64,000 nucleotides of DNA from Posidoniimonas corsicana (GTDB lineage: Bacteria > Planctomycetota > Planctomycetia > Pirellulales > Lacipirellulaceae): contig NZ_SIHJ01000001.1 of assembly GCF_007859765.1 (NCBI RefSeq), positions 2,667,311 to 2,731,310 of the forward strand, given 5' to 3'. The first letter of the stretch is position 1, and every line of letters begins with the position of its first letter. Positions 1 to 64,000 of this stretch are shown one piece after another. A program made the position numbers and the translations under genes. A model generated the notes under the pieces. That model saw only the letters and a list, made by a program, of their open reading frames with translations, did no database searches and had not been told where the DNA came from.

Positions 1-696
1 ATCAACTTCTCGGTCCCCATCGGCCTGAGGGCCGCGCGGGCGCAGCTGCGCCAGCAAGAGCTGATTATCGCGCGTGACCGCGCGAACCTTGACCAGGGGC
101 TGCAGTCGGCGAGCTTCTTCCTGGCGGAGTCTCTCCAGAACCTCGACCAGTTCTACGAGCAGTACCGGGCCACCCTCGAGACCCGCGCCGCCGCGCGCAA
201 GAACCTCGAGTTCCAGATCGCACGCTACCAGGGCGGGCTGACGCAGTACATCGTTGTGCTGCAGGCGATCGTGTCGTGGGGCGACGCCGTCAGCGCCGAA
301 GCGGACCTGCTGGCGCTGTACAACATCGAGCTGGCGAATCTGCAGGTGCAGACGGGCACCATCCTCGAAACCCACGCCGTGTTCTTCTACGAAGAGCGGT
401 ATCGGTCGATCGGCCCGCTTGGCTGCCTGGGCAGCGGAAGGTGCTACCCGCGGGCGAACCCGCCGAGCGACAACCAGAACGTCTACCCAGAAGGCGACAG
501 GCCCTCGGAGGAGTACTTCGACCTCGCCGACCCGCTGGAGCCGCTACGCGACTTGAGGCGCCGGGAACGCGACGTGCTGCCGCCGCTCGACCCGCCCGCG
601 CCGACCGAGCCGTTCCCGGACGATTGGCCAGAAGAACTGCCGCGGTCGCCCGCACCGCGGATGCTCCAGCCCGCCGGGGTGCTGCCCGAACCGTGA
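1..696 (+). CDS. TolC-family outer-membrane efflux protein, C-terminal part
   Basis: The frame is open from the first base to a TGA at 694-696, so the N-terminus lies outside the window; 231 codons are visible. The first half is rich in Gln, Arg, Leu and Ala with the heptad look of TolC alpha-barrel helices, including ARYQGGLTQYIVVLQA followed by LLALYNIELANLQVQTGT, which matches the end of outer-membrane efflux domains. The last ~90 residues are a Pro/Glu/Asp-rich tail without homology that I recognise. It would form the outer-membrane channel for a tripartite exporter. The MacA/MacB-type genes that converge on it from the right fit as partners. Family call from motif pattern only. Confidence 0.75.
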   Translation: MNFSVPIGLRAARAQLRQQELIIARDRANLDQGLQSASFFLAESLQNLDQFYEQYRATLETRAAARKNLEFQIARYQGGLTQYIVVLQAIVSWGDAVSAEADLLALYNIELANLQVQTGTILETHAVFFYEERYRSIGPLGCLGSGRCYPRANPPSDNQNVYPEGDRPSEEYFDLADPLEPLRDLRRRERDVLPPLDPPAPTEPFPDDWPEELPRSPAPRMLQPAGVLPEP

Positions 697-706
697 GGGT
701 GTCGGG

Positions 707-1948
707 CTACTCGTAACGCAGTGCTTCGATCGGGTCGAGTCGGCTCGCGCGCCGCGCCGGGTAGTACCCGAAGAAGACTCCTACCGCGGCGGCGAACAGC
801 AGGGCGACCCCCGCCGCCGTGAGCGAGATCACGACCGGCCAGTCTTCGCCGCTCAGGATGGCGTTGATCAATTTTGTTACGCCGACCGACGCCCCGATGC
901 CTAGCGCCACGCCGACAATCCCGCCGAGCAGTGACAGAATGACTGACTCGACCAGGAACTGCCGTAGTATGTCGCGTCCCCTGGCGCCAACTGCCATGCG
1001 GATGCCAATCTCACGGGTCCGCTCGGTGACCGACACGAGCATGATGTTCATGATGCCGATCCCGCCCACGAGCAGCGAGATCGCCGCGATCGCCGCCAGC
1101 AGAAGCGTCATCGAGCCGGTCAGAGTATTGAGGAAGTCGGAGGCTTCCTGCGAGGAGTGGATCTCAAAGTCGGCGGGGTCGCCCGGGGGGATACGGTGGC
1201 GTTCGTACAGCAGCTGACCGATCTCGAACGCTGCCTGGTCCATCAGGTCGGGCCGCCGCGCTGACACCATCACAGCCCCCACCGTGTTGAACGACGAGCC
1301 CTGCAGCCGGCGGCGGACCGTGGTGTGCGGCATGAGCAGGACGTTGTCTTGGTCCTGCCCCACCATGTTCGACCCCTTCGCAGCCAGCACGCCTACGACG
1401 CGGAACGGAATGTTCTTGACGCGGATTTCCTCGCCGATCGGGTTGGCCGTCTGAAAGAGCTTGGCGACCAGCGTGTGCCCGATCACGCACGACTTGGCGG
1501 CGGAGCGTATCTCCTGTTCTGAGAAGAAGTCGCCGCGGCTCAACTCCCAATTGCGCACCGTGAGGTACTGGCTGCCCACGCCGAGCATCTCATTGGGATT
1601 CCAGTTCACGTTCCCCACGATCACCTGCCCGCCGGTCCACACCAGCGGCGATGTGGCCAGCACCGCAGGGCACTCTTCGCTGATCGCCTGCGCGTCTTCA
1701 GCGGTCAGCGTCGGCACGCCCTGCGTTCGTACGCCGTCGACGCTGCGGCTGCCCTGAGTAACCCACATCACGTTGGTCCCCAGCGACTGCACCAACCCCT
1801 GAAACAGCTGGCCGGCGCTCTGGCCGATCGACACCATGGTCGTCACCGCCGCGATGCCGATAACGATGCCTAGCACGGTCAGCGCCGCCCGCATCTTGTT
1901 CTTGGCGAGCGCCCGCAGCGCGATCCGGATGGTGACCAGCAGGTTCAT
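707..1948 (-). CDS. MacB/FtsX-type ABC transporter permease without ATPase domain
   Basis: 413 residues. The N-terminus (IRIALRALAKNKMRAALTVL) is the usual cytoplasmic elbow and first membrane helix of MacB-type permeases. A periplasmic MacB_PCD domain fills about residues 45-270. Three C-terminal helices form an FtsX domain with the GIGIMNIMLVSVTERTREIG signature and a terminal ARRASRLDPIEALRYE. There is no Walker A or ABC signature, so the ATPase must be a separate protein. The gene starts 64 bp after the adaptor gene and is probably cotranscribed with it. It would move lipoproteins, peptides or toxic compounds across the inner membrane toward the TolC-like protein that ends 10 bp away on the other strand. 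Confidence 0.9.
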   Translation of the reverse strand: MNLLVTIRIALRALAKNKMRAALTVLGIVIGIAAVTTMVSIGQSAGQLFQGLVQSLGTNVMWVTQGSRSVDGVRTQGVPTLTAEDAQAISEECPAVLATSPLVWTGGQVIVGNVNWNPNEMLGVGSQYLTVRNWELSRGDFFSEQEIRSAAKSCVIGHTLVAKLFQTANPIGEEIRVKNIPFRVVGVLAAKGSNMVGQDQDNVLLMPHTTVRRRLQGSSFNTVGAVMVSARRPDLMDQAAFEIGQLLYERHRIPPGDPADFEIHSSQEASDFLNTLTGSMTLLLAAIAAISLLVGGIGIMNIMLVSVTERTREIGIRMAVGARGRDILRQFLVESVILSLLGGIVGVALGIGASVGVTKLINAILSGEDWPVVISLTAAGVALLFAAAVGVFFGYYPARRASRLDPIEALRYE

Positions 1949-2012
1949 AGACTCTCATTGATCGCCGAACGTGATCAGTCGCTCCCGTCAAGCGGCGGAG
2001 ACAGTTGCTTGG

Positions 2013-3275
2013 CTACGGCTGCTCGCCCGTCTGTTGACCTATAACAAGTTCGTCGCCGATCTTCAGATCGCCTTCCACGAGTTCTGTGTACTTCCAGTTG
2101 GAGAGCCCAATCTTGACCGGCGCCGCCCGTAGGAACTCGCCGTCCTGCACCCAGACGTGGCGTCGGCTCCGCTTGTCGAGCAGCTCGGCTCGCTCTGCCT
2201 CCGTCAGGTGGGCGTCGTCCAGGTCCTTGTCCTCTTCGTCATCGGCGCCGTCCAGCAGCTTGCGGTCCTGCTCTCGCACGAGCGACTTGTTCGGTGGGTA
2301 AAAGCGTAACGCGGCGTTGGGGATCCGTATCGCGTCTTCGCGTTCATCCACCTGGAACGACAGTTGGGCGGTCATGCCCGGCAGCAGCTTCAGCTCGGGG
2401 TTGGCCGCCGCGACAACCACCGGATAGGTCACGACGTTCTCGGTTGTCGTCGCGTTCTTGCGGATCTGTTCGATCTCGCCTTCGAACGCGTCGTCCGGGT
2501 AGGCCGAAACCTTGAATTCCACCGGCAGACCGTTCTCCTTGGCCTGCAGGATGCTGCCGACGTCGGCCTCGTCGATCGTGGCGATCACGTGCATCTTCTT
2601 CTCCATGTCCGGCACGACTTGGAACAGCTCGGGCGTTTGGAACTGGGCGGCGAGCGTCTGCCCCTGGTTGATCAATCGGTTGATCACCATTCCGTCGACG
2701 GGGGATCGGATCTCCGTGTAGGCCAGGTTGGCCTGCGAGGTCTCCAACGCGGACTCCGCCTGTTTCACCGCGGCCTTGGCGACCCGCAGCTGGGCCTCAA
2801 GCGACATCCGCTCAAAGTGGTAGGAGTCCATCTCTCGCGGCGAGATGAAGTCTTCGTTCTCGTCCCGCAGCGCGACCGCCCGCTGCTCGTTGCGCACCGA
2901 CTGCTTGTAGAGCGCTGTGGCCCGTTGCACGTCTGCCCGACGCGTGTCCAGCGAAGCCTGGTCGCGGGCCACCGCCGCATCGAACAGCCGCGGGTCGATC
3001 CGGGCGAGCAGGTCGCCCTGTTGCACCTCCTGATTGAAGTCGGCGTAGAGGTCGGTGATCGGTCCTGAGACGAACGACCCAATCGACACCTTGAGCACCG
3101 GCTCGATGGTCCCTGTTGCCCGCACATCGTACACAATGCGCCCCTGGGTCACCTTGGCCGTGCGCCACTTGGGCTTGGACTGTTCGCGCATCTTTGCCGA
3201 GACCGGCAGGTACGCGGCGTACCCCGCTCCCAGGACAAGCACAAGGATGACCAGCCTCTTCAGCCACCGCCTCAT
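2013..3275 (-). CDS. MacA/HlyD-type periplasmic adaptor protein
   Basis: 420 residues. It begins with a single N-terminal membrane anchor (LKRLVILVLVLGAGYAAYLP, residues 5-24). A barrel-sandwich hybrid half-motif follows near residue 50 (VRATGTIEPVLKVSIGSFVS), then a long coiled-coil hairpin about residues 95-185. The second lipoyl half is around residue 190 (AYTEIRSPVDGMVINRLINQ), then beta-barrel and membrane-proximal domains. This is the HlyD/RND-MFP architecture that bridges inner-membrane permease and TolC. An acidic insertion rich in Asp/Glu (about residues 340-365) interrupts the C-terminal domain and is not typical. It is first in the operon with the MacB-type permease. Confidence 0.9.
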   Translation of the reverse strand: MRRWLKRLVILVLVLGAGYAAYLPVSAKMREQSKPKWRTAKVTQGRIVYDVRATGTIEPVLKVSIGSFVSGPITDLYADFNQEVQQGDLLARIDPRLFDAAVARDQASLDTRRADVQRATALYKQSVRNEQRAVALRDENEDFISPREMDSYHFERMSLEAQLRVAKAAVKQAESALETSQANLAYTEIRSPVDGMVINRLINQGQTLAAQFQTPELFQVVPDMEKKMHVIATIDEADVGSILQAKENGLPVEFKVSAYPDDAFEGEIEQIRKNATTTENVVTYPVVVAAANPELKLLPGMTAQLSFQVDEREDAIRIPNAALRFYPPNKSLVREQDRKLLDGADDEEDKDLDDAHLTEAERAELLDKRSRRHVWVQDGEFLRAAPVKIGLSNWKYTELVEGDLKIGDELVIGQQTGEQP

Positions 3276-3686
3276 CGAGCGAGAGCCTCCGCCGCGGGGT
3301 GGGAAAGTCGGTAAATCCCCATTCTAGCAGAAGCAGAAGTCCGCAGGCGCCGCGGGCGGCCACCAGGCTACGACGCCGACCGTGTAAGAGATCGGGGGGG
3401 CACCGCGAGCGATGGCGGTGGTGCGACAAGCGGCGAAACCGAAACGGAGCGGCGGCGCCGGAGCTGACCGGCTGACCGTCCTGGTGCGACCAGTACTGGT
3501 AGTCGAACTCGTCGACCAAACCGTCGGGAACGCCGAGCAGCTCGCTGGTTTTCGCGCCGTCACCCTCTGGCCCGACGCTGAGCCTGTCTAGCCGAACCGC
3601 GCAGTCCGCCGGGGGACGGGCGGAACCGGCTTCGGACCTTTGGACAGTCGTAGCACCGGATGCCGGGCCAACAGGCGATTGCCCTG
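3276..3686 (-). other. Gene-free stretch with a dockerin-like fragment
   Basis: About 410 bp between the adaptor and the DUF1559 gene. No intact gene is supportable. On the minus strand at about 3501-3531 one frame reads VPDGLVDEFDYQYW, which resembles the calcium-loop plus F-helix of planctomycete dockerin repeats, but the surrounding frame has no signal peptide, start or second repeat. It may be the eroded end of an exported protein or chance coding in GC-rich DNA. Confidence 0.3.
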
Positions 3687-4637
3687 TTAGAAGTCCCCCA
3701 GCGGCGTGCCGTCGGCGATTGCCGCGGCGGCGTTGTAGACGACCGCGTCGAGCCCGTCGGTCACGAAGGCGACGTGCCCGTCGCCGAAGGCGAAGTTGGC
3801 GCCGCTGCTGTGCCAGCTGCCGAAGGCGGCGTTGCGCCGCTCGCGGACCACGCCCGCGCCCGGCGTTTCGTTGAGCGGGTTGCGGGTGCTGCGCAGCGTG
3901 TCTGCCCCGTGCCGTCCATAGGTCCACACGTTGGTCGAGACCCAGGTCTCGGCGTGGGTCACCTCGCCCAGAAAGAACGTGTGGGACAGCCCGTCGGTCA
4001 CCTCCGCTATCCGCCTGGTGCGGGCGTACATGAAGACGCCGTCGTTGTTGTAGATGGCCTGGGCCAGCTCGGCGTCGGGCCCGAGGGTCCCCTGCGAGAA
4101 CGCGTAGTCGCCGGTTGCGACGAGCGTCGGCGGGTAGACCTCGCACAACGCCTCGGATTGGGAGGTTGGGCACCGCATTAGGTCGGGCGTCTGGCGGAGC
4201 GCTTCGAGCTTTCCTTCGCCCGCGGTGTTGTACCAGGTGAGGTCGTTGAGGTTGTCGTTCCACAGGCCGCCGTTGGCCGGCGCGAGCGCGTCGAAGTGGG
4301 ACTGCTCCTCGAGATCGGGCAGGAGGAACACCAGGCCGCTCGCCCCATTGAGCCGATCGGACTCGTTGACCCGCTGGCAGACGTTGCCCGGCCAGGGCGC
4401 CAGCGGGTTCTTTGCGCAGCCGCAGCGGCCGGCCGGGAAACGGCGATTGCGGGACTCGTAGTTGGCGATCGCCAGGCCAAGCTGCCGGAGGTTGTTGCTG
4501 CAGGACGACCGTCGGGACGCCTCGCGGGCCGCCTGCACGGCTGGCAGAAGCAGCGCGGCCAGGACGCCGACAATGGCGATCACGACCAGCAACTCGACCA
4601 GCGTGAATCCGGCCTGCCGCGGTTGGTTAGTTGGCAT
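3687..4637 (-). CDS. DUF1559 prepilin-like protein
   Basis: I place the start at the ATG at 4637 because it gives [20 protein letters not shown], a short type III (prepilin) leader with the cleavage and methylation motif directly before a hydrophobic helix. The ORF is 316 residues. The helix is followed by the DUF1559 hallmark [20 protein letters not shown] and a C-terminal FGDGHVAFV element that corresponds to the H-x9-DG motif of this family. DUF1559 proteins are massively expanded in planctomycetes and are thought to be pseudopilin-like surface or periplasmic proteins. The gene overlaps the anti-sigma gene by 11 bp, so it is the third gene of the sigma/anti-sigma operon. Confidence 0.9.
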
Positions 4638-5439
4638 TGTCCCTCCCACCGGCTGGAGTGAGCGGCCGGAAGTAGGGGAGCAGCATCGGCTCATCGAGCG
4701 GAGTTACCTCATAAAGCACCAGGCCGGCGCGTTCGACGCGGAACACGTTCAGGCCGGTTTGTTCATCGTGCCCCACGGGCGGGCGCCAGTCGTTCTTGAG
4801 CCGGTCGACCACCACGATCACCGGCTTCCCGTCGACGTGCGCGAGCATGCTGGTCGAGCTGTCGCTCAGCCCACCGAGGTACGACAGGCCGGCCATGACG
4901 CGATCCTCGGGGAGCTCTCCGAGCTTCAGCGGCACGCCCTGGCGGCGGCGGAAGGTCTCGGCGAAGACCGCCTCGTCGTCACAGATCCAGTACGGCTGGA
5001 AACCTTCTCGGATGCTGGTTTCGTACACCTCGGACAAGGGACGCTCGACAAACGCCACCTCGGGCCCGCCGGGGCGGGAGAGCCACTGCCACCCGAACAG
5101 GGCCCACGCCAGGGTCGCAGCAGTGGCGTACCAGACCAACCGCCCCCGCGAACGTGGCTTAGCCTGGATGGGCTCCTGCTCGACGGTCGCCGGCGAGACC
5201 GGGTCGGCCGCCGGGGTAGCCTTGGACTGCGGCTCGTCGTCTAGTACCGGGAAAACCGGCGGCGGTGGGGCGAACGCCCGCTGCAGCGCAGCGTCGACCT
5301 CCGCGTCCTGTTCGAGGGCGCGGGCCAGGTCGGCGTCTCGTTCGGCACGCTGGACGATCTGGGCTTGCTCCTCGGGTGTCAGCAGCCCGTCGCTCAAGCG
5401 GGTCGCAAGGTCGTCGTGTTGTTGGCGGGGGTCGATCAT
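4627..5439 (-). CDS. Membrane anti-sigma-like protein
   Basis: 270 residues. The N-terminal ~60 residues ([20 protein letters not shown]) look like the helical anti-sigma region that counts residues from a zinc-less ASD. A basic patch and one membrane helix follow at about 103-120 ([20 protein letters not shown]), and the C-terminal 145 residues are extracytoplasmic. The start overlaps the sigma gene stop by 4 bp (ATGA), the usual translational coupling of an ECF sigma with its regulator. It probably holds the sigma factor at the membrane until an envelope signal is sensed. The periplasmic domain was not recognised. Confidence 0.7.
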
Positions 5440-6080
5440 GCAGCCCCCTCTTCGGTCGGGGCGGCGGCCGACAGTTGATTCTTCAGGGCCGCCTTGGCGC
5501 GGTGGACGTGGCTCATAGCGGTAGAGGCGGGTATGTCGAGCATCTCAGCGATCTCGTCATACGACAGCGCCTGCACAATCCGCAGCAGCAGGCAGATTCG
5601 ACGGTCCGCAGGCAGGGTGACAAGCGCTGCCGCCAGTCGGTCGTCGATTCCTAGCTTGTCGGGGTCGAACGCTCCTGCGGCGTGGGTCGATGCAGGCTCC
5701 GCGGGCGTGGACGGATCGTGGGGATCGGCGGCCGTCGCCTCTACTATATGTTCCGGGTCGGACGTTCTATCCCGCTTTTCTCGCTTGCGGAGGTAATTCA
5801 GCGAGGTGAACCGCACGATCTGCGACATCCACGCGGCAAAACTGGTGCCCCGCTCGTAGGAGTCGAGCTTCTTGAGGCCCGTGATCGCCGCGTCCTGCAG
5901 GGCGTCTTCGGCCAGGTCGCGATCGCCAATCACCGCCACTGCCACCGTCCACAGCTTCGGATGGGCGGCCAGGTAGAGCTCGGTGAATTCGTCGCGGGAG
6001 AGCGGCGGCATCGGCAGGGACGGGGAGGTCGTCGGCGGGCGTGGTGGCCCCGGCGAGTCTGCGAAGGCCGCGTCCAGCAT
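5436..6080 (-). CDS. ECF-family RNA polymerase sigma factor
   Basis: 214 residues from the ATG at 6080; a later ATG at 6011 (MPPLSRDEF) is equally plausible since neither has a clear Shine-Dalgarno. Region 2 is visible around residues 29-95 (DRDLAEDALQDAAITGLKKL, then GTSFAAWMSQIVRFTSLNYL). Region 4 is near the end, with LPADRRICLLLRIVQALSYD and the helix-turn-helix EMLDIPASTAMSHVHRAKAA. An Ala/Pro-rich linker separates them. It should direct polymerase to a small regulon. The downstream anti-sigma and prepilin-like genes overlap in one operon, so the sigma probably controls its own cluster. Confidence 0.9.
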   Translation of the reverse strand: MLDAAFADSPGPPRPPTTSPSLPMPPLSRDEFTELYLAAHPKLWTVAVAVIGDRDLAEDALQDAAITGLKKLDSYERGTSFAAWMSQIVRFTSLNYLRKREKRDRTSDPEHIVEATAADPHDPSTPAEPASTHAAGAFDPDKLGIDDRLAAALVTLPADRRICLLLRIVQALSYDEIAEMLDIPASTAMSHVHRAKAALKNQLSAAAPTEEGAA

Positions 6081-6355
6081 AGAGGGAACGCGCAGGTCGA
6101 GCCAATAGTTTTATTCCTCACCTGCGGCCGTGCAACGTCCGTCGGTTCGGTCAGTGCACCGTAGCCACCGCTGCGGCGGTCCGCGTTGAAACCGAAACTG
6201 AGAAAATTCTCGACCACCGCAATGGGCCCGCTCGCCGGTGACATTGGCCTGTAGTTCGAAGGCACGCTCGCCCAACAAGACGCAGCGAGTCCCACCCCCT
6301 CTGGCACGCAAGCGTGCCCCCAGTGTCCCAAGGACACCACCCTAGGAGCAAGAGA

Positions 6356-7165
6356 ATGACGATGCGCACCTACCCAACCGCAGCCCTGATCGCCTTGGCA
6401 GCCGCCGTTGGCGCCACCCCAACGGCGTCGGCCGAGTTGATCCGCGAAGTCAACGGCCCCGACGCCGCCAGCATCCAGGCCACGGTCGACGCGTTCCGTG
6501 CCGATCTGGGCGAGCTCAACGCCCCCGAGCCAGTCAACCACCCGGGCGGCCGCCGCGAGGTCAACTGGGACGCCGCCCCCGACTCCGTGAGCGACCCGAA
6601 TCCGTTCCCCGGAGACTTCTTCAACGCCGACACGTTCCCCCGCGCCCGCGGCATTGAGTTCCTGCCGACTGGTGACACCACCGGATTTGAGCTCAGCAGC
6701 ACCGCCGCGAGCGGCGAGCCGGTTGAGTTCGGCTTCGACGCGGGCTTCACGTTCTTCAGTGCCGAACGCCTGTTTACCCCCATTGGCGGCGCCACGTTCG
6801 ACGTGCGGTTCTACGACCCGGCCAACCCGGACACGCCCGCGCTCTCCACCGGCCTTGGTGTGGTGTTCACCGACGTCGAGTCGCCGGACAGCACAACCAT
6901 GACCTTCTACGACGCCTACGACAACGTGCTGCTCACGCGGTCGGTGCTCGAGGGCGACAACGCCGGGATGTCGTTCCTCGGGGCGTCGTTCGACGAGGCG
7001 GTTGTCGCAAGGGTGTCGATTGTCGGCGGCCTCGACGCGTTCGACTCGGTGGTGATGGACGACTTTATCTTCGGCGAGCCGCGGGCGATCCCCGAGCCGT
7101 CCTCGCTGGCCGTGCTCTGCCTGTCGGCGGTTGGCGGACTCATGGGCCGTCGCCGGCCCCGGTAG
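6356..7165 (+). CDS. Secreted PEP-CTERM protein
   Basis: The ATG at 6356 is chosen because AGGAG precedes it by about 7 nt and it gives a clean signal peptide (TYPTAALIALAAAVGATPTA, cut after SA near residue 23). The mature part (about 245 residues) is a beta-rich Asp/Phe/Val protein of the kind common in planctomycete exported proteins. The last 25 residues carry the PEP-CTERM sorting signal: IPEPSSLAVLCLSAVGGLMG followed by RRRPR. Such tails are recognised by exosortase, which anchors or releases proteins at the cell surface. No enzymatic motif seen. It is divergent from the ECF sigma operon. Confidence 0.8.
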   Translation: MTMRTYPTAALIALAAAVGATPTASAELIREVNGPDAASIQATVDAFRADLGELNAPEPVNHPGGRREVNWDAAPDSVSDPNPFPGDFFNADTFPRARGIEFLPTGDTTGFELSSTAASGEPVEFGFDAGFTFFSAERLFTPIGGATFDVRFYDPANPDTPALSTGLGVVFTDVESPDSTTMTFYDAYDNVLLTRSVLEGDNAGMSFLGASFDEAVVARVSIVGGLDAFDSVVMDDFIFGEPRAIPEPSSLAVLCLSAVGGLMGRRRPR

Positions 7166-7173
7166 TTGTGTCG

Positions 7174-7226
7174 GGAGCGGGGCAGGGGATTCGTCGTGCT
7201 CGGATCGCCTGTCCCGCTCCTTTCTT
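7174..7226 (+). terminator. Probable intrinsic terminator
   Basis: A 13-bp stem (7174-7186 with 7208-7220; one wobble pair) closes a 21-nt loop and is followed by TTTCTT. It sits 8 bp after the PEP-CTERM stop codon and fits rho-independent termination. Confidence 0.7.
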
Positions 7227-7304
7227 GGCGCCTCATCCGCGGACTAAGATCTCAATCGCCGCCGGCCCACGCGACGGCGAATCCTGGAACCAAGTAGGGA
7301 AGCA

Positions 7305-8684
7305 ATGGCATTCAATTCTGCACGCGTCGCGGCGATGCTGGCGGCGTTCGTCTCGATGGCCGGCGCCGCCAGCGCACAGCTGACCGTCTTCACCGATCAA
7401 GCCGCCTGGGAATCGGCGGTCCGCGGCATCGGACTGACCCCCACCACAGAAACCTTCGACGGGCTCTCGGTCTTCGACATGCAGCCCTCAGACGGTCTGC
7501 TGCCGATTAACGGCGACTTCGGCATAGCGGTCACCGGAGTTGACAGCGGCGTCGCCGACGACGCGTTCATCGACGCTGGCCAGTTCCACGGCGAACTCTT
7601 CCCGTTGACCGATCACGCCAGCTACGACCATAGGTTCAACCGGCCGATCCGCGCGTTCGGTCAGTTCTTCGACGGGGCCGCCTCGGGGCTGGGCATCAAG
7701 ATATCAACGCCCGACGGCGACATTGCCATCAAGGACTTCTACTCTGGGTTCGACGACGGCTTCCTGGGCTTTGTCTCGGAGAACGCCTACGACCGGGTCA
7801 GCATCACCGGCGGCGACCTCGACCCCCTCGGGACGAATCTTGGTGAGATCTACGAAGCCCTTGATGTGTCCTACTCACGGGCGGGAGTGCTCTTCGGCAA
7901 GTCGCTCCGCTTCCAGCTCGTAACCAACCAGGGAGGAGTCGATGTGTTCTTCTCCGAGACGGTGGATAAGGTGGTCGACGACCAAGTCGAGTTCGACAAC
8001 ATCGCCGGGTTGCAGTTCTTCGAGCCCAATGGGCCCTCGTCGCTACGGGCTGTCGACGTTGGCTTCGACATTACTAGCAGCGACTCGATTGTGTTTGATT
8101 TTTCGAATGCCGGCAGCGGGCGATTTTCGACCCGCGACTTCAACGGTTATGTGTTCTCCGACGCGGCGGACAACCTGCCCCCGATCGTCGGGGTCAACAT
8201 CGATCCTTCAAGCACGTTCGGACTGACGCCGGAAGATATCCTCTTCACCGAGGATGAGGTCCGTATCGATGTCTCCGGCCTGAGTCGCAGCCCGTCCGCA
8301 ACCGCGATCCTGCACCTCGAGTTCGGCCCCGAGGCCACCGTCCCGGGCGACTACAACTCCGACGGCGTCGTCGACGCCGCCGACTACACCGTGTGGCGGG
8401 ACAACCTGGGCGCCGGAGCGGGCACGTTGCCGAACGACCCTGACGGAGGCCCAATTGGCGACGCCCAGTATACGACCTGGCGAACCCACTTCGGAAGCTC
8501 GGTCGCCACGAGTCTCGACCTCGCTCTCGCACCAGTCCCCGAACCGACCTCGCCGGCGCTGCTTACGTTGGCCATCGCGGCAGGGCTGAGCATGGGCCGC
8601 GGCTGCTGCTTGGCTAGCGAACGGCGCCCGCGTCCCTCTGGTCGCCTCGGCCCGACGCGCCGCCCTCTTGGTGGGAGTCGTTGA
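7305..8684 (+). CDS. Secreted protein with dockerin-like repeats and PEP-CTERM
   Basis: 459 residues; AGGGA lies 6 nt before the ATG. A signal peptide covers residues 1-24 (ends GAASA). The middle ~310 residues are an all-beta domain without a motif I recognise. Residues about 348-400 hold two dockerin type I-like repeats ([20 protein letters not shown] and a degenerate second copy GDAQYTTWRTHFG) with calcium-loop Asp/Asn. A PEP-CTERM tail follows (VPEPTSPALLTLAIAAGL), and then about 30 extra basic residues after the usual Arg cluster, longer than normal. Probably surface-displayed. The dockerin may mediate docking or just calcium-stabilised spacing in this phylum. Confidence 0.8.
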   Translation: MAFNSARVAAMLAAFVSMAGAASAQLTVFTDQAAWESAVRGIGLTPTTETFDGLSVFDMQPSDGLLPINGDFGIAVTGVDSGVADDAFIDAGQFHGELFPLTDHASYDHRFNRPIRAFGQFFDGAASGLGIKISTPDGDIAIKDFYSGFDDGFLGFVSENAYDRVSITGGDLDPLGTNLGEIYEALDVSYSRAGVLFGKSLRFQLVTNQGGVDVFFSETVDKVVDDQVEFDNIAGLQFFEPNGPSSLRAVDVGFDITSSDSIVFDFSNAGSGRFSTRDFNGYVFSDAADNLPPIVGVNIDPSSTFGLTPEDILFTEDEVRIDVSGLSRSPSATAILHLEFGPEATVPGDYNSDGVVDAADYTVWRDNLGAGAGTLPNDPDGGPIGDAQYTTWRTHFGSSVATSLDLALAPVPEPTSPALLTLAIAAGLSMGRGCCLASERRPRPSGRLGPTRRPLGGSR

Positions 8685-8864
8685 GACGATCTCAATTAGC
8701 GGCTGGCCCGTAGGCCAACACCGCTGATATCGCGGCTCGGCAGCACTCCTCGGACCACATCGGCGACCACACGCTCGCCCCGATTGCCCATGAAGACTGC
8801 GCCGTGCACACCGTAGCGCCCGCCAATCATAAGTGGCAGACAGACGGGGCGGCGAAGTACGGCC

Positions 8865-9920
<1,056 letters not shown>

Positions 9921-9999
9921 AGTCGGGACTTCCTTGTGCAGAGTGGTGTTGTTCTGGGTAGCGTGAAGATAGCCTGCCGCGCCGATGGACGCGGCAGGC

Positions 10000-12867
10000 C
10001 TACTGGCAGGCCTCGCACTCGGGGTCGTCGATGCTGCAGGCCGAGGGCGTCGGCTCGCGCTGGACGACGATCTCGCTCGACGAGCTACGGCTCTTCATCC
10101 ACTTGGGCTGCACCCCGTGCCGGTTGACGTCGATCGACGACTTCTCGACCTGGGTGGCGGCGAGCGACCGCAGGTAGTAGGTCGTCTTGAGCCCCTTCCG
10201 CCAGCACTTGGCGTACATGTCGCTCAGCGCGGGGCCGCTCGGGTTCGCGAGGTACAGATTGAAGCTGATCCCCATATCGATCCACTTCTGGCGGCGGCTG
10301 TTCGCCTCGATCAGGAAGTGCGGGTCGACCGCGAACGCCGTCTGGTAGAGCCGTTTGACCTCCTCCGGGACCCGGTCGATCGGGCCGAGTTCTCCGTCGT
10401 GGTGCTTGAGCTCGTCGATCATCTGGTCGTCCCACAGCTCCAGCCGCTTCAGGTCGGCGACCAGGTACGCGTTGACGATCGTGAAGTCGCCAGACAGGTT
10501 GCTCTTCGCGAAGAGGTTGCGGTAGGTGGGCTCGATCGACTGCGCGCACCCGGCGATGTTCGAGATGGTCGCCGTCGGGGCGATCGCCATCACGTTGCTG
10601 TTCCGCATGCCATGTGCGGCGACCGCTTGCCGCACGGGCGCCCAGCCGAGCCGGCAAGTGCGGTCCATCTCGTGCTCCCCCTCGTTGCGCGACGAGTGCA
10701 CGGCGTCAATGGTGTCGATCGGCAGCAGCCCCCGGTCCCACTTCGAGCCTTGGTACGAGCCATACCGGCCTCGCTCGGCCGCCAGTTCGGCCGACGCCAG
10801 GATGGCGTGGTAGCCGATCAGCTCGCCCACTTCGTCGGCGAACTCGACCGCCGGCTGCGACCCGTACGGGATGCGACGGACGAAGAGGGCGTCCTGGAAG
10901 CCCATCAGGCCGAGGCCGACGGGGCGGTGCCGGCGGTTGGCGTTCGCCGACTCGGCGGTCGGGTAGTAGTTGATGTCGATCACGTTGTCGAGCATCCGCA
11001 CCGCGGTGCGGATCGTGTCCGCCAGCAGCCCACGATCGACGCCTTCCCGCCCGGTGTGCTTCACCAGGTTGATCGACCCGAGGTTGCAGACCGCGGTCTC
11101 GTCGTTGCTGGTGTTGAGCAGGATCTCGGTGCACAGGTTGGAGCTGTGGACTACCCCGGAGTGGTCTTGCGGGCTGCGTAGGTTGGAAGGGTCCTTGAAC
11201 GTCAGCCAGGGGTGGCCGGTCTCGAAGACCATCGAGAGCATCTTGCGCCACAGCTTGGACGCTTCGACCCTGCGGAACAGCTTGATCTCGCCGAGTTCCG
11301 CCTGCTGCTCGTAGTGCTCGTACCGCGATTTGAAGGCTTCGCCGTACAGGTCGTGCAGGTCGGGAACGTCGTTCGGCGAGAACAGCGTCCACTCTCCATT
11401 CTCCTGCACCCGCCGCATGAACAGGTCCGGCACCCACGCGGCCGTGTTCATGTCGTGCGTGCGGCGGCGGTCGTCGCCCGTGTTCTTGCGGAGCTCGAGG
11501 AACTCCTCGAAGTCGAGGTGCCAAGGCTCAAGGTAAGCGCAGATGGCGCCCTTGCGCTTGCCGCCTTGGTTGACGGCCAGGGCGCCGTCGTTGGCGACCT
11601 TGAGGAAGGGGATCACCCCTTGGCTCTTGCCGTTGGTGCCGTGGATGTGGGCGCCGGTCGCGCGGACGCGGGTCCAGTCGTTCCCGAGCCCGCCGGCCCA
11701 CTTGCTGAGCATCGCGTTGTCCTGCACACACTTGAAGATGTGCTGCAGGTCGTCGTCGACCGTGGTGAGGTAGCAGGAGCTGAGCTGCGGGTGCAGCGTG
11801 CCCGAGTTGAACAACGTCGGCGTGGCGCTCACGAACCGGAACGTCGAGAGGAGCTCGTAGAACTCGATAGCCCGCGATTCACGTTCTTGCTCGTTGAGAG
11901 CCAGGCCCATCGCCACACGCATCCAGAAGTACTGAGGCGTTTCGATCCGGCGGCCATCGATGTGCAGCAGGTAGCGGTCGTAGAGCGTCTGGACGCCGAG
12001 GTACTGGAAGTCGCGGTCGCGCTCGGGGCGGATGGCGCCTGCGAGACGATCCAGGTCGAACTCGAGTAGCCGCGGGTCGATACGCCCCGCATCGGCGCCG
12101 TCACGGAGATACCCGCTGAACCCTCCCCGGTAGACTGTTGGGAACGAAGTGGCGGTCTCGTCTTCCCCTTCGGTGGCGGGGAACAGCGGCAGCGGGGCAT
12201 CGTGGGTGGGCTCGGGGACCCGCCCCCACGCCTCTTTGTAGACGATGTCGAGCAAGAGTCGCGTGGCCGCCTGGCTGTACGCCGGGTCCCGCTCGATGCG
12301 TTGACGGGCCGCCATGACCAGCGCCCGTTCCAGTTCCGACTCGCTGATCCCGTCGTAGATTGTCGCGACCGTGTCGCCGAGCAGCTCGTTGGCGGAGCAC
12401 TCCGGGAGCCCGCGGCACGCCCTAAACAGCCGGTGCTTCAGGTCGTGGAAGTCGACCGGACGGAGGTCGCCGCCCGCGGCCCGCATCGACACCGTCCGGC
12501 GATCGCCGATCTCCGATTCGGCCCGCAACGCCCGTGCGCGAGACCGCTGCTCACGGTAGAGGATGTACCGCCGGGCGACCCGGAACTCGCCCTCCTGCAT
12601 CAGCTGCGACTCCACCAGGTCCTGGACCCGCTCGACGTCGACCGAACCGTCGCCGCGGGAAGCGACGAACTCCACCTCACTAACGACTCCCGCCGCGACA
12701 CGCGACGCCGCCTCGTCGAGGGCCGACTCGACCGGGTCGTCGGCCGAGGCCCCTTGCCCGGCGCGCATCGCCGCCGTGACCGCCTGGTGGATTCGTCGAG
12801 GGTCAAACGCCTCGGTCCGGCCGTCGCGTTTACGGATCGAGAGTTCGGTTTGGGCAGCAATGGTCAC
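10000..12867 (-). CDS. nrdA: Ribonucleotide reductase alpha subunit
   Basis: Start set at GTG 12867 because AGGAG lies 7 nt upstream, giving 955 residues; a longer frame to 12981 has no such support. An ATP-cone begins at about residue 10 ([20 protein letters not shown]). The catalytic barrel has LSSCYLTT, the radical-site loop HSSNLCTEI (Asn, Cys, Glu) and [13 protein letters not shown], and the C-terminus ends in redox cysteines ([12 protein letters not shown]). It reduces ribonucleoside diphosphates using the oxidant of NrdB. The 5' leader contains a cobalamin riboswitch, so the operon is probably shut off when B12 is plentiful, which implies a B12-dependent class II reductase elsewhere in the genome. 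Confidence 0.95.
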
Positions 12868-13109
12868 GGCACGACTCCTACTCGCGTGGGATGGGCGAGC
12901 GAACCTTGCGGGCAATAGGCGGCCGAGCGCGCAGCAGCGGACCGCGGCTGGCGTACGGAGGAAACACACCCAGGGCGTCATAGACGCACGGGTGGGCTAG
13001 ATGGCGGCGACTTCCTGCCGCCTCAGCGAGAGACGCGCACAGAGCATACCGACCGGCCTTTCCCTAGAAGGTTCGGACGCATTAGTACCCGGCAACCATT
13101 GCCAGGCGT

Positions 13110-13310
13110 ATCCGTTCGGCAGGTCTTCGGACTCGCGGGCGTGGTGGGACTCGTTCAGAGTCCTCACCGTCTACTTGCCGCGGCTTCCCAGCTCCTCAGG
13201 CGGAGCCAGTGCCATCGTTGCGACGTTCGTTCCCGCTCACCGCTGCTGGGCAGTCCCGGACTTGCACCGGGTTCCCTCTTGCGAGACCACAACAGGTTGT
13301 GGCCAACCGA
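13110..13310 (-). promoter_or_regulatory. Cobalamin (AdoCbl) riboswitch upstream of nrdA
   Basis: Read on the minus strand, the leader contains GGGAACCCGGTGCAAGTCC, then GGGACTGCCCAGCAGCGGTG and GGCACTGGCTCCGCC, and finally the B12 box CGAGTCCGAAGACCTGCC at 13118-13135. Order, spacing and sequences are those of the conserved cobalamin aptamer. A further hairpin-rich stretch (about 13080-13117, with GGCAATGGTTGCC self-pairing) lies between the B12 box and nrdA and could be the expression platform. The aptamer ends about 250 nt before the GTG start. Confidence 0.93.
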
Positions 13311-13330
13311 GCGAAGGCGAACTATAGCTA

Positions 13331-13494
13331 GATGGGCCGGGCGATGTCAACCGGCAGAGTGCGATTGATCGCGTCGGCGGAGTCATCGCTCTGAAACGAG
13401 GCTCCGTGTGTGCCGCCAACCTGATGGCTCTGGATGCCCGGTAGCTTGGTGGGCGCCAAGAGCTACGTCTAGTTGAGATAACGCCGCGCCACTA
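13331..13494. other. Gene-free stretch 5' of the riboswitch
   Basis: This should hold the nrdAB promoter on the minus strand. I see no clear NrdR-box pair and no ORF worth reporting. Confidence 0.4.
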
Positions 13495-13722
13495 CTAGAG
13501 CGCGCTCCGTCTCTTCTGTAGGACCCTCAACGGACGCGTGCGCCAGAAGCTGACCGCGGAGGCGACCGCCACTAGGGCCGCAAACTGCAACGCCGTCAAC
13601 AAACCCACTGCCAAAGCTAACCGCGGAACCACCAGCACCGGCTGCATGCCGCCGAAGAAGCTCATGTGCTGTAGGAGCCCAGCGCCGCACCATCCCGCCC
13701 TGACGGCGAACCCGAGGCTCAG
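13495..13722 (-). CDS. Possible small membrane protein (CTG or ATG start)
   Basis: On the minus strand an open frame ends at TAG 13495-13497. From ATG 13665 it encodes 56 residues, mostly one or two hydrophobic helices (VLVVPRLALAVGLLTALQFA, then ALVAVASAVSFW) followed by a basic tail. The frame stays open upstream to a CTG at 13722 that has AAGGAG 5 nt before it, giving 75 residues. A non-ATG start or a weak internal ATG is possible. It is divergent from the ChaN-like gene. No family recognised; could be chance coding in GC-rich DNA. Confidence 0.3.
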   Translation of the reverse strand: MSLGFAVRAGWCGAGLLQHMSFFGGMQPVLVVPRLALAVGLLTALQFAALVAVASAVSFWRTRPLRVLQKRRSAL

Positions 13723-13889
13723 GCACTCTCCTTGAAAAAACCGGTAGCTCAGTCAATCCTGAACAATCTGCCACGTTCCCCGCAGACGGGCGGGCAATCC
13801 TATCCACAAGAGAAGGCACGGGCGGCAGGCTGCGACCCCACCGACCTACGAGGCAACGAGCACCCCAGCCAGCCCGCCGAAAGGCCCTG

Positions 13890-16073
13890 ATGTCATACAT
13901 TCCACTTACACCGTACCGCTCCGCGCTCTTCACTATCGCCTTGGTGGTTGGTCTTGGCGCCGGCACGGCATTCTCGCAGCCGTCTGTGGCGCCGTGGGCT
14001 GCGGCGCCCATTGAAGACGCAACAGTGATCCGGGATGGCCGATCCGGAGACCGGATCGCCATGGGGGCGATGCTTGAGCGTGTCCAGGACGCCGACATCG
14101 TATTCGTGGGCGAGTCGCACACGGACGAGACCACTCACCGCCTGCAATTGCACATCTTTGAGGAGCTGCTCCGCCGCAGGGGTGGCAAGGTGGTCCTCGC
14201 CATGGAAATGTTCACCCGCGACGATCAGCCAAGCCTCGACGACTACCTGGCGGGCCGGATCGACGAGCAGCAGTTCGCCGGAGCGGCCGCGCTCTGGCAT
14301 AACTACCACGAGGCGTACCGGCCGCTCGTTGAGCGCGCCAAGCAGGCAGGCGCGCCAATAGTAGGATCAAACTTCCCGAAGTCGCTGCTCCGGCAGTTCG
14401 CGTCGCAGGGCGCCGCGGCCGCGGAGACGCTCTCCGACGACCAGCGTCGGCTCGTCCCGGCCGAGTTCCACCCCAACCCGCCCGACTACTGGCGCAGGGT
14501 CGACAACGCCACCCGCGGCCACGCGGCGATGGGCATGACGGCCAACCCCGAGGACCGTCTCTTCTCCGTTCAGTCGTTGTGGGACAACGCGATGGGAGAC
14601 GCCTGCGTTCAGGCCCTGCGGTCCCACCCTGACCATCTGGTGCTGCACATCAACGGAGGCTTCCACTCGGCCTACTGGGAGGGCGCCGTGCACCAGGCAG
14701 CAGTCCGTGAACCAGACGCAAAGGTCACGACGGTAGCGATCGCCCCCGCCCCATCTCCGACAACCGCCGTTCATCACGGCCTACCGCTGGCCGACTATAT
14801 CGCCTACGTCGAGGTCAGGGCGTCGAACGCTGAGGAAGGCGTGCGTTCGGTCCGCCTGAGCGCGGAGCTGGAGTACGCCCTCCACCGGCCAGACCGCGAA
14901 GACCAATCCGAATCGGCGCCGCTCCTGATCTGGCTTCCCGATGAAGGGCTGTCCGCCAAGGAAGTGCTGCCTTTCTGCCGGAACCGGTACGGCGATCAGG
15001 CGATGATCGCCGTTGTTCAGCCCCCCTACAAGTCGGTTGACGCCGACAGAGCCCTTGGCGGCCGCTGGTTCTGGCCCGATTCTTTCAGCGAAGATGTCGC
15101 CGCGGCGGCTGGCGGCGTAGAAGAGATCTGGGCCTACCTCAACCGCCACTTCAGTGTCGACGCCGAGCGGGTCTGCGTGGTGGGCGAGGGGGCCGGAGGT
15201 ACGGTAGCCGCCGTGCTCGCTTCCCGCAGCGACACCATGCAGCTGGATGCCATCGCAGTCCGTCCTCGGCACGCGTCTCGGTTGAAGGACTTGCCTCTTG
15301 TGCTCCCCCAGCTCTACGCAGAGGGATCGCTTCCTCGGCGGTCGCTGACCGTCGTTGCCGACCAGCAGAGTAAGAACTGGTGGCAGGGCGAGATCAGCCA
15401 GTACCGCGACGCAGAGGTCGACGCGAGCATCGTGGCGCTCCAGCCAGACCACATGCTTCGCGGCGGTGATCTGGACAAGCAAATCGCTACCAGCCTGGGG
15501 CTGGACCCGCGCGAATCGCCGACACACCCGCGTGCCCGCGTCCTCGCGGTCACCACCGACTCGCCGCGCGAGTTCCTGTGGGCGCGTATCCAGGCCGACT
15601 GGCTCAATGAGCAAGCGGGCGAGCGGGTCACCGTGACACCAGCCCCGGCGGTAGCCCCCGGCGCCGACCTCTTGCCTACGGTGATTACTCCCGCGGCGGC
15701 GAGCGTCGAAGGGGTTCTTCCCCCCTGTCCCGGTCCGTTCGGCGGCACAACGGTCCTGCTGCTGCCAGACGACGCCGACGAAGGCGACCGCGCGGCTTGG
15801 CTCGCCCTCGAAGAGAACGACCCGCTCACCGCGCAGAGCCGCTTCCACCGCGTGCGGATCGCGACCCTCGGCGGCGCCCACGCACTGGAGGGTGTGCTTG
15901 CCAAGCTTCGTGAGCAGAACCGCAAGAACATCCTGATCGTCCCCGCGGTGTTCTACACCAACGGCGACCTCCTCCGCCGAGCGGCCGACGCCGCCAAGCC
16001 GTTCGAAGACGACATGACGCTCCAGTGGCTCCCGGGGCTCGGCGGCCGCGCCGGCATCCTCAAGGCGATGTAA
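13890..16073 (+). CDS. ChaN-like protein with C-terminal hydrolase-like region
   Basis: 727 residues with a signal peptide (residues 1-30, ends TAFSQP). Residues about 68-290 are a ChaN/haem-binding-uptake (PF04187-type) domain: VFVGESHTDETTHRLQLH with its Glu/His, then LAMEMFTRDDQPSLDDYLAG, and a late HINGGFHSAYWEG. The second half contains an alpha/beta hydrolase-like segment with VCVVGEGAGGTVAAVLASR, where the nucleophile elbow has Glu in place of Ser (GEGAGG), so catalysis there is doubtful. ChaN proteins are exported and linked to iron or haem handling. The combination resembles other planctomycete ChaN proteins of unknown role. Monocistronic as far as seen. Confidence 0.8.
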   Translation: MSYIPLTPYRSALFTIALVVGLGAGTAFSQPSVAPWAAAPIEDATVIRDGRSGDRIAMGAMLERVQDADIVFVGESHTDETTHRLQLHIFEELLRRRGGKVVLAMEMFTRDDQPSLDDYLAGRIDEQQFAGAAALWHNYHEAYRPLVERAKQAGAPIVGSNFPKSLLRQFASQGAAAAETLSDDQRRLVPAEFHPNPPDYWRRVDNATRGHAAMGMTANPEDRLFSVQSLWDNAMGDACVQALRSHPDHLVLHINGGFHSAYWEGAVHQAAVREPDAKVTTVAIAPAPSPTTAVHHGLPLADYIAYVEVRASNAEEGVRSVRLSAELEYALHRPDREDQSESAPLLIWLPDEGLSAKEVLPFCRNRYGDQAMIAVVQPPYKSVDADRALGGRWFWPDSFSEDVAAAAGGVEEIWAYLNRHFSVDAERVCVVGEGAGGTVAAVLASRSDTMQLDAIAVRPRHASRLKDLPLVLPQLYAEGSLPRRSLTVVADQQSKNWWQGEISQYRDAEVDASIVALQPDHMLRGGDLDKQIATSLGLDPRESPTHPRARVLAVTTDSPREFLWARIQADWLNEQAGERVTVTPAPAVAPGADLLPTVITPAAASVEGVLPPCPGPFGGTTVLLLPDDADEGDRAAWLALEENDPLTAQSRFHRVRIATLGGAHALEGVLAKLREQNRKNILIVPAVFYTNGDLLRRAADAAKPFEDDMTLQWLPGLGGRAGILKAM

Positions 16074-16280
16074 GCATCCGCTCAGAGGCTACTTGCAGAT
16101 GGTCCGGTGAGACTCAGCTTAGTAGGGGCGCCAGTCGCCATCGGCCAAGCCTTGCGCAGGACGGGCATCCAGCCATCTACCAGTCCCGCTTGAACCTGAC
16201 AGGCGTACCGCAGGATGCACGCATTCACCCCGGCATATCGGCCAGAGTGGCGGGAGCATTGACACTTGCAGGCGTTTCCC
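16074..16280. other. Intergenic, nothing recognised
   Basis: About 200 bp between the ChaN-like gene and the tRNA-fragment repeat. No terminator, ORF or repeat that I can support. Confidence 0.3.
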
Positions 16281-16329
16281 AAATAGCCCGGGAGGGACTC
16301 GAACCCCCGACCAAGGGATTATGAGGTCA
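16281..16329 (-). repeat. 49-bp direct repeat, tRNA(CAT) 3' half, copy 1
   Basis: Read on the minus strand this is the 3' half of a tRNA: anticodon loop CTCATAA, 3' anticodon stem TCCCT, variable loop TGGTC, T-arm GGGGG-TTCGAGT-CCCTC, acceptor CCGGGCT and discriminator A. The 5' side does not supply a pairing anticodon stem, D-arm or 5' acceptor, so no intact tRNA is present. An identical 49-bp copy in the same orientation lies at 27057-27105. The pattern suggests an attachment-site duplication left by integration into a tRNA 3' end, or a duplicated tRNA fragment. Confidence 0.8.
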
Positions 16330-16642
16330 ATCCGCGAACCTCCTAGACGCCGGGAAAGATGGCGGTGCGCGGTCTCGCGCAGCGCCCGGCGCAGCACCAA
16401 GACTCGGCGGTCCTGAGTTGGACCCTGATCTCAGGACCGTTGTGCAACCTTGGCCCGGGCTTCCCGCTGCGGTGCGAACCGAAATCCTAGTGGTGCTCGA
16501 GTCGGCTCACCAGTGTCGCTCAATTCCATCCGACTGACTAAGGCGTGCGAACCCAATGGGGGTCACACGTTAACCTAGTACCCCTAAAGGGAGGGGCGAG
16601 CGAGGAAACTGTCCGCGAGTGGGTCATTGGCGAGCTGCTGCT

Positions 16643-16849
16643 TCATCTCGCGACTTTAATGGTGCGTGCGACAGTGGAAACTTGGACCTTCAGCAGAGGG
16701 TCGATTCTCTCGAGGGCCAGCAGTGCGTCGCCGTGCATGTGCCTCCTCGTGACGTCAAGTGCCAGCCACTCCCGTGGGTACGCGTTGCCTAGAGTCAGCA
16801 TCCGAAGCAAGTGGCCATCGGCCGACAGATCCACCACGAAGTCGTCGAT
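16643..16849 (-). pseudogene. IS3-type transposase (rve) fragment
   Basis: A stop-bounded frame encodes IDDFVVDLSADGHLLRMLTL, then REWLALDV, close to the integrase-core segment of IS3 orfB (usual form: M-DFVSD-ADGR-R-LTV-D-TRECLALEV). Only ~65 residues remain, with the second catalytic Asp region and the DDE Glu missing. Flanking frames contain stops. Debris of an old insertion next to the first tRNA-fragment repeat. Confidence 0.6.
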
Positions 16850-17024
16850 TCAGACGAGATCCTTGTGCGCCGGATAGAATCAGACGCACGAGCAGTCTGC
16901 CACATTCAGCCGCGTGGGTTTGGGATGTTTCCACGGACTCTCGAGGTCTAGGCGGCTTACACATCTAGAAATCTCTTACCGCTGGACCGCTGTTCTTCAC
17001 GCGTGATCAAGTATGTGCAGGCAA
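16850..17024. other. Intergenic, nothing recognised
   Basis: The interval between the transposase fragment and the rhamnosidase gene, and likewise 16330-16642 on the other side of the fragment, hold no ORF, repeat or hairpin that I can support. Confidence 0.3.
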
Positions 17025-19355
17025 TCAGTCTCGTGGCCCGCGGACTAGGTTTGCCTCCAACCCCTCGGAGCCGATCTCAATGGTGATCTGATTGTCGTCA
17101 ACGTCCCGAATGCGAGCGCCGCCAATTGACGTACCGGCGAGCGGTTCGAGGGACTCGCTCGTTTCCCTGTCAACAAGGCCAACCCAGTCGCGGTTCAATC
17201 GCAGCATGGCCGTTACTCCGTCTGGAAGCCGGACGCTGACAGAGGTGGTCCGGTCTGAGTCTTTGAAGGAGACCGCGATGCGGCCGCGTGGCGAGGGAAC
17301 AATGCACTCAACATCGGAGAGAGAAGCGAGCACCGGTGATATCTGTACCGTTGCGTAACCGGGCTCAAGCGGGTCAACGCCGGCTACGTACTGCGACAGC
17401 AGCGTCAGCGGGCCGCCGCTCCAGGCGTGGTTGTAGCTGCCACCGCCGTACCCGGCTTCCCCCACGCCCCACCCCTCCCAGAGCGTCGTGATCGGGCTGT
17501 CGATCATAGGTCCGTACCGATCCAGCAACCGGGAGACCGCGGAGTCGCCCTCTCCAAGATGAAACAGCGCCTCAATAACGTACTTTTCCATGTAGGGGCT
17601 GGCGTGCCGTTCTTCGACAAGCACTTTAGTGAGGACTTCCGTGTTGGCTCGACTCGCCAGGCCTGACACGACAGCCAGGGCATTCCCGCGGTCGTCGGTT
17701 GGACCGGCGTGCCCCGGGGATCGATACCCTTGGGGAGTCCAGAACGTCTTATGAAACGCCGCATGCAGACGCGCCTTGCTCTTCGCGCACTCGGCCGCGG
17801 CTTTGTGGTCGCCGAGCAGGCTGGCCATCCGCTGCAGTCCGTCGAGTGCGAGGTAGTACCAGGCGTTGTAGAGCAGCGGCATATCCTTGTTGGCGCCCCA
17901 GTCGCCCCAGGTCCAATCGCCTTTGCGCTGGATCACGAGCCCATCTTCGCCAAGCTGCCAGAGTTGCAAGTACCGCCTGACCGATGGGTACACGGCTCTG
18001 ATGGTGTCGATGTCTCCGGAGTGGCGGTAGTACTCCCAGTACCCGTACCTTCCCACCGACGCCAGCATCTGCAGAGGCAACTCCTTGTTCCAGTTGCCGG
18101 CCGGGACCGGTGAGAACAGCGTTCCGTCTTCCTCTTGCCAGGCAGCCAACTCCCTGATCGCCTTGCTGCCGAGCCTGTCGCTCCGTCGGTCGAGGGCGTA
18201 GAACGCCTGCTGGAGCTCAAGCGTTACGTCACCCCACCACTGGGCTCTTTCCCGGTCGGGGCAGTCGAAGTACGTGTCGCGCATGTTGATATAGAGCGTC
18301 CGTTGCGACTTTTTCCACAGTGTGTTGAGCCGCTGGTTGCTGCATGTAAACGCGCCGGCAAGATTGGCGTCGTAGCCGGTCTCACGGTATTTGAGTCCGT
18401 AGATCCTGGTTCCCTTGGGGACCTCGTAGATGACGCGGTGACCGTTCATCCACCCCAGCGACTCGTAATGCTGCCGTCCTTCACGCACAAGATACTCTGA
18501 GCGGACATTCGGCTCGCTGCCGCCCCGGTAGTTGTCCGTCTGTATCCTTATCTTGTCGCCCTGACTCCCCTCCACGTCCAAGATCGGATTGACCTGGGCG
18601 TTGTATGGCAGTTGCGCGATGATCGGCTCGCCGGTGCTTACGCTAGGGAACGAATCGGCGTTCTCGTAGTTCCGCGGCTCAGAGAATCGCCACTGAGGGA
18701 CGGGACGCTCAACAAGCGCGCCCCAGGGATTAGCTGGCGGGGTCCCTAGAGCCTTGGCGCTTGGCCACTCGGAGTCGTCGTAGTGGCCTTCCGTCCAGCC
18801 CTGCATGTCAAGGCGCGCGTCGAATCGAAGGTTCGACTCCGGGAGACGCCAGTTCGGGTGAGGCGGATCGGTTTGCTGGTAGGCGGGGTGTCGGACAGCT
18901 TTCCACTTGTCGTCTGAGAACAACTGCCGATGGTCAATCTGGGCCTGGAATACGAGCCCACACTGTCCGCTGTCTTGATGTGACATGCCGTCCTTGCCGA
19001 AGTACCCAACAAGCACGGCGACGCAGTTCTCGCCACGACGCAGGTATTCTGCGATATCGACACGGTCAAAGTAGGTAGCCTGCGGCCTTGGGCCACGCTT
19101 GAGCTGACCCTCGAAGACAACCAGCCTGCCGTTTATCCAGAGCCAGTACTTCGAGTCGCAGGCAAGCTTCGCCTCGGCGCGCCCGGGCTTCTCGGGGAGG
19201 GTAAAGCTCCTGCGAAAGGATTGCCAGGAGTTCGGCTCGGACGGGGTGTCCGCCGTGATCCATTCTGCTTCCCATCCAGTCGAAGCGTGAGCCAGACCGC
19301 CCGAGGCCGCCAGGGACAGAGAGAGAATCTGTAGTGCCCGCTGCAGTCGAGTCAC
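17025..19355 (-). CDS. GH78 alpha-L-rhamnosidase, exported
   Basis: 776 residues with a signal peptide (residues 1-25, ends GLAHAS). An N-terminal jelly-roll domain starts at EAEWITAD and has KYWLWINGRLVVFEGQ. An (alpha/alpha)6 barrel begins near residue 340. The proton-donor motif of six-hairpin rhamnosidases is present as DTYFDCPDRERAQWWGD around residue 365, and the second acidic site as TTLWEGWG around 622, followed by SYNHAWSGGPLTLLSQY. A C-terminal beta-sandwich finishes the fold. It should release terminal L-rhamnose from polysaccharides. The gene is third after an ECF sigma and FecR gene, which suggests substrate-induced control, and a sulfatase lies in the divergent cluster, pointing to a sulfated rhamnose-containing glycan. 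Confidence 0.9.
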   Translation of the reverse strand: MTRLQRALQILSLSLAASGGLAHASTGWEAEWITADTPSEPNSWQSFRRSFTLPEKPGRAEAKLACDSKYWLWINGRLVVFEGQLKRGPRPQATYFDRVDIAEYLRRGENCVAVLVGYFGKDGMSHQDSGQCGLVFQAQIDHRQLFSDDKWKAVRHPAYQQTDPPHPNWRLPESNLRFDARLDMQGWTEGHYDDSEWPSAKALGTPPANPWGALVERPVPQWRFSEPRNYENADSFPSVSTGEPIIAQLPYNAQVNPILDVEGSQGDKIRIQTDNYRGGSEPNVRSEYLVREGRQHYESLGWMNGHRVIYEVPKGTRIYGLKYRETGYDANLAGAFTCSNQRLNTLWKKSQRTLYINMRDTYFDCPDRERAQWWGDVTLELQQAFYALDRRSDRLGSKAIRELAAWQEEDGTLFSPVPAGNWNKELPLQMLASVGRYGYWEYYRHSGDIDTIRAVYPSVRRYLQLWQLGEDGLVIQRKGDWTWGDWGANKDMPLLYNAWYYLALDGLQRMASLLGDHKAAAECAKSKARLHAAFHKTFWTPQGYRSPGHAGPTDDRGNALAVVSGLASRANTEVLTKVLVEERHASPYMEKYVIEALFHLGEGDSAVSRLLDRYGPMIDSPITTLWEGWGVGEAGYGGGSYNHAWSGGPLTLLSQYVAGVDPLEPGYATVQISPVLASLSDVECIVPSPRGRIAVSFKDSDRTTSVSVRLPDGVTAMLRLNRDWVGLVDRETSESLEPLAGTSIGGARIRDVDDNQITIEIGSEGLEANLVRGPRD

Positions 19356-19423
19356 GGCAAGGAGAATCCGGGGGTAGGCGATTGGAGACGTCTACGCTGG
19401 GTCCGCACCGCCGAGGAGTAGCG

Positions 19424-20761
19424 CTACTCCGCCACGAGCACCCGCAGTTGATCGATTGATTCTGTCTTGAGAACCACGGAAAGGGATCGACGGTCCGGGC
19501 TTATCCAGATGTAATCGCCATTGCGGTTCGGCGTCGACTCGAGTCCCCTCTCAGGGTGCGCACACTGGAGTGACCACCCGGCGCCGAGAGATTCGTTTGT
19601 GGCGTTCAACCCATCGGAGCTGCAGACCACGCCAAGTATCCTACCGGGGAACGTGATCTTGCCCTCTACGATATGCCTACGCCTTGTGGGCGCGGAGTGG
19701 ACTAGGTAGGTGCTCGCAACCTCACCTGGCTCTAAACGTGCGGCAACGCCATCAAACCGGTTGTGACGACCAGACTCTGTGCAGTTGAGTCTCACGACAC
19801 CGCTGAGCTCTCGGCGGTAGCTTTCCAAGAATACCTTGATGCGGTCATCGTGATCGTACGCGTTGTAGGCCAAGGAAGCCGGGTGTTCGGCCTCATATTC
19901 AGCGCTCTCGCTGCAGACAGGGTCGACTCGGTCCACAACCGATAGCGGCGTTCCCGGACCCGCTGCGGACGCCAATTGCCCCGCTGAGAGACGCAGCGGC
20001 TCAGGCGACCCACCCGGGTAGACCTCGACCCGCCCCTCCGTTACGTGAAGGTGCGAGGCCCCCGACTCGGTTGCCGACACACGGAAACCGGTGCCGATGT
20101 CGACGACCGTGTAGTCCGGAGTTTTGAGTCGAAACCCCGAGGCACTCTCGGGCGTCCGGACGGACACCACGCCATACTCGATCTCCGCGCCGTTACTGGA
20201 CCGTGCGCGAAACCTGGCGGGCCCCTGCACCGAAACCATAGCGCCACTCTCGAAGGTTAGACGTGCGTTCCCCTGCTCAAGCGTCAACCACCCGCGTCCC
20301 AATTGTGAGCCTACTGCGTAGGTCTCGCCGCCCTCCCAACGCGCGTCGTCAACCGCTACAAAGTGTGCGAACGGCAGGGTCAGGCGCCACCCGACGACCC
20401 CTAGGAGAAGCGTCGCGGCGACAGCTAGGGGCTTCCACTGTGAGCGAAACCCGCGGAGGGCCGAACTCCAGCCAGGCGACGGACCTCGCCGAGCAATGTC
20501 GTTCTTCACCCGGCTGGCCCTTTCTTCTCGCGGAGCCGCTCCTTGGGGCGTGACGGACTCTGGCATCTCGAGAGTCCGCACGCCCGTGGCGATCTCAACC
20601 AACGCGTCCGTTGCGACGAAGGCGGCGTAGTCTTCCACGAGTGAGGCGTCGCGGGACAGGAGTTCCGCAAGCTCGCGGCGTCCGTCGTCATCTAAAACGC
20701 CGTCGCACGCCTGCGAGGCACGGACCCGGACCGCAGACCGCATTTCGATTCGATTATCCAT
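19424..20761 (-). CDS. FecR-domain anti-sigma/sensor protein
   Basis: 445 residues. The N-terminal helical part (DGRRELAELLSRDASLVEDY) is cytoplasmic. One membrane helix is at about 112-130 (LAVAATLLLGVVGWRL). The FecR domain follows, with GSQLGRGWLTLEQGNARLTF, ESGAMVSVQGPARFR and FRLKTPDYTVVDIGTGFRV. The last ~150 residues look like a beta-sandwich. The ATG follows the sigma stop without a gap, so the two are translationally coupled. In planctomycetes and verrucomicrobia such pairs control nearby glycan-degradation genes. Here the rhamnosidase lies 68 bp downstream. Confidence 0.85.
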   Translation of the reverse strand: MDNRIEMRSAVRVRASQACDGVLDDDGRRELAELLSRDASLVEDYAAFVATDALVEIATGVRTLEMPESVTPQGAAPREERASRVKNDIARRGPSPGWSSALRGFRSQWKPLAVAATLLLGVVGWRLTLPFAHFVAVDDARWEGGETYAVGSQLGRGWLTLEQGNARLTFESGAMVSVQGPARFRARSSNGAEIEYGVVSVRTPESASGFRLKTPDYTVVDIGTGFRVSATESGASHLHVTEGRVEVYPGGSPEPLRLSAGQLASAAGPGTPLSVVDRVDPVCSESAEYEAEHPASLAYNAYDHDDRIKVFLESYRRELSGVVRLNCTESGRHNRFDGVAARLEPGEVASTYLVHSAPTRRRHIVEGKITFPGRILGVVCSSDGLNATNESLGAGWSLQCAHPERGLESTPNRNGDYIWISPDRRSLSVVLKTESIDQLRVLVAE

Positions 20762-21286
20762 TCAACTTCGCGCGTGGCTGAGTTTCTTTTGGGTGCATTC
20801 GAGCAACTCACTCCGGATGCGGTAGAGCAACGTCGACACGGCCGCAGGCGTTTTGCGGAGGGATTCGGCGAGGGCAGCTACACTGCCGCCGGGCCGGTAC
20901 CGCTGGGTGATCAACTGCCTGTGCCTATCGGGAAGGTACGAGAGGCAGTCTTCCAACGCTACGGACCTATCGTCTAACGAGTCGCCAATGGTGGACGAGT
21001 GGGACGCCACAAGTGCAAGCAGCTCGTCATTAAACAGGTGCTTCTCTCGGCTCCGCTTGCGGCGGTCGGCAAGGACTTCGTAGAACGCGACGCGATACGC
21101 CCATGCGGAAAAGTTGGTTCCCTCTTCGAACTCGCCGGCCTTCTCAAGCATGACGAGGTTCGTTTGCTGCAGTATCTCAGACGCCCTTTCGCGATCGAGC
21201 ACCAGCGATAGCACGTACGCGTACAGCCTCGTCTGCACGGCGATCATCTGCATAACGAACGCGTCGTGGTTTCCGCTTCCCGCCAT
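20762..21286 (-). CDS. ECF-like RNA polymerase sigma factor
   Basis: Start set at ATG 21286 (MAGSGNHDAFVMQMIAVQTR), where the sigma homology begins; a longer frame to 21391 adds a Pro/Arg-rich stretch unlike the family. 174 residues. Region 2 is seen in ASEILQQTNLVMLEKAGEFE and FSAWAYRVAFYEVLADRRKR; region 4 in LPDRHRQLITQRYRPGGSVA and LRKTPAAVSTLLYRIRSELL. The pattern with LQQTNLVMLEK is that of the Rhodopirellula/Verrucomicrobia sigma-70 subgroup. It heads the FecR-rhamnosidase operon. Confidence 0.9.
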   Translation of the reverse strand: MAGSGNHDAFVMQMIAVQTRLYAYVLSLVLDRERASEILQQTNLVMLEKAGEFEEGTNFSAWAYRVAFYEVLADRRKRSREKHLFNDELLALVASHSSTIGDSLDDRSVALEDCLSYLPDRHRQLITQRYRPGGSVAALAESLRKTPAAVSTLLYRIRSELLECTQKKLSHARS

Positions 21287-21542
21287 TTTCCCCTGCGTTC
21301 TTCGGTTTCTCGGGCGTCGGCGCCCCAGCCACGCTGGTGGTCGACAAGGAGGTTCATTCCTAGACTCCACTAGCGAGCCCAAATCTAACACGGATTCTCG
21401 AAACCAAAGAAAAACGGCTTTGTCTTGATATTCGTGTTAGATCGCCTAGCCCACGCGGAGTAGTACTCCAGCGGAGTAGGCGGACGGGCTCCTGACGCCT
21501 CTTCTTGCGGTTTTCTCCTCGAACTACTCAGGGCTGGCGGAC

Positions 21543-22712
21543 ATGGACTCTCTGCAGGCGTGTTTCAGATCGCGGGTTCTTGCCGAACTCGGTACGGAGG
21601 CGTTCGCCAAGCACGGACGCCCCACCCTTTGGTCCTCGCCACAGCGGGGCGGGAAAGCTGGCAGCCAGCGATTCGACGCATTTACGCTGGTCGAGCTGCT
21701 AGTGGTGATCGCTATCATCGGCGTCCTGATCGCTCTGCTCCTCCCCGCCGTCCAGGCTGCGAGAGAATCAGCACGACGCAGCAGCTGCATGAACAACATG
21801 CGTCAGCTCGGGTTGGCGCACATGAACTACGAGTCAACCAACAACCGCCTGGCGCCTGGCAACCAATGGCGAGCCAGCGAGAACAACTCGGCGCCGGGAC
21901 CCCGATTCACTCCCAACGTTGTCTTCCTCATGAGCTACCTGGAAGAGGGGCCGCGGTTCTCACAGTACGACCGTGCGCTCGACTGGGACGACCAGCCGGT
22001 GCCGGTGCTCGAAGCGCTGGGATCGCCGATGCCTACCTACCAGTGCCCCAGCGACCAGGGACAGCGGATGACGGCGACAACCGCCGGCGGCGGCGCTACG
22101 TCGGACCAGTTCGACGACGCCAAGGGCAACTACGGCGTCAACTGGGGGTCGCTGTTCGGTTTCGATCAGTACGACGAGCGGCTTGAGATTGGCGCCGCGG
22201 CTGACGCTCCCATGAGCATCGTTTACAGCTCAGCTACCGAGCGGGAGTCTGGGCCCGGTAGCCGACGCGCGCCCTTTTCTTACAACTTCGGCGCAAAGCT
22301 CTCTCAGATCACAGACGGAACGTCTCACACCTTCCTCATGCTGGAGATGCTCCAAGCCCCGACGGCCCCTGGGGCGGTGGACCGTCGGGGCCGCATCTGG
22401 AACCACCTGCCGGGCTCGTACCACGTTACCGCGTACCTTCCACCAAACGGTCTTACCACGCCCTACCCAGGGCAGGACAAGAACGTGAAGGGGGATCGGG
22501 GGACGTGCGCCGATCAGCCGGACCTTGGATTGCCGTGCAGCCCTACGACGCAAGAACGTCTGATGCACATGGCAGCTCGAAGCAGGCATGCCGGCGGAGT
22601 CGTTGTCAGCATGTGCGACGCGTCGGTGCACTTCGTAGTGGACTCGATCGACCATCCCACCTATCAGCGGCTTGCGGTTCGAGACGACGGCGAGCCATCC
22701 CGACTACCCTAG
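21543..22712 (+). CDS. DUF1559 prepilin-like protein
   Basis: 389 residues from ATG 21543; AGGGCT upstream is a weak ribosome site. A 46-residue leader precedes [20 protein letters not shown], longer than usual for a type III leader, so the real start may lie further in. The DUF1559 signature [20 protein letters not shown] follows. The C-terminal motif is altered: [20 protein letters not shown], with CDAS where H-x9-DG is usual. It is first of four same-strand genes ending in the sulfatase and is divergent from the sigma/FecR/rhamnosidase operon. Confidence 0.85.
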
Positions 22713-22810
22713 GCGCCGCCGCCAACAGCGTGTGCGCGCAGCAGGGCGCCCGCAGGTGGGCGCACCCAGGCTCTTCTGAGACCGCGTAACAGGACTTAGC
22801 AAGGTACACC

Positions 22811-23926
22811 ATGACCCTCTCCATCTATCGCCCACTCACTGTGCTGTGCACATGCATGCTGCTTGCGCCGGTATCGTCCGCTCAGCCGTTGGTGCTGTTG
22901 TCGGACACTTTCGAAAGGACGACCGGGAACGCGAACCCATCCAACGGGGACACGTTCAGCGACTGGGGCGAGAATGACAACGCCCTCGGCGGAACAATCA
23001 CTCAGAAGTACATCACGACGCCTAGCAGGCCGCCGACCGACGGCGGAGTCGACCAGACAGTGCAGGACACCGACGACCCGGCAAATGGTGAGAACGAGGG
23101 GGTGATTCGGTTTGGAGTGACGGCGGTCGACTACAACCTAGCGACGGACCCGAACGTCCTGGCCGGCGGCGGATTCACGGTCGAGTTCAAGGGGCGCCGG
23201 TCATCCGGAGGATTCTTGTCTTTCTCGCTCGGGACCGACCCCGCCCTGATCGCGTCCACCAGCGGCGGCGCCGCGTTCCTTCCGGTCACGAGCAATGACG
23301 CGGGCGAGCACGCCTACATCTACCAGGGGGGAGACTTCGCCGACCTTCGAATGCAGGTCTTCGAGTTCGGCGGCGACAAGCTCGACCCGCCCGGGAACAT
23401 CGACTTCGTTACCGGCGACGGCGCCGCTGAGTTCACATCGCTCGTCACTGTGCTGGCTCCGGATGGGTTTGATACAGGCGACGAACTCACGGTGAGCGTG
23501 TCGATTGACGGGACCGACGTTGCCGCGGCCACCCACACGGTGAACGTCTTGACCAACTTCGCCGGATATGTGGCTTGGTCGTCGAATTCAGGCGGCGCGT
23601 TCATCGATGATGTAATCATTACCGCGCTGGGCACGGCGACCGGCCTGCCGGGAGACTTCAACGACGACAACCTCGTCGACGCCGCGGACTACACGGTCTG
23701 GCGCGACAACCTCGGGGGCGACTCGTCGGTGCTCAATGGCAATGGGACAGGCGGTGGGACAGTGGTTCAAGCCGACTACGAACTCTGGCGCGACAACTAT
23801 GCCGCCGGCGCCTCGCAGCTTGGTGGCCTCGATGCATCCCAGGTTCCGGAGCCCACCTCGTTGCTGCTCTTCGTCGGGGTTGCCGCCCTCTGTGGCGGTC
23901 CCCGGGCGCTAGGCCGCGGCCCCTGA
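22811..23926 (+). CDS. Secreted dockerin/PEP-CTERM protein
   Basis: 371 residues with a signal peptide (ends VSSAQP, about residue 25). The mature part opens with [20 protein letters not shown] and [12 protein letters not shown], then a beta-sandwich. Dockerin-like repeats occupy about residues 280-335 ([20 protein letters not shown] and [16 protein letters not shown]). The tail [20 protein letters not shown] plus Arg residues is the sorting signal. The opening motif is shared with the next gene (SDSFNR, DWGSNDNALGG), so the two are paralogues, probably glycan-associated surface proteins. Confidence 0.8.
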
Positions 23927-23978
23927 ATCCTACTCGGCTCTTCTGCACCATGTTCTTCTCTTTGGGAGTCACAGTCTA

Positions 23979-24836
23979 ATGAAGCACCTCATCGCGTTTG
24001 CACTCGTTACGGCGGCGTTCTGGTCTACCGCACCCGACGTCCAGGCAGGAGTTCTCTTCTCCGATTCATTCAACCGGGTGGAAGGGAGCGGCGATCCAAA
24101 CGGCAAGCCCGCGGACCCCAACAACTTCGCCGACTGGGGCTCCAACGACAACGCGCTGGGCGGTTCGAACTCCGCCGCGTGGTTGGTTGGGCCAAGCAGA
24201 GGGGGCGGCGCAAACGCCGTGACAGACGGTGACCTGGCATCGCTCATCGAGGGCGTTGGGCGGACCACCTACGACGCTCTTGCACAGGCCCCCAACGGCT
24301 TCAGCGTCGCTTTTGACTTTGGCAGGTTCGCGCCTGTCAGCGCGGGCGGATCGGGGGGAGGCTTCATCAGCGTCGCGCTCGGTTTTGACCCCACGGTGAA
24401 CGCCTTCGGCTCCGCCGCCAACACGTCAGATTCCGAATTCGCGTTGCTGTTCCAGCAAGGCGTCGGCGGGAACACCGGTAACACACAGTTCTTCGAGGAC
24501 GGGGTGTTCCTCGGAGCAACGGGGAGCGAAGGTCCGGTCGACTACGGCGACCCACTCGCGGAACATTCCGTGCTGTTGACTTTCGTTCCGCAAATGCCGG
24601 GCGCCTACGGTTCAGCAGACACGATCGATGGGGCTGTAAGTATCGACGGTGGGTCCCCCTACTCCTTCTCCGTGCAAGGGGGCCCGAGCTTCGGGACGGT
24701 GAGTTTCAGCAGCAACCAGTTTGTCCACCGGTACATCGACAATCTGGTCATAACAGCCATCCCAGAACCAGCAGCGGCCTTGCTGTCATTGATGGTCGCG
24801 GGAACGTTGGTGGGACAGCGGCGCAGGTCGAGGTAG
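23979..24836 (+). CDS. Secreted PEP-CTERM protein, paralogue of the preceding gene
   Basis: 285 residues. Signal peptide residues 1-23 (ends DVQAG). The mature start FSDSFNRVEGSGDPNG and DWGSNDNALGGSNSAAW parallels the upstream protein but the dockerin repeats are missing. The C-terminus is IPEPAAALLSLMVAGTLVG then QRRRSR, a canonical PEP-CTERM. It lies 52 bp after the paralogue and before the sulfatase, so probably the same transcript. No catalytic motif seen. Confidence 0.8.
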   Translation: MKHLIAFALVTAAFWSTAPDVQAGVLFSDSFNRVEGSGDPNGKPADPNNFADWGSNDNALGGSNSAAWLVGPSRGGGANAVTDGDLASLIEGVGRTTYDALAQAPNGFSVAFDFGRFAPVSAGGSGGGFISVALGFDPTVNAFGSAANTSDSEFALLFQQGVGGNTGNTQFFEDGVFLGATGSEGPVDYGDPLAEHSVLLTFVPQMPGAYGSADTIDGAVSIDGGSPYSFSVQGGPSFGTVSFSSNQFVHRYIDNLVITAIPEPAAALLSLMVAGTLVGQRRRSR

Positions 24837-24860
24837 CCCACACCAGGCCCCCAATAGCGG

Positions 24861-24883
24861 ACCACGCCGGGGTCCGGCGTGGT
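24861..24883 (+). terminator. Strong hairpin between PEP-CTERM and sulfatase genes
   Basis: A perfect 10-bp inverted repeat (ACCACGCCGG and CCGGCGTGGT) with a 3-nt loop, 24 bp after the stop codon. There is no T-run, so it may attenuate or stabilise mRNA rather than fully terminate. Confidence 0.55.
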
Positions 24884-24925
24884 CCTCCCCGGCTTCACTC
24901 TCAACCACATACGTGCTCAACGGCG

Positions 24926-26431
24926 ATGATTCTACGAACCCTGGTTACAGTCTCAGCCGTCTTGGCGGGCGCGGCGGCGATTGCAGCGTCTCCGCCGAAC
25001 ATCGTGTTAATTGTGGCGGACGACCTCGGCTGGAAGGACCTCGCGTGCTATGGAAGTGACTCCTACGAGACGCCACACATTGACCAGCTAGCCTCATCGG
25101 GCGTTCGCTACTCCGATGCCTACGCGACGTGCCCCGTGTGCTCGCCGTCCCGCGCTAGTTTGATGACGGGCAAGAACCCCGCCCGTCTTGGCCTAACGGC
25201 TCACATCGGCGACCCTCAGCCAGAGAACTGGAAGAGAGACACGCCGCTCAAGCCGGCGCCCTACATCGGCAACTTACCGCTGGAGGAAATAACGCTTGCC
25301 GAACGATTGCACGACGCCGGCTACGCGACGCTGCACGCCGGCAAGTGGCACCTGGGCGGGGAGCGTCACTGGCCAGAGTACCAAGGGTTTGACGTGAATA
25401 TTGGCGGGTGGTCCCAGGGTGGGCCTTTTGGCGGGAAGCAGTACTACTCTCCTTACGCGAACCCGAGGCTTTCCGACGGCCCCGAGGGAGAGTATCTCAC
25501 CGACAGACTCGCCAGTGAGGCCGCGCAGTTTATCCATGCTCGTCGCTTCAAGCCGTTCTTCGTATACCTCCCCTTCTACTCCGTCCACGTTCCACTCGTA
25601 GCCCGCAAAGACCTCCTGGAGAAGTATGAGCAGAAGTTTTCCCGATCCGATGCAATCGAGATGGTGCAGACCCTCGACGGCACAGAGAGGGCGAGGCAAG
25701 ACCACGCCGTCTACGCCGCAATGGTGGAGGCCATGGACCAGGCGGTGGGGGTTGTGCTTAACGCGATCCAAGAGGCTGGGGTCGCGGACAACACGATTGT
25801 TGTGTTCACGTCCGACAACGGCGGGCTTGCGACCGGGGACATCGGCATCTCTGCAGAGCAAGGATGGCCGACCACGAACAAGCCCCTCCGCGCGGGCAAG
25901 GGCTGGCTCTACGAGGGTGGCATTCGCGTTCCTCTCATCGTCCGCCCGCCCGGTGAGTCCGTGTCTGGCGCTGTCTCATCACGGGTGGTGACCGGCTGCG
26001 ATCTCTACAGATCGCTTCTAACGCTTGCGGAGCTAGACGTGCCAGAGTCGGAGGGCCTCGACAGTGTGAGCTTTGCCGGGTCCCTAGCGGCGGAGGAGAG
26101 TCAGCGCCCGCCTGCATACTGGCACTACCCCCACTACGGTAATCAGGGGGGACGTCCAGGCGGCGCGATGCGGATGGGAGATTGGAAACTCATCGAGTGG
26201 TTTGGGGAGAACGAGAACGACTCGGACGTTGAGCTGTACAATCTGCGCGACGACATCGGTGAAGCAAACAACCTTGCCGACGAGTGCCCGGATCGGTTGC
26301 AGTCAATGCACACTGCGCTGCGCGAGTGGCGCAAGGAGCTTGGCGCGCGTATGCCGAGCCCCAATAACGTTTCTGTCTCTCCGACGCAGGTTTCGTTGCC
26401 AGACGAAAAGTCAAATAGTGCTCGCCGATAG
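24926..26431 (+). CDS. Secreted fGly-type sulfatase
   Basis: 501 residues, with a signal peptide (residues 1-22) directly followed by PPNIVLIVADDLGWKDLACY, where D32/D33 are metal ligands. The formylglycine site is C72 in CPVCSPSRASLMTG (C-x-P-S-R). GKWHLGG carries the usual Lys/His, and TSDNGG near residue 293 the other Asp/Asn ligands. Length is normal for an S1 sulfatase. It removes sulfate esters from polysaccharides after activation by a formylglycine-generating enzyme. Neighbours (rhamnosidase, FecR/sigma, PEP-CTERM proteins) fit a sulfated glycan degradation locus. Confidence 0.92.
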   Translation: MILRTLVTVSAVLAGAAAIAASPPNIVLIVADDLGWKDLACYGSDSYETPHIDQLASSGVRYSDAYATCPVCSPSRASLMTGKNPARLGLTAHIGDPQPENWKRDTPLKPAPYIGNLPLEEITLAERLHDAGYATLHAGKWHLGGERHWPEYQGFDVNIGGWSQGGPFGGKQYYSPYANPRLSDGPEGEYLTDRLASEAAQFIHARRFKPFFVYLPFYSVHVPLVARKDLLEKYEQKFSRSDAIEMVQTLDGTERARQDHAVYAAMVEAMDQAVGVVLNAIQEAGVADNTIVVFTSDNGGLATGDIGISAEQGWPTTNKPLRAGKGWLYEGGIRVPLIVRPPGESVSGAVSSRVVTGCDLYRSLLTLAELDVPESEGLDSVSFAGSLAAEESQRPPAYWHYPHYGNQGGRPGGAMRMGDWKLIEWFGENENDSDVELYNLRDDIGEANNLADECPDRLQSMHTALREWRKELGARMPSPNNVSVSPTQVSLPDEKSNSARR

Positions 26432-26495
26432 GTGCACTTCGCAGCGAAACACCTACAACGCGCCAGAGCGTAGCCAGCGTGTCGAAGCATACGTG

Positions 26496-26849
26496 CTACA
26501 GCTTCAGGTATATGGCCCGCAGTTCCAGGCTGCGGACCAGCAGGTACGTAGCGCCGATGAACACGGCGCGCCCGCCCCACATGTACCACTCAGGGGCGTC
26601 GCGCGGCATGAACGACTTGACCGAGTGGTCGACCATCATGTGCAGGACGTAGGCCGCCAGGGCGTTGGCGCCGAAGGTACAGAGCACGCCAATCCGCCAG
26701 CCGTACAGGTCGCAGCCGACGTAGAACAGCAGGAATACCGCCAGCGAGAACCCGGCCGCGAACACCTGGTACGAGAGCGTGCCTGACCGCTGGCTCATCA
26801 TCCAGTAGTTCCACGCCCGCAGCTGGTGGCTCTTGCCGATGTCGCCGTC
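26496..26849 (-). pseudogene. C-terminal fragment of a polytopic membrane acyltransferase-like protein
   Basis: About 117 residues (from DGDIGK at 26849 to the stop) form four to five hydrophobic segments: NYWMMSQRSGTLSYQVFAAG, LAVFLLFYVGCDLYGWRIG, NALAAYVLHMMVDHSVKSF and AVFIGATYLLVRSLEL. The pattern resembles the C-terminal end of DUF5009/heparan-glucosaminide acetyltransferase-like proteins common in planctomycetes. The upstream frame turns into Arg/Gly-rich non-protein sequence, and the rest of the gene is absent. A 5'-truncated remnant inside the block bounded by the tRNA-fragment repeats. Confidence 0.55.
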
Positions 26850-27056
26850 CGGGTGGGCGGCGGCACGAAGGGCGGCTCGGCCAGCAGTTGCAGGACTTGT
26901 CCGCTCGCCACCTTCACGCGGGCGGTCGCCTTGAGCTTGCGACTGAGACTGGCCCAACTCGGGACGGTGTGAGGAGAGCTTGCAAAAGGAACCTCCCAAG
27001 CCCCTGCAAATTGCGGACTTAAGTGACGGCCTGCGAAGCGGTGCGTGCTGAGACGC

Positions 27057-27105
27057 AAATAGCCCGGGAGGGACTCGAACCCCCGACCAAGGGATTATGA
27101 GGTCA
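27057..27105 (-). repeat. 49-bp direct repeat, tRNA(CAT) 3' half, copy 2
   Basis: Identical over 49 bp and in the same orientation as 16281-16329. Sequence beyond the repeat differs on both sides. Here too the 5' half of a tRNA is missing. The two copies bound 10.7 kb holding the rhamnosidase/sulfatase locus. Both copies share four bases (TGAC) 5' of the anticodon loop that do not pair as tRNA stem, so they derive from one another rather than each from an intact tRNA. Confidence 0.8.
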
Positions 27106-27329
27106 GGACCATCGCGAGTTGCAATCGCGTCCGAGTATTCCTAAGCACCAGTCGTAGAAGAGTTTACAACGCTACTGCGACTACTCCCTCTCGCGAGTGT
27201 ATTCCTCTTTTTGGCCAGAATTGCGTACTGTGCCGCACGATTCTGTACCGGATTCTTTACCGCCAATAGACCAGAAGACTCTCGCGGTCGCTACTGAACA
27301 GGTGCCCCGCTTCCAACAATTAGGAGCAT
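27106..27329. other. Intergenic, nothing recognised
   Basis: Composition shifts to lower GC here, between the tRNA-fragment repeat and the transposase debris. No gene or hairpin that I can support. Confidence 0.3.
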
Positions 27330-27914
27330 ATGCGACGCCGAGAGAACCCAATGACGCGAAGGCGTACGGGGGGCGCCGCATTCGAACGTAGCCAAGTGAC
27401 CGCGGTCAGGCCCGCGAAGTACGCCGGAGAGCTCAACTGGCCGGCTATCAAGTCACTGCTTTCTATGATCTTCGGACGAGCACTTTACTGGACCCGTCGA
27501 GCCGCGTTGGTTCCACAGGCTTGCCTGGCGGTGGAAGTCGCGGCGATCAGGATAGAAGGTCGCACCACGGCTCCACACAGTCCCAGGCAGAATCTGTACG
27601 TCGACCGAATTGTGGGCTCGGTACGGCGGGAATCCTTGGAGCACGTGATCATACTTGGCGAAGGCCACTTGCGGCGGGTGCTGGCGGACTACTTCGGGTA
27701 CCACAACCCCCACCGCGCCCATCACGGACTCAGCGGCGACGACGCGGCCGCGGTGCTTGAGGCTGTTCGCAAGCAGCGTGGCGCCGCGCCAAGGTCGATC
27801 CGCGCGGGCAACGGGCCAGAGTTCGTCTTGAATTCGCTTGTCTGGTGGTCGTACTTCAGTAACGTGACGCTCGACTTCAGCCGGCCTGGGAAGCCTACTT
27901 GCAACAGTCGTTGA
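27330..27914 (+). pseudogene. Chimeric transposase/integrase remnant
   Basis: Two different integrase-core pieces are joined in one frame. Around residues 81-138, APHSPRQNLYVDRIVGSVRR and HLRRVLADYFGYHNPHRAHH is the C-terminal end of an IS481/IS3-like rve core (usual SP-QNPYVER--GS-RRE). Residues about 147-194, GAAPRSIRAGNGPEFVLNSL and VTLDFSRPGKPTCNS, are the internal D-NGPEF and LDFSRPGKPTDN segment of IS407-type orfB, here in reversed order and ending at the junction. The DNGPEF aspartate is Gly (AGNGPEF). Not functional: debris of at least two insertion sequences. Confidence 0.7.
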
Positions 27915-27998
27915 ACAGCTGCTGTCCGAAAGTCGTGGACTATCGCGCCAGTGGCGTTGCTGCAGGTGGGTGAGGAGTTACCGCAAACCTTCAGCAAA

Positions 27999-29624
27999 TC
28001 ACTTCTCAAAAACAATTGGCACAATTATGCAAGCGTCATTTGTGTCGTCGCATGCAAGTACTAGATGCCTCTGCTGTACCGAAGCAGACGGGTCAATCAC
28101 AACAACAAGGTTGTGCATAGATTTATTTGAGGCATGCGATTCATCTGCAACCAATGCTACTCCTGGCTGCTTTTGAGCTTGCCTAATACTAAACTGGGCT
28201 CCATCTTCTCGAGACACCTGAAGTTTGCGCAAGATCTGCCCCGTTCTCGAGCCGATGCGTTTAGTGACCTGTAGTCGTCGGGGCATTACTCTAAATGGTG
28301 ACTCTTTGCGTCCAATTACTCTTATCGAGTGCGGTGGCGATGCAGGGGTAGAGAAGTGCACTGTGATAGATCCATAAATGTCGCCACTTGGACACATCTG
28401 GTCTAGGCTTGCTTCTATTTCGGCGGCGTCGGGAGACGTCTCCGCTACTCGCGCGGTAATGTAGGGATGATCACAATCCACCTTGGCGATCTTGGCTCCA
28501 CGGAACTTGCTGGAGAATCGCAGCACCGCCGAGGCGTGACTCTTATTGATTAGAGAAACTACACTGGGAACTGACGTGATAGGTCTGACGATTCTGCCGA
28601 ATACTCTAAACTGCGACGCTTTAGCCTCGCCTAGGTCATTCTCGAGTAGTACGAATATCGTCGACTCGAATCGTCCTGGCGTTGTGGCGTCCCTCAAGCT
28701 TATGGAGAAGCAAATCTCGTTTGCTTGCGATAGTTCAGATCCAGTATCCAACTCTGCAACAGTGCAGGCACAGCTGGTCTTGATTTTCTTAACGACCCAC
28801 GTTCTGTTATTGTCGCAAGCAATCTTTCCTACTCTATTAGCGGCCGTTCCCGCAATCACCTCACCAAAATCGATGTCACTAGACTCAACCGGCTGGCTCA
28901 GGTCGATCCTCTCGCCACTGCCTTGCGATTCGATCTCCTTACCAATTTCCATGGTGCAGCCGCTTACGCCAATCGCGCAAGACAGCGATGCTAGAACCGC
29001 CGCAGGCTGACGATTGGGGCGTGCCAGCTCAAGACCGCGACAAATGCCGAGCGGGAGAACGCGCCAAAGGAGCAGTATCCCGGCGGCTGACCATAAGGTT
29101 AGTGACAGAGTATCGGCGCGTTGTGTAAAGTCTGCAATGCTGACTTTGCTGTCTGAAATCAGAAGCGCGGCGCCGGTGAAAGACCTTGGCAACGTCGATA
29201 TCACCTCCATGGAATCTGTCCTTGGATCCCAGCAGTGAAGGTCTCCTTTGTGACGGCTCGGGAAGACTGCAACGAAATGCCCACCAAGGTCATTCTGAAG
29301 ATGAAGTATCGCCGGGGTTCCAATGAGTTTAACGCGATCCGCTGGCAGCGCGATTGCAAGACTGTGAAGTCCAGCGGTATCTGCGCACTTGCTCAGAGCT
29401 GCAATGCTCGCGCCCTGAGGACCTGAGGGGCAAATGGAAACGATTTTCTTGAGAGGCAGGTCGCGGCCCAGTCTGCCAGCGATTAATGCAAGGCATTGTT
29501 GCCCGCAAGATTGGTCTGGATGGCTCTCTGCAAATCTCTCCTCGTTTGCTCTCAAGGCAACAGGAGCGCAGAGAGGGATCGTGATTGCTCCCACGAGTTG
29601 CACCAAGGATACCAACAAGTTCAC
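27999..29624 (-). CDS. C39-like peptidase fused to DUF1573 domain (cassette A)
   Basis: 541 residues from a GTG start with AGGAG 9 nt upstream. Residues 1-27 are a signal or anchor. About residues 33-155 look like a C39 peptidase: C40 in QSCGQQCLALIAG, H116 in LGGHFVAVF, D133 in HCWDPR form a plausible triad. A membrane helix is at 172-194. A second hydrophobic stretch follows, ending in a lipobox-like LSCAIGVSGC. Then come DUF1573-type immunoglobulin-like domains (DFGEVIAGTAANRVGKIACD, KKIKTSCACTVAELDTG). C39 enzymes cleave leader peptides of exported peptides. Last gene of cassette A, 93 bp after the LolA-like gene. The fusion point may be an ancient gene joining. Domain calls from motifs only. 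Confidence 0.65.
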   Translation of the reverse strand: MNLLVSLVQLVGAITIPLCAPVALRANEERFAESHPDQSCGQQCLALIAGRLGRDLPLKKIVSICPSGPQGASIAALSKCADTAGLHSLAIALPADRVKLIGTPAILHLQNDLGGHFVAVFPSRHKGDLHCWDPRTDSMEVISTLPRSFTGAALLISDSKVSIADFTQRADTLSLTLWSAAGILLLWRVLPLGICRGLELARPNRQPAAVLASLSCAIGVSGCTMEIGKEIESQGSGERIDLSQPVESSDIDFGEVIAGTAANRVGKIACDNNRTWVVKKIKTSCACTVAELDTGSELSQANEICFSISLRDATTPGRFESTIFVLLENDLGEAKASQFRVFGRIVRPITSVPSVVSLINKSHASAVLRFSSKFRGAKIAKVDCDHPYITARVAETSPDAAEIEASLDQMCPSGDIYGSITVHFSTPASPPHSIRVIGRKESPFRVMPRRLQVTKRIGSRTGQILRKLQVSREDGAQFSIRQAQKQPGVALVADESHASNKSMHNLVVVIDPSASVQQRHLVLACDDTNDACIIVPIVFEK

Positions 29625-29717
29625 GCAGGCCCTCTCCTGAAACGATTGAATGCGTACGGAAGCTGCCTGGTCAATAGTGGGCTATCGATCGATCTGGCAT
29701 TGCGATCCGATCTGTAC

Positions 29718-30941
29718 CTAGTTCTGCAATCTATAGACTAATGCTACTAGTAGCAGTACTATTACTGCGACGTTGATGGCCACAAGAGTATGGTTTGGTC
29801 GATTCCCGGCTTCTGAATCAGCATTTGAGTTTATTTCAAGTCCATGTGGAAACGGATTATGTGTTAACGGCGGCATTGACGGGTCATTTTCTGATACGCG
29901 AAGGGCAACCGCAGCAAGCTGGTCGGTGCGTACGCCACTAGGTGGCACGCGGTATCGCACATCGTACCGGTGGTCAAAGACGACGGAGCCCGGGGCTCCG
30001 ATAAACGAGAAAGTGTCGTCATCAAGTATCGGGGAGTTGACGACAAGGTTTTGAAAGTCGGCTTCCCACCGGAACCACTCCTTGGAGCTCGCTGAGTTCA
30101 CGGTTCGTGACCGGCTTCCGTATGGCATCCAAACCCCCCCAGTCTTCTTCAACTTAGTGAGGTCTTGGTGAATATCCGTACCATTGCCCAGGGCTCGCCG
30201 ATGAAAGCCTGTAACTAAGTATCCCCTATCCGGTGCAACTGAGAACCGGATATTGTAGCCCTTGGAGGAACCGACGCCTTTTGAGGTGAACTCGATCACA
30301 TACTCTCGGCAGCTCAAGTCTTTGTTATGTGACTCGGTTACAGTGGCTTCAGCGCCGTTCCGTATAGCTTTATCAAAGCACTTCCGCGCACTGTCAGAGC
30401 ACCAATCAATGGCGTTGGGCAGTCTGGTCATCACTAGATCTTGCCCATCCGCCCCCTTGCCATTGTAAATTGCCGTACTTAGCAGCCCCATTTCTCCTGC
30501 CGGCTCATCCCCATTGCTGTCTACGCCAATGACCCCATGGTGCGGTACATCCGCACGGAAGGTAGACAAGTAACTCGTGCCTCCGTCGAAAATATCGTCG
30601 TATGTGCGAAGCTCTTGTGCGATCCCTTCAATGGATTTGGTGACTCGGGACCGAAACCGGCCCAACGAGTCAGACCATAGTCTTTGGGTATAGACCTCAA
30701 CTGGCTTATCCAGTTCGGTGTAGCGCCACCTTATGTCGGCTTGGAGGTTGTCGACAAGTGGGAAGCGTGATTCAACCTTGTCCATAATCGCACCCGCGCT
30801 CGGAAGTTCATCCCCCCCGTTGGCTGCACTCGCGGCGTTTGAGAATGCGGTGACGAGCGTCGCAATTGCGAAGAGTGCCTGAAATAGATCGTGATGATAG
30901 TTCAGATAAGTGTGGAAGATTATCGACCTGGGGTTTTTCAT
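29718..30941 (-). CDS. LolA-like exported protein with C-terminal anchor (cassette A)
   Basis: 407 residues with a signal peptide (about 1-39, ends ASAAN). The mature part resembles the LolA/LolB half-barrel (IMDKVESRFPLVDNLQADIR, then alternating Tyr/Arg-rich strands). A C-terminal membrane helix is HTLVAINVAVIVLLLVALVY followed by RLQN. The protein at 36230-37297 has the same plan and a similar tail (HKVLLVINILACVVLTLLAI). Likely held in the membrane facing the periplasm. It may carry or sense hydrophobic cargo, but I know of no function for such anchored forms. It follows the Cys-rich peptide gene in both cassettes, which argues for a shared task. Confidence 0.55.
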   Translation of the reverse strand: MKNPRSIIFHTYLNYHHDLFQALFAIATLVTAFSNAASAANGGDELPSAGAIMDKVESRFPLVDNLQADIRWRYTELDKPVEVYTQRLWSDSLGRFRSRVTKSIEGIAQELRTYDDIFDGGTSYLSTFRADVPHHGVIGVDSNGDEPAGEMGLLSTAIYNGKGADGQDLVMTRLPNAIDWCSDSARKCFDKAIRNGAEATVTESHNKDLSCREYVIEFTSKGVGSSKGYNIRFSVAPDRGYLVTGFHRRALGNGTDIHQDLTKLKKTGGVWMPYGSRSRTVNSASSKEWFRWEADFQNLVVNSPILDDDTFSFIGAPGSVVFDHRYDVRYRVPPSGVRTDQLAAVALRVSENDPSMPPLTHNPFPHGLEINSNADSEAGNRPNHTLVAINVAVIVLLLVALVYRLQN

Positions 30942-31530
30942 CTGCTAGAGCCTTGGGGAGTGTGGTCGCAGTCGTCTACGCGGCAATTGCCAGCAGGCGA
31001 GCCGTATTCGCCGGGTGGTTGACTCAGATGGGGCGTTGCCTGGCCAAGCCAGGAATGGAGATACGGACTCGCTCTCCGGAGCTTCTAGCGCGGCGTCCCT
31101 GGTGTGCCGCCCTGGCGGCTAAGCTCACAGGGTAATAGCGGTAGTACTAACGATGCGTAGTGCTCGCTTGCTCCCGAAGCAACGAGCTCGACGATTCTTT
31201 TCAATTCAAATAAGGCGATGAAGCCTGGGATGTGACAGCTGAATGCCAAGCCTCGGATACTTGCATTGTGCATCCACGAGACACCCTTCCACGGCGGTCC
31301 CACTCAGGCGCAACTCAAAGCCTTAGGTCATCAGCGTTGTCGAAACTCCTGCCAGGTTGAAACAGGATCTAGCCCCTTCAACCGTTGGAGTGGGATAAAC
31401 GCAGGCATAGCTTGATTGGGACAACGATCTGTAGTTCTCGGAGACGCTGCCGCACGACCACGCGCGCATGGACGGAGGTGAGTTCGAGGTCGCCGTTGGC
31501 ACCGTCGCAAGGTTTGCTGCGTTGGAGTAA
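30942..31530. other. Gene-free stretch inside cassette A
   Basis: Nearly 590 bp between the LolA-like gene and the Cys-rich peptide gene. Short frames exist on both strands, but none has a ribosome site, signal peptide or family motif. The matching place in cassette B is only 255 bp. It could be the remains of a lost gene, for instance a second Cys-rich peptide, since cassette B carries two. Confidence 0.3.
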
Positions 31531-31983
31531 CTAGCCGGTGGGGCAAGATGTGTAAAGAAAGACATCAGTAGGAACCTCGTTGTCCGTCCAAGAAGTGCAG
31601 TGTTCTGTGCATGCGCCACCTTCGTCCTCTGCGCAAGATCGAGTTCTGGTGCAAGTCTCTGGAATGGATGGTGTGCACCACTTCTTGCCTGTCCCGACCG
31701 CTTTGCAGTAGGCCTTGTCAATGCCTGAATGTTGGGTGTGGAAGTTGCACGGACCACCGGCCGCGCAAGGGCTTTCGGGGCCGAACTCGTGGTAGACGCA
31801 CGATTCATCGCCATCGCATGCCGTGTCGTCGGTGTCCTTCGCATAACAGTTTGAAGTCCCACCTTGAATTAGGGCTTGTGCAGCCTTCGGGAGAGCCTGA
31901 GCCGGACTCAGAGAAGGCGACAACTGTCCGGCTAGCAAAGCCGAGCTGACAGCCAAGAGTACGAATAGGGAGTTCACGGACAT
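31531..31983 (-). CDS. Secreted 12-cysteine peptide (cassette A)
   Basis: Start set at ATG 31983, preceded by AAAGGAG at 7 nt; 150 residues. Signal peptide about 1-30 (FVLLAVSSALLAGQLSPS, ends PAQA). A ~15-residue spacer leads to a mature domain with exactly 12 cysteines, e.g. SNCYAKDTDDTACDGDESCV, GKKWCTPSIPETCTRTRSC and GGACTEHC. The number 12 is the same in the two peptides of cassette B, although spacing differs. Six disulfides would make it a compact extracellular peptide. It is placed between the PMT-like and LolA-like genes. No database family recognised. Confidence 0.7.
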   Translation of the reverse strand: MSVNSLFVLLAVSSALLAGQLSPSLSPAQALPKAAQALIQGGTSNCYAKDTDDTACDGDESCVYHEFGPESPCAAGGPCNFHTQHSGIDKAYCKAVGTGKKWCTPSIPETCTRTRSCAEDEGGACTEHCTSWTDNEVPTDVFLYTSCPTG

Positions 31984-32062
31984 GAACAGAGCTCCTTTGG
32001 GAAGATATACGATGCGACAACATTCCGGCGCCTCAACAACGCTCACATAGTATGCGGCACAC

Positions 32063-33925
32063 TTACTTGGAGTTGGATTGAAGAAGAGGGTAGACAACGG
32101 TATAGCTAACTCGTTTGCGATTTAGGGCACTTTCTTGTTGCTCTAGGAGTTCGCGTAGCTGGGATGCATTGGAGCTGCACCAGGGGTCCCAGCCTCCACC
32201 GTGTATATAGTAGACACTACAGTACTGCCCCGCCTGTGCCTCTAAAGGGGCGGGGGTTTGGTGACACGGGCAACGAAAAAGTCCAGGCGTCCTTAAGCTT
32301 CCAAGGCGTCCGACGCTAAGGCGCGAGCTTGCGTCTATCGAGCACGCGTCCCAATATACATACCTAAGGTCTTGCCCCCAATCGACGCTGCTTCCGAGCA
32401 AGTGCTCTGCCCCATTCAGCGGCCCACCAATCGACTCGTTAAAGTAACTCAAACTGTGCGGGTAGATCCATAAGCTGCTAGAGCTCAACCAGACGAGCAG
32501 CCCAGTGGAAACAACCGAGCCCACGCAAGTGTCGGCCCGGCTAACCGCATTGCCCTCTATTCGAGCGGCTTGGTTCGATTTGTCAAGTTTTCTCTCAAAG
32601 ATTCGGGAGCCGTAAGCAGTAATAACTCCGCTGATCCATATAAATGCGTAGGGGAAAGCAGGCAGCACGTACCGGAAGTGTTCGCTGAAGCCAGTCTTCG
32701 AGCTCACGACGCAAAGGACGACTATCGCAGGTGTCAACAAAAGCAGAGAGTCGCGAGCGGGGGCAGGATGAACTCCCCAAAGCGACAGTAAAATGCAGGC
32801 TCCCCCTAACGTCAGCAAGCCCAGGGGCACTTTGATGAGGCCTGCGTACAGATAGTAGTGCCACCACCCGCGGTCCCTCCATTCCCCTCGCAAGTACGAA
32901 GGCCGACCATAACTCTCAAAATCCTTCTGCTGAGTGTCGATGCCCAGCAAGTAGTTCTTGGGGAACGGGACTGGTAGGTCGGCGAGCCAAGTGCTGGCGA
33001 AGCGGTTGGTGAACTCGTGTTTCGGTTCTCGGGTCTCGGAGTCCGGAGGGGCTTCGCCGGTGAACAGTTTGCTCACAAAGTGGAACTCTTTGAGCCGCAT
33101 GAAACTCTCGTCGAATCCGTAGCCGAGGTTCACCACGTACAGTCCAATCGCCATCCGCAAGACCAACATGCCCGCTTCGCGGCCCCACGTGTGAGGCGTC
33201 ATGGTTGCCCGGTCTTGCCAGCGGTAGGCGAGCCACAGCATCGGCCAGAGGGGGTAGAAGAGGATCAGCGTGGTCTTGGCCAGTTCCGCGAGCCCGAGTA
33301 CGACGCCGGTCAGTGCTGCTTGTGCCCAGGTGGGCGTCTTGAGCCATCGCCAGAACGTGTAGCAGGCCGCCAGCCCCAATGCGGTAGCATGCGCGTCGGC
33401 GGTAATTAGCGATGCGTGGGCCAGGATGTTGGGCTCGAAGCACCAAATTAGGCACGCGATGAGTCCCGCGGTTCGGCCGTAAAGGTCGCGTCCCCACAGA
33501 TAACAGACGACGGCGCCCAGCCAGCTGAACGGTATGCAGGCCCAGCGGGCGATCATCGTCAGGAAGAACGTCCGTGTACCGTTGGCAGCGACAAAATCCT
33601 TGCCCATGTCAAAGACGGGGCGGGCACCTGGTCCTTCATAGAACCCGCTCCAGTCGCTTTCGTAGCCCACGGCCATCACGGGCAACGCGGCGGCCATCCG
33701 CACCAGCGGCGGATTCACGCGGTAAAGTTCAAACCTACCAAACTTCCAGTGGCTAAGGCCGGCGACTAGGTGCCCCGGCTCGTTGAGTGTCGGGCTGTGC
33801 ACGTACGCGCTGTACATCAGCAGGCTTGTGTGGACCGCCAGCAGCCCGACCACCACCCGCCCCGCGACGCGCGGCTGGTCAACCAGCTGGCCGAGCCTCT
33901 GGAAGCTGGTTAGCAGGCTGCTCAT
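32063..33925 (-). CDS. PMT/ArnT-like GT-C membrane glycosyltransferase (cassette A)
   Basis: 620 residues with about ten membrane helices. The first periplasmic loop has SPTLNEPGHLVAGLSHWKFG (N48-E49) and VNPPLVRMAAALPV, which matches the DE-P-H and NPPL signature of GT39/ArnT-type enzymes, except that Asn replaces the first acidic residue. Later segments include the helix PNILAHASLITADAHATALG and a soluble C-terminal part. Such enzymes move mannose or another sugar from a polyprenyl phosphate to protein or lipid outside the membrane. The GT2 gene 9 bp upstream would make the lipid-linked sugar. Paralogue at 39462-41363, strongly similar over the first ~400 residues and different at the C-terminus. 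Confidence 0.8.
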   Translation of the reverse strand: MSSLLTSFQRLGQLVDQPRVAGRVVVGLLAVHTSLLMYSAYVHSPTLNEPGHLVAGLSHWKFGRFELYRVNPPLVRMAAALPVMAVGYESDWSGFYEGPGARPVFDMGKDFVAANGTRTFFLTMIARWACIPFSWLGAVVCYLWGRDLYGRTAGLIACLIWCFEPNILAHASLITADAHATALGLAACYTFWRWLKTPTWAQAALTGVVLGLAELAKTTLILFYPLWPMLWLAYRWQDRATMTPHTWGREAGMLVLRMAIGLYVVNLGYGFDESFMRLKEFHFVSKLFTGEAPPDSETREPKHEFTNRFASTWLADLPVPFPKNYLLGIDTQQKDFESYGRPSYLRGEWRDRGWWHYYLYAGLIKVPLGLLTLGGACILLSLWGVHPAPARDSLLLLTPAIVVLCVVSSKTGFSEHFRYVLPAFPYAFIWISGVITAYGSRIFERKLDKSNQAARIEGNAVSRADTCVGSVVSTGLLVWLSSSSLWIYPHSLSYFNESIGGPLNGAEHLLGSSVDWGQDLRYVYWDACSIDASSRLSVGRLGSLRTPGLFRCPCHQTPAPLEAQAGQYCSVYYIHGGGWDPWCSSNASQLRELLEQQESALNRKRVSYTVVYPLLQSNSK

Positions 33926-33934
33926 TGATTGCCG

Positions 33935-34672
33935 TTAGTTCCAATACCGATAACGCACAATGCACCACAATGCCCGAAGCCCGTCGCGCACTCCGATCTT
34001 CTTCCCTTCGGCGTAGGATCGCGGCGTGTAGCTCACCGGGAGCTCCGCAATCCGGCAGCCGAGCTTGGCCAGCCTTGCCGTCAGCTCTGGTTCAAAACCA
34101 AACCGATCTTCACAGAGCTTCATTTCGTCGATCGATTCGCGGCGGAACGCCTTGTGGCCGGTCTCCATATCCGTGAGCGATAGGCCCGTGAAGCGATTGG
34201 AGAGCCAGGTCAGCAGCCAGTTAGCCAAGTAGCGTTCGCGTGGAGTTTGCTGGCGGTCGCCGAGCCCGAATCGTGTGCCGTAGACCACGTCCGCTTCCAA
34301 TCGGAGCAGTGGCTCGACGAGCCGCGGGATCTCTTCCGGGGCGTACTCCAGGTCTGCGTCTTGGATCACGACGATGTCGCCACGGCAGTTGGCTAGCCCT
34401 GTGCGGATGGCAGCCCCTTTCCCTCGGTTCTGTTCGTGACGAAACACCCGCAGGCGATCACCGGAGGGGTCAGCCGCCGCCGACACGCCGCCATCGCTCG
34501 ACCCGTCATCAATCACGAGCACTTCGGACACGCAATCGAGCGGAAGCAGGCGGTTGACCACCTCGTTCACCTTGCCGGACTCGTTGTAGACCGGCACTAT
34601 GACCGAGACCGAAGCTGTCGCGACGGTTGGGCCGGTCTCTGTTTCAGATTGTACTAGTTTAAGGGCTGGCAT
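33935..34672 (-). CDS. GT2 polyprenyl-phosphate sugar synthase (cassette A, intact)
   Basis: Start set at ATG 34672 (MPALKLVQSE), which overlaps the end of the upstream thioredoxin-like remnant by 14 bp. 245 residues. GT-A fold motifs: SVIVPVYNESGKVNEVVNRL at 22-41, VLVIDDGSSDGG at 51-62, GKGAAIRTGLANCRGDIVVI and the metal-binding DAD at 105-107. The pattern is that of dolichol/undecaprenyl-phosphate mannose synthases (DPM1-like, soluble form without a membrane tail). It would transfer a sugar from GDP- or UDP-sugar to a polyprenyl phosphate for the PMT-like enzyme that starts 9 bp downstream. The copy in cassette B is broken, so this one may serve both. Confidence 0.85.
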   Translation of the reverse strand: MPALKLVQSETETGPTVATASVSVIVPVYNESGKVNEVVNRLLPLDCVSEVLVIDDGSSDGGVSAAADPSGDRLRVFRHEQNRGKGAAIRTGLANCRGDIVVIQDADLEYAPEEIPRLVEPLLRLEADVVYGTRFGLGDRQQTPRERYLANWLLTWLSNRFTGLSLTDMETGHKAFRRESIDEMKLCEDRFGFEPELTARLAKLGCRIAELPVSYTPRSYAEGKKIGVRDGLRALWCIVRYRYWN

Positions 34673-34957
34673 TCTGGATGCTCGGCTTGTCAAACGAGGC
34701 GTTCGTTGTGACGCCATCGCGGAGAGTGAATTCGACCGGCGCCTGCACGAACCATTTGCGGTCATGGGTTAGCCTTGCGTACCTCCGGCGTCGAAAGTTG
34801 TGGCCAGAGCCGTAGGGCGAACCTCCACTAACAGCACTGAAGGGCAGGCCGACGGCGCGTTCTGGGCGCGAATCACCTCGTACTTTGGGCGAGCTAATTC
34901 GCACTTGGAGCTATCGTGGCGATAGAGTAGCACCACCGACTCCCCCACAGCAAATTG
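34659..34957 (-). pseudogene. Decayed thioredoxin-like domain (cassette A)
   Basis: After the stop codon of the MauE-like gene, the same frame continues as QFAVGESVVLLYRHDSSKCE and RPKYEVIRAQNAPSACPSVL. A frameshift then leads to YARLTHDRKWFVQAPVEF and TNASFDKPSIQNASP. The intact cassette B protein reads QLATGEWVVLLYHHDCPKCQ and YARLTDRREWFVQAPIEI at the same places. So cassette A has an in-frame TAA, at least one frameshift, and loss of the first redox cysteine (CPKC to SSKC). Confidence 0.85.
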
Positions 34958-35575
34958 TTAGGATGGCTCGAGAAATCCGCTTAGCGGGAAGGGCTGGCCA
35001 GTCCACTTCTTCGGTTCTGGTAACGTCATCCCGCCAACGTCTTTAAGCAGCGGGATTGCTTGCGCCCCACTGGGGGCAACCAACGCGAGGCACGGGCCGC
35101 CTAACGCGACGTATCTGGCGAACGCGACACGCATTGCGCGAGGGCGGCGAAACTCGGTTTCGGGCCTGACAAGCGTCAGCGCGCCTAAGACAACAACGTT
35201 GAGCCCGACCGACCACCAAGGGGTGACCTTGATCAGGCCGAAGCAGCCGCATGACTCGGCGCCGCCAAGCACACGGTACGCAAAGAACGCGGAGAACACC
35301 AACAGCACAGTCTGGGTGGCTCGTCGCGATTGGCGGGGCCAGGCGTACCACAGCAGGGCTATGCCCAGGGCGGTCTCTGCTTGGACGGCTAGCAGGATAG
35401 CCCACTGGGGCACGCTGTACGCGGACTCCAGCAGCGCCGACTCCCCGGGCGATGTCGCTTTTACAAATGCTGAGGTAATCAGCAGAATCCCAACCGCCAC
35501 GCGGGCAGTCGCCCACGCCGATGAGGATTCATTGGCAAAAACCTTGATAGGGTTGCTGGCGGCGAACTCAGGCAT
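34958..35575 (-). CDS. MauE/DoxX-like redox membrane protein (cassette A, truncated)
   Basis: Start set at ATG 35575 (MPEFAASNP), because the cassette B homologue starts at the same residues; the frame upstream belongs to a transposase remnant. 205 residues. Four membrane helices with KATSPGESALLESAYSVPQW, the redox motif ESCGCFGLIKVTPWW after helix 3, and a C-terminal ...LPEPKKWTGQPFPLSGFLEPS. The homologue continues into a thioredoxin-like domain, which here is cut off by a stop codon. MauE-like proteins handle thiol oxidation for exported proteins. First gene of cassette A. Confidence 0.8.
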   Translation of the reverse strand: MPEFAASNPIKVFANESSSAWATARVAVGILLITSAFVKATSPGESALLESAYSVPQWAILLAVQAETALGIALLWYAWPRQSRRATQTVLLVFSAFFAYRVLGGAESCGCFGLIKVTPWWSVGLNVVVLGALTLVRPETEFRRPRAMRVAFARYVALGGPCLALVAPSGAQAIPLLKDVGGMTLPEPKKWTGQPFPLSGFLEPS

Positions 35576-35609
35576 TACGAGAACCTCGGATAGGCCTGAG
35601 TTCGCCGCC
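35558..35609. repeat. 16-bp perfect inverted repeat at the mauE-like start
   Basis: GGCGGCGAACTCAGGC (35558-35573) and its exact complement GCCTGAGTTCGCCGCC (35594-35609) with a 20-nt loop. The left arm contains the first codons of the MauE-like gene and the right arm lies in the IS5-type remnant. Cassette B lacks the right arm. It would form a hairpin over the ribosome site, so it may hinder translation, or be a scar of an insertion. Confidence 0.6.
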
Positions 35610-35689
35610 CGCTTCTGCAGGCTGGTGTAGTCGGGGATCGCGATGCCAACGCCCATCAGCTTCACTAGCGATCGTCCGATACCTGTGGT
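35576..35689 (-). pseudogene. IS5-type transposase fragment
   Basis: The frame directly upstream of and in phase with the MauE-like gene reads TGIGRSLVKLMGVGIAIPDY then TSLQKRAANSGLSE. This corresponds to the N-terminal region of IS5 transposases (LM-LD-P-PDYTTL-RRA). Only ~38 residues remain. The insertion ended precisely at the start of cassette A. Confidence 0.65.
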
Positions 35690-35796
35690 TTAACGGTAGG
35701 TCAGCGAAAACATCTCGTGCAGCGACAGCAGGCAATGGATTGCCTCGTCGCTGAAGGTATACGGGGCTCCCCCCGCATCTCGGCATTCTAACGCTC

Positions 35797-36112
35797 CTAG
35801 CCGAGGCTCACGTCCTTTTCCAGCCACAGCGTCACGTCGCTGCGGCTGACAAGCAACTTGTGGTAAGCCTTCGAACTCCTGACCTTGTACTCCTTGCCAG
35901 TCGCGCGGCCCGCCACCCAGGAGCTTGTCAACGTTCGCTCCGTCGCGAGGAGATGAAACCCTGTCCAATGGCGTTCTAAGCGGCCCGGCAAGTGATTGTT
36001 CGACAAGGCCAAATGGAATGCCGCCTTCTGTTCTTATTGCCAACAGTGAGTGTGCCCACTCGGGACGCTGGTGCCACCGATAAACCCCGATGATAACCTC
36101 TCGAGAATCCAC
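35797..36112 (-). pseudogene. Frameshifted ORF of unknown family
   Basis: The first ~33 residues from ATG 36112 (MDSREVIIGVYRWHQRPEWA, then LLAIRTEGGIPFGL) and the last ~68 residues of the neighbouring frame (LPGRLERHWTGFHLLATERT, VLVSR-like and WLEKDVSLG) both look like protein and join near 36000 with a one-base shift. Neither frame alone gives a convincing gene. No family recognised. It lies between cassettes A and B. Confidence 0.4.
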
Positions 36113-36229
36113 CTCGATCGCAAGGTTTAGGAATGCTCAACCACACCTTTCAGGCAGTGGCAGTACAGGTCGCTCCTGTAAGATGAAGTAACGGCAAAAA
36201 CACTTTCTGTACGATAAGAGCCGAGTCAA

Positions 36230-37297
36230 CTATCGATAGAATTTCATCTTTGCTCTCATGATCGCCAATAAAGTTAGTACGACACAAGCAAGGATGTTAA
36301 TGACTAGAAGTACCTTGTGGCGCTGAGGCGTCTCGCCAGGTCTGCCCAGGGCATCGCTGGCATCTCGCCCGCCAGTGTCATCTGAGTTCATTCGCCGTAA
36401 GGTGCCACCCTCCCAAACCATGCCAGTCGCTCGCCCTGACGTCGAATCAACGACGCGTGTCCCCTCAGGAAGGTTGAAGCCCTCTAGTGTGAACGCTTCG
36501 GGGGGAGTTTTGCCTAAAGACACTCTACTTACTTCAATTTCCATGTCTTGGGTAATCTTATCACCATACCTCACCACCGTGTGTGACTTTAGGGGGAACC
36601 AACTCGTGGTGTTATTGCCCACCACTGATTGATAAGAAGTCTCAATAATGGCATGCGACAGCTTATCGAGCCCAGCAGCACGCCATGTTCTCTCCACTCG
36701 GGTGAGCTGGCCGTCGAATCTATCATCCATTGTGATTGTCAGCCGGCCATTCGCCTTGGTTCCAAATTCATAATGCCTAACACTACCGTCCTTGCTCGCA
36801 TCGTTTGGAGACAACTCAACCTTCGGGATGCCAAGGAAGTCGCGAATGTTGCGATACGGGAAACGCGCCCGCAACGAATAGACCCCGTCGAGGGTTGTTC
36901 CGATCCCACGTGGGTCGAACATATACTGATTGAGGAATGGTTGATTTACAGATTCCGCCGACGTTCGCTCCACCAGCAACTCCTGTCCCGGGTCATGCAA
37001 GAAGACTTGATCTGTCAGTGCCTTTCGGTCCCATGGGCCCCAGCCGTCCATGAGTGGAGAAGTTGCACGCGTGTCAAAACGAATTCTACTCTTATCGAAG
37101 AAAACACTGTGTTGAAAGACAATCGAGTTCTCATCGAGCCTGTCCCTTACTTCCACTAATGCAGTTCCTGACTCGTACAACTCGTCTCGGTATGCGACTA
37201 AATCGTCAATCGCATCTGATTGGGCAATGGACGCCCCAATACAGGTCATGAGAAAGGCAGATAGAACACCCATGCGAAGATCGCACTGACTCGCCAT
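36230..37297 (-). CDS. LolA-like exported protein with C-terminal anchor (cassette B)
   Basis: Start set at ATG 37297 (MASQCDLRMGVLSAFLMTCI), which yields a signal peptide; an upstream ATG at 37378 has only polar sequence before it. 355 residues. The mature part is beta-rich (VEVRDRLDENSIVFQHSVFF, LTITMDDRFDGQLTRVERTW) and ends with HKVLLVINILACVVLTLLAI and a basic tail. It has the plan of the cassette A protein at 29718-30941, though sequence identity appears low outside the tail. Last gene of cassette B. Function not known. Confidence 0.55.
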   Translation of the reverse strand: MASQCDLRMGVLSAFLMTCIGASIAQSDAIDDLVAYRDELYESGTALVEVRDRLDENSIVFQHSVFFDKSRIRFDTRATSPLMDGWGPWDRKALTDQVFLHDPGQELLVERTSAESVNQPFLNQYMFDPRGIGTTLDGVYSLRARFPYRNIRDFLGIPKVELSPNDASKDGSVRHYEFGTKANGRLTITMDDRFDGQLTRVERTWRAAGLDKLSHAIIETSYQSVVGNNTTSWFPLKSHTVVRYGDKITQDMEIEVSRVSLGKTPPEAFTLEGFNLPEGTRVVDSTSGRATGMVWEGGTLRRMNSDDTGGRDASDALGRPGETPQRHKVLLVINILACVVLTLLAIMRAKMKFYR

Positions 37298-37552
37298 CAC
37301 AACCACTCTTGTGTTTCTGCAGGCGAGTCGCGTGAGTGTCGACGATAATGGCCTGGAGGAGTCAGGGCTACTCATCAATCGATTCTTGCGAAGTGTCTTA
37401 AGTCAGCACTGTGGAAGCAGATCAGCACTTGTGCGTCGCCCGGCAACTAAAACGAGCGATCATCGTCATCAGTTCATTCGACGCATTACACCTTTCCTGC
37501 GTGGGCAAGGCGTATCGCAATTCATTGCAGAAAGTGCTGTCGCAGCCTTGAG

Positions 37553-37969
37553 TTAGGCAGTGCAGTCTACACATTCAACAGTGGCGTATACTGCAGTCCC
37601 AGTGACAACCGCTTTGCCCGTAGCTGGATTTATCAATGGCGTACCCTGTCCGCACCCATTTCCAGTCCAAGTGCAATTGTACCAAGTCTCGCAAATCCCG
37701 TTTCCTATGTTTTCGCACCTATCCGTTGTAATATCGCCTCCACCGACGCACGAGTTGTGCCTGGGCTGTCGGGTATTCATTGCTCCCGAGCAGGTTTCGG
37801 GGGTCGACCCCGAGCAGGTAGCTGCCGTTCCGCATGGAGCGAGCGGAGCCGGATTAGTGCCGTCACAGCAGGGAGCAGATACAAGCGGTGCAGCCAGAGT
37901 CGCTAGGAAAAGTAAAGTGGCAAGACTTGTCAAAAGTGCTCTTTGAAAGTGTTCAGTTCGAATAAGCAC
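37553..37969 (-). CDS. Secreted 12-cysteine peptide 1 (cassette B)
   Basis: GTG start at 37969 with TTAGGAG 6 nt before it. 138 residues. Signal peptide about 1-31 (LLTSLATLLFLATLAAPLVS, cut before PCCDG). The mature part has 12 cysteines including CENIGNGICETWYNC, GNGCGQGTPLINPATG and VECVDC. The second half aligns with the frameshifted neighbour (CERIG---C--YYKC-W---C--G-PL-DPVTG). Tandem duplication is likely. Stop at 37553 leaves 255 bp to the LolA-like start. Confidence 0.7.
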   Translation of the reverse strand: MLIRTEHFQRALLTSLATLLFLATLAAPLVSAPCCDGTNPAPLAPCGTAATCSGSTPETCSGAMNTRQPRHNSCVGGGDITTDRCENIGNGICETWYNCTWTGNGCGQGTPLINPATGKAVVTGTAVYATVECVDCTA

Positions 37970-38079
37970 GCGAATCTCCTAAATTACTAGTGGTTCACCG
38001 GCTCTCGGCCGAGCTGGGAATCCTGCATATGGCGGAGTTGGCGTCATTGGGCGATGTAGTCGCAGCATATGACGGCAAT

Positions 38080-38533
38080 TCAAGAGCATGGATTAGTGCA
38101 CGCTACGGCGCCGTAAGCGTCCTCATACTCTTTCTCTGGTACGCCAGTTACCGGATCTACGAGGGGCAATCCCTGCACGCACTGTCCAGATTGCCAAACG
38201 CATTTGTAGTACTGATAACAAGTAACGCGGCCAATTCTCTCACACTTCTCTGTGCACTTGTCTTCACCAGGGCCCGGAGAGAGGCAATCCCACGTTCCTC
38301 CCGAAATAACAGTGATAATAGCCTGATTGCAGGAAGGCTCGTCATAGTTTGTAGAGTCACAAGTGCCGCCTCCCCCCCGCTCCGGGGCAGTCAGTGTATT
38401 GGGCTGGATAGGTGCCGTCGCAGTTGGGATTCCCCAGGGTTGTCAACGGTTGAAGCGTGCAGCATGCAGTGATCCAGATGGAGGCCAATCGAAAGTTAGA
38501 ACCGCTCTTTCTGCCATAAGAGGTTGTTGCCAT
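38080..38533 (-). pseudogene. Secreted 12-cysteine peptide 2, frameshifted in a G7 run (cassette B)
   Basis: From ATG 38533 the frame gives MATTSYGRKSGSNFRLASIW, then NPNCDGTYPAQYTDCPGAGG, and fails at a run of seven G (C on the plus strand, near 38375). Removing one G continues into GGTCDSTNYDEPSCNQAIIT, WDCLSPGPGEDKCTEKCERI, YYKCVWQSGQCVQGLPLVDP and a final CTNPCS, stop at 38080-38082. The repaired product is 150 residues, the same as the cassette A peptide, with 12 mature cysteines. Either a sequencing error, a recent mutation, or slippage-based on/off switching. Confidence 0.75.
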
Positions 38534-38594
38534 TTGTTTGGCCTCCCTTGGTTAGGCTGGTCGACCGAACCAGCAGCTGCGACTTGCCTAGGAT

Positions 38595-39302
38595 TCAGTT
38601 GTGAAGAATTTCAACCGGCAATTCTGCGGTGGGCTGTCTCGTGTTGTCGGTGACTACGGTAACGCCCGAATGCGACGGAGTGCCGGGCCAATCGCTAGGA
38701 TCAAACTCGATTGTGAGCAAATTCGGATTGGAGGGATGCACAGCAGCCTTAATCCACGTATTGCGAGGTTCGCAGCGTAGGATAGTTGGTGCATCTGTTC
38801 CGATCAGTGATTCAATCCTAAGCACTTTTCGTTGTTTCGAATGCGAGCTGAAGGCGATGGCACCGTGCGGTTGGAATGCGTAATCATCTTCGATGTCGGC
38901 GCTAACGAGGATTGAGCTTCTCTGCTGCGGTACTCTGTCACTCACCTTGTAGTCGATCAGTATCGACGTGGAGAATTGACCTCTTCTTCGACCGATATCA
39001 AACGCACACTTAATGGTGAGTAGTTGGCCAGGAAGGACGGAGTCTGTGGTCGCAGTCGCTTCAGAGCACCCGCAGCTCGTTCGAATCGTGCTGATTTGCA
39101 ACGTGCTTTGAGAGCCATTCCTTAGGAATAAGGTCTCGGATAACGTTGCACCAGGATCTAGCGATCCCAAATGTATTGAAGTCTGTGCGGGCAATCCCTG
39201 CAATTGAGGCGAATTCCCATTGTCTGACTGCAGGAGTCCGTAACCGCTCCATAAGGCGACAACAAACGCCAAAATCGCAGTTGACTCCCAAGCACGCGTC
39301 AT
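38595..39302 (-). CDS. DUF1573-type anchored protein (cassette B)
   Basis: 235 residues. An N-terminal membrane anchor (STAILAFVVALWSGYGLLQS, residues 7-26) is followed by a DUF1573 immunoglobulin-like domain: IHLGSLDPGATLSETLFLRN, then STIRTSCGCSEATA with the typical TSCGC, and LLTIKCAFDIGRRRGQFS. A second beta-rich half ends at the stop. Cassette A carries the same domain fused behind a C39-like peptidase. DUF1573 proteins often neighbour MauE/thioredoxin genes. Lies 61 bp upstream of the frameshifted peptide. Confidence 0.75.
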   Translation of the reverse strand: MTRAWESTAILAFVVALWSGYGLLQSDNGNSPQLQGLPAQTSIHLGSLDPGATLSETLFLRNGSQSTLQISTIRTSCGCSEATATTDSVLPGQLLTIKCAFDIGRRRGQFSTSILIDYKVSDRVPQQRSSILVSADIEDDYAFQPHGAIAFSSHSKQRKVLRIESLIGTDAPTILRCEPRNTWIKAAVHPSNPNLLTIEFDPSDWPGTPSHSGVTVVTDNTRQPTAELPVEILHN

Positions 39303-39461
39303 CTGTCAGGCTCGCGATAATCGTGTAGTTGCCCTTGCAGGAACCTCAGGACCCCTTTCCTGCCAATTGCGAGGTAGCCTGGGTTTCGGATTCCAAGTTG
39401 GAGATTAGCAACACAAGTGGCGCGGGAGGGCCGCTCAACATGTTGCGTGGAATGTACTAGT

Positions 39462-41363
39462 TCAATCCGCGATCCCGTATTCCCCTGTAGCCGACCAAGG
39501 CGCAAGCACGGTTAAGCCATAACCAGTTTGGGACCTTAACGCTCTACCTCGTCGGCGATTACGTGGTTCTGTACCGGTCTCACTTAGTATATTCAGTCGT
39601 GTAATAGCGGAAGCATTCAAGACACGCAGTACGGCTACATCCTTCAAATCGCACAGCAGAGAATAGGAAGTAGCGTTACTGATCGCTATGAAGCAGTCGG
39701 CGGGGTGATAGGTTACGGCATTCTCCGTTAGGTCCAAGCGTAAATCGGGATTCGTCACACACCAGCTCTCGAGATAGTAGTAGTCTTGTCCCCAATCTAA
39801 GTTGCTCCCAAGTAAATGCTTCGCCCCATTCAGTGGTCCACCAACGGTCTCGTTGAAGTAGCTCAGGCTGTGTGGATAAATCCACAAGCTGCTCGCGCTG
39901 AGCCAGGCGAGCATCACGGCGGGTGTGATCCATCGAAGCGGAACTCGAAGGCGGCGGGCCGCACGTGAGGTTATTAGAGCGTACTCTTTCGCTCTGTCAA
40001 ATTCTGTGTGAAGAGAATTACGATCTGAGTCGCGGAATATGCCCCCAATCCAAATAAAGAGGAACGGAAACGCCGGTAACGCATAACGAAAGTGTTCGCT
40101 GAAGCCGGTTTTAGAGCTTACGACGCAGAAGATGAGCAACGTTGGAAATAGCAGAACCAGTTCATCGCGGGGAGCTTTCGGCAGTGTCCTATCGGCAGTC
40201 GGCGCTACTCGCTGTTTCAGCCACAGCATTGCCGCGAGAAACGCGAGCAGCAACGCTGCTACGGGGACTTTGATAAGTCCCGCGTACAGGTAGTAATACC
40301 ACCATCCGTTGTTTCGCCACTCGCCCCGCAGGTACGAGGGGCGGCCGTTGCGCTCGAACGCTTTTTGTTGGATATCGATGCCGAGCAGGTAGTTCTTGGG
40401 AACGGGGACGGGTAGCTCGCCGACCCAGGTGTTGGAGAAGCGGGTGGTGGGGGCGGGGTTTGAGATTCGGGTCTCGGGTGCCGGGGGGGCTTCGCCGGTG
40501 AATAGGTTGCTTACGAACTGAAACTGGTTGAGCTGGGTAAAGCTGCCCTCGAAACCGTAGCCGAGGTTCACCACGTACAGACCGATTGCCATCCTAATCG
40601 CGAGCATGCCAGCCTCGCGAGCCCATGCCCTAGCGGTCATGGCCGCGCGGTCCTGCCAGCGGTAGGCGAGCCACAGCAGCGGCCAGAGCGGGTAGAACAG
40701 TATAAGCGTTGTCTTGGCCAGCTCAGCCAGTCCAAGCACCACGCCCGTCAGCGCTGCCTGCACCCAGGTGGGCTTCTTGAGCCATCGCCAGAACGTGTAA
40801 CAGGCGGCAAGACCTAGCGCCGTAGCGTGGGCGTCGGCGGTGATTAGCGACGCATGGGCGAGGATGTTTGGCTCAAAGCACCAGATAAAGCAGGCGACCA
40901 GTCCCGCGGATCGGCTGTAGAGGTCTCGCCCCCACAGGTAGCAGACAATCGCGCCCAGCCAGCTAAACGGGATACACGCCCAGCGGGCGATCATCGTCAG
41001 GTACAACGTCCGCGGGCCGTTGGCGGCGACAAAGTCCTCGCCCATGCCAAACACGGGCCTAGCGCCGGGGCCATCGTAGAACCCGGACCAATCTTCTTCA
41101 TAGCCCACCGCGATTACGGGAAGCGCGGCCACCATTCGCACGAGTGGCGGGTTGACCCGATACAGTTCAAACCGCCCGAACTTCCAGTGGCTGAGGCCGG
41201 CCACTAAATGTCCCGGCTCGTTGAGCGTGGGGCTGTGCACGAAGGCGCTGTACATCAACAGGCCCGTGTGCACTATCAGCAGCCCGAGTACCACCCGCCA
41301 TGCGATCCGCGGCTTATCGAGTAGCTGGGCGAGGCAATGGAAGCTGGCTTGCAAGCTGCTCAT
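39462..41363 (-). CDS. PMT/ArnT-like GT-C membrane glycosyltransferase (cassette B)
   Basis: 633 residues with the same start and helix plan as the cassette A enzyme (MSSLQASFHCLAQLLDKPRI; SPTLNEPGHLVAGLSHWKFG with N48-E49). Similarity is very high through about residue 350. A longer loop follows and the C-terminus diverges after the SYFNETVGGPLNGAKHLLG motif. It lies directly behind the broken GT2 of cassette B and depends on a lipid-linked sugar made elsewhere, probably by the cassette A GT2. Likely transfers sugar to exported proteins; the Cys-rich peptides of the cassette are candidate acceptors (inference). Confidence 0.8.
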   Translation of the reverse strand: MSSLQASFHCLAQLLDKPRIAWRVVLGLLIVHTGLLMYSAFVHSPTLNEPGHLVAGLSHWKFGRFELYRVNPPLVRMVAALPVIAVGYEEDWSGFYDGPGARPVFGMGEDFVAANGPRTLYLTMIARWACIPFSWLGAIVCYLWGRDLYSRSAGLVACFIWCFEPNILAHASLITADAHATALGLAACYTFWRWLKKPTWVQAALTGVVLGLAELAKTTLILFYPLWPLLWLAYRWQDRAAMTARAWAREAGMLAIRMAIGLYVVNLGYGFEGSFTQLNQFQFVSNLFTGEAPPAPETRISNPAPTTRFSNTWVGELPVPVPKNYLLGIDIQQKAFERNGRPSYLRGEWRNNGWWYYYLYAGLIKVPVAALLLAFLAAMLWLKQRVAPTADRTLPKAPRDELVLLFPTLLIFCVVSSKTGFSEHFRYALPAFPFLFIWIGGIFRDSDRNSLHTEFDRAKEYALITSRAARRLRVPLRWITPAVMLAWLSASSLWIYPHSLSYFNETVGGPLNGAKHLLGSNLDWGQDYYYLESWCVTNPDLRLDLTENAVTYHPADCFIAISNATSYSLLCDLKDVAVLRVLNASAITRLNILSETGTEPRNRRRGRALRSQTGYGLTVLAPWSATGEYGIAD

Positions 41364-41373
41364 AAGATTGATG

Positions 41374-41959
41374 CTAGTTCCAGTACCGATAAGGCACGAT
41401 GCACCTCAACGCCCGAATCCCGTCGCGTCCGCCGATCTTCTTCCCCTATGCGTAGAATCACGGAGTGTCGCTCACGGGGAGCTCCGCAAACCGCCAGCCA
41501 AGCTTGGCCATCCTAGTCGTCAGCTCCGGTTCAAAACCAAGCCGATCGTCACAGAGATTCACTTCATTGATCAACTCGCTATGGAACGCCTCGTGGCCGG
41601 TTCCCATGTCGGTGAGCGACAGGCCCGTGAATCGATTAGAGAACCAAGTCGGCGCCTGATTCGCAAAGAAGCGTTCGCGGGGAGATTGCTGGCGGTCGCC
41701 GCGCCCCAACCGGGTGCCGTAGAGCACGTCCGCCTCCAATCGAAGCAGTGGCTCGACGAGCCGGGGGATCTCTTCCGGGGCGTACTCCGGGTCCGCGTCT
41801 GACGACAACTTCAGTCACGCACTCCAACGCAAGCAGGCGATCGATAGCCTTGACCACCTTGCCGGACTCGTTGTAGACCGGCACGATGACCGAGACCGAA
41901 GCTGCAGCCAGGGTTGTGCCCGCCTCCGCATCTGGTTGTACTCGTTCAGGGGATGGCAT
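41374..41959 (-). pseudogene. GT2 polyprenyl-phosphate sugar synthase, broken (cassette B)
   Basis: It starts at ATG 41959 overlapping the thioredoxin stop, exactly as in cassette A, and is intact through SVSVIVPVYNESGKVVKAID and TEVVV. Then about 50 codons are deleted (the DDGSSD and GKGAAIRTGL motifs) with a frame change, and sequence resumes as DADPEYAPEEIPRLVEPLLR. Two stop codons follow near the end (DTP*FYA*GKK where cassette A has YTPRSYAEGKK). Catalytic DDG is missing, so the product cannot be active. Confidence 0.9.
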
Positions 41960-42872
41960 GCTGGATACTTGGCAGATCAAGCGAGGCGTTCGTGACGGCG
42001 CCATCGCGGAGTGTGATTTCGATTGGCGCCTGCACGAACCACTCGCGGCGGTCGGTGAGCCTTGCATAGTTAGGGTTAGGCATCGCTTGGTCCGTGCCGT
42101 ACGACGGAATCTCGACGAGTAGCACGAACGGGCCTGCGGAAGCTGCGTTCTGGGCAGCCAGCGCCTCGTACTTAGGTCGGGCCGCTTGGCACTTGGGGCA
42201 ATCGTGGTGATAGAGCAGCACAACCCACTCGCCGGTAGCGAGTTGGCGAGACGGTTCAATGAACTCGCTTAGCGGGAAGGGCCGGCCGACCCACTCCTCC
42301 GGTTCTAACAGCGTCATCCCGCCGATGTCTTTCAGCAGCGGGTTTGCATGAGCCTTGCTGGGGGCGACCAAGACTGCCAACGCTAGGCATAGGCCGCCAA
42401 CAACTGCGTAGCTGACAACCGCGAGACGGGTCGCGCGCGGGTGGCGACGGTCGGTTTCCGGCCTGCCAAGGTTTAGTGCGCCCAACACAACAACATCTAG
42501 TCCCAGCGTCCACCACGGGTTGACCTTGATCAGGCCGAAGCAGCCGCACGACTCGGCGCCAATAATCGCTCGGTACGCAGAGAACGCGGCGAACACCAAG
42601 AACGTGGCTTGGGCGGCTCGCCGCGTCTGGCTGGGCCAGGCGCCCCATAGCAGGGCGGCCCCCAGGGCGATCTCTGCCTGAATAGCCAGCAAGATAGCCC
42701 ACTGGGGCACGTTGTACGCGGACTCCAGCAACACCGACTCCCAGGGCGAGGTCGCCTTGAGAAGCGCAGAGGCAATCAGCAAAACGCCAACCGGCACGCG
42801 GACGGCCGTCCACACCGATGGGAGTCGATCTGGGAACGCCTTGTTAGGGTTGCTGGCGGCGAACTCAGGCAT
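41946..42872 (-). CDS. MauE/DoxX-like redox protein with thioredoxin-like domain (cassette B)
   Basis: 308 residues. Residues 1-175 hold four to five membrane helices with the redox motif C109-G-C111 (ESCGCFGLIKVNPWW). About residues 210-308 form a thioredoxin-like domain with C225-P-K-C228 in VVLLYHHDCPKCQAARPKYE and a late YARLTDRREWFVQAPIEI. MauE-type proteins plus CxxC domains form or shuffle disulfides in exported proteins, fitting the 12-Cys peptides encoded downstream. The gene is 15 bp after a small membrane protein and its stop overlaps the GT2 start. The cassette A copy has lost its thioredoxin part. Confidence 0.85.
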   Translation of the reverse strand: MPEFAASNPNKAFPDRLPSVWTAVRVPVGVLLIASALLKATSPWESVLLESAYNVPQWAILLAIQAEIALGAALLWGAWPSQTRRAAQATFLVFAAFSAYRAIIGAESCGCFGLIKVNPWWTLGLDVVVLGALNLGRPETDRRHPRATRLAVVSYAVVGGLCLALAVLVAPSKAHANPLLKDIGGMTLLEPEEWVGRPFPLSEFIEPSRQLATGEWVVLLYHHDCPKCQAARPKYEALAAQNAASAGPFVLLVEIPSYGTDQAMPNPNYARLTDRREWFVQAPIEITLRDGAVTNASLDLPSIQHAIP

Positions 42873-42887
42873 ACACGAAAACCTCGT

Positions 42888-43175
42888 TTAGGCCTGCGGA
42901 GGCTTGACCCACCAGTTGTACAATCTCAGCACGAGAGCGCCCGATGCCGAAAGGATCACGAGCGCTGCTTGGATGGCTGCTTGATCATCTGTAACCGGTG
43001 GGCCGTTCACGAGCCGCAGTAGCGGCGCTAACGCCACAACCACCCAGCACATGAACTCGATGGCTGGTGAAACCTCTCGAAATTTAACGCCTGACGCGAT
43101 GTTATCGCTTGCGGATTCGTCGGGCTGTTCTTGCTCGTCTCGAAGCAATTGTCCTGGCTGCCTCACACTGGACAT
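42888..43175 (-). CDS. Small membrane protein, head of cassette B
   Basis: 95 residues. Two hydrophobic segments: FMCWVVVALAPLLRLV at about 41-56 and AAIQAALVILSASGALVLRL at about 65-84, followed by YNWWVKPP. The first 40 residues are polar. Gap of 15 bp to the MauE-like gene suggests one transcript. No family recognised; cassette A has an IS5-type remnant at the matching place. Confidence 0.6.
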   Translation of the reverse strand: MSSVRQPGQLLRDEQEQPDESASDNIASGVKFREVSPAIEFMCWVVVALAPLLRLVNGPPVTDDQAAIQAALVILSASGALVLRLYNWWVKPPQA

Positions 43176-43300
43176 TTTGGAAGGGAATCAAGCAGCCCGT
43201 GTAGCCATTCACCAGGGTCGAGGATCGAGAGTGTGCGAAAGAGTGCTGTTGGGCAATCCGACCACCACTCTCAAGGGCGAGCGGACTCTGAAAAACAAAC

Positions 43301-43329
43301 TTGACTTGAGCTGCGAAGAACCGTATGCT
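43301..43329 (+). promoter_or_regulatory. Candidate sigma-70 type promoter
   Basis: TTGACT (43301-43306), a 17-bp spacer, then TATGCT (43324-43329). It fits the -35/-10 consensus at 5/6 and 4/6 and lies upstream of the plus-strand operon of hydrolases and DUF1559 proteins. It also argues that the small protein starts after about 43336. Confidence 0.5.
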
Positions 43330-43347
43330 CTGTGTACAAAGTCAAGA

Positions 43348-43770
43348 TTGCGGCGTCAACAAAAAAACGAAGTGTTTTCATCATTTCAACACCGCCGTCG
43401 AAATGCCCGAGACACCCGAGCTGGCATCGGCAAACTAGAGCTGCTCTTGGTTCTGGCAATTCTCTCCCTCATGCTTCAGCTTTTCCCTTCGCTTTGGGGA
43501 AGCTTTCTTTTTGCCATAGATACTCGCAATTGGAGCCGGTCGGCTTGGTTGCTTCTCAACGGCTTGATCATTCTAGGGTTAGTTGGAATCCGGCTTGGAC
43601 CAGAACTAGTTGCTGGTTGGCGTGCTCAACCACGCTCCAAGAGAATTCGTCGTCGAAAGAGGCCGCTTGCGATGCGGGTCCGAAGAGGCGACTGGAAGGA
43701 TCTCGACGATAAGAGCCAGAGAGAGCTGTTCGAGAGGATGCAAGAAGCTCGCAAGAAGCAGACGATCTAG
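43348..43770 (+). CDS. Small membrane protein with basic tail
   Basis: The frame is open from 43051, but the promoter candidate suggests a start at TTG 43348 or GTG 43372; no clear ribosome site helps. The core is two hydrophobic segments (LELLLVLAILSLMLQLFPSL and LLLNGLIILGLVGIRLGPEL) followed by a strongly basic region (RSKRIRRRKRPLAMRVRR) and a charged end (RELFERMQEARKK). Not recognised. It precedes an alpha/beta hydrolase by 65 bp. The first segment resembles a degenerate prepilin helix (GKLELLLVLAIL), so it may be a derived pseudopilin. Confidence 0.5.
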   Translation: MRRQQKNEVFSSFQHRRRNARDTRAGIGKLELLLVLAILSLMLQLFPSLWGSFLFAIDTRNWSRSAWLLLNGLIILGLVGIRLGPELVAGWRAQPRSKRIRRRKRPLAMRVRRGDWKDLDDKSQRELFERMQEARKKQTI

Positions 43771-43835
43771 GCCACCAGCTAGACGGGCTCCTCTGATTCA
43801 GCTTCGCCTAGTGGATCGTCGAGCAGCCTGAACTA

Positions 43836-44708
43836 ATGGGATTGCTTAAGGAAGCTTCGTTGCGAACGCCAGACGGGAAGGTTAGTCCGGGCCTTGGTGA
43901 AGGGCCTGACGGCCGAAGGTCAAGAGTTGGACGAGAAACTCCCGTCCTCGAGATTTTGCTCGCAGCTTCGCTAGCTTGCCTCTTCCTTCAAATTGCTTGG
44001 CCGTATGTGAATGACTGGCGGAACCGGCCGCGTGCCGGCTGGCAGGTCGAGCAACATTTCATGGATGAGCAATCCGCAACTGGAACGCAATACCTGCTCT
44101 ATCTCCCCGACGCATACTCCCCAGAAGGGCAGCCTTGGCCGTTAGTCGTCTATTTGCATGGCAGTGGGCTTCGAGGCAGGGACCTCGATCTTGTGGCGAG
44201 CGAAGGCCCCCCACGATTGGCACGAGAGGGCGAACCACTTCCATTTATATTGGCTTCGCCCCAATGCCCCCAAAATCAGTCCTTTGACCCAAAGATGGTT
44301 CGGTCTCTAGTCGAGCACGTTGTCGAACAACACCAAATAGAACGGGAGAAGATCTATCTCACGGGCTACAGCATGGGGGGATTCGGAACGTGGCAGGCGG
44401 CAGCCGCCTATCCAGACCTCTTTGCCGCATTTGCTCCATTGTGCGGCGGCGGCAACCCAGACGAAGCTGAGAGCTTGGCCCAAACGCCGGTCTGGGCGTT
44501 CCACGGCGATCAAGACAAGGTCGTTCCTCTCGAACAAACTACGCTAATGACAGAGGCGGTCACCAACGCCGGTGGAGAAGTCACTCTCTCGATACTCCCT
44601 GGAATGGGCCACGCTATTTGTGACGATGTCTACTCCGATCGCTCGCTGTTCGACTGGCTGCTCACGCACCGCAAACGGGTCCCTCTTGAAGCTGAGGTGG
44701 CAAAGTGA
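43836..44708 (+). CDS. Membrane-anchored alpha/beta hydrolase
   Basis: 290 residues. An N-terminal anchor is at about 38-58 (LLAASLACLFLQIAWPYVND). The hydrolase core has WPLVVYLHGSGLRGRDL (oxyanion region), the nucleophile elbow GYSMGGFGTW, the acid in FHGDQDKVVP and the His in PGMGHAICDD. It resembles secreted dienelactone hydrolase/PHB-depolymerase-like esterases (predicted peptidase family). A paralogue at 46848 shares layout but little identity. Probably an esterase facing the periplasm. Confidence 0.8.
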   Translation: MGLLKEASLRTPDGKVSPGLGEGPDGRRSRVGRETPVLEILLAASLACLFLQIAWPYVNDWRNRPRAGWQVEQHFMDEQSATGTQYLLYLPDAYSPEGQPWPLVVYLHGSGLRGRDLDLVASEGPPRLAREGEPLPFILASPQCPQNQSFDPKMVRSLVEHVVEQHQIEREKIYLTGYSMGGFGTWQAAAAYPDLFAAFAPLCGGGNPDEAESLAQTPVWAFHGDQDKVVPLEQTTLMTEAVTNAGGEVTLSILPGMGHAICDDVYSDRSLFDWLLTHRKRVPLEAEVAK

Positions 44709-44853
44709 GCGTGCCTCACCGAGGTAGCCTAGTGTGGCGGTTGATTGGGGCAGCAAATGGTGGGCGGATTTTGATTGCAAATCTTCGCGTACTTCGTTTA
44801 ACTTGCCGAAGGGCGTAAGAGGGTTCTAGAGTTGTGCCCGTATCAATGAAAGA
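44709..44853 (+). other. Intergenic, nothing recognised
   Basis: 145 bp between hydrolase and DUF1559 genes; a weak GAAAG before the ATG at 44854 is the only signal. Confidence 0.3.
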
Positions 44854-45705
44854 ATGTTTGGGGCCTTAGCCATGCGGAACCCACACGCTCAAATGCGGCT
44901 GCAGAGTGGCTTCACCCTTGTTGAATTGCTGGTGGTGCTGGCGATTATTGGAGTGCTTGTCGGGTTGCTGTTGCCAGCTGTTCAGATGGCACGCGAATCT
45001 GCTCGGCGTTCCACCTGCACTAATAACCTGAAACAGCTCGCACTGGCGATCAAATTGCACGAGCAGACTCACGGGACATTTCCCACAGGGGGGTGGGGCC
45101 CGGACTGGGTCGGAGATCCGGATCGAGGATACTCGCCGAAGCAGCCCGGGGGCTGGATTTACAATGTGCTCGTCTACCTAGAGGCTCAAGAGGTCCGAGA
45201 CCTGGGCCATGGCGCTAGTGCACAGGACAAACGCCTCGCCGCCTCAACGCTCTTAGCGTCTCCGCTCAATGTCTTGCACTGCCCGAGCCGAAGGCCCGCG
45301 TCACTCTATCCCTACGCAGGCCCTCCGCAGCTGCAAAACGCCGACCCACCATTGGCGGTTGCGAAGACGGACTACGCGGTTAGCACAACGATCGCCCACG
45401 AACGTTCTGAGGTGATAGCTAGCGAGATCCAACTCCAACGAGGTCTGAGCAAATCGGTGTTTGTGGCGGAGAAGACTGTTTCTCCGTCGCACTACCTGGA
45501 TGGAAATGCCGAGGGGGACCAGCTTTCCGCCTATGTGGGAAGTTGCTCAGATCTCGCGAGAAGCGTTGAGGGGGTGCCGTCACTCGACTCCGGGGGCGAT
45601 GCAGTCGGACTCGGTGGCCCCCACCCGGGTGGTTGTGTTACTGCCTACGGAGACGGTTCTGTTCGGCTAGTCCCAGCCGGGCAACAGTTCGAGTCGGCCC
45701 GGTAG
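44854..45705 (+). CDS. DUF1559 prepilin-like protein
   Basis: 283 residues. Leader of 18 residues, then [40 protein letters not shown] and a C-terminal [20 protein letters not shown], the H-x9-DG motif in full. It shares the unusual stretch [20 protein letters not shown] with the next gene ([20 protein letters not shown]), so the pair arose by duplication. The gene lies between two hydrolase genes and probably forms surface filaments or periplasmic pseudopilins with them. Confidence 0.88.
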
Positions 45706-45781
45706 CGATCATATTGCCTCGTTGGTGCTCGGCAGATGCCGGCCACAGGGCATCAACCAATACTCTTGGGAGCACCGACCT

Positions 45782-46813
45782 ATGGGCACCAAATGTCGAA
45801 ACGCGATCAGCCTCGTAGAAGTTCTCATCGTGATTGCAATTATCGCGGTGCTCGTGCAGCTACTTCTTCCGGCGGTTGAGTCTTCCCGGGAGGCCGCGCG
45901 ACGAGCGGCTTGCAAGAACAACCTGCGCCAGCTTGGTCTGGCGGTCCAGATGCACCACGATACCCACTCGGCGATGCCGACCGCAGGGTGGGGATGGGCG
46001 TGGATTGGCGATCCCGACCGCGGGTACGGAGAGAAACAGCCTGGCAGCTGGGCGTACCAGCTCCTGCCCTACATGGAGAACCAGACTGCGCATGATATCA
46101 GCGCAGGATTGCGTGGCGAGGCTAAACGTGACGCACTCGCTGAATTGGCCGCCACACCTGTCAAGCTTCTCTACTGCCCCTCCCGACGGCTCCCGCGGGC
46201 GACGCCGAATGTTGGCCCTCCCATCTCGGACATCGACGAGAGTGCTCCCGACATGCACTGGTACAATGCGACCAAGTCGGAGAAGTGCGCCCGGATGGAC
46301 TACGCCGCAAACGTCGGTGACACGTTCGTCTACTGGAGCGAAGGCCCAAATCCCGAGAGTGCAGAAAAGGGCGACGGGTTTTTCAACTTTATGACGGCCG
46401 GCGACCGGAGAGAAGTTTCGGTTAAAGACGTGACCGGGGTTGTTATCCAGCGCCATCCATTCTCTTTCGCGCAGGTTACTGACGGCCTCAGCAAAACCAT
46501 TTTTGCTGGAGAGAAGCCGATCACGATCGAGGCGTACAAGGCGGGCTGGAACGGGAACGACGATCAGCCTTGCTGGAATGGCGATGACCTCGACACGACG
46601 GCCAGCACCCGATATCAACCACGCCGCGACACGTCGGTGGAGGAAACGACAGCCGGGGGGATCCCTTTTGGCAGCGCCCACCCAGACTCGATGCATGTGC
46701 TCTTCTGTGACGGCTCGGTTCAAGCGATCTCCTATAGCGTGGAATCGGAGGCGTTCCGGGCCTTCGGGAACCGGAGGGACACGTTGACTGTCACGTCGGA
46801 CAACTCTCCGTAG
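45782..46813 (+). CDS. DUF1559 prepilin-like protein, paralogue
   Basis: Start set at ATG 45782 because it gives the short leader [20 protein letters not shown]. The usual Gly-Phe before the cleavage site is replaced by Ala-Ile. 343 residues with [20 protein letters not shown] and a final [20 protein letters not shown]. It differs from its neighbour by an insertion of about 60 residues before the C-terminal motif. Located 35 bp before the second hydrolase. Confidence 0.85.
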
Positions 46814-46847
46814 GCGCTGGCCTAACCAGGTATCCGGAAATCACTAC

Positions 46848-47807
46848 ATGCGCCCAGTCAGTCAACTATCGGTGGTCCCATTCGTCTGCCTTATCGCAGT
46901 GAGCGACGCATTCGCGACGGCCCCAGACGATGCCGCAGAAAAATGGAGCATCGAGTGGGGGCTGGCAGCCTACCATGAGTACAGAGGCCCACGTGGTGAA
47001 AAGCGTGTTCTGCCCTACCGCCTGTTCCCGCCAAGGACGTCGGAGGGCGATAACAGGGACTACCCGCTGGTTCTATGGCTCCACGGCCACGGGGCCGAGC
47101 CCGGCGACGACAATCGATCGCATGTCGCCCATATGGATGACACTATGTATTGGGATCCCGACGAGCTCGGCGAGTTCCCGTTCTACGTGCTTGCTCCCCA
47201 GTGCCCGGCAGGATCTTTTTGGGTGGGTGACCCTACGGTTGAAGGGGAAGTGTTGACAACTGTCATGGAGATCGTTGATGAAGTGTCAGCGAGTGAACCG
47301 ATAAACCCTGATCGCATTTCCGTAGTAGGTATCTCGAGCGGTGGTAGTGCAGCGTGGGAATTGGCGGAACGTTTCCCAGAGCGATTTGCCGCCGTGTTGC
47401 CTCTCGGGTCCGGCGGAGGCGATTTCAGTTCGGCGAAAGAACTTTCCAAAACCCCGATTTGGGCTTTCCACTCCAAACGCGACAACGCGGTTCCTATTAC
47501 GGGTGATCGACGAACAGTCTACTCGGTCCAATCGCACGGTGGGCAATGCGCGTTGACTGAGACACCAGGGTTTGGGCATGACTGCTGGTGGCCAGCGTTT
47601 CAGCAATGCGGCGCCAGAGAATGGCTTCTACTGCAAGAAAGGGGGACTATCTCGTCCCCTCCTCCTGGTCGTGTTCCCTCGGGTACTCGTTGGAGTTGGT
47701 TTTCTCAAGAGTATTTGGATCCAGAAGAGATCCTAGCAAGGTCTCCGATTCCAGTTGCTGTTATCGGAGTCTTGGCATACTTGACCTATCGAAAGCGATA
47801 CGCTTGA
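46848..47807 (+). CDS. Exported alpha/beta hydrolase with C-terminal anchor
   Basis: 319 residues. Signal peptide 1-23. Core motifs: YPLVLWLHGHGAEPGDD, nucleophile GISSGGSAAW, acid in FHSKRDNAVP, and His in GFGHDCWWPA. The C-terminus carries a membrane helix (IPVAVIGVLAYLTYRKRY), the reverse of the N-terminal anchor in the 43836 hydrolase. Likely an esterase facing the periplasm. Last gene of the plus-strand cluster; it converges on the plasmid-type region. Confidence 0.8.
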   Translation: MRPVSQLSVVPFVCLIAVSDAFATAPDDAAEKWSIEWGLAAYHEYRGPRGEKRVLPYRLFPPRTSEGDNRDYPLVLWLHGHGAEPGDDNRSHVAHMDDTMYWDPDELGEFPFYVLAPQCPAGSFWVGDPTVEGEVLTTVMEIVDEVSASEPINPDRISVVGISSGGSAAWELAERFPERFAAVLPLGSGGGDFSSAKELSKTPIWAFHSKRDNAVPITGDRRTVYSVQSHGGQCALTETPGFGHDCWWPAFQQCGAREWLLLQERGTISSPPPGRVPSGTRWSWFSQEYLDPEEILARSPIPVAVIGVLAYLTYRKRYA

Positions 47808-47837
47808 AAGAAATCTCTTCAAGCTGGACTCAAAGAT

Positions 47838-48299
47838 TCAGTTCGATGGCACAATACTTGAGGAGTACTTTTCCTCCAGCATTGCGAGCCCTTCGTCAAA
47901 GAACTCTTGTTTGTTCCCGGTAAATTCACCTTGAGATTTGAGCCGGTAGAAGATCCGCTCGAGGTGTTCGACCCGCTTCTCACGAACCTTGTGGCCGGCG
48001 GTTACCCAACGGCTCTCGGCAAGTGCTTGCTGACGCTGCTCTTGCCTTTGGAGCTCTTCCTCCCGGCGCTTCCTGGCGGCGTCAGCGGCTCGCTTCTTGG
48101 CGGCCGCCTCTTTGTCAGGTTCTGAATCTGTTGGCTTGTTCGAGTCCCCGTCGACACCTGAAGCCTGCGTCGAGGCAGGCTTGGCATTCGCTTTCGCGTT
48201 GCGATCGAGGCGTCGCTGTTCAAGGCGAGACTGGATGTCGTCAAGTTTCTCAACGGGGTCAATCTCTCCCATGATATTGTAGGCGGAACTGTTACTCAT
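47838..48299 (-). CDS. Coiled-coil partner of ParA
   Basis: 153 residues. The first ~35 residues and the middle (AAAKKRAADAARKRREEELQ) are highly charged coiled coil. The end, HLERIFYRLKSQGEFTG followed by EEKYSSSIVPSN, looks folded. It overlaps the ParA gene by 8 bp. Such small basic proteins behind ParA often act as the ParB-like adaptor, but no ParB nuclease fold or ribbon-helix-helix is visible. Confidence 0.6.
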   Translation of the reverse strand: MSNSSAYNIMGEIDPVEKLDDIQSRLEQRRLDRNAKANAKPASTQASGVDGDSNKPTDSEPDKEAAAKKRAADAARKRREEELQRQEQRQQALAESRWVTAGHKVREKRVEHLERIFYRLKSQGEFTGNKQEFFDEGLAMLEEKYSSSIVPSN

Positions 48300-49008
48300 T
48301 GGCTGCTTTCCCCGGTTGCGTTAGACGTTGCACGATCACTTCGTAGACAAACGCTGCGATGTCCATCGCACACTTGTCGCTGCTCTTTACCCGATTGGCA
48401 TTGGGGTTCCGAGTTACAAACTCGCACATCCGGTGCCACTCGTAGTAGCGAAGCTCTGCCTCGGCGACCTGGTACCCGGCTTCGACAAGCTGCCTCCGGT
48501 AGTTGACCGCACTCCGGCTTCTTCTCCCCTGCCCCAGCGGTCGCACCTCGTTGAACACAATGACCGATTCGGGCTGGCCGTTCTGGCGCAGTTGGAGCCG
48601 CCGGATCATCCGCAGCACCGAGTTGCTGCCTCGGACGTCCTTGAGCGAGAGCTTGATAGGCACGACAACCAGGTCCGCCACCGTGCAAATGGTTGCGACC
48701 TCCTCGCCCGAGGTCTGACCCGGGGCGTCGAACAGGATAATGTCGTGCTCAAGAGCTAGCTCCTGGATGGCGTCGTCGATCTCAAACGCCGTCTTAGCTC
48801 GCCGGATCTCAATCCGCGGTTCGAAGCGATTCAACGCCCCGGCGTTGATCCCTCCTTCCTCTCCGTCGATAAACGCCACGCTGCGGCCCTGGTCAAAGAG
48901 CTCAACCGCCGAGTTCAGAGCGAGCGTTGTCTTTCCTGGCCCGCCCTTGCCGTTGCAGAAGCCGATCACGAAGGGGCGCCCACTTTCGTTCTTAACTTTC
49001 TCGTTCAT
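48292..49008 (-). CDS. parA: ParA-family partition ATPase
   Basis: 238 residues. Deviant Walker A KGGPGKTTLALNSAVEL near residue 20, switch FIDGEEGGINAGAL and Walker B DIILFDAPGQTSGEE. Length fits the small ParA/MipZ type without an N-terminal helix-turn-helix. It should segregate the replicon whose iterons lie 500 bp away, together with the coiled-coil protein downstream. Confidence 0.9.
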   Translation of the reverse strand: MNEKVKNESGRPFVIGFCNGKGGPGKTTLALNSAVELFDQGRSVAFIDGEEGGINAGALNRFEPRIEIRRAKTAFEIDDAIQELALEHDIILFDAPGQTSGEEVATICTVADLVVVPIKLSLKDVRGSNSVLRMIRRLQLRQNGQPESVIVFNEVRPLGQGRRSRSAVNYRRQLVEAGYQVAEAELRYYEWHRMCEFVTRNPNANRVKSSDKCAMDIAAFVYEVIVQRLTQPGKAANE

Positions 49009-49173
49009 GAACCGACGCTAGCACGACCTCTGACAAACTGGCAAGATACTTTCGCGACCAAGTGCTCAGCTGGTTTTGAACGCGCGCGCCAGCGAGATTT
49101 CTTACCCAAGCACGAACGCGCGTAGTTTACCGGCGGTCAACGAAGAATGTGAGTTGGTGAGGGATTGCCTCGA

Positions 49174-49521
49174 TTACCATCGGCGCGAGAAGGGCGCTGG
49201 CGTCGCGCTGACGAGACGATCGATCGTCGACCTAGGGGTGAGGTAGGCTCGAAAGATATCGCTCACTAGCGGCCACACAGGCGACGGCCCAGATCGAGAG
49301 CATTGAAGCTTCATGGGCGCTGAAATTCCGGTGGCAGGCAACAGCGGGCCTCGGCGGATCGGCTGATGCCACTCGAACTCTCTGGCTAGCTCGTGGGAGT
49401 GGAGCTGGCCAAGGTTCCCGCCAGCAATCAGTTCTTGCCACCACAGTTCAATCCGGTCTATGGTCAGCTTTAAGGCGGTTAAAGCAGTTGAGGCTCGGTG
49501 GGTTGGCGTCGGTAGGACCAC
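49174..49521 (-). CDS. Hypothetical protein next to the iterons
   Basis: 115 residues. A start near 49521 reads MVLPTPTHRASTALTALKLT, then WWQELIAGGNLGQLHSHELA and REFEWHQPIRRG. Reasonable amino-acid mix, but no family match and no ribosome site. The iteron array starts 3 bp upstream, so if real it would be transcribed out of the origin, like small plasmid copy-control genes. Moderate to low support. Confidence 0.35.
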   Translation of the reverse strand: MVLPTPTHRASTALTALKLTIDRIELWWQELIAGGNLGQLHSHELAREFEWHQPIRRGPLLPATGISAPMKLQCSRSGPSPVWPLVSDIFRAYLTPRSTIDRLVSATPAPFSRRW

Positions 49522-49523
49522 GA

Positions 49524-49655
49524 CGTTATCTGACCGACAGTTCGGGAACGTTGAACGACCGACAGGGGACGTTAACTGACCGACAGTTGCCCCGTTAATC
49601 GACCGACAGTCGATCGTTATCTGACCGACGGTTTGTCGTTAAACGACCGACCAAA
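49524..49655 (+). repeat. Iteron array (six copies), replication origin
   Basis: Six imperfect direct repeats begin at 49524, 49549, 49570, 49593, 49615 and 49637. The common form is CGTTAAnYGACCGACAGTT and the spacing 25, 21, 23, 22 and 22 bp, i.e. close to two helical turns. The last copy is degenerate (GACCGACC). They lie upstream of the RepA gene, so are the expected Rep-binding iterons of an iteron-type plasmid origin. Confidence 0.85.
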
Positions 49656-49689
49656 CGCCCCCGATTCGGCAGCGACTTCGCGGGGTTAG

Positions 49690-49745
49690 AAGGCCCTTAT
49701 CTAGAGATCTAGAAAGAGTAGAGATCTAGAAGAGCTCTTTTTGAC
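49690..49745 (+). promoter_or_regulatory. AT-rich region with AGATCTAGA repeats
   Basis: Between iterons and repA. AGAGATCTAGAA occurs twice (about 49703 and 49721) with further CTAGA elements and AAGAGCTCTT, a palindrome. An AT-rich zone beside iterons usually is the duplex-opening site; it may also hold the repA promoter. Confidence 0.5.
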
Positions 49746-49773
49746 TAACTAGAGAACCACATTTAGGAGGCAA

Positions 49774-51123
49774 GTGCGAGCAAGTAGAAACACTCACATC
49801 ATTTCGGACGAGATGAATCTGGCTGAGTTTCCGCTCAGCACCATCGGCGAGCGGGCGCCTGCTGGCGTTGACCGACTCGTCTTTGAAGACGAGGGCATCG
49901 ACCCGAGCACCGGCGAGCGGTCCGCTCGCCGGGTCACAGTACTTGGGCAGGCGCCCTTTGGGCTTCCCACCTCAGTAGATGACGAGGTGCTGATGGGGTG
50001 CCTCCGGGCAACTAAGGACGCAGGGTTTGATAGCCGGAGAGTTGACTTTGAACCAGCATCGTTTCTGCGGGCCATGCGGTGGAGTACCGACGGGCCTGCC
50101 TACGCAAGACTTCGCCGCGCTCTTGACCGGTACTCAACGGTTTCGGTGGTCTCTGAGGGCGCCTACTGGCACAAGGGCAAACGCAAGCCGGTGCGAGACG
50201 TGGTCGGGATCCTTGACCGGTGGCAGTCAAGCGGCCGCGACCGTGAAACGGGGCTTCCCGAGAAGGCGTTCTTTGTCTGGGGAGACTTTATGTGGGAGAG
50301 CTTTCAAGCGGGGAACTTGCGAAACCTTGACTACGACTTCTTGCTTGGACTTGAGCACGCGATATCTCGTCGCGCCTACCGCTTCCTTGGCAAGCGGTTC
50401 TACCACAACAAGAGTATCCGGATGGGGCTTAAGCATTTTGCGGTCAACAAGATCGGCATGAGCGACAAGAACCACAACGGCCAGATCAAGGCGACGCTCA
50501 AGAAAGCTCACACCGAGCTGGAGCGAAAAGGGTTCTGCCGGGCTGAGTATGTCGGCCGGGGCCAGCAGGCCGAGGTCGTTTACCACGCCATTGGCGCCGA
50601 GCAACAGCAGCCTCGCGATCCGCTCGTGGGCGAGTTGCGTCGCCGTGGGGTAAGTGGGGCGGCAAAGTTAGTTACCGCTGACAACAGGGAACGAGTTCGG
50701 CAGGCGATCGCCAACTATGACCACCGGCGTGATTGTGGCGAGAAGGTAGGCCCCGGATGGCTGCACCAGTGCATTGTCGCGGACAGTGCGTACAAGTTTC
50801 GAGACGACTACGTTTCACCAGAAGCGGTAGCGAAAAGGAGGCAAGCATCGGCGGCGTCTGACGCTCGCAAGGCAAAACGGACCGAGCGACTAGAGGCCAG
50901 CGAGGATAGTGCGATGCAAAGAGAGAGGAAACGGTTTGGCGCGTTCATTCAGTCGCTAGACGAAGAGGCTTACGAACAATTTCGAGAGCAAGCGATTGCC
51001 GCCAGCTCTGCCTATGGAAAGTCGCTCCGGACCGCCAAGCCAGAGACGATGCCGCACTACGCGACGTACCTGGAGGCGGCGCTTCTCGGGCACTGGCGGA
51101 GAACGGTCTGCCAGCGTGACTAG
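49774..51123 (+). CDS. repA: Plasmid replication initiator (RepA, RPA family)
   Basis: 449 residues from GTG 49774 with AGGAGG 3 nt before; an ATG at 49813 is the alternative. Residues 15-270 match the RPA/TrfA-like initiator: NLAEFPLSTIGERAPAGVDR, then FLRAMRWSTDGPAYARLRRA, RETGLPEKAFFVWGDFMWES and FLGKRFYHNKSIRMGLKHFA, with winged-helix features. A basic, charged C-terminal part follows. It binds iterons and opens the origin. Divergent from the parA operon across the origin. Confidence 0.85.
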   Translation: MRASRNTHIISDEMNLAEFPLSTIGERAPAGVDRLVFEDEGIDPSTGERSARRVTVLGQAPFGLPTSVDDEVLMGCLRATKDAGFDSRRVDFEPASFLRAMRWSTDGPAYARLRRALDRYSTVSVVSEGAYWHKGKRKPVRDVVGILDRWQSSGRDRETGLPEKAFFVWGDFMWESFQAGNLRNLDYDFLLGLEHAISRRAYRFLGKRFYHNKSIRMGLKHFAVNKIGMSDKNHNGQIKATLKKAHTELERKGFCRAEYVGRGQQAEVVYHAIGAEQQQPRDPLVGELRRRGVSGAAKLVTADNRERVRQAIANYDHRRDCGEKVGPGWLHQCIVADSAYKFRDDYVSPEAVAKRRQASAASDARKAKRTERLEASEDSAMQRERKRFGAFIQSLDEEAYEQFREQAIAASSAYGKSLRTAKPETMPHYATYLEAALLGHWRRTVCQRD

Positions 51124-51263
51124 GCGAAAGTTAAGTTATCCCACGAGGAATGTGACGGCAGGGGAGGTGTTCTCTATGCGGGCCTTTCAACGGTCGACGA
51201 CCAACCGCCGAGGGCTCGTGCACTGAAGCCCGCCGTGGAGGGATCGATACGCCTGCATTATAT

Positions 51264-52430
51264 TTACCAAGCTGCAGAGCAGAAGGCGTGGCGAGTAGGT
51301 GGCCGGCACAACACCACACCGACAATGCATGCTAAGCAAGCCGAGCAAGGCTCCGGGATGTCGTGTGGGCTCCCGGTCAACGACAATGGATTGTCTCGCC
51401 AGACCGTGTAGTCAGCAGCATCAACAAAGCTGTCTTGGTTGCCGTCGGCGTCGAGCGCAAGGGAAGAGCCGTACGATGCCCGCCACGCAACGTAATCCGA
51501 GGTGTCAACCAGTCCGTCAAGATTGTAGTCACCTTTGTGCCCTACTCCCAGCCAGCCGACGAGGGCGTCCCGGTCGAGCTCGTCGAGCACGTGATCGCTA
51601 TTGAGGTCGCCGACGAGTTCACGATCCACGCCCGGGTACATCAAACTATATGCATCGGGATTCCTGATCGCCAACGTGATTGCCGAGATGTCTGCGACTC
51701 CAATCTGTCCGTCGCCAGTCAGATCACCCAGCGGTGGCGCGTTCGGACTTGGGACAATCTGAGCAAAACTATCAAGTGTACCCTGGTGTGCGGCGCCAGC
51801 CTCATTGGAGATCGATTCGGCCCCGACGTCATTGAAATTGTAGAGAAGGACGGTGCCACCAACAGCCGAGACATTGTCACCCGGCGGCAAGAAGGAGTCG
51901 CCCGAGTAGAGGTTGTTCTTGGTGATGCGTAGCCAATCGACATAGCCGTTCATGGCGGGTTGCAGCGCATCATCTCTGCTTATGCTCCCAATCCTGGGAA
52001 GGCCCTGCGGGCTGTCCCGGACGTTGGTTCCGGTCAGTGCTCGACTGCTGATGAGCTGGCCGTTGATGTACCAGTGCTCGCTGACGCCATTGGAAGTCCA
52101 CGCAACGTGGTGCCAGGCGTCCCTCTGCAGTTCTACAGTTGTGTCAAAGTTCCCAGCTGTCAGGCCGAGCATATAAGCCCTCTGCCGGCTGGGGCCCAGG
52201 CGGATCTGCTTGTCTTCCACGCCCAGCTGCCATTCATTGAACAGCATGCCAAAGCTCCCTAATGTGTCGTCGAACAAGACTCTCGCTTCAACGGTCAAGA
52301 GATTGCCCAAGTCGGTCTGATCGGTGATGAAGATACGCGCCTGTGGCCCGCTCAACGCCAACGCGCCCGCCGAGCAGTACGGCGTAAGCGTCAGAAGGCC
52401 GAGCGACGTCAATAGCGTGAGTGCTCGCAT
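51264..52430 (-). CDS. Secreted LamG/dockerin/PEP-CTERM protein
   Basis: 388 residues with a signal peptide (1-22). About residues 25-200 form a concanavalin-like LamG domain (WHHVAWTSNGVSEHWYINGQ, GYVDWLRITKNNLYSG). Dockerin-like repeats follow: GDLTGDGQIGVADISAITLA, GDLNSDHVLDELDRDALVGW, GDYNLDGLVDTSDYVAWRAS and [14 protein letters not shown], four calcium loops. The tail IPEPCSACLACIVGVVLCRP is PEP-CTERM-like with cysteines. Unusual in that it sits between repA and ssb of the plasmid backbone, so it is cargo. Confidence 0.8.
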   Translation of the reverse strand: MRALTLLTSLGLLTLTPYCSAGALALSGPQARIFITDQTDLGNLLTVEARVLFDDTLGSFGMLFNEWQLGVEDKQIRLGPSRQRAYMLGLTAGNFDTTVELQRDAWHHVAWTSNGVSEHWYINGQLISSRALTGTNVRDSPQGLPRIGSISRDDALQPAMNGYVDWLRITKNNLYSGDSFLPPGDNVSAVGGTVLLYNFNDVGAESISNEAGAAHQGTLDSFAQIVPSPNAPPLGDLTGDGQIGVADISAITLAIRNPDAYSLMYPGVDRELVGDLNSDHVLDELDRDALVGWLGVGHKGDYNLDGLVDTSDYVAWRASYGSSLALDADGNQDSFVDAADYTVWRDNPLSLTGSPHDIPEPCSACLACIVGVVLCRPPTRHAFCSAAW

Positions 52431-52518
52431 CGTGCTAGCTTGTGTTGGGGGTTGGTGATTGGATCTGGAGTGAATGTGAGTGCAACTGAAGATGCTGCCT
52501 TGCAGAACGGCCGTACAG

Positions 52519-53022
52519 TTAGCCAGGCCGTTTTCTCGGATAGGCCTTGTTGCGTCGGGATACGCTGCATCGCATCTGAATCTCAGTCACGCCGGGGCGG
52601 AAGGTTGGGAGCATCGAAGTAAGTGCAATGTCTGGTCCTAGCGAGAACCTCCCGACCGAGCTGGCGAGTATCGGCCCATTCTGCGATCCGTCGCCGTCCG
52701 CTGAGTAGGATAGGGCGACATCCAACGGGTTGCGGCGGCGAGAAGCGGACGGGTTGAACGCGACCGCGGCTGTAACGACTCCGGGGAACCTCGACCCGGA
52801 TAGTTCATCGTCCCCTAATGAGACGACGTCGAGTGAGAGCTTGTTTGCCTGCAGTGGGAGCCGCGGCCCGGGAATCTCAGCGACGCGGGTGGTTTGCCCT
52901 TGGACGTTCGTGACCTCAAGAGCCAGTCGACATTCTAGGCTAGCAGCGTGTGCGGTCGCGCAAGAGCATGAGAGAGTCGCGGCTGCCAACAGCCAGATTC
53001 GGAATTGTTTCGTGGTCGCCAT
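52519..53022 (-). CDS. Exported protein of unknown function
   Basis: Start set at ATG 53022, with AAGGAGG 8 nt upstream. 167 residues. Signal peptide 1-26 (IWLLAAATLSCSCATAHAA). Mature part beta-rich: ECRLALEVTNVQGQTTRVAE and GVVTAAVAFNPSASRRRNPL; ends in a basic stretch (RRNKAYPRKRPG), no PEP-CTERM. Adjacent and same strand as the LamG protein, probably co-expressed. Family not recognised; resembles the cohesin-like/N-terminal beta domains of planctomycete secreted proteins. Confidence 0.6.
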   Translation of the reverse strand: MATTKQFRIWLLAAATLSCSCATAHAASLECRLALEVTNVQGQTTRVAEIPGPRLPLQANKLSLDVVSLGDDELSGSRFPGVVTAAVAFNPSASRRRNPLDVALSYSADGDGSQNGPILASSVGRFSLGPDIALTSMLPTFRPGVTEIQMRCSVSRRNKAYPRKRPG

Positions 53023-53318
53023 ACTGGTGCCTCCTTGGAAGTTTGAACGTCGTACGGGAACCACTAACACAGTCCTCTTTGCATTTCAAGCAAGTTGGCT
53101 GAATCGCGTTCATCACATGCAAGGGCGGCCATCGCCTAAGTATGGCTACGCCATTGACTGGCGGCAGGACAATGGCAAGCAGCAGATACTAAGAAACTGT
53201 TTGACTCGTCAATCTCTTGGTGACATCGACAGCAGAGAAGGCCCGATGCAGAGTGGATGGGCACGGGAACCTTCTTGAGAAACATCGGGATAGCACTGTC
53301 CACCGAATGGGCGGCGGC
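53023..53318. other. Intergenic, nothing recognised
   Basis: About 300 bp between the exported protein and ssb. No ORF with support, no repeat. Confidence 0.3.
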
Positions 53319-53705
53319 CTAAACGCTCGTTGTCTGCTCGGTGGCCTCTTGACTGCCGGACTCTCTCGAGTCTGACTGAGGCTTTCCGAGCATCGTCATG
53401 TGGTCGACGACCACCTTGACCTTTGACCGCTTCTTGCCATCGTTATCCTCCCAGGATTCGTATCGCAGCTTCCCCTCGACAAGGATGTTGCTGCCCTTCC
53501 TGAGATACTGATCTACCACCTCGGCGGTCCGTCCCCAGAAGGTCAGGTCCACAAACGTGGTGGTCTCGATCCACTCGTCGCCTTTCTTGTAGCGTTCGTT
53601 GACCGCGATACTGGTGTCAACAACCGCCTTCTCTCGGGGTGTGAAGCGGAGCTCCGGATCGGAGCACAAGTTGCCACACAACACAACGCGATTAAAACTC
53701 GCCAT
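53319..53705 (-). CDS. ssb: Single-stranded DNA-binding protein
   Basis: 128 residues. OB fold throughout: MASFNRVVLCGNLCSDPELR, then SIAVNERYKKGDEWIETTTF, DLTFWGRTAEVVDQYLRKGS and LVEGKLRYESWEDNDGKKRS. The C-terminal tip lacks the acidic DDIPF motif, ending in TEQTTSV, so it may not recruit the usual SSB partners. Typical plasmid-borne SSB, needed during conjugal transfer and replication. Confidence 0.93.
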   Translation of the reverse strand: MASFNRVVLCGNLCSDPELRFTPREKAVVDTSIAVNERYKKGDEWIETTTFVDLTFWGRTAEVVDQYLRKGSNILVEGKLRYESWEDNDGKKRSKVKVVVDHMTMLGKPQSDSRESGSQEATEQTTSV

Positions 53706-53839
53706 TTGAGAACTCGCTTTCTCTTCCCTACGGGAAGCATTTGCGAAGTCTCCCAGAACCTTTGTCAGCTTCCACTCTGCATGGGCTCTCAGAGTCAGCC
53801 TTGACGGGCTCTGAGCGCCCCAGCGGGCGGGCAGCTGTG

Positions 53840-54199
53840 TCAGGCAAGCTTTAGAGACAGCGGCTGTTGTACATCGTCCGGCTCGGAGTCACTCGGCGGG
53901 CAAGAGGCAACTTTAATCGGCGTGATGGTTTGAGCGTTGGTGGCCAGCCCGTGCTTGAACTGTGCGGCCCGTAGCTCTTCAAGCTTCGTCGCCGCCTGCT
54001 CGGCGGCCGCCAGGAAGTCCCTAGTTGCCACCGCCTTCATCTGGGGGATGATGCTTGTCCGTCCGGTAGCCTTATCGGTGTAGGGCCTGCCGATCTCGGC
54101 GTAGTACTCGACCTGACCGTAGTAGATCCTTGAATAGAGCTGGTAGGCGACGGCCCCCACCAGAATCATGTCGCCGATGGTTGTTTTTCGCTGTGCCAT
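53840..54199 (-). CDS. Hypothetical plasmid protein
   Basis: Start set at ATG 54199, after AGGAGG. 119 residues. DMILVGAVAYQLYSRIYYGQ is a possible hydrophobic patch, the rest is charged (AAAEQAATKLEELRAAQFKH). Unknown family. It lies between ssb and the exonuclease, same strand, so probably part of the same transcript. Confidence 0.6.
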   Translation of the reverse strand: MAQRKTTIGDMILVGAVAYQLYSRIYYGQVEYYAEIGRPYTDKATGRTSIIPQMKAVATRDFLAAAEQAATKLEELRAAQFKHGLATNAQTITPIKVASCPPSDSEPDDVQQPLSLKLA

Positions 54200-54274
54200 A
54201 GGTGTTCGTTCCTCCTGCTTGCTCGCATGTTTCATCTAGTAGGCCACAGGCGCCGCTGCTAAGCAAAAAAATCC

Positions 54275-54901
54275 CTATGCGGCCTCGGAGGCACGAATGC
54301 CCACGCGGGTGTAGTGGGCGATGGTGCGGGCAAGCTCCACAGCAGCAAGCGCATCAGAGAGTGCGGTGTGCGTCGGCCGGGCCTTGAGGGAGAAGATCTC
54401 CGCGAGCGTTTCAAGCCGGTGGTCAGCGGGCGGGTCGATCGTCTGGTGGTTCATCGAGAAGAACCATTCACTGAGCTGTCGGGTGTCGAGAACGCTTCGC
54501 TTAGCAGGAAAGAACTCGCCGTGGCGTCGAAACCAGGCCCTGAGAGTCCCGGCGTCAAACTCGACGTTGTGCCCGGCGATCTTGGCGAGCCGGTAGGCCT
54601 TGCCATTCTTCGAGGTGAACTCTTCGGTGGCGTGTTTTCTCAGGAAGTGGGCAAGCTTCTTGATGGCGTCTTCTTCTGGGATGGCGTACTGCTCCCAGAC
54701 CGAGGGGCGGAACTTGGAGAGCCCCAAAAACCGGACCTCGGAATCCTTGGCCGAGAACTGCACCCTAGTCTCTAATCGGTCAATTTCCTGGTAGCTTCCC
54801 GACACAACCGCTATGGCGGCGAGCTCGATGATCGGGGAGGTGCGTTTTCTGCCGGCTCTCTCAATGTCGAGGAATACGGTGCTGTGGTGGTCAGGTTCCA
54901 T
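54275..54901 (-). CDS. DEDDh 3'-5' exonuclease, DnaQ-like
   Basis: 208 residues. Exo I HSTVFLDIERAG (D,E), Exo II IAGHNVEFDAGTLRAWF (D), Exo III HTALSDALAAVELA (H, D). The order and spacing are those of RNase T/DnaQ exonucleases. No polymerase-binding tail recognised. On plasmids such proteins may help DNA repair or phage and host nuclease defence. Next to the candidate oriT. Confidence 0.85.
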   Translation of the reverse strand: MEPDHHSTVFLDIERAGRKRTSPIIELAAIAVVSGSYQEIDRLETRVQFSAKDSEVRFLGLSKFRPSVWEQYAIPEEDAIKKLAHFLRKHATEEFTSKNGKAYRLAKIAGHNVEFDAGTLRAWFRRHGEFFPAKRSVLDTRQLSEWFFSMNHQTIDPPADHRLETLAEIFSLKARPTHTALSDALAAVELARTIAHYTRVGIRASEAA

Positions 54902-55389
54902 CCCCCGATACTACGGCATCGGTTGCGCTACGCAAATCTTCTTGCACCGTCGTCGCCGTAGGCGACACAAGTAATACGGGAGCGCAGGTCGACCGGCGCC
55001 CAAGTAAGAGCACAGCCGCCCGTTGCCGGCAGGTCCAAGCTGCGACAGTAACTGGGCATTTCGGGCGCGCGAGGAATGCCCAGGCGCCAGCACGAACCCT
55101 CACGCGTTTGCCCGGCTTGTCGCTTCGAAGATGCACGGGTGTGTTCTTGTCTTTGGTGGGGATCCGGAAGCCGCCGCGCGGCTTTCCCTCAAACCTTGGT
55201 TCCGGGCAACCCTGGTTTCCGATTCCCAAGGTTGGATCCCAATAGCCAGGGAACCTTGGTTCTGGGTTTCCGTGGTCCCTTAGTTTCTCGGTGGTCGGCT
55301 GCTGGCGTGTCTCACAGGACCGGCAGCGAGCTCTGAAGTGGGAGAGCGAGAGTGTTTGAGTAGCGGCCTGGGCTGTGGTATTCACTGCT
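54902..55389 (+). other. Candidate oriT region with inverted and direct repeats
   Basis: Non-coding between the exonuclease (minus) and the relaxosome operon (plus). It holds GGGCATT/AATGCCC (55054-55060 with 55075-55081), AACCTTGG/CCAAGGTT (55192-55199 with 55226-55233) and a direct repeat of AACCTTGGT 60 bp on (55252-55260) followed by GGTTTCCGTGGTCCC. Relaxases of the MobF type act at such an IR-rich site upstream of their genes. The nick site cannot be told from sequence. Confidence 0.5.
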
Positions 55390-55662
55390 ATGGCGAGAAA
55401 GAAAACCACCACCAAGAAGACCTCGAGAACGAAGCCCGATAAACCTGGCAGCCCCTCGGAGCTGTTGCCAACCCCGCCGCCGTCCGAGGACGCCGTCACC
55501 CTCAGCGTCGACATCCCGACCAAGACGAGCTTCCGGCTGAAGGTCGCGCTTCTTCACATGGAGGCCAGAGGGAGCAAGGTCGCCAAGAAGCAGTTCGTGC
55601 AGCAGGCGCTTGTCGATGCCCTTGACCGGTTTGATCAAGAGTGGGGAGGGCGTGATGGCTAA
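55390..55662 (+). CDS. Small basic protein, relaxosome accessory type
   Basis: Start set at ATG 55390 (MARKKTTTKKTSRTKPDKPG). 90 residues. A Lys/Thr/Pro-rich N-terminus is followed by VTLSVDIPTKTSFRLKVALL and HMEARGSKVAKKQFVQQAL, which fits a ribbon-helix-helix DNA-binding fold. It overlaps the next gene by 8 bp. Probably binds oriT. Confidence 0.6.
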   Translation: MARKKTTTKKTSRTKPDKPGSPSELLPTPPPSEDAVTLSVDIPTKTSFRLKVALLHMEARGSKVAKKQFVQQALVDALDRFDQEWGGRDG

Positions 55663-55912
55663 GAGGAGCGAGAAGTCGTTAGTTGAGCAGTGCGAGAAAG
55701 TCACCATCCGCTTTACCAGGGGACAGGCCGAGAAGATCGCCGAGGAGTGTTTGAAGGCGGGTATCCGCCCAAGCCAGTACCTCCGGATTGCCGGTGTGGC
55801 GTTTACCGATCACCGGTACCTGGACCTCAAGTCGATGATGCAGTCGGTGTTCGATGAGACGATCCGGTTGCGGCGAGACTTTAGCGACGCGTTGGTCAGC
55901 GGAGGCGACTAG
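55655..55912 (+). CDS. MobC-like relaxosome protein
   Basis: ATG 55655 with GGGAGGG just before. 85 residues: EQCEKVTIRFTRGQAEKIAE then GIRPSQYLRIAGVAF, the pattern of plasmid mobilization ribbon-helix-helix proteins. Two bp before the relaxase start, so one transcript. Confidence 0.65.
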   Translation: MAKRSEKSLVEQCEKVTIRFTRGQAEKIAEECLKAGIRPSQYLRIAGVAFTDHRYLDLKSMMQSVFDETIRLRRDFSDALVSGGD

Positions 55913-55914
55913 CG

Positions 55915-58392
55915 ATGCTATCGATCAGCAAGATTGGAGGCGGCGACGCCGTGGCCTACTACGCCTCGCTCTCTGAGCAAGAAGGAATCGTTGGAAACTA
56001 CTACTCTAACGACGGCAAGCGACCAGGGCGTTGGTTTGGAGCAGGCGCCGCCGCACTCGGGCTCAGTGGCGACATCGATCTGACTTCGTTCACACATCTT
56101 CTGGAAGGGAGGTCACCTGATGGGCAGTCGGATCTGGTGCAGCAGCGAAACGGCGATCAGCTCAAGCGGCGAGCCGGTTTCGATCTTACGTTCTCGGTTC
56201 CCAAGAGCTACTCGGTTCTGTGGTCTCAGGTTTCTGACGAGAAACGAGCCGAGCTAGACCGGATTGCCGAGCAGGCCCTCCAGCGGACGCTCGAGCTTGT
56301 GCAGGCGGAGTGCGGAAAGACCCGCCGGGGGCGAAACGGGGCCGTGGTCGAAGAAGGGAAGCTGATCGGCGCGATCTTCAAGCACGACACGGCGAGGGCC
56401 ATCCCGGGCGAGGCGCCCGACTGCAACGTCCACTACCACTGTGTTCTGGCCAACGTTGTTATCCGCGGCGACGGCACGGCTGGAACGCTGGATGCCCGAA
56501 CGCTCTTTGAACGAAGAAAGAAGGTTGCCCTAGGCTCGATGTTTCGAGCCGAGCTGGCAGCTCTCTTAAGGAATGAACGGGGAATCGAGACCTACCGACC
56601 GATCAAGCCCGGCAAGAAGGAGCCGGTAAGCTGGTTTGAAATTCGGGGCGTTCCCATCGTACTTCTTGAAGCCATGAGCAAGCGTCGGTCGGAGATTGAG
56701 GCATGGCTCCGAACGCACGGCCTGTCTGGCGCCCGGGCGGCCGAGAAGGCAAATCTTAGTACCCGACGAAAGAAGGAGACGTTCTCGTGGCAGGCCCTAA
56801 GCAAGGCTTGGCTAGAGCTTGGCCACGAGCATGGCTGGTCGCGAGCCGACGCGGATGCCCTGATGACGCAATCGCTTTCCGACCGTCGGCCGGCAAAGAC
56901 AGCCGAGCAGCTGGCCAGGCAGTCGCTTGCGATGGTGATGCAGAACCGAGCCAGATTCACACGGAACGAGCTGATGGAGCGAGCCGCGATTGAGGCCCAG
57001 ACCACTGGCCCAGGGATCGATGGTGTGCTGAAGGCCATCGACCTGACGCTCAGCAACACACATGAGGTTGTGCGGCTTCAGGACAAGGACCGGTTGGCGA
57101 CGTTTACCACGAGGGAGATGCTCCAGCTAGAGAGAGACACACTGAATCGAGCACTGACGATCAGTCACCGCAGCGACCACGCGGTCGAGCTCAGCGAGGT
57201 CGCCTCTGTTGCGGTTCGCTACCCGACCCTCAGGCGGGACCAACGTGAAGCCGTGCGGACGATCTGCACCGGCAGTGACTGCGTTTCCATCACCGGGATT
57301 GCCGGCAGTGGCAAGACCTACATGCTGGGCGTGACGCGCGAGGTGCTCTCGTCAGCCGGCTATACACTGGTCGGCACAGCCCTTGCCGCCGACGCCGCCA
57401 AAGGGCTGGAGGAAGGTGCGGGCATCGAGTCCACTCATCTTCACAAACTGCTCTACGATCTTAATCACGGCTACGCCAGGCTTACCGACGAAACGGTTGT
57501 TGTGCTGGACGAAGCCGGCATGGTCGGCACCCGCCAGCTTGCCGAGCTCATGCGCCGCGTCGATCAGGCTAAAGCCAAGCTCGTGATGGTGGGCGATGCG
57601 CTTCAGCTCCAACCCGTTGACGCTGGCGCTCCGTTTCGAGCTATCAGCGAAGCAATCGGCACTACCGAGCTCGGTGAGATTGTCAGGCAGCGAGATGCCT
57701 ACGCCAGGCAGGTCGTACGAGACCTGCGCTCGGGACGTGCGCAGGACGCACTCCGAGAACTCTTCGGGCGTGGCCAGGTGGCAATCGAGCGTGAGGCAGA
57801 GTCGACTCGGGAGAAACTCGTTGGCGACTGGGAACGATTTGTGTTTGAGGAAGCAGTACCGCTTGGGGAAGTAGCGGTGCTTTGCGGCATGAACGAGGAT
57901 GTTCGAGATCTCAACCGGCGTTTGCAGGCAGTCATGCGGCGGCGGGGAGAGCTTGGCGACTACCGATTGGAGCTGGATGGGCTGGAGTTCTCACTCGGCG
58001 ACCGGGTGGCGATCACCAGGAACCACCGGCTCTTAGGAGCTCGCAATGGTGAGCGGGGCGAAGTGGTTGGAGCGTCGGGAAGAACCCTGTGGGTAAAGCT
58101 CGAGAGCGGCTTCGAAATCGAAATCGACACGGAGGAGTTTGCTGGCGTCACGCTCGACTACGCCAAGTCAATCCACCGCTCCCAGGGAAAAACTGCCGAG
58201 CACACTTTGTTTCTAACCGGCGACGTCATGACAGCACTCGAGACCAGCTACGTGGCCGGTAGCCGTGCTCGAGACAAGACGTTTGTCTATTCGCATCTCT
58301 CGGCTGTCGAGTCGATCGATTGCCTGGCGGCGATGATGAACGAGTCCCGCCAGAACGAGATGGCTAGTGAGTATGTGCTGGAGCCAGAGTGA
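55915..58392 (+). CDS. MobF conjugative relaxase-helicase (TrwC/TraI type)
   Basis: 825 residues. The N-terminal relaxase domain has tyrosines Y15-Y16 and Y29-Y30 and the metal triad H157, H173, H175 (FKHDTARAIP, NVHYHCVLANVV). The C-terminal RecD-like helicase has Walker A ITGIAGSGKTYMLG (~residue 461), Walker B VVVLDEAGMVG (~531) and a late YAKSIHRSQGKTAEHTLFL. It nicks oriT, covalently holds the 5' end and unwinds DNA for transfer. Stop overlaps the coupling-protein start by 4 bp. Confidence 0.92.
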   Translation: MLSISKIGGGDAVAYYASLSEQEGIVGNYYSNDGKRPGRWFGAGAAALGLSGDIDLTSFTHLLEGRSPDGQSDLVQQRNGDQLKRRAGFDLTFSVPKSYSVLWSQVSDEKRAELDRIAEQALQRTLELVQAECGKTRRGRNGAVVEEGKLIGAIFKHDTARAIPGEAPDCNVHYHCVLANVVIRGDGTAGTLDARTLFERRKKVALGSMFRAELAALLRNERGIETYRPIKPGKKEPVSWFEIRGVPIVLLEAMSKRRSEIEAWLRTHGLSGARAAEKANLSTRRKKETFSWQALSKAWLELGHEHGWSRADADALMTQSLSDRRPAKTAEQLARQSLAMVMQNRARFTRNELMERAAIEAQTTGPGIDGVLKAIDLTLSNTHEVVRLQDKDRLATFTTREMLQLERDTLNRALTISHRSDHAVELSEVASVAVRYPTLRRDQREAVRTICTGSDCVSITGIAGSGKTYMLGVTREVLSSAGYTLVGTALAADAAKGLEEGAGIESTHLHKLLYDLNHGYARLTDETVVVLDEAGMVGTRQLAELMRRVDQAKAKLVMVGDALQLQPVDAGAPFRAISEAIGTTELGEIVRQRDAYARQVVRDLRSGRAQDALRELFGRGQVAIEREAESTREKLVGDWERFVFEEAVPLGEVAVLCGMNEDVRDLNRRLQAVMRRRGELGDYRLELDGLEFSLGDRVAITRNHRLLGARNGERGEVVGASGRTLWVKLESGFEIEIDTEEFAGVTLDYAKSIHRSQGKTAEHTLFLTGDVMTALETSYVAGSRARDKTFVYSHLSAVESIDCLAAMMNESRQNEMASEYVLEPE

Positions 58393-60008
58393 TGGAGTGG
58401 GTGAGTGGACTGTTTGTGCTGGGGCTGGCCGTCAGCGTCCTGGGCGCACGGCCCATCGCCCGCAAACTCCGTATCAGGGCATACTCCCGGGGCCGGTTGC
58501 TCCGCAGTAAACACCCCGCCCAAAAAGTCGCAGGCGATAAGAGCACCGGACTTCGCTGGGGAAACGCGTATCTCCCCGAATCGGCCGCAACGCAGCACAC
58601 GCTGGTGGTCGGCACCACCGGCAGCGGCAAGAGTCAGGTGCAACGGCTCTTGATGCGAGAGCCCCTGTTGCGGATCAAGCCCGGCAGCGACCACCGGGCA
58701 CTCGTCTACGACGCCAAGGGAGAGTCGACCGCCTATCTTAGGCGGATCGGAGTCACGGCCCCGCTCTACAGCTTGAACCCTTTCGAGAAGCGAAACGACT
58801 GGCCCAAGGCGGTCGCCTGGGACATCGGCAAAGACATCACCTCACCTGCCAGGGCGCTAAACCTGGCTGCGGCGCTCATCAAGCAAGAGCAAGGGGGCGC
58901 CAACGGGTACTTTACGGACGCTGCCCGGCTGGTCGTCGACGGCGTTGTTACCAGTTTCATGCGGCACGCAGGAAGCGACTGGACGCTAGCCGATCTCGTC
59001 AACGCTGCTACGACCCGAAGCGCCATGGAGCGTGTGCTCAGTCGAGATCGACAGGGGAGGGGCGTCATTGAGAGCTTCCTCGGCGACGACCGGACCGGCT
59101 ACGCCGTGGCGTCCACAGTCGCCAGCAAGATGCGGTACTATTCGGCCGTGGCCGCCCTCTGGCAGCGGTGTGAGCACAAGATAAGCCTCCGGGAGTGGCT
59201 ATCAAGCAGCTCGATTCTGCTGCTGGGCGACAACGAGACGGCATCAGCCTCACTTGATGTAGTGAATCAACTGATGTTTACCGTCATCGCCGAGGAAATT
59301 GATCTCCAGGGAAACTCTGCCAACCGAAGGACATGGCTCTGGCTCGACGAAGTGCGTCTCGCTGGCGGTGTGCTCAACAGCGGGAAGCTTGCCCGCCTTG
59401 CCGTCAAGGGCCGCTCACGCGGCGCCGCCCTGGTGCTTAGCTTTCAAGATATCGATGGGTTTCGGCTGGTCGCGGGCAAGGAGACCGCCAACGAGGTCGT
59501 CGCTCAGTGCAGCAATATTGCGTTACTTAGGATGTCGGGGGAGGCGTCCGCTGAGTGGGCATCCAAGGTCATTGGCCAACACGAGACGATCGAGGTGCAC
59601 CACTCGGATTCCACCAGGTTGCTGGGTGCTGAGAGTCGGACCGAGCAACGCGTCGTCAAAGACGCCCTTATGCCCTCGCAGTTCTACGAGTTCCCGGCCA
59701 CGAACCCACAGAACGGCCTGCACGGAGTATTCATCTCGACCGCCAGGGGGGCTGAGCTGGTGAGGATAGCGCCGAACGAGGTTGCAGAGGTTGTCGTCAC
59801 CGCCCTGCAGGAAGAGCGGGATGCCATCGTGGTGAGGCCCAGCGCGGATCAGTGGCTACGGGAGTGGACTTCCAGTGACTACCGGCGGCTCGGTGTCGAA
59901 CGCGGGATTGAGGGCGCCGCCCATGTGACGCCCGAGATGAAGCCGAAACTCAGGCTGCGCCGTCCTGACGGCATGGCGGAGGTGCGGCTACCGAAGGCGG
60001 TCGTGTAA
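58389..60008 (+). CDS. Type IV coupling protein (TrwB/TraD type)
   Basis: 539 residues. A short N-terminal hydrophobic segment (SGLFVLGLAVSVLGARPIAR). Walker A VVGTTGSGKSQVQRLL near residue 75. The second motif TWLWLDEVRLAGGVLNSGKL near 315 and the helical all-alpha region after GYFTDAARLVVDGVVTSF fit the TrwB/TraD nucleotide-binding domain. Compared with plasmid TraD the membrane part is minimal. It links the relaxosome to a type IV secretion channel, but no such channel genes are in the window. Confidence 0.88.
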   Translation: MMEWVSGLFVLGLAVSVLGARPIARKLRIRAYSRGRLLRSKHPAQKVAGDKSTGLRWGNAYLPESAATQHTLVVGTTGSGKSQVQRLLMREPLLRIKPGSDHRALVYDAKGESTAYLRRIGVTAPLYSLNPFEKRNDWPKAVAWDIGKDITSPARALNLAAALIKQEQGGANGYFTDAARLVVDGVVTSFMRHAGSDWTLADLVNAATTRSAMERVLSRDRQGRGVIESFLGDDRTGYAVASTVASKMRYYSAVAALWQRCEHKISLREWLSSSSILLLGDNETASASLDVVNQLMFTVIAEEIDLQGNSANRRTWLWLDEVRLAGGVLNSGKLARLAVKGRSRGAALVLSFQDIDGFRLVAGKETANEVVAQCSNIALLRMSGEASAEWASKVIGQHETIEVHHSDSTRLLGAESRTEQRVVKDALMPSQFYEFPATNPQNGLHGVFISTARGAELVRIAPNEVAEVVVTALQEERDAIVVRPSADQWLREWTSSDYRRLGVERGIEGAAHVTPEMKPKLRLRRPDGMAEVRLPKAVV

Positions 60009-60372
60009 GGAAGCAGGGAAGGATTGATAAAAAGAGAAGTGAGAGGAGTCGCCACGGTGCGGTTCGTGCTGCTCGGTCAGAGGCAGACAAGAACTGGCTG
60101 ACGCTGTCTGGCAGCGGTACTCGGATCGCCGCCCATCCCTTGTTGCGAGCATGAGGTCACCACGTGTTCGGGTTGCCGTCATGGGCTTCTGCCGCCCGCC
60201 CCTTTATCAGGACAGCTGGAGGTCGGCAACGCAGTAAGCATTCGCCGGCGCCAGCGCCGTGGTTGGAAAAGTGCGCAGAAGTTTACGTCCTGCGCGTATT
60301 TGAGGACAAAACTCTGAGGTTGAAAACGACTGGGAATCTGGATTTCGTCGCCAGAATCCACATCGACGGAGA
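60009..60372. other. Gene-free stretch after the coupling protein
   Basis: About 360 bp, no gene, repeat or hairpin that I can support. It could be the border between the plasmid backbone and its defence cargo. Confidence 0.35.
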
Positions 60373-61428
60373 TCAGGGATACAACCGACCAATCGTCTCA
60401 AGGCTTGGGCTATTTAGCAAATCGCCAGGTGTTACGTAGTCAGCGATGACGGCCAAGGCCTTCTGGGCTGGCGAAGCGGACAAGGGCGCGGTGCAGCGGA
60501 ACTCTCTGTCAGCATTGTCAACGAATGGGGCGTCGGCGATAGACGAGACAAACTCTCGGGCCAATGCTTCCACCTGGGTTTCAGAGACCTCTGGTGCTTT
60601 CTCGTTAGCCGTCGCGACAGCATTCCCAGCCGCCGAGCCGGCCATGAAGGGCACCTGCTCTCCCGTCCATTCGTAGATCATCGCATCCAACTCAGCTTCG
60701 GACACATCCACGGGAGCCGCGGTCGCATAAAGCAACTCTCCTGGCCCTTCGGGTTCATCCAGAATCCGTGCGAACAAGCTACCCGGTTCGATAGTTGGAA
60801 TCTCGGTCTCCGGCCGAGCTGCAAACAACCGCTCCCGAATCCGCCGCCCGGCCCAACGACGCCGGGGCTCTCGCCTCGATTGCGAGAGGATTGCGAGGGA
60901 GTAGACATCATCGTCCTCTAGTAAAGCTTCGTCGTACGCGCGGTATACAAACTCTGAGCAGATCATCGGCTCGCGGCCCTCAGAACTGATCAGACGGATG
61001 AACTCGTTGGCTCTATGCAGCACGCCGTAAATGATCTTACGAAGGAGGCCATCGCCGAGGTTGACCTTGTGCGCTACGCAGATTGCCGCGACCAACAAGA
61101 TCTGGTCGAAGCCGTAGCGGCTCCCGTCAGAAAGCCGCCTATTTGCCGCTGTAAGAACCGCACCTAGCTCATGAGTGGAGGTTAGCCTACGCACCTCTAC
61201 CCAGTCGCAACCGGCAATGCTGTAGTGCAGCGGATTTGGGTGCAGCCCTGGGTTGCCCATAATGAGCGACTCGCCAACTTGCTCGTCGCCAAGATACAAC
61301 CCGGCATGACTGACTTCCGTTCCATCCAGCTTGCGGATCAGCACCGACATCGCGTTCTTCCAGGCATTCGATGCACGGTAGAGCAGCACGTCACCAGGAA
61401 GAAGATCGTTTGCGTCTAGACTGTTCAT
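60373..61428 (-). CDS. Permuted papain-like (YiiX/NlpC-type) protein
   Basis: Start set at ATG 61428 with GAAGGG before it; 351 residues. LLPGDVLLYRASNAWKNAMS then VSHAGLYLG supplies the His, and PMICSEFVYRAYDEAL the Cys, in the order of permuted NlpC/P60 or YiiX-like enzymes. The C-terminal half is acidic and unfamiliar. Such folds cut amide or ester bonds in lipids or peptidoglycan. It follows the CBASS cyclase by 139 bp and may be an accessory, or unrelated. Confidence 0.7.
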   Translation of the reverse strand: MNSLDANDLLPGDVLLYRASNAWKNAMSVLIRKLDGTEVSHAGLYLGDEQVGESLIMGNPGLHPNPLHYSIAGCDWVEVRRLTSTHELGAVLTAANRRLSDGSRYGFDQILLVAAICVAHKVNLGDGLLRKIIYGVLHRANEFIRLISSEGREPMICSEFVYRAYDEALLEDDDVYSLAILSQSRREPRRRWAGRRIRERLFAARPETEIPTIEPGSLFARILDEPEGPGELLYATAAPVDVSEAELDAMIYEWTGEQVPFMAGSAAGNAVATANEKAPEVSETQVEALAREFVSSIADAPFVDNADREFRCTAPLSASPAQKALAVIADYVTPGDLLNSPSLETIGRLYP

Positions 61429-61567
61429 GGCATGCCCTTCTTGCAATATTCCTATTCTATAGATGTTAAAGTAAATAGCCGTAACTGTAACTCAAAGCCC
61501 AACGAATCGTATTGGTGTGATCTGTCTGATTCCTGATAGCCACCCAGGAAATCAATTCGAATGCAAA
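61429..61567. other. Short AT-rich spacer
   Basis: The gap between CBASS cyclase and papain-like gene is AT-rich (TATTCCTATTCTATAGATG) and may hold a promoter for the latter. Confidence 0.3.
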
Positions 61568-63133
61568 TCACTCAATATTGACGACGAACTCCCCGCTACG
61601 AGCAACGCACACGCCGCCTTTCACAACGAAGCACTCGACCCAGTGCATTCCAGCGTATTGCGTCGATTCATGCCGCTTCCTGCCGCTGGCATCGCTGCGG
61701 TAAAAATCCCCCCGTAGCTGCTGGGCCGCTGTTGCTTCTTTCCCGGTATTCACCACCTGCCAGTGAACGTCATAGGGCTTTGGGATGTCAGTGATCGCCT
61801 GGAATTCGAGGTCAACCCGCTTGGGGAGCGGCGCGCCGTTGCTGCCAAACCGTGTCGGGCGGAATCCGTTCCGGAAGTAGCGGGCGCGAATCTCGACTCG
61901 GTGACCCAACGGTCGCATTCGCCACTTTGGCGGCTGCCGGTGTGGGGCGTCGAGGCGCAACCAGGCACGCGGCACGCGGCCGAACGCGGAGATCGGCGCC
62001 TGCTGGGCGCCCGGCAGTGGGCCGGAGTATCGGCTTGCCACGGCGCTGCCCGGGCGGTCGCCGAAGACGCCCCGGAGCTTCGTTTCAAGTTCGCCGCGAG
62101 ACGTGACGTTGAGGAGGTCGTCGATGTCTTCTTGGACCCATTCGACCCACTGGAAAAACGCTTCCGCCTTGTTGCTGCCCGGCTCGTTCCAGCGATCGGC
62201 AAAATTCTCTTCTGGGTTCACCGGGTTGGGAATTACCCACTGGTCAGCGTCGCAGCGGATCGCCCCGGACTGCTGGTAGTCCCGCATCCTGTGGACGAAG
62301 CTCGCGAGCGTCGAGTACACGTCGGGTTCTTGCCGATACCCGCTGGCTGCCAGCGTCGAGATGATCATCGAGATCGGTTTGTCACACTCATCATCGCGGC
62401 CGTCAAAGCGGACGTCACGGTGTCGTTTGAGAATCTGGATCGCCCGTTGCAACGGAGTCCGCACGAGCTGGTCGGGGACATCGTCCACGCGAGCGAATAG
62501 GTCTGGGTGGCGCGCCTGAAGCGACGCCCGCGAGCGGGCCGCGACCGCGAGAAATACCTCGCGTTGCCGCTCGAAGAACCAATCGACGTAGCCTGCGGGG
62601 TTCGTGCCGCCCCAGCGGTAAACGTCGGCGGTGCGGTTGGTGAGCGCGACCGATTGCTCGCTGTGGCGCGGCTGGACTCCGGCGTGGTAGGACGGGTCGG
62701 GAACGCACGGCAGCACGTCGAGATGGAAGCCTACGCCGTCCGCCTCGGCGTAGGTGAGCGTCCAGCAACGTCTCCCCTCGGCGTCGAGCATGTCCCGATA
62801 TTTGCCATGCGCCTTCAGGCGGTCGCCAACCAGCCGCTTGACGACGGAGGGCGAAGTCGCCCCCTTCGGGATCTTGAGTTCACAGACCAGATCAATGTCG
62901 TACTCCGGGGACTGGTAGGTCGGCAGCGGGCGGACCACCGTGCCGAGCCGGAACGACCCCTGTGGGTAGACGCGCGTCTCTCCCGTCGCGCCGTGATACT
63001 CCCCCTCTTCGAGCCAGCGTCCGACCGCTTCGTACCGTTCCACCGCTTCGCGGTACTTCGAGGGGGGGATGTCAAGTTCCCTGGCGACCTCGACTAGCAG
63101 CGTGTCAACGATCAGCATCCGGTTGTCGGGCAT
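61568..63133 (-). CDS. CBASS CD-NTase with AGS-C sensor domain
   Basis: 521 residues. The nucleotidyltransferase signature is YPQGSFRLGTVVRPLPTY (G59-S60) then D79-I-D81 (EYDIDLVCEL), and the third metal ligand D139 (GVGFHLDVLPC). The end (VDLEFQAITDIPKPYDVHWQ, VNTGKEATAAQQLRGDFYRS and HWVECFVVKGGVCVARSGEF) is the AGS-C sensor domain that accompanies CBASS cyclases. It makes a cyclic di- or trinucleotide upon phage infection that activates the effector encoded 12 bp upstream. Clade cannot be told by eye. Confidence 0.92.
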   Translation of the reverse strand: MPDNRMLIVDTLLVEVARELDIPPSKYREAVERYEAVGRWLEEGEYHGATGETRVYPQGSFRLGTVVRPLPTYQSPEYDIDLVCELKIPKGATSPSVVKRLVGDRLKAHGKYRDMLDAEGRRCWTLTYAEADGVGFHLDVLPCVPDPSYHAGVQPRHSEQSVALTNRTADVYRWGGTNPAGYVDWFFERQREVFLAVAARSRASLQARHPDLFARVDDVPDQLVRTPLQRAIQILKRHRDVRFDGRDDECDKPISMIISTLAASGYRQEPDVYSTLASFVHRMRDYQQSGAIRCDADQWVIPNPVNPEENFADRWNEPGSNKAEAFFQWVEWVQEDIDDLLNVTSRGELETKLRGVFGDRPGSAVASRYSGPLPGAQQAPISAFGRVPRAWLRLDAPHRQPPKWRMRPLGHRVEIRARYFRNGFRPTRFGSNGAPLPKRVDLEFQAITDIPKPYDVHWQVVNTGKEATAAQQLRGDFYRSDASGRKRHESTQYAGMHWVECFVVKGGVCVARSGEFVVNIE

Positions 63134-63145
63134 TGTGGAATCCTT

Positions 63146-64000
63146 TCAGTTTTCTTGGGCGATCCGCAGCGCTGGCCGGAAGCCATCGACGGACCGATTC
63201 TGGTCGTAAACGAGGAAGGGTAGGTCGGCCTTCGGCATCCACACGCGACCCATTTCGACGGCGGCCGACACTGGGACCGCCGGGAAGACGTGCAGTTCAG
63301 CCGCCTCTCCGTGTTCGTTTTTTATCTGCTCGAACGCCAACCGAATGGCCCGGCGGAAGTCCTGGAGGTGGGCGGCGGATTGCATATAGTCATTCCCGGG
63401 CGCTGCGTGGGACAGCGACCACACGGCCGCGTCCTCCCCAACGACCGTGAGGGCGCGTTCGGAACGGATATGCGCCGACAATTCCAGTAGCAGCGCGACG
63501 CGGCCAGAAACTCCGGCGCAGCGCTGGCTGACGCTGTGGTTCACCGGAGACGCCTGATCGTTCCAGACCCAAGTCGGCGGCTCGCGGCGGCGCTGCCGCA
63601 CTTCGGCATGTGGGATGTCAGAGAGAAGCCTGCCGAGGAGCACCAGGAGTGGGATCGGCGCGAGGCCGAACACTGAAAGCCGACGGATCTCGTCGCTGGC
63701 GATGCGCGGGGTGACTTGCGCCGCGAAACTGCGGCGGAGGTGCTCCGCCTCCAGCGTCCAGTACTCTTCTTCCCGGTCCTCGAATGAACTGTTACGTAGT
63801 CCAAACGCGATGGGTTGCCTCGTCGCGGGGTACTGGTCGGGTAGGAGAGCAGCCGCGGCTTCTTCGTAGCTGAGCGGCGCCTGGTGCTCGCCGATCCGGG
63901 CGCCGTACAAGAGAATATGGGATTGCATCGCCTCGGCGACACCGCCGGCTATTTCAAGACGCTCCTCGTGCCGCCGTTTCATCTCGCGGAGCCGATCGAC
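63146..64000 (-). CDS. SAVED-domain CBASS effector, C-terminal part
   Basis: The frame stays open to the window edge (VDRLREMKRRHEERLE), so the N-terminus, likely a nuclease or other toxic domain, is outside. 285 codons visible. SAVED features: SGRVALLLELSAHIRSERAL, EDAAVWSLSHAAPGNDYMQS and the C-terminal HVFPAVPVSAAVEMGRVWMP then KADLPFLVYDQN. SAVED domains bind the cyclic nucleotide and switch on the fused effector. It lies 12 bp before the cyclase, same strand, one operon. Confidence 0.88.
   Translation of the reverse strand, partial: VDRLREMKRRHEERLEIAGGVAEAMQSHILLYGARIGEHQAPLSYEEAAAALLPDQYPATRQPIAFGLRNSSFEDREEEYWTLEAEHLRRSFAAQVTPRIASDEIRRLSVFGLAPIPLLVLLGRLLSDIPHAEVRQRRREPPTWVWNDQASPVNHSVSQRCAGVSGRVALLLELSAHIRSERALTVVGEDAAVWSLSHAAPGNDYMQSAAHLQDFRRAIRLAFEQIKNEHGEAAELHVFPAVPVSAAVEMGRVWMPKADLPFLVYDQNRSVDGFRPALRIAQEN

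Follow-up and report, generated by a model that had tools for sequence, protein, structure and literature searches.

A 64,000-nucleotide stretch of the Posidoniimonas corsicana genome (the window) carries two neighbouring cassettes of a recurring gene system, the most likely task of which is to export small cysteine-rich (Cys-rich) peptides, remove a leader from them outside the cytoplasm, fold them and perhaps glycosylate them. We consider it probable that the cassettes encode a pathway, working extracytoplasmically, for the export and maturation of small disulfide-rich peptides. A more specific model is put forward tentatively. It describes a hitherto undescribed planctomycete system in which an anchored C39 peptidase would free Sec-exported, tethered Cys-rich precursors outside the cytoplasm at a double-glycine leader, each peptide would have its own LolA-like membrane carrier, and conjugatively moving cassettes would swap their redox, glycosyltransferase and pseudopilin modules. 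No description of this gene composition was found in the open-licence literature.

An earlier note on this DNA had reported two minus-strand cassettes, an observation that is partly confirmed. The open reading frames (ORFs) sit at the coordinates claimed, and the PMT, GT2 (cassette A), MauE, DUF1573 and C39 plus DUF1573 labels all scored above the Pfam cut-offs in domain scans. Cassette A, on the minus strand, comprises a C39 peptidase fused to DUF1573 (27999..29624; Pfam C39 E 1.1e-12, DUF1573 E 3.2e-6), a LolA-like protein with an N-terminal signal or transmembrane (TM) segment and a C-terminal TM anchor (29718..30941; assigned by AlphaFold2, Foldseek and profile family), a Cys-rich precursor made up of a signal segment, the leader LPKAAQALIQGG and a 12-Cys core (31531..31983), a PMT-like (GT39-type) glycosyltransferase (32063..33925; Pfam PMT_2 E 1e-8), an intact GT2 resembling polyprenyl-phosphate sugar synthases (33935..34765; Pfam Glycos_transf_2 E 4.3e-32) and a decayed MauE gene (34662..35665), the ORF of which (34958-35665) stops before the CxxC part and is followed by a remnant down to 34662. 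The start codon of the precursor was set at 31983 for an AAAGGAG sequence 8 bases upstream, and a homologue of this precursor occurs at locus L049 (26%, E 7e-11).

Cassette B, also on the minus strand, contains a LolA-like protein with a C-terminal TM anchor (36230..37378; clustering with copy A by hhalign), the Cys-rich peptide B2, which has an AxA-type signal peptide by eye and is without a double-glycine leader (37553..37969), the Cys-rich peptide B1, frameshifted at a G run (38080..38533), a stand-alone DUF1573 protein with an N-terminal hydrophobic segment by eye (38595..39302; Pfam E 3.9e-15), a PMT-like glycosyltransferase (39462..41363; PMT_2 and PMT above the Pfam cut-offs), a GT2 broken by a 152-bp deletion (41377..42046) and an intact MauE with a C-terminal CPKC region (41946..42872; Pfam MauE E 5.6e-10). 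Two of the peptides previously described as secreted 12-Cys peptides do carry 12 Cys beyond a hydrophobic segment, and the frameshifted B1 is added as a third. Both cassettes fall inside the bounds first given for the cluster (27999-43175), but the cluster runs past 43175 onto the plus strand, where a small protein (43051..43770; homologues in L032 and L040), an alpha/beta hydrolase (43836..44708), two DUF1559 pseudopilin-like proteins, the first with an N-terminal methylation motif (44854..45705) and the second with one below the cut-off (45722..46813), and a second alpha/beta hydrolase (46848..47807) are encoded.

The two cassettes are not simple copies of one another. DNA similarity between them is confined to 32369-35598 and 39783-42896, in pieces of 76.6-80.5% identity, and PMT B is 71% identical to PMT A across its first ~530 residues; no A-B duplicates of the Cys-rich, LolA-like or DUF1573 genes were recognisable by BLAST. 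The duplicated cassette proposed earlier is therefore a tandem duplication of MauE, GT2 and that part of PMT, the downstream peptide modules being analogous and unduplicated, and duplication of the entire cassette is ruled out because the similarity ends within PMT. Nor are A and B intact duplicates, since each has lost a different gene. MauE A has an internal stop codon, its CPKC motif is replaced by SSKC and its remainder lies in a different frame, and the 152 bp missing from GT2 B take in, by position, the DDGSSDGG residues of the A copy. The decay of the duplication is thus reciprocal, cassette A being without the MauE CxxC part and cassette B without the GT2 catalytic residues. As GT2 is kept in A and MauE in B, one working enzyme set seems to be common to both peptide modules.

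The earlier interpretation of these genes is partly supported. Its idea of a single system withstands the refutation that had been set for it, since in other planctomycetes the neighbours co-occur and PMT relatives were not found alone in the genomes examined. Within 8 kb of PMT (35 loci), LolA-like genes were present at 20, DUF1573 at 20, Cys-rich at 18, C39 at 11, MauE at 11 and GT2 at 10, and within 8 kb of C39 (19 held-out loci) LolA-like genes were present at 12, Cys-rich at 14, DUF1559 at 10 and DUF1573 at 6. Twenty control loci of 20 kb, taken from 12 of these genomes at round-number positions chosen arbitrarily, gave 0 LolA-like, 1 DUF1573, 1 Cys-rich, 0 C39, 0 MauE, 1 GT2 and 4 DUF1559; the frequency of DUF1559 near PMT (14/35) did not differ significantly from these controls (4/20, p 0.11). 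The PMT loci were 35 of 41 (five were under 8 kb, and L047, without PMT, was dropped), and 15 of 20 first-set and 19 of 20 held-out C39 loci were used (the others were under 8 kb). The first C39 set derives from 39 places, 9 of them already sampled, 21 taken as 20 regions and 9 left out (7 of exporter size and 2 others); the held-out set covers 20 short-ORF places, 18 within the same class, out of a list with roughly a dozen more short-ORF matches beyond that class. At the two held-out loci beyond the class (L131 and L132) no other system genes were found, save a weak GT2 match in L131. All these counts drop 8 spurious locus ORFs and keep 2 of control L098, and the loci are not independent, several coming from one genome (G046), L117 and L118 being closely similar, and L130 and L035 being one contig.

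The association of peptide and LolA-like genes is particularly close. A LolA-like gene lies within 1 kb of 37 of the 54 Cys-rich genes, on the same strand in 37/37 cases and downstream in 32, and locus L067 has three peptide/LolA-like pairs in tandem. The family was assembled from ORFs close to Cys-rich genes, so that this adjacency is partly circular in the first set; the held-out loci were not used in building it. Neither Pfam nor NCBIfam yielded an above-threshold match for the LolA-like label itself, but the predicted structure of the A copy supports it: the AlphaFold2 model, of moderate confidence (pLDDT 62.7), matched LolA, LolB and DUF1329 proteins in Foldseek with prob 1.00, LolA3 included, and VIA gave Z 14.5 against LolA3 over 197 residues at 3.6 Å. 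Copies A and B fell into one hhalign cluster at ≥95%, the direct A-B comparison being weaker (61.9%). Members of the LolA/LolB family are soluble periplasmic carriers or outer-membrane lipoproteins. The window's protein resembles them in its predicted fold, whereas the LolA-like proteins differ in having a C-terminal TM anchor (present in 52/54), a very diverse sequence and a peptide gene as partner. The membrane-anchored protein may act as a dedicated carrier or chaperone of the adjoining peptide, or may protect the producer.

The surroundings of the cluster bear on whether these genes act together at all. It is bordered by genes for a relaxase, a coupling protein, RepA and ParA and by an IS3 remnant, the GC content is lower in the peptide modules (0.52-0.55 at 28-32 kb and 0.52-0.53 at 36-40 kb), and IS3-like transposases were found at 8/41 PMT loci against 0/20 controls, yet at 0/40 C39 loci. 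Such features would fit genes that adjoin only through shared mobile or accessory regions, with no joint action. This explanation is disfavoured, and we judge it highly improbable in view of the conserved strand of peptide and LolA-like genes, the functional match of leader and peptidase described below, and repeated fusions among the families. Using profiles built here, the fusions detected were C39-DUF1573 (8), LolA-like with C39 (3), C39-DUF1559 (1), GT2-DUF1559 (2), GT2-MauE-DUF1573 (1) and MauE-DUF1573 (1). Pfam placed both domains above cut-off in the window's C39-DUF1573 protein and in four of eight other fusions scanned (L032, L049, L128 and, for GT2 and DUF1573 only, L056).

Double-glycine leaders are known to work together with C39 peptidases on the cytoplasmic face of ABC exporters. 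The C39 peptidases of the loci studied here are stand-alone and apparently exported. The window's C39 protein has an N-terminal hydrophobic segment, and its Cys40 and His116 are invariant in 10/10 aligned sequences; among short C39 proteins, 24/29 have such an N-terminal segment and only 15/29 have segments at both ends. None of the C39 ORFs in the loci examined was ABC-like by motif. ABC export is unsupported, ABC ATPase-like ORFs having been detected by motif within 8 kb of C39 at 1/53 loci (L132) and not at all in the window, a scarcity that is partly built in because short, sub-exporter-size ORFs were chosen. The PMT-anchored loci, which were not selected for short C39, had no ABC ATPase-like ORF flagged either. 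A second C39 in the P. corsicana genome (L086:8121-8840) was set aside as a different type because no system genes adjoin it.

A precedent is FapD of the Fap functional amyloid system, a Sec-exported periplasmic C39 protein that is required for secretion of Sec-exported substrates (PMC5557850). The stand-alone C39 with an N-terminal hydrophobic segment is shared with the present loci, while here the partner genes are others and the candidate substrate is Cys-rich, often with a canonical leader. According to the same paper, the Fap proteins are without canonical C39 sites and the target of FapD is unclear (PMC5557850).

The presence of C39 matches that of double-glycine leaders, which supports the leader cleavage that had earlier been suggested as possible. 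The full leader motif is present in 23/39 precursors with C39 within 5 kb against 1/15 without (one-sided p 4e-4) and in 2/256 control ORFs, and the core motif in 30/39 against 3/15, one of the 30 matches (L118 5968) lying away from the leader. A stricter regex gave 17/39 against 1/15 (p 0.011) and a looser one 28/39 against 2/15 or, with 10 doubtful ORFs kept, 28/43 against 5/21 (p 0.003). The regex test undercounts leaders because some precursors were truncated at a Cys within the signal segment, and its contrasts were not significant in the held-out set alone, where just one filtered precursor has no C39 within 5 kb. With a matrix built from 15 first-set leaders, held-out precursors outscored precursors without C39 (p 1.4e-4); in L085 and L121 the top matrix score lay away from the leader seen by eye. 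The leader typically lies ~23 residues past the signal segment and ~4 before the first Cys. Among 24 leaders picked by hand, the end lies 20-28 residues past the signal segment in 22, with the first Cys 1-9 residues on, the leaders for both matrix and geometry having been chosen by eye. The leader counts, the filtered regex counts and the matrix lists omit ten ORFs that looked spurious on inspection, eight of them in loci and two in control L098, and the Cys-rich filter was slightly looser in held-out loci than in the first set.

Sixteen of the 39 precursors near C39 are without the full motif, those of the first set being L034 12796, L041, L061, L085 and window A. The window A leader, 3 kb from its own C39, is a weak match, with the core motif and one of three upstream features. 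At the C39 locus L051 two precursors failed the filter and no clear leader was visible in them. In favour of the leader reading, one precursor's leader matched the NCBIfam CCRG-2 RiPP model below cut-off (E 5.5e-4).

From the association of leader and C39 we infer export by Sec followed by C39 cleavage outside the cytoplasm. According to PMC10885120, PCAT (C39-ABC) substrates have leaders with hydrophobic residues at -4, -7 and -12 and a GG, GA or GS end. Compared with the PCAT bacteriocin and RiPP systems, the present loci likewise have a small precursor, a C39 with conserved Cys and His and a double-glycine leader near C39 (the core motif only in window A), but here the precursors carry their own N-terminal signal or TM segment and the C39 is stand-alone, apparently exported and not ABC-fused, the loci having partly been selected so. 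Judging by these signal and TM segments, leader removal would not, unlike that by PCATs, take place on the cytoplasmic side. The substrate of C39 might instead be another neighbour, either the LolA-like protein or a pseudopilin, the double glycine being only part of an ordinary signal peptide region. Fusions of C39 to DUF1559 (L128) and to LolA-like proteins (L051, L060, L073) would suit this, as would the likewise unclear target of periplasmic FapD (PMC5557850). This alternative is nonetheless decidedly unlikely, as precursors close to C39 carry the motif more often than others, and as it keeps fairly fixed distances to the signal segment and the first Cys and has the hydrophobic -4/-7/-12 pattern that PMC10885120 gives for PCAT substrates.

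Besides C39 cleavage, the pathway favoured here may include redox and sugar-transfer steps. Of the MauE/thioredoxin label, the MauE part scored above cut-off and the thioredoxin part consists of the CPKC motif plus a sub-threshold Pfam match (E 0.12); disulfide formation by MauE, intact only in B, is plausible. Bacteroidetes loci of the NVEALA/BT_3928 type contain MauE, DUF1573 and small secreted peptides, all three found in the window, and to our knowledge have no LolA-like protein, PMT or exported C39. MauE A matches the NCBIfam BT_3928 model far under cut-off, and an NCBIfam scan of 10 precursors gave no NVEALA match, although the library may hold no such model. Glu49 and NPPL of PMT are kept in ≥90% of 40 homologues, Glu49 being placed by eye in the first external loop, and the best NCBIfam match of GT2 A is AglJ, under the AglJ cut-off. 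Peptide glycosylation as a general step is unlikely and, as a rule, unsupported because few C39 loci have PMT within 8 kb (2/15 in the first set, 3/19 held-out).

Glycocins have disulfides and double-glycine leaders. They are glycosylated small peptides, such as enterocin F4-9 (PMC8620827); the sugar enzymes found here, a GT2 of polyprenyl type and a PMT in the membrane, would work on the extracytoplasmic side. The PCAT exporter is also absent, no ABC ATPase-like ORF lying in the window, and the peptide sugar is putative.

The Cys-rich proteins could also be disulfide-linked, glycosylated parts of the planctomycete envelope, with the cassette as their assembly line. Cys-rich YTV proteins are reported from cell-wall preparations of planctomycetes (PMC8567305), and the redox, sugar-transfer, LolA-like and pseudopilin genes would fit envelope assembly. 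However, PMT is patchy, with homologues in 38/117 genomes searched, P. corsicana's own included, and none found at E 1e-10 in G001, a genome of the same genus; core sequences differ strongly between precursors, with paralogues in tandem; and the window cluster adjoins conjugation and plasmid genes. An accessory trait therefore fits better than a wall component, and the envelope explanation is unlikely.

In the export and maturation pathway, the N-terminal signal segment would take the precursor across the inner membrane by Sec. Precursors of the A type would keep the 12-residue double-glycine leader after export until the exported, often membrane-anchored C39 (in the window, fused to DUF1573) cut after it and freed the Cys-rich core, whereas for those of the B type signal peptidase may be enough by itself. 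MauE with its CxxC region would supply the disulfides, GT2 and PMT might build a polyprenyl-linked sugar and transfer it onto the peptide or a partner, and the DUF1559 pseudopilins are possibly involved in outward transfer. As a guess, the peptides finally serve in interaction between cells. The apparently exported C39s here come with candidate substrates, many with textbook leaders, so that substrate, cut site and compartment are directly testable. If the model is correct, the bacteriocin leader/peptidase pair has been turned inside out, a hidden class of disulfide-rich secreted planctomycete peptides exists that PCAT-keyed RiPP mining would be expected to overlook, and LolA-like, DUF1573 and DUF1559 proteins, at present called unknown, acquire a function.

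A further family, FamX, was observed at C39-type loci. Six members scanned had no Pfam match above cut-off, and a structure model (pLDDT 41.6) was too poor for use; the 14 full-length members share CxGxH plus other conserved His.

Both cassettes carry the genes that had been listed for them from sequence alone, as established by ORF checks and domain scans of the window (G000:C1:2667311-2731310, in a genome of 6.77 Mb on 13 contigs). On the minus strand, cassette A comprises, in order, MauE (34958-35665), the polyprenyl-phosphate sugar synthase-like GT2 (33935-34765), the PMT-like glycosyltransferase (PMT; 32063-33925), a Cys-rich peptide precursor (31531-31983), a LolA-like protein (29718-30941) and a C39-DUF1573 protein (27999-29624). 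Cassette B, on the same strand, comprises MauE (41946-42872), a GT2 remnant lying between MauE and PMT, PMT (39462-41363), DUF1573 (38595-39302), the Cys-rich peptides B1 (38080-38533) and B2 (37553-37969), and a LolA-like protein (36230-37378). The cluster is larger than the two cassettes and extends onto the plus strand, where a small protein is encoded at 43051-43770, alpha/beta hydrolases at 43836-44708 and 46848-47807 and, between these hydrolases, two DUF1559 pseudopilin-like proteins at 44854-45705 and 45722-46813. Hydrolases, a homologue of the small protein and DUF1559 proteins also adjoin the MauE and GT2 genes of Botrimarina.

The two PMT genes are the only copies found in the genome (E 0.001). 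At the DNA level the cassettes share 80.5% identity between 32824-34361 and 40263-41800, and 76.6% between 34515-35598 and 41802-42896, with further short blastn pieces reaching 32369/39783. Each cassette lacks something that the other retains. GT2-B has lost 152 bp, the alignment showing 153 bases of A opposite 1 of B; this deletion causes a frameshift and, judging by where it falls, takes out the DDGSSDGG stretch. MauE-A terminates at a stop codon, past which SSKC stands in place of B's CPKC and what follows is in a different frame. A sequencing error is conceivable for the frameshift of B1, which falls at a G run, but hardly for the GT2-B deletion. The similarity of the two PMT proteins stops at residue 523/531. 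The tails of some 105-110 residues (32063-32380 and 39462-39790, minus strand) are possibly cassette-specific, the remainder being 71% identical; searched alone, they did not match each other, the PMT-B tail gave only pieces of 17-37 residues at E 0.006 or worse, with no convincing relative, and the PMT-A tail gave nothing below E 0.4. The full-length alignment of PMT-A with its Botrimarina homologue nevertheless extends to residue 608, into the tail.

At E 1e-10 a PMT homologue was found in 38 of 117 genomes searched, the window's own included, and G001, a genome from the same genus, had none; the nearest named relative is that of Botrimarina hoheduenensis Pla111 (locus L032; 70% identity in the best segment). 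Loci were sampled around the PMT matches and around C39 matches, the latter present in 24 of the same 117 genomes. A scan of the phylum gave C39 matches in 66 of 392 genomes, many in exporter-size ORFs; 20 of the C39 loci found there, selected for short ORFs, formed a held-out set. As controls, 20 regions of 20 kb each were taken from 12 of the 117 genomes, at round coordinates picked arbitrarily. LolA-like genes lay within 8 kb of PMT in 20 of 35 loci, DUF1573 in 20, Cys-rich peptides in 18, DUF1559 in 14, C39 in 11, MauE in 11, GT2 in 10 and hydrolases in 9, compared with 0, 1, 1, 4, 0, 0, 1 and 1, respectively, in the 20 controls, one of which contained PMT. The co-occurrence in other planctomycetes that the earlier note had proposed as a check was thus found, LolA-like, DUF1573, Cys-rich, C39 and MauE genes being enriched near PMT (p 0.004 or less) and GT2 likewise (p 0.03), in loci that are partly dependent, several coming from genome G046 and L130 duplicating L035. 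DUF1559 (p 0.11) and the hydrolase (p 0.06) were not enriched. Within 8 kb of C39, in the first set (15) and the held-out set (19) respectively, the counts were LolA-like 9 and 12, Cys-rich 6 and 14, DUF1559 6 and 10, DUF1573 4 and 6, PMT 2 and 3, MauE 1 and 3, and GT2 1 and 3. Two held-out loci outside the class, L131 and L132, had no other genes of the system except a weak GT2 match in L131. Genome G046 (L046, L055, L060-L065) holds 18 PMT-family matching pieces on several contigs, many adjoining Cys-rich peptides, a strong expansion. A PMT relative at L037 lies on a short contig labelled Emcibacter, an alphaproteobacterium; this is probably a mis-binned planctomycete contig.

Pairwise profile comparison placed 31 of 48 LolA-like candidates, including both window copies, in one cluster at a probability of at least 95%; none occurred in control loci. 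A LolA-like gene lies within 1 kb of 37 of 54 Cys-rich genes, on the same strand in 37/37 and downstream in 32, an adjacency that is partly built in for the first set because most candidates were chosen for having a Cys-rich gene no more than 2.5 kb away. At L067 three such pairs stand in tandem. Full-length members have a C-terminal transmembrane segment (52/54) and commonly an N-terminal hydrophobic segment (43/54). The structure predicted for copy A (8 rows, pLDDT 62.7, pTM 0.57) resembles those of DUF1329, LolA3 and LolB (Foldseek prob 1.00) and aligns with 9tp6_A (VIA Z 14.5, 197 residues, 3.6 Å).

Judged by sequence, the C39 proteins of these loci do not look like exporters. Among those of 150-300 residues (n=29), a hydrophobic segment is present at the N-terminus in 24, after residue 120 in 18 and at both places in 15, and the catalytic Cys and His are invariant in 10/10 aligned. 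No C39 ORF was ABC-like by motif. An ABC ATPase-like ORF, again by motif, lay within 8 kb of C39 in 1 of 53 loci (L132), a scarcity partly built in at the C39-anchored loci, where short ORFs were chosen, but not at the PMT-anchored loci, none of which was flagged.

Precursors near C39 often carry a double-glycine leader ahead of the first Cys, and those without C39 rarely do. This pattern was recorded before the held-out loci were fetched. A matrix trained on 15 first-set leaders, with leave-one-out scoring, gave scores of at least 6 to 15/18 first-set and 12/21 held-out precursors near C39 and to 1/15 without C39 (one-sided Mann-Whitney against the latter, p 6.6e-6 and p 1.4e-4); in L085 and L121 its optimum was not at the leader picked by eye. 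PMC10885120 describes a leader pattern with hydrophobic residues at -4/-7/-12. A fixed motif built on it, with acidic or Gln -8 allowed as an alternative, was present in 13/18 first-set and 10/21 held-out precursors near C39 and in 1/15 elsewhere (one-sided Fisher p 4e-4); of 256 control ORFs whose N-terminus is hydrophobic, 2 contained it. The core of the motif (hydrophobic-x-G-[GAS] before Cys) occurred in 30/39 against 3/15, and earlier regexes gave 28/39 against 2/15 (loose; 28/43 against 5/21 with doubtful ORFs kept) and 17/39 against 1/15 (strict). Of 24 leaders picked by eye, 22 have the predicted cut 20-28 residues past the signal segment, with a median of 23; the distance from this cut to the first Cys is 1-9 residues (median 4). 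The window's cassette A leader, LPKAAQALIQGG, fits at the core and at -12 but not at -7/-8. A clear leader at L060 stands outside the counts since its peptide missed the filter, and none was visible by eye in the two peptides of L051. The L115 precursor matched the NCBIfam CCRG-2 RiPP model below cut-off (E 5.5e-4).

The window's own genome has a second C39 gene (L086:8121-8840, minus strand); it seems to be of a different type, as no Cys-rich, LolA-like or DUF1573 genes adjoin it. A family of about 400 residues that occurs in C39-type loci, with an N-terminal hydrophobic segment, a conserved CxGxH and further conserved His residues, has 14 full-length members (among them L033:12249-13457, L034:8938-10164, L073:9483-10781 and L113:8537-9742); six that were scanned had no Pfam match above cut-off, and the structure model was unreliable.

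From the leader and peptidase findings we infer that the precursor would be exported by Sec and retained through its signal segment, with MauE forming disulfides. Where C39 is nearby (A type), the peptidase would free the core at the double glycine, outside the cytoplasm; where none lies within 5 kb (B type), signal peptidase alone would release it. The LolA-like protein may be a membrane-bound partner dedicated to its own peptide, acting as carrier, as chaperone or in protection, and GT2 and PMT would put sugar on a putative acceptor, which is the weakest part of the scheme in the earlier note. The mode of working resembles that of double-glycine peptide systems, although their defining C39-ABC feature is missing here. 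An exported C39 is shared with Fap, where its substrate is called unclear (PMC5557850). No description of this gene composition was found among the open-licence papers searched.

Genes for a ParA/VirC1-like protein (48292-49008) and a RepA-type replication initiator (49774-51123) adjoin the cluster, and those for a TrwC relaxase (55915-58392) and a TrwB coupling protein (58389-60008) lie near it; together they suggest that the cluster is carried by a plasmid or conjugative element that has integrated. An IS3-type integrase core remnant (27330-27914, plus strand) lies at the far end of cassette A, and IS3-like transposases occur in 8/41 PMT loci, 0/20 controls and 0/40 C39 loci. GC content (28001-42000) is 0.52-0.55 in the peptide, LolA-like and DUF1573 parts against 0.58-0.61 in MauE-GT2-PMT and 0.57-0.67 in the flanks, as if the modules had separate origins. 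The Cys-rich proteins might instead be a structural wall component, and Cys-rich wall proteins are indeed known from planctomycetes (PMC8567305); an accessory transferable trait, for example peptide-mediated cell-cell interaction, fits better.

Several of the partner genes are fused to one another. Profiles built here detected C39-DUF1573 in eight proteins including the window's, for which Pfam found both domains, the other seven resting on these profiles. The same profiles detected LolA-like with C39 (L051, L060, L073), C39-DUF1559 (L128), GT2-DUF1559 (L049 and the Botrimarina locus L032), GT2-MauE-DUF1573 (L056) and MauE-DUF1573 (L057). When these last eight proteins were scanned with Pfam, two domains exceeded the cut-off in four (L032, L049, L128 and, as GT2 and DUF1573, L056), C39 alone was found in L060 and L073, both domains fell below cut-off in L057, and L051 gave nothing. 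No fusion seen in the sampled loci involved PMT or the Cys-rich peptides. A C39-rhodanese fusion was present in L117.
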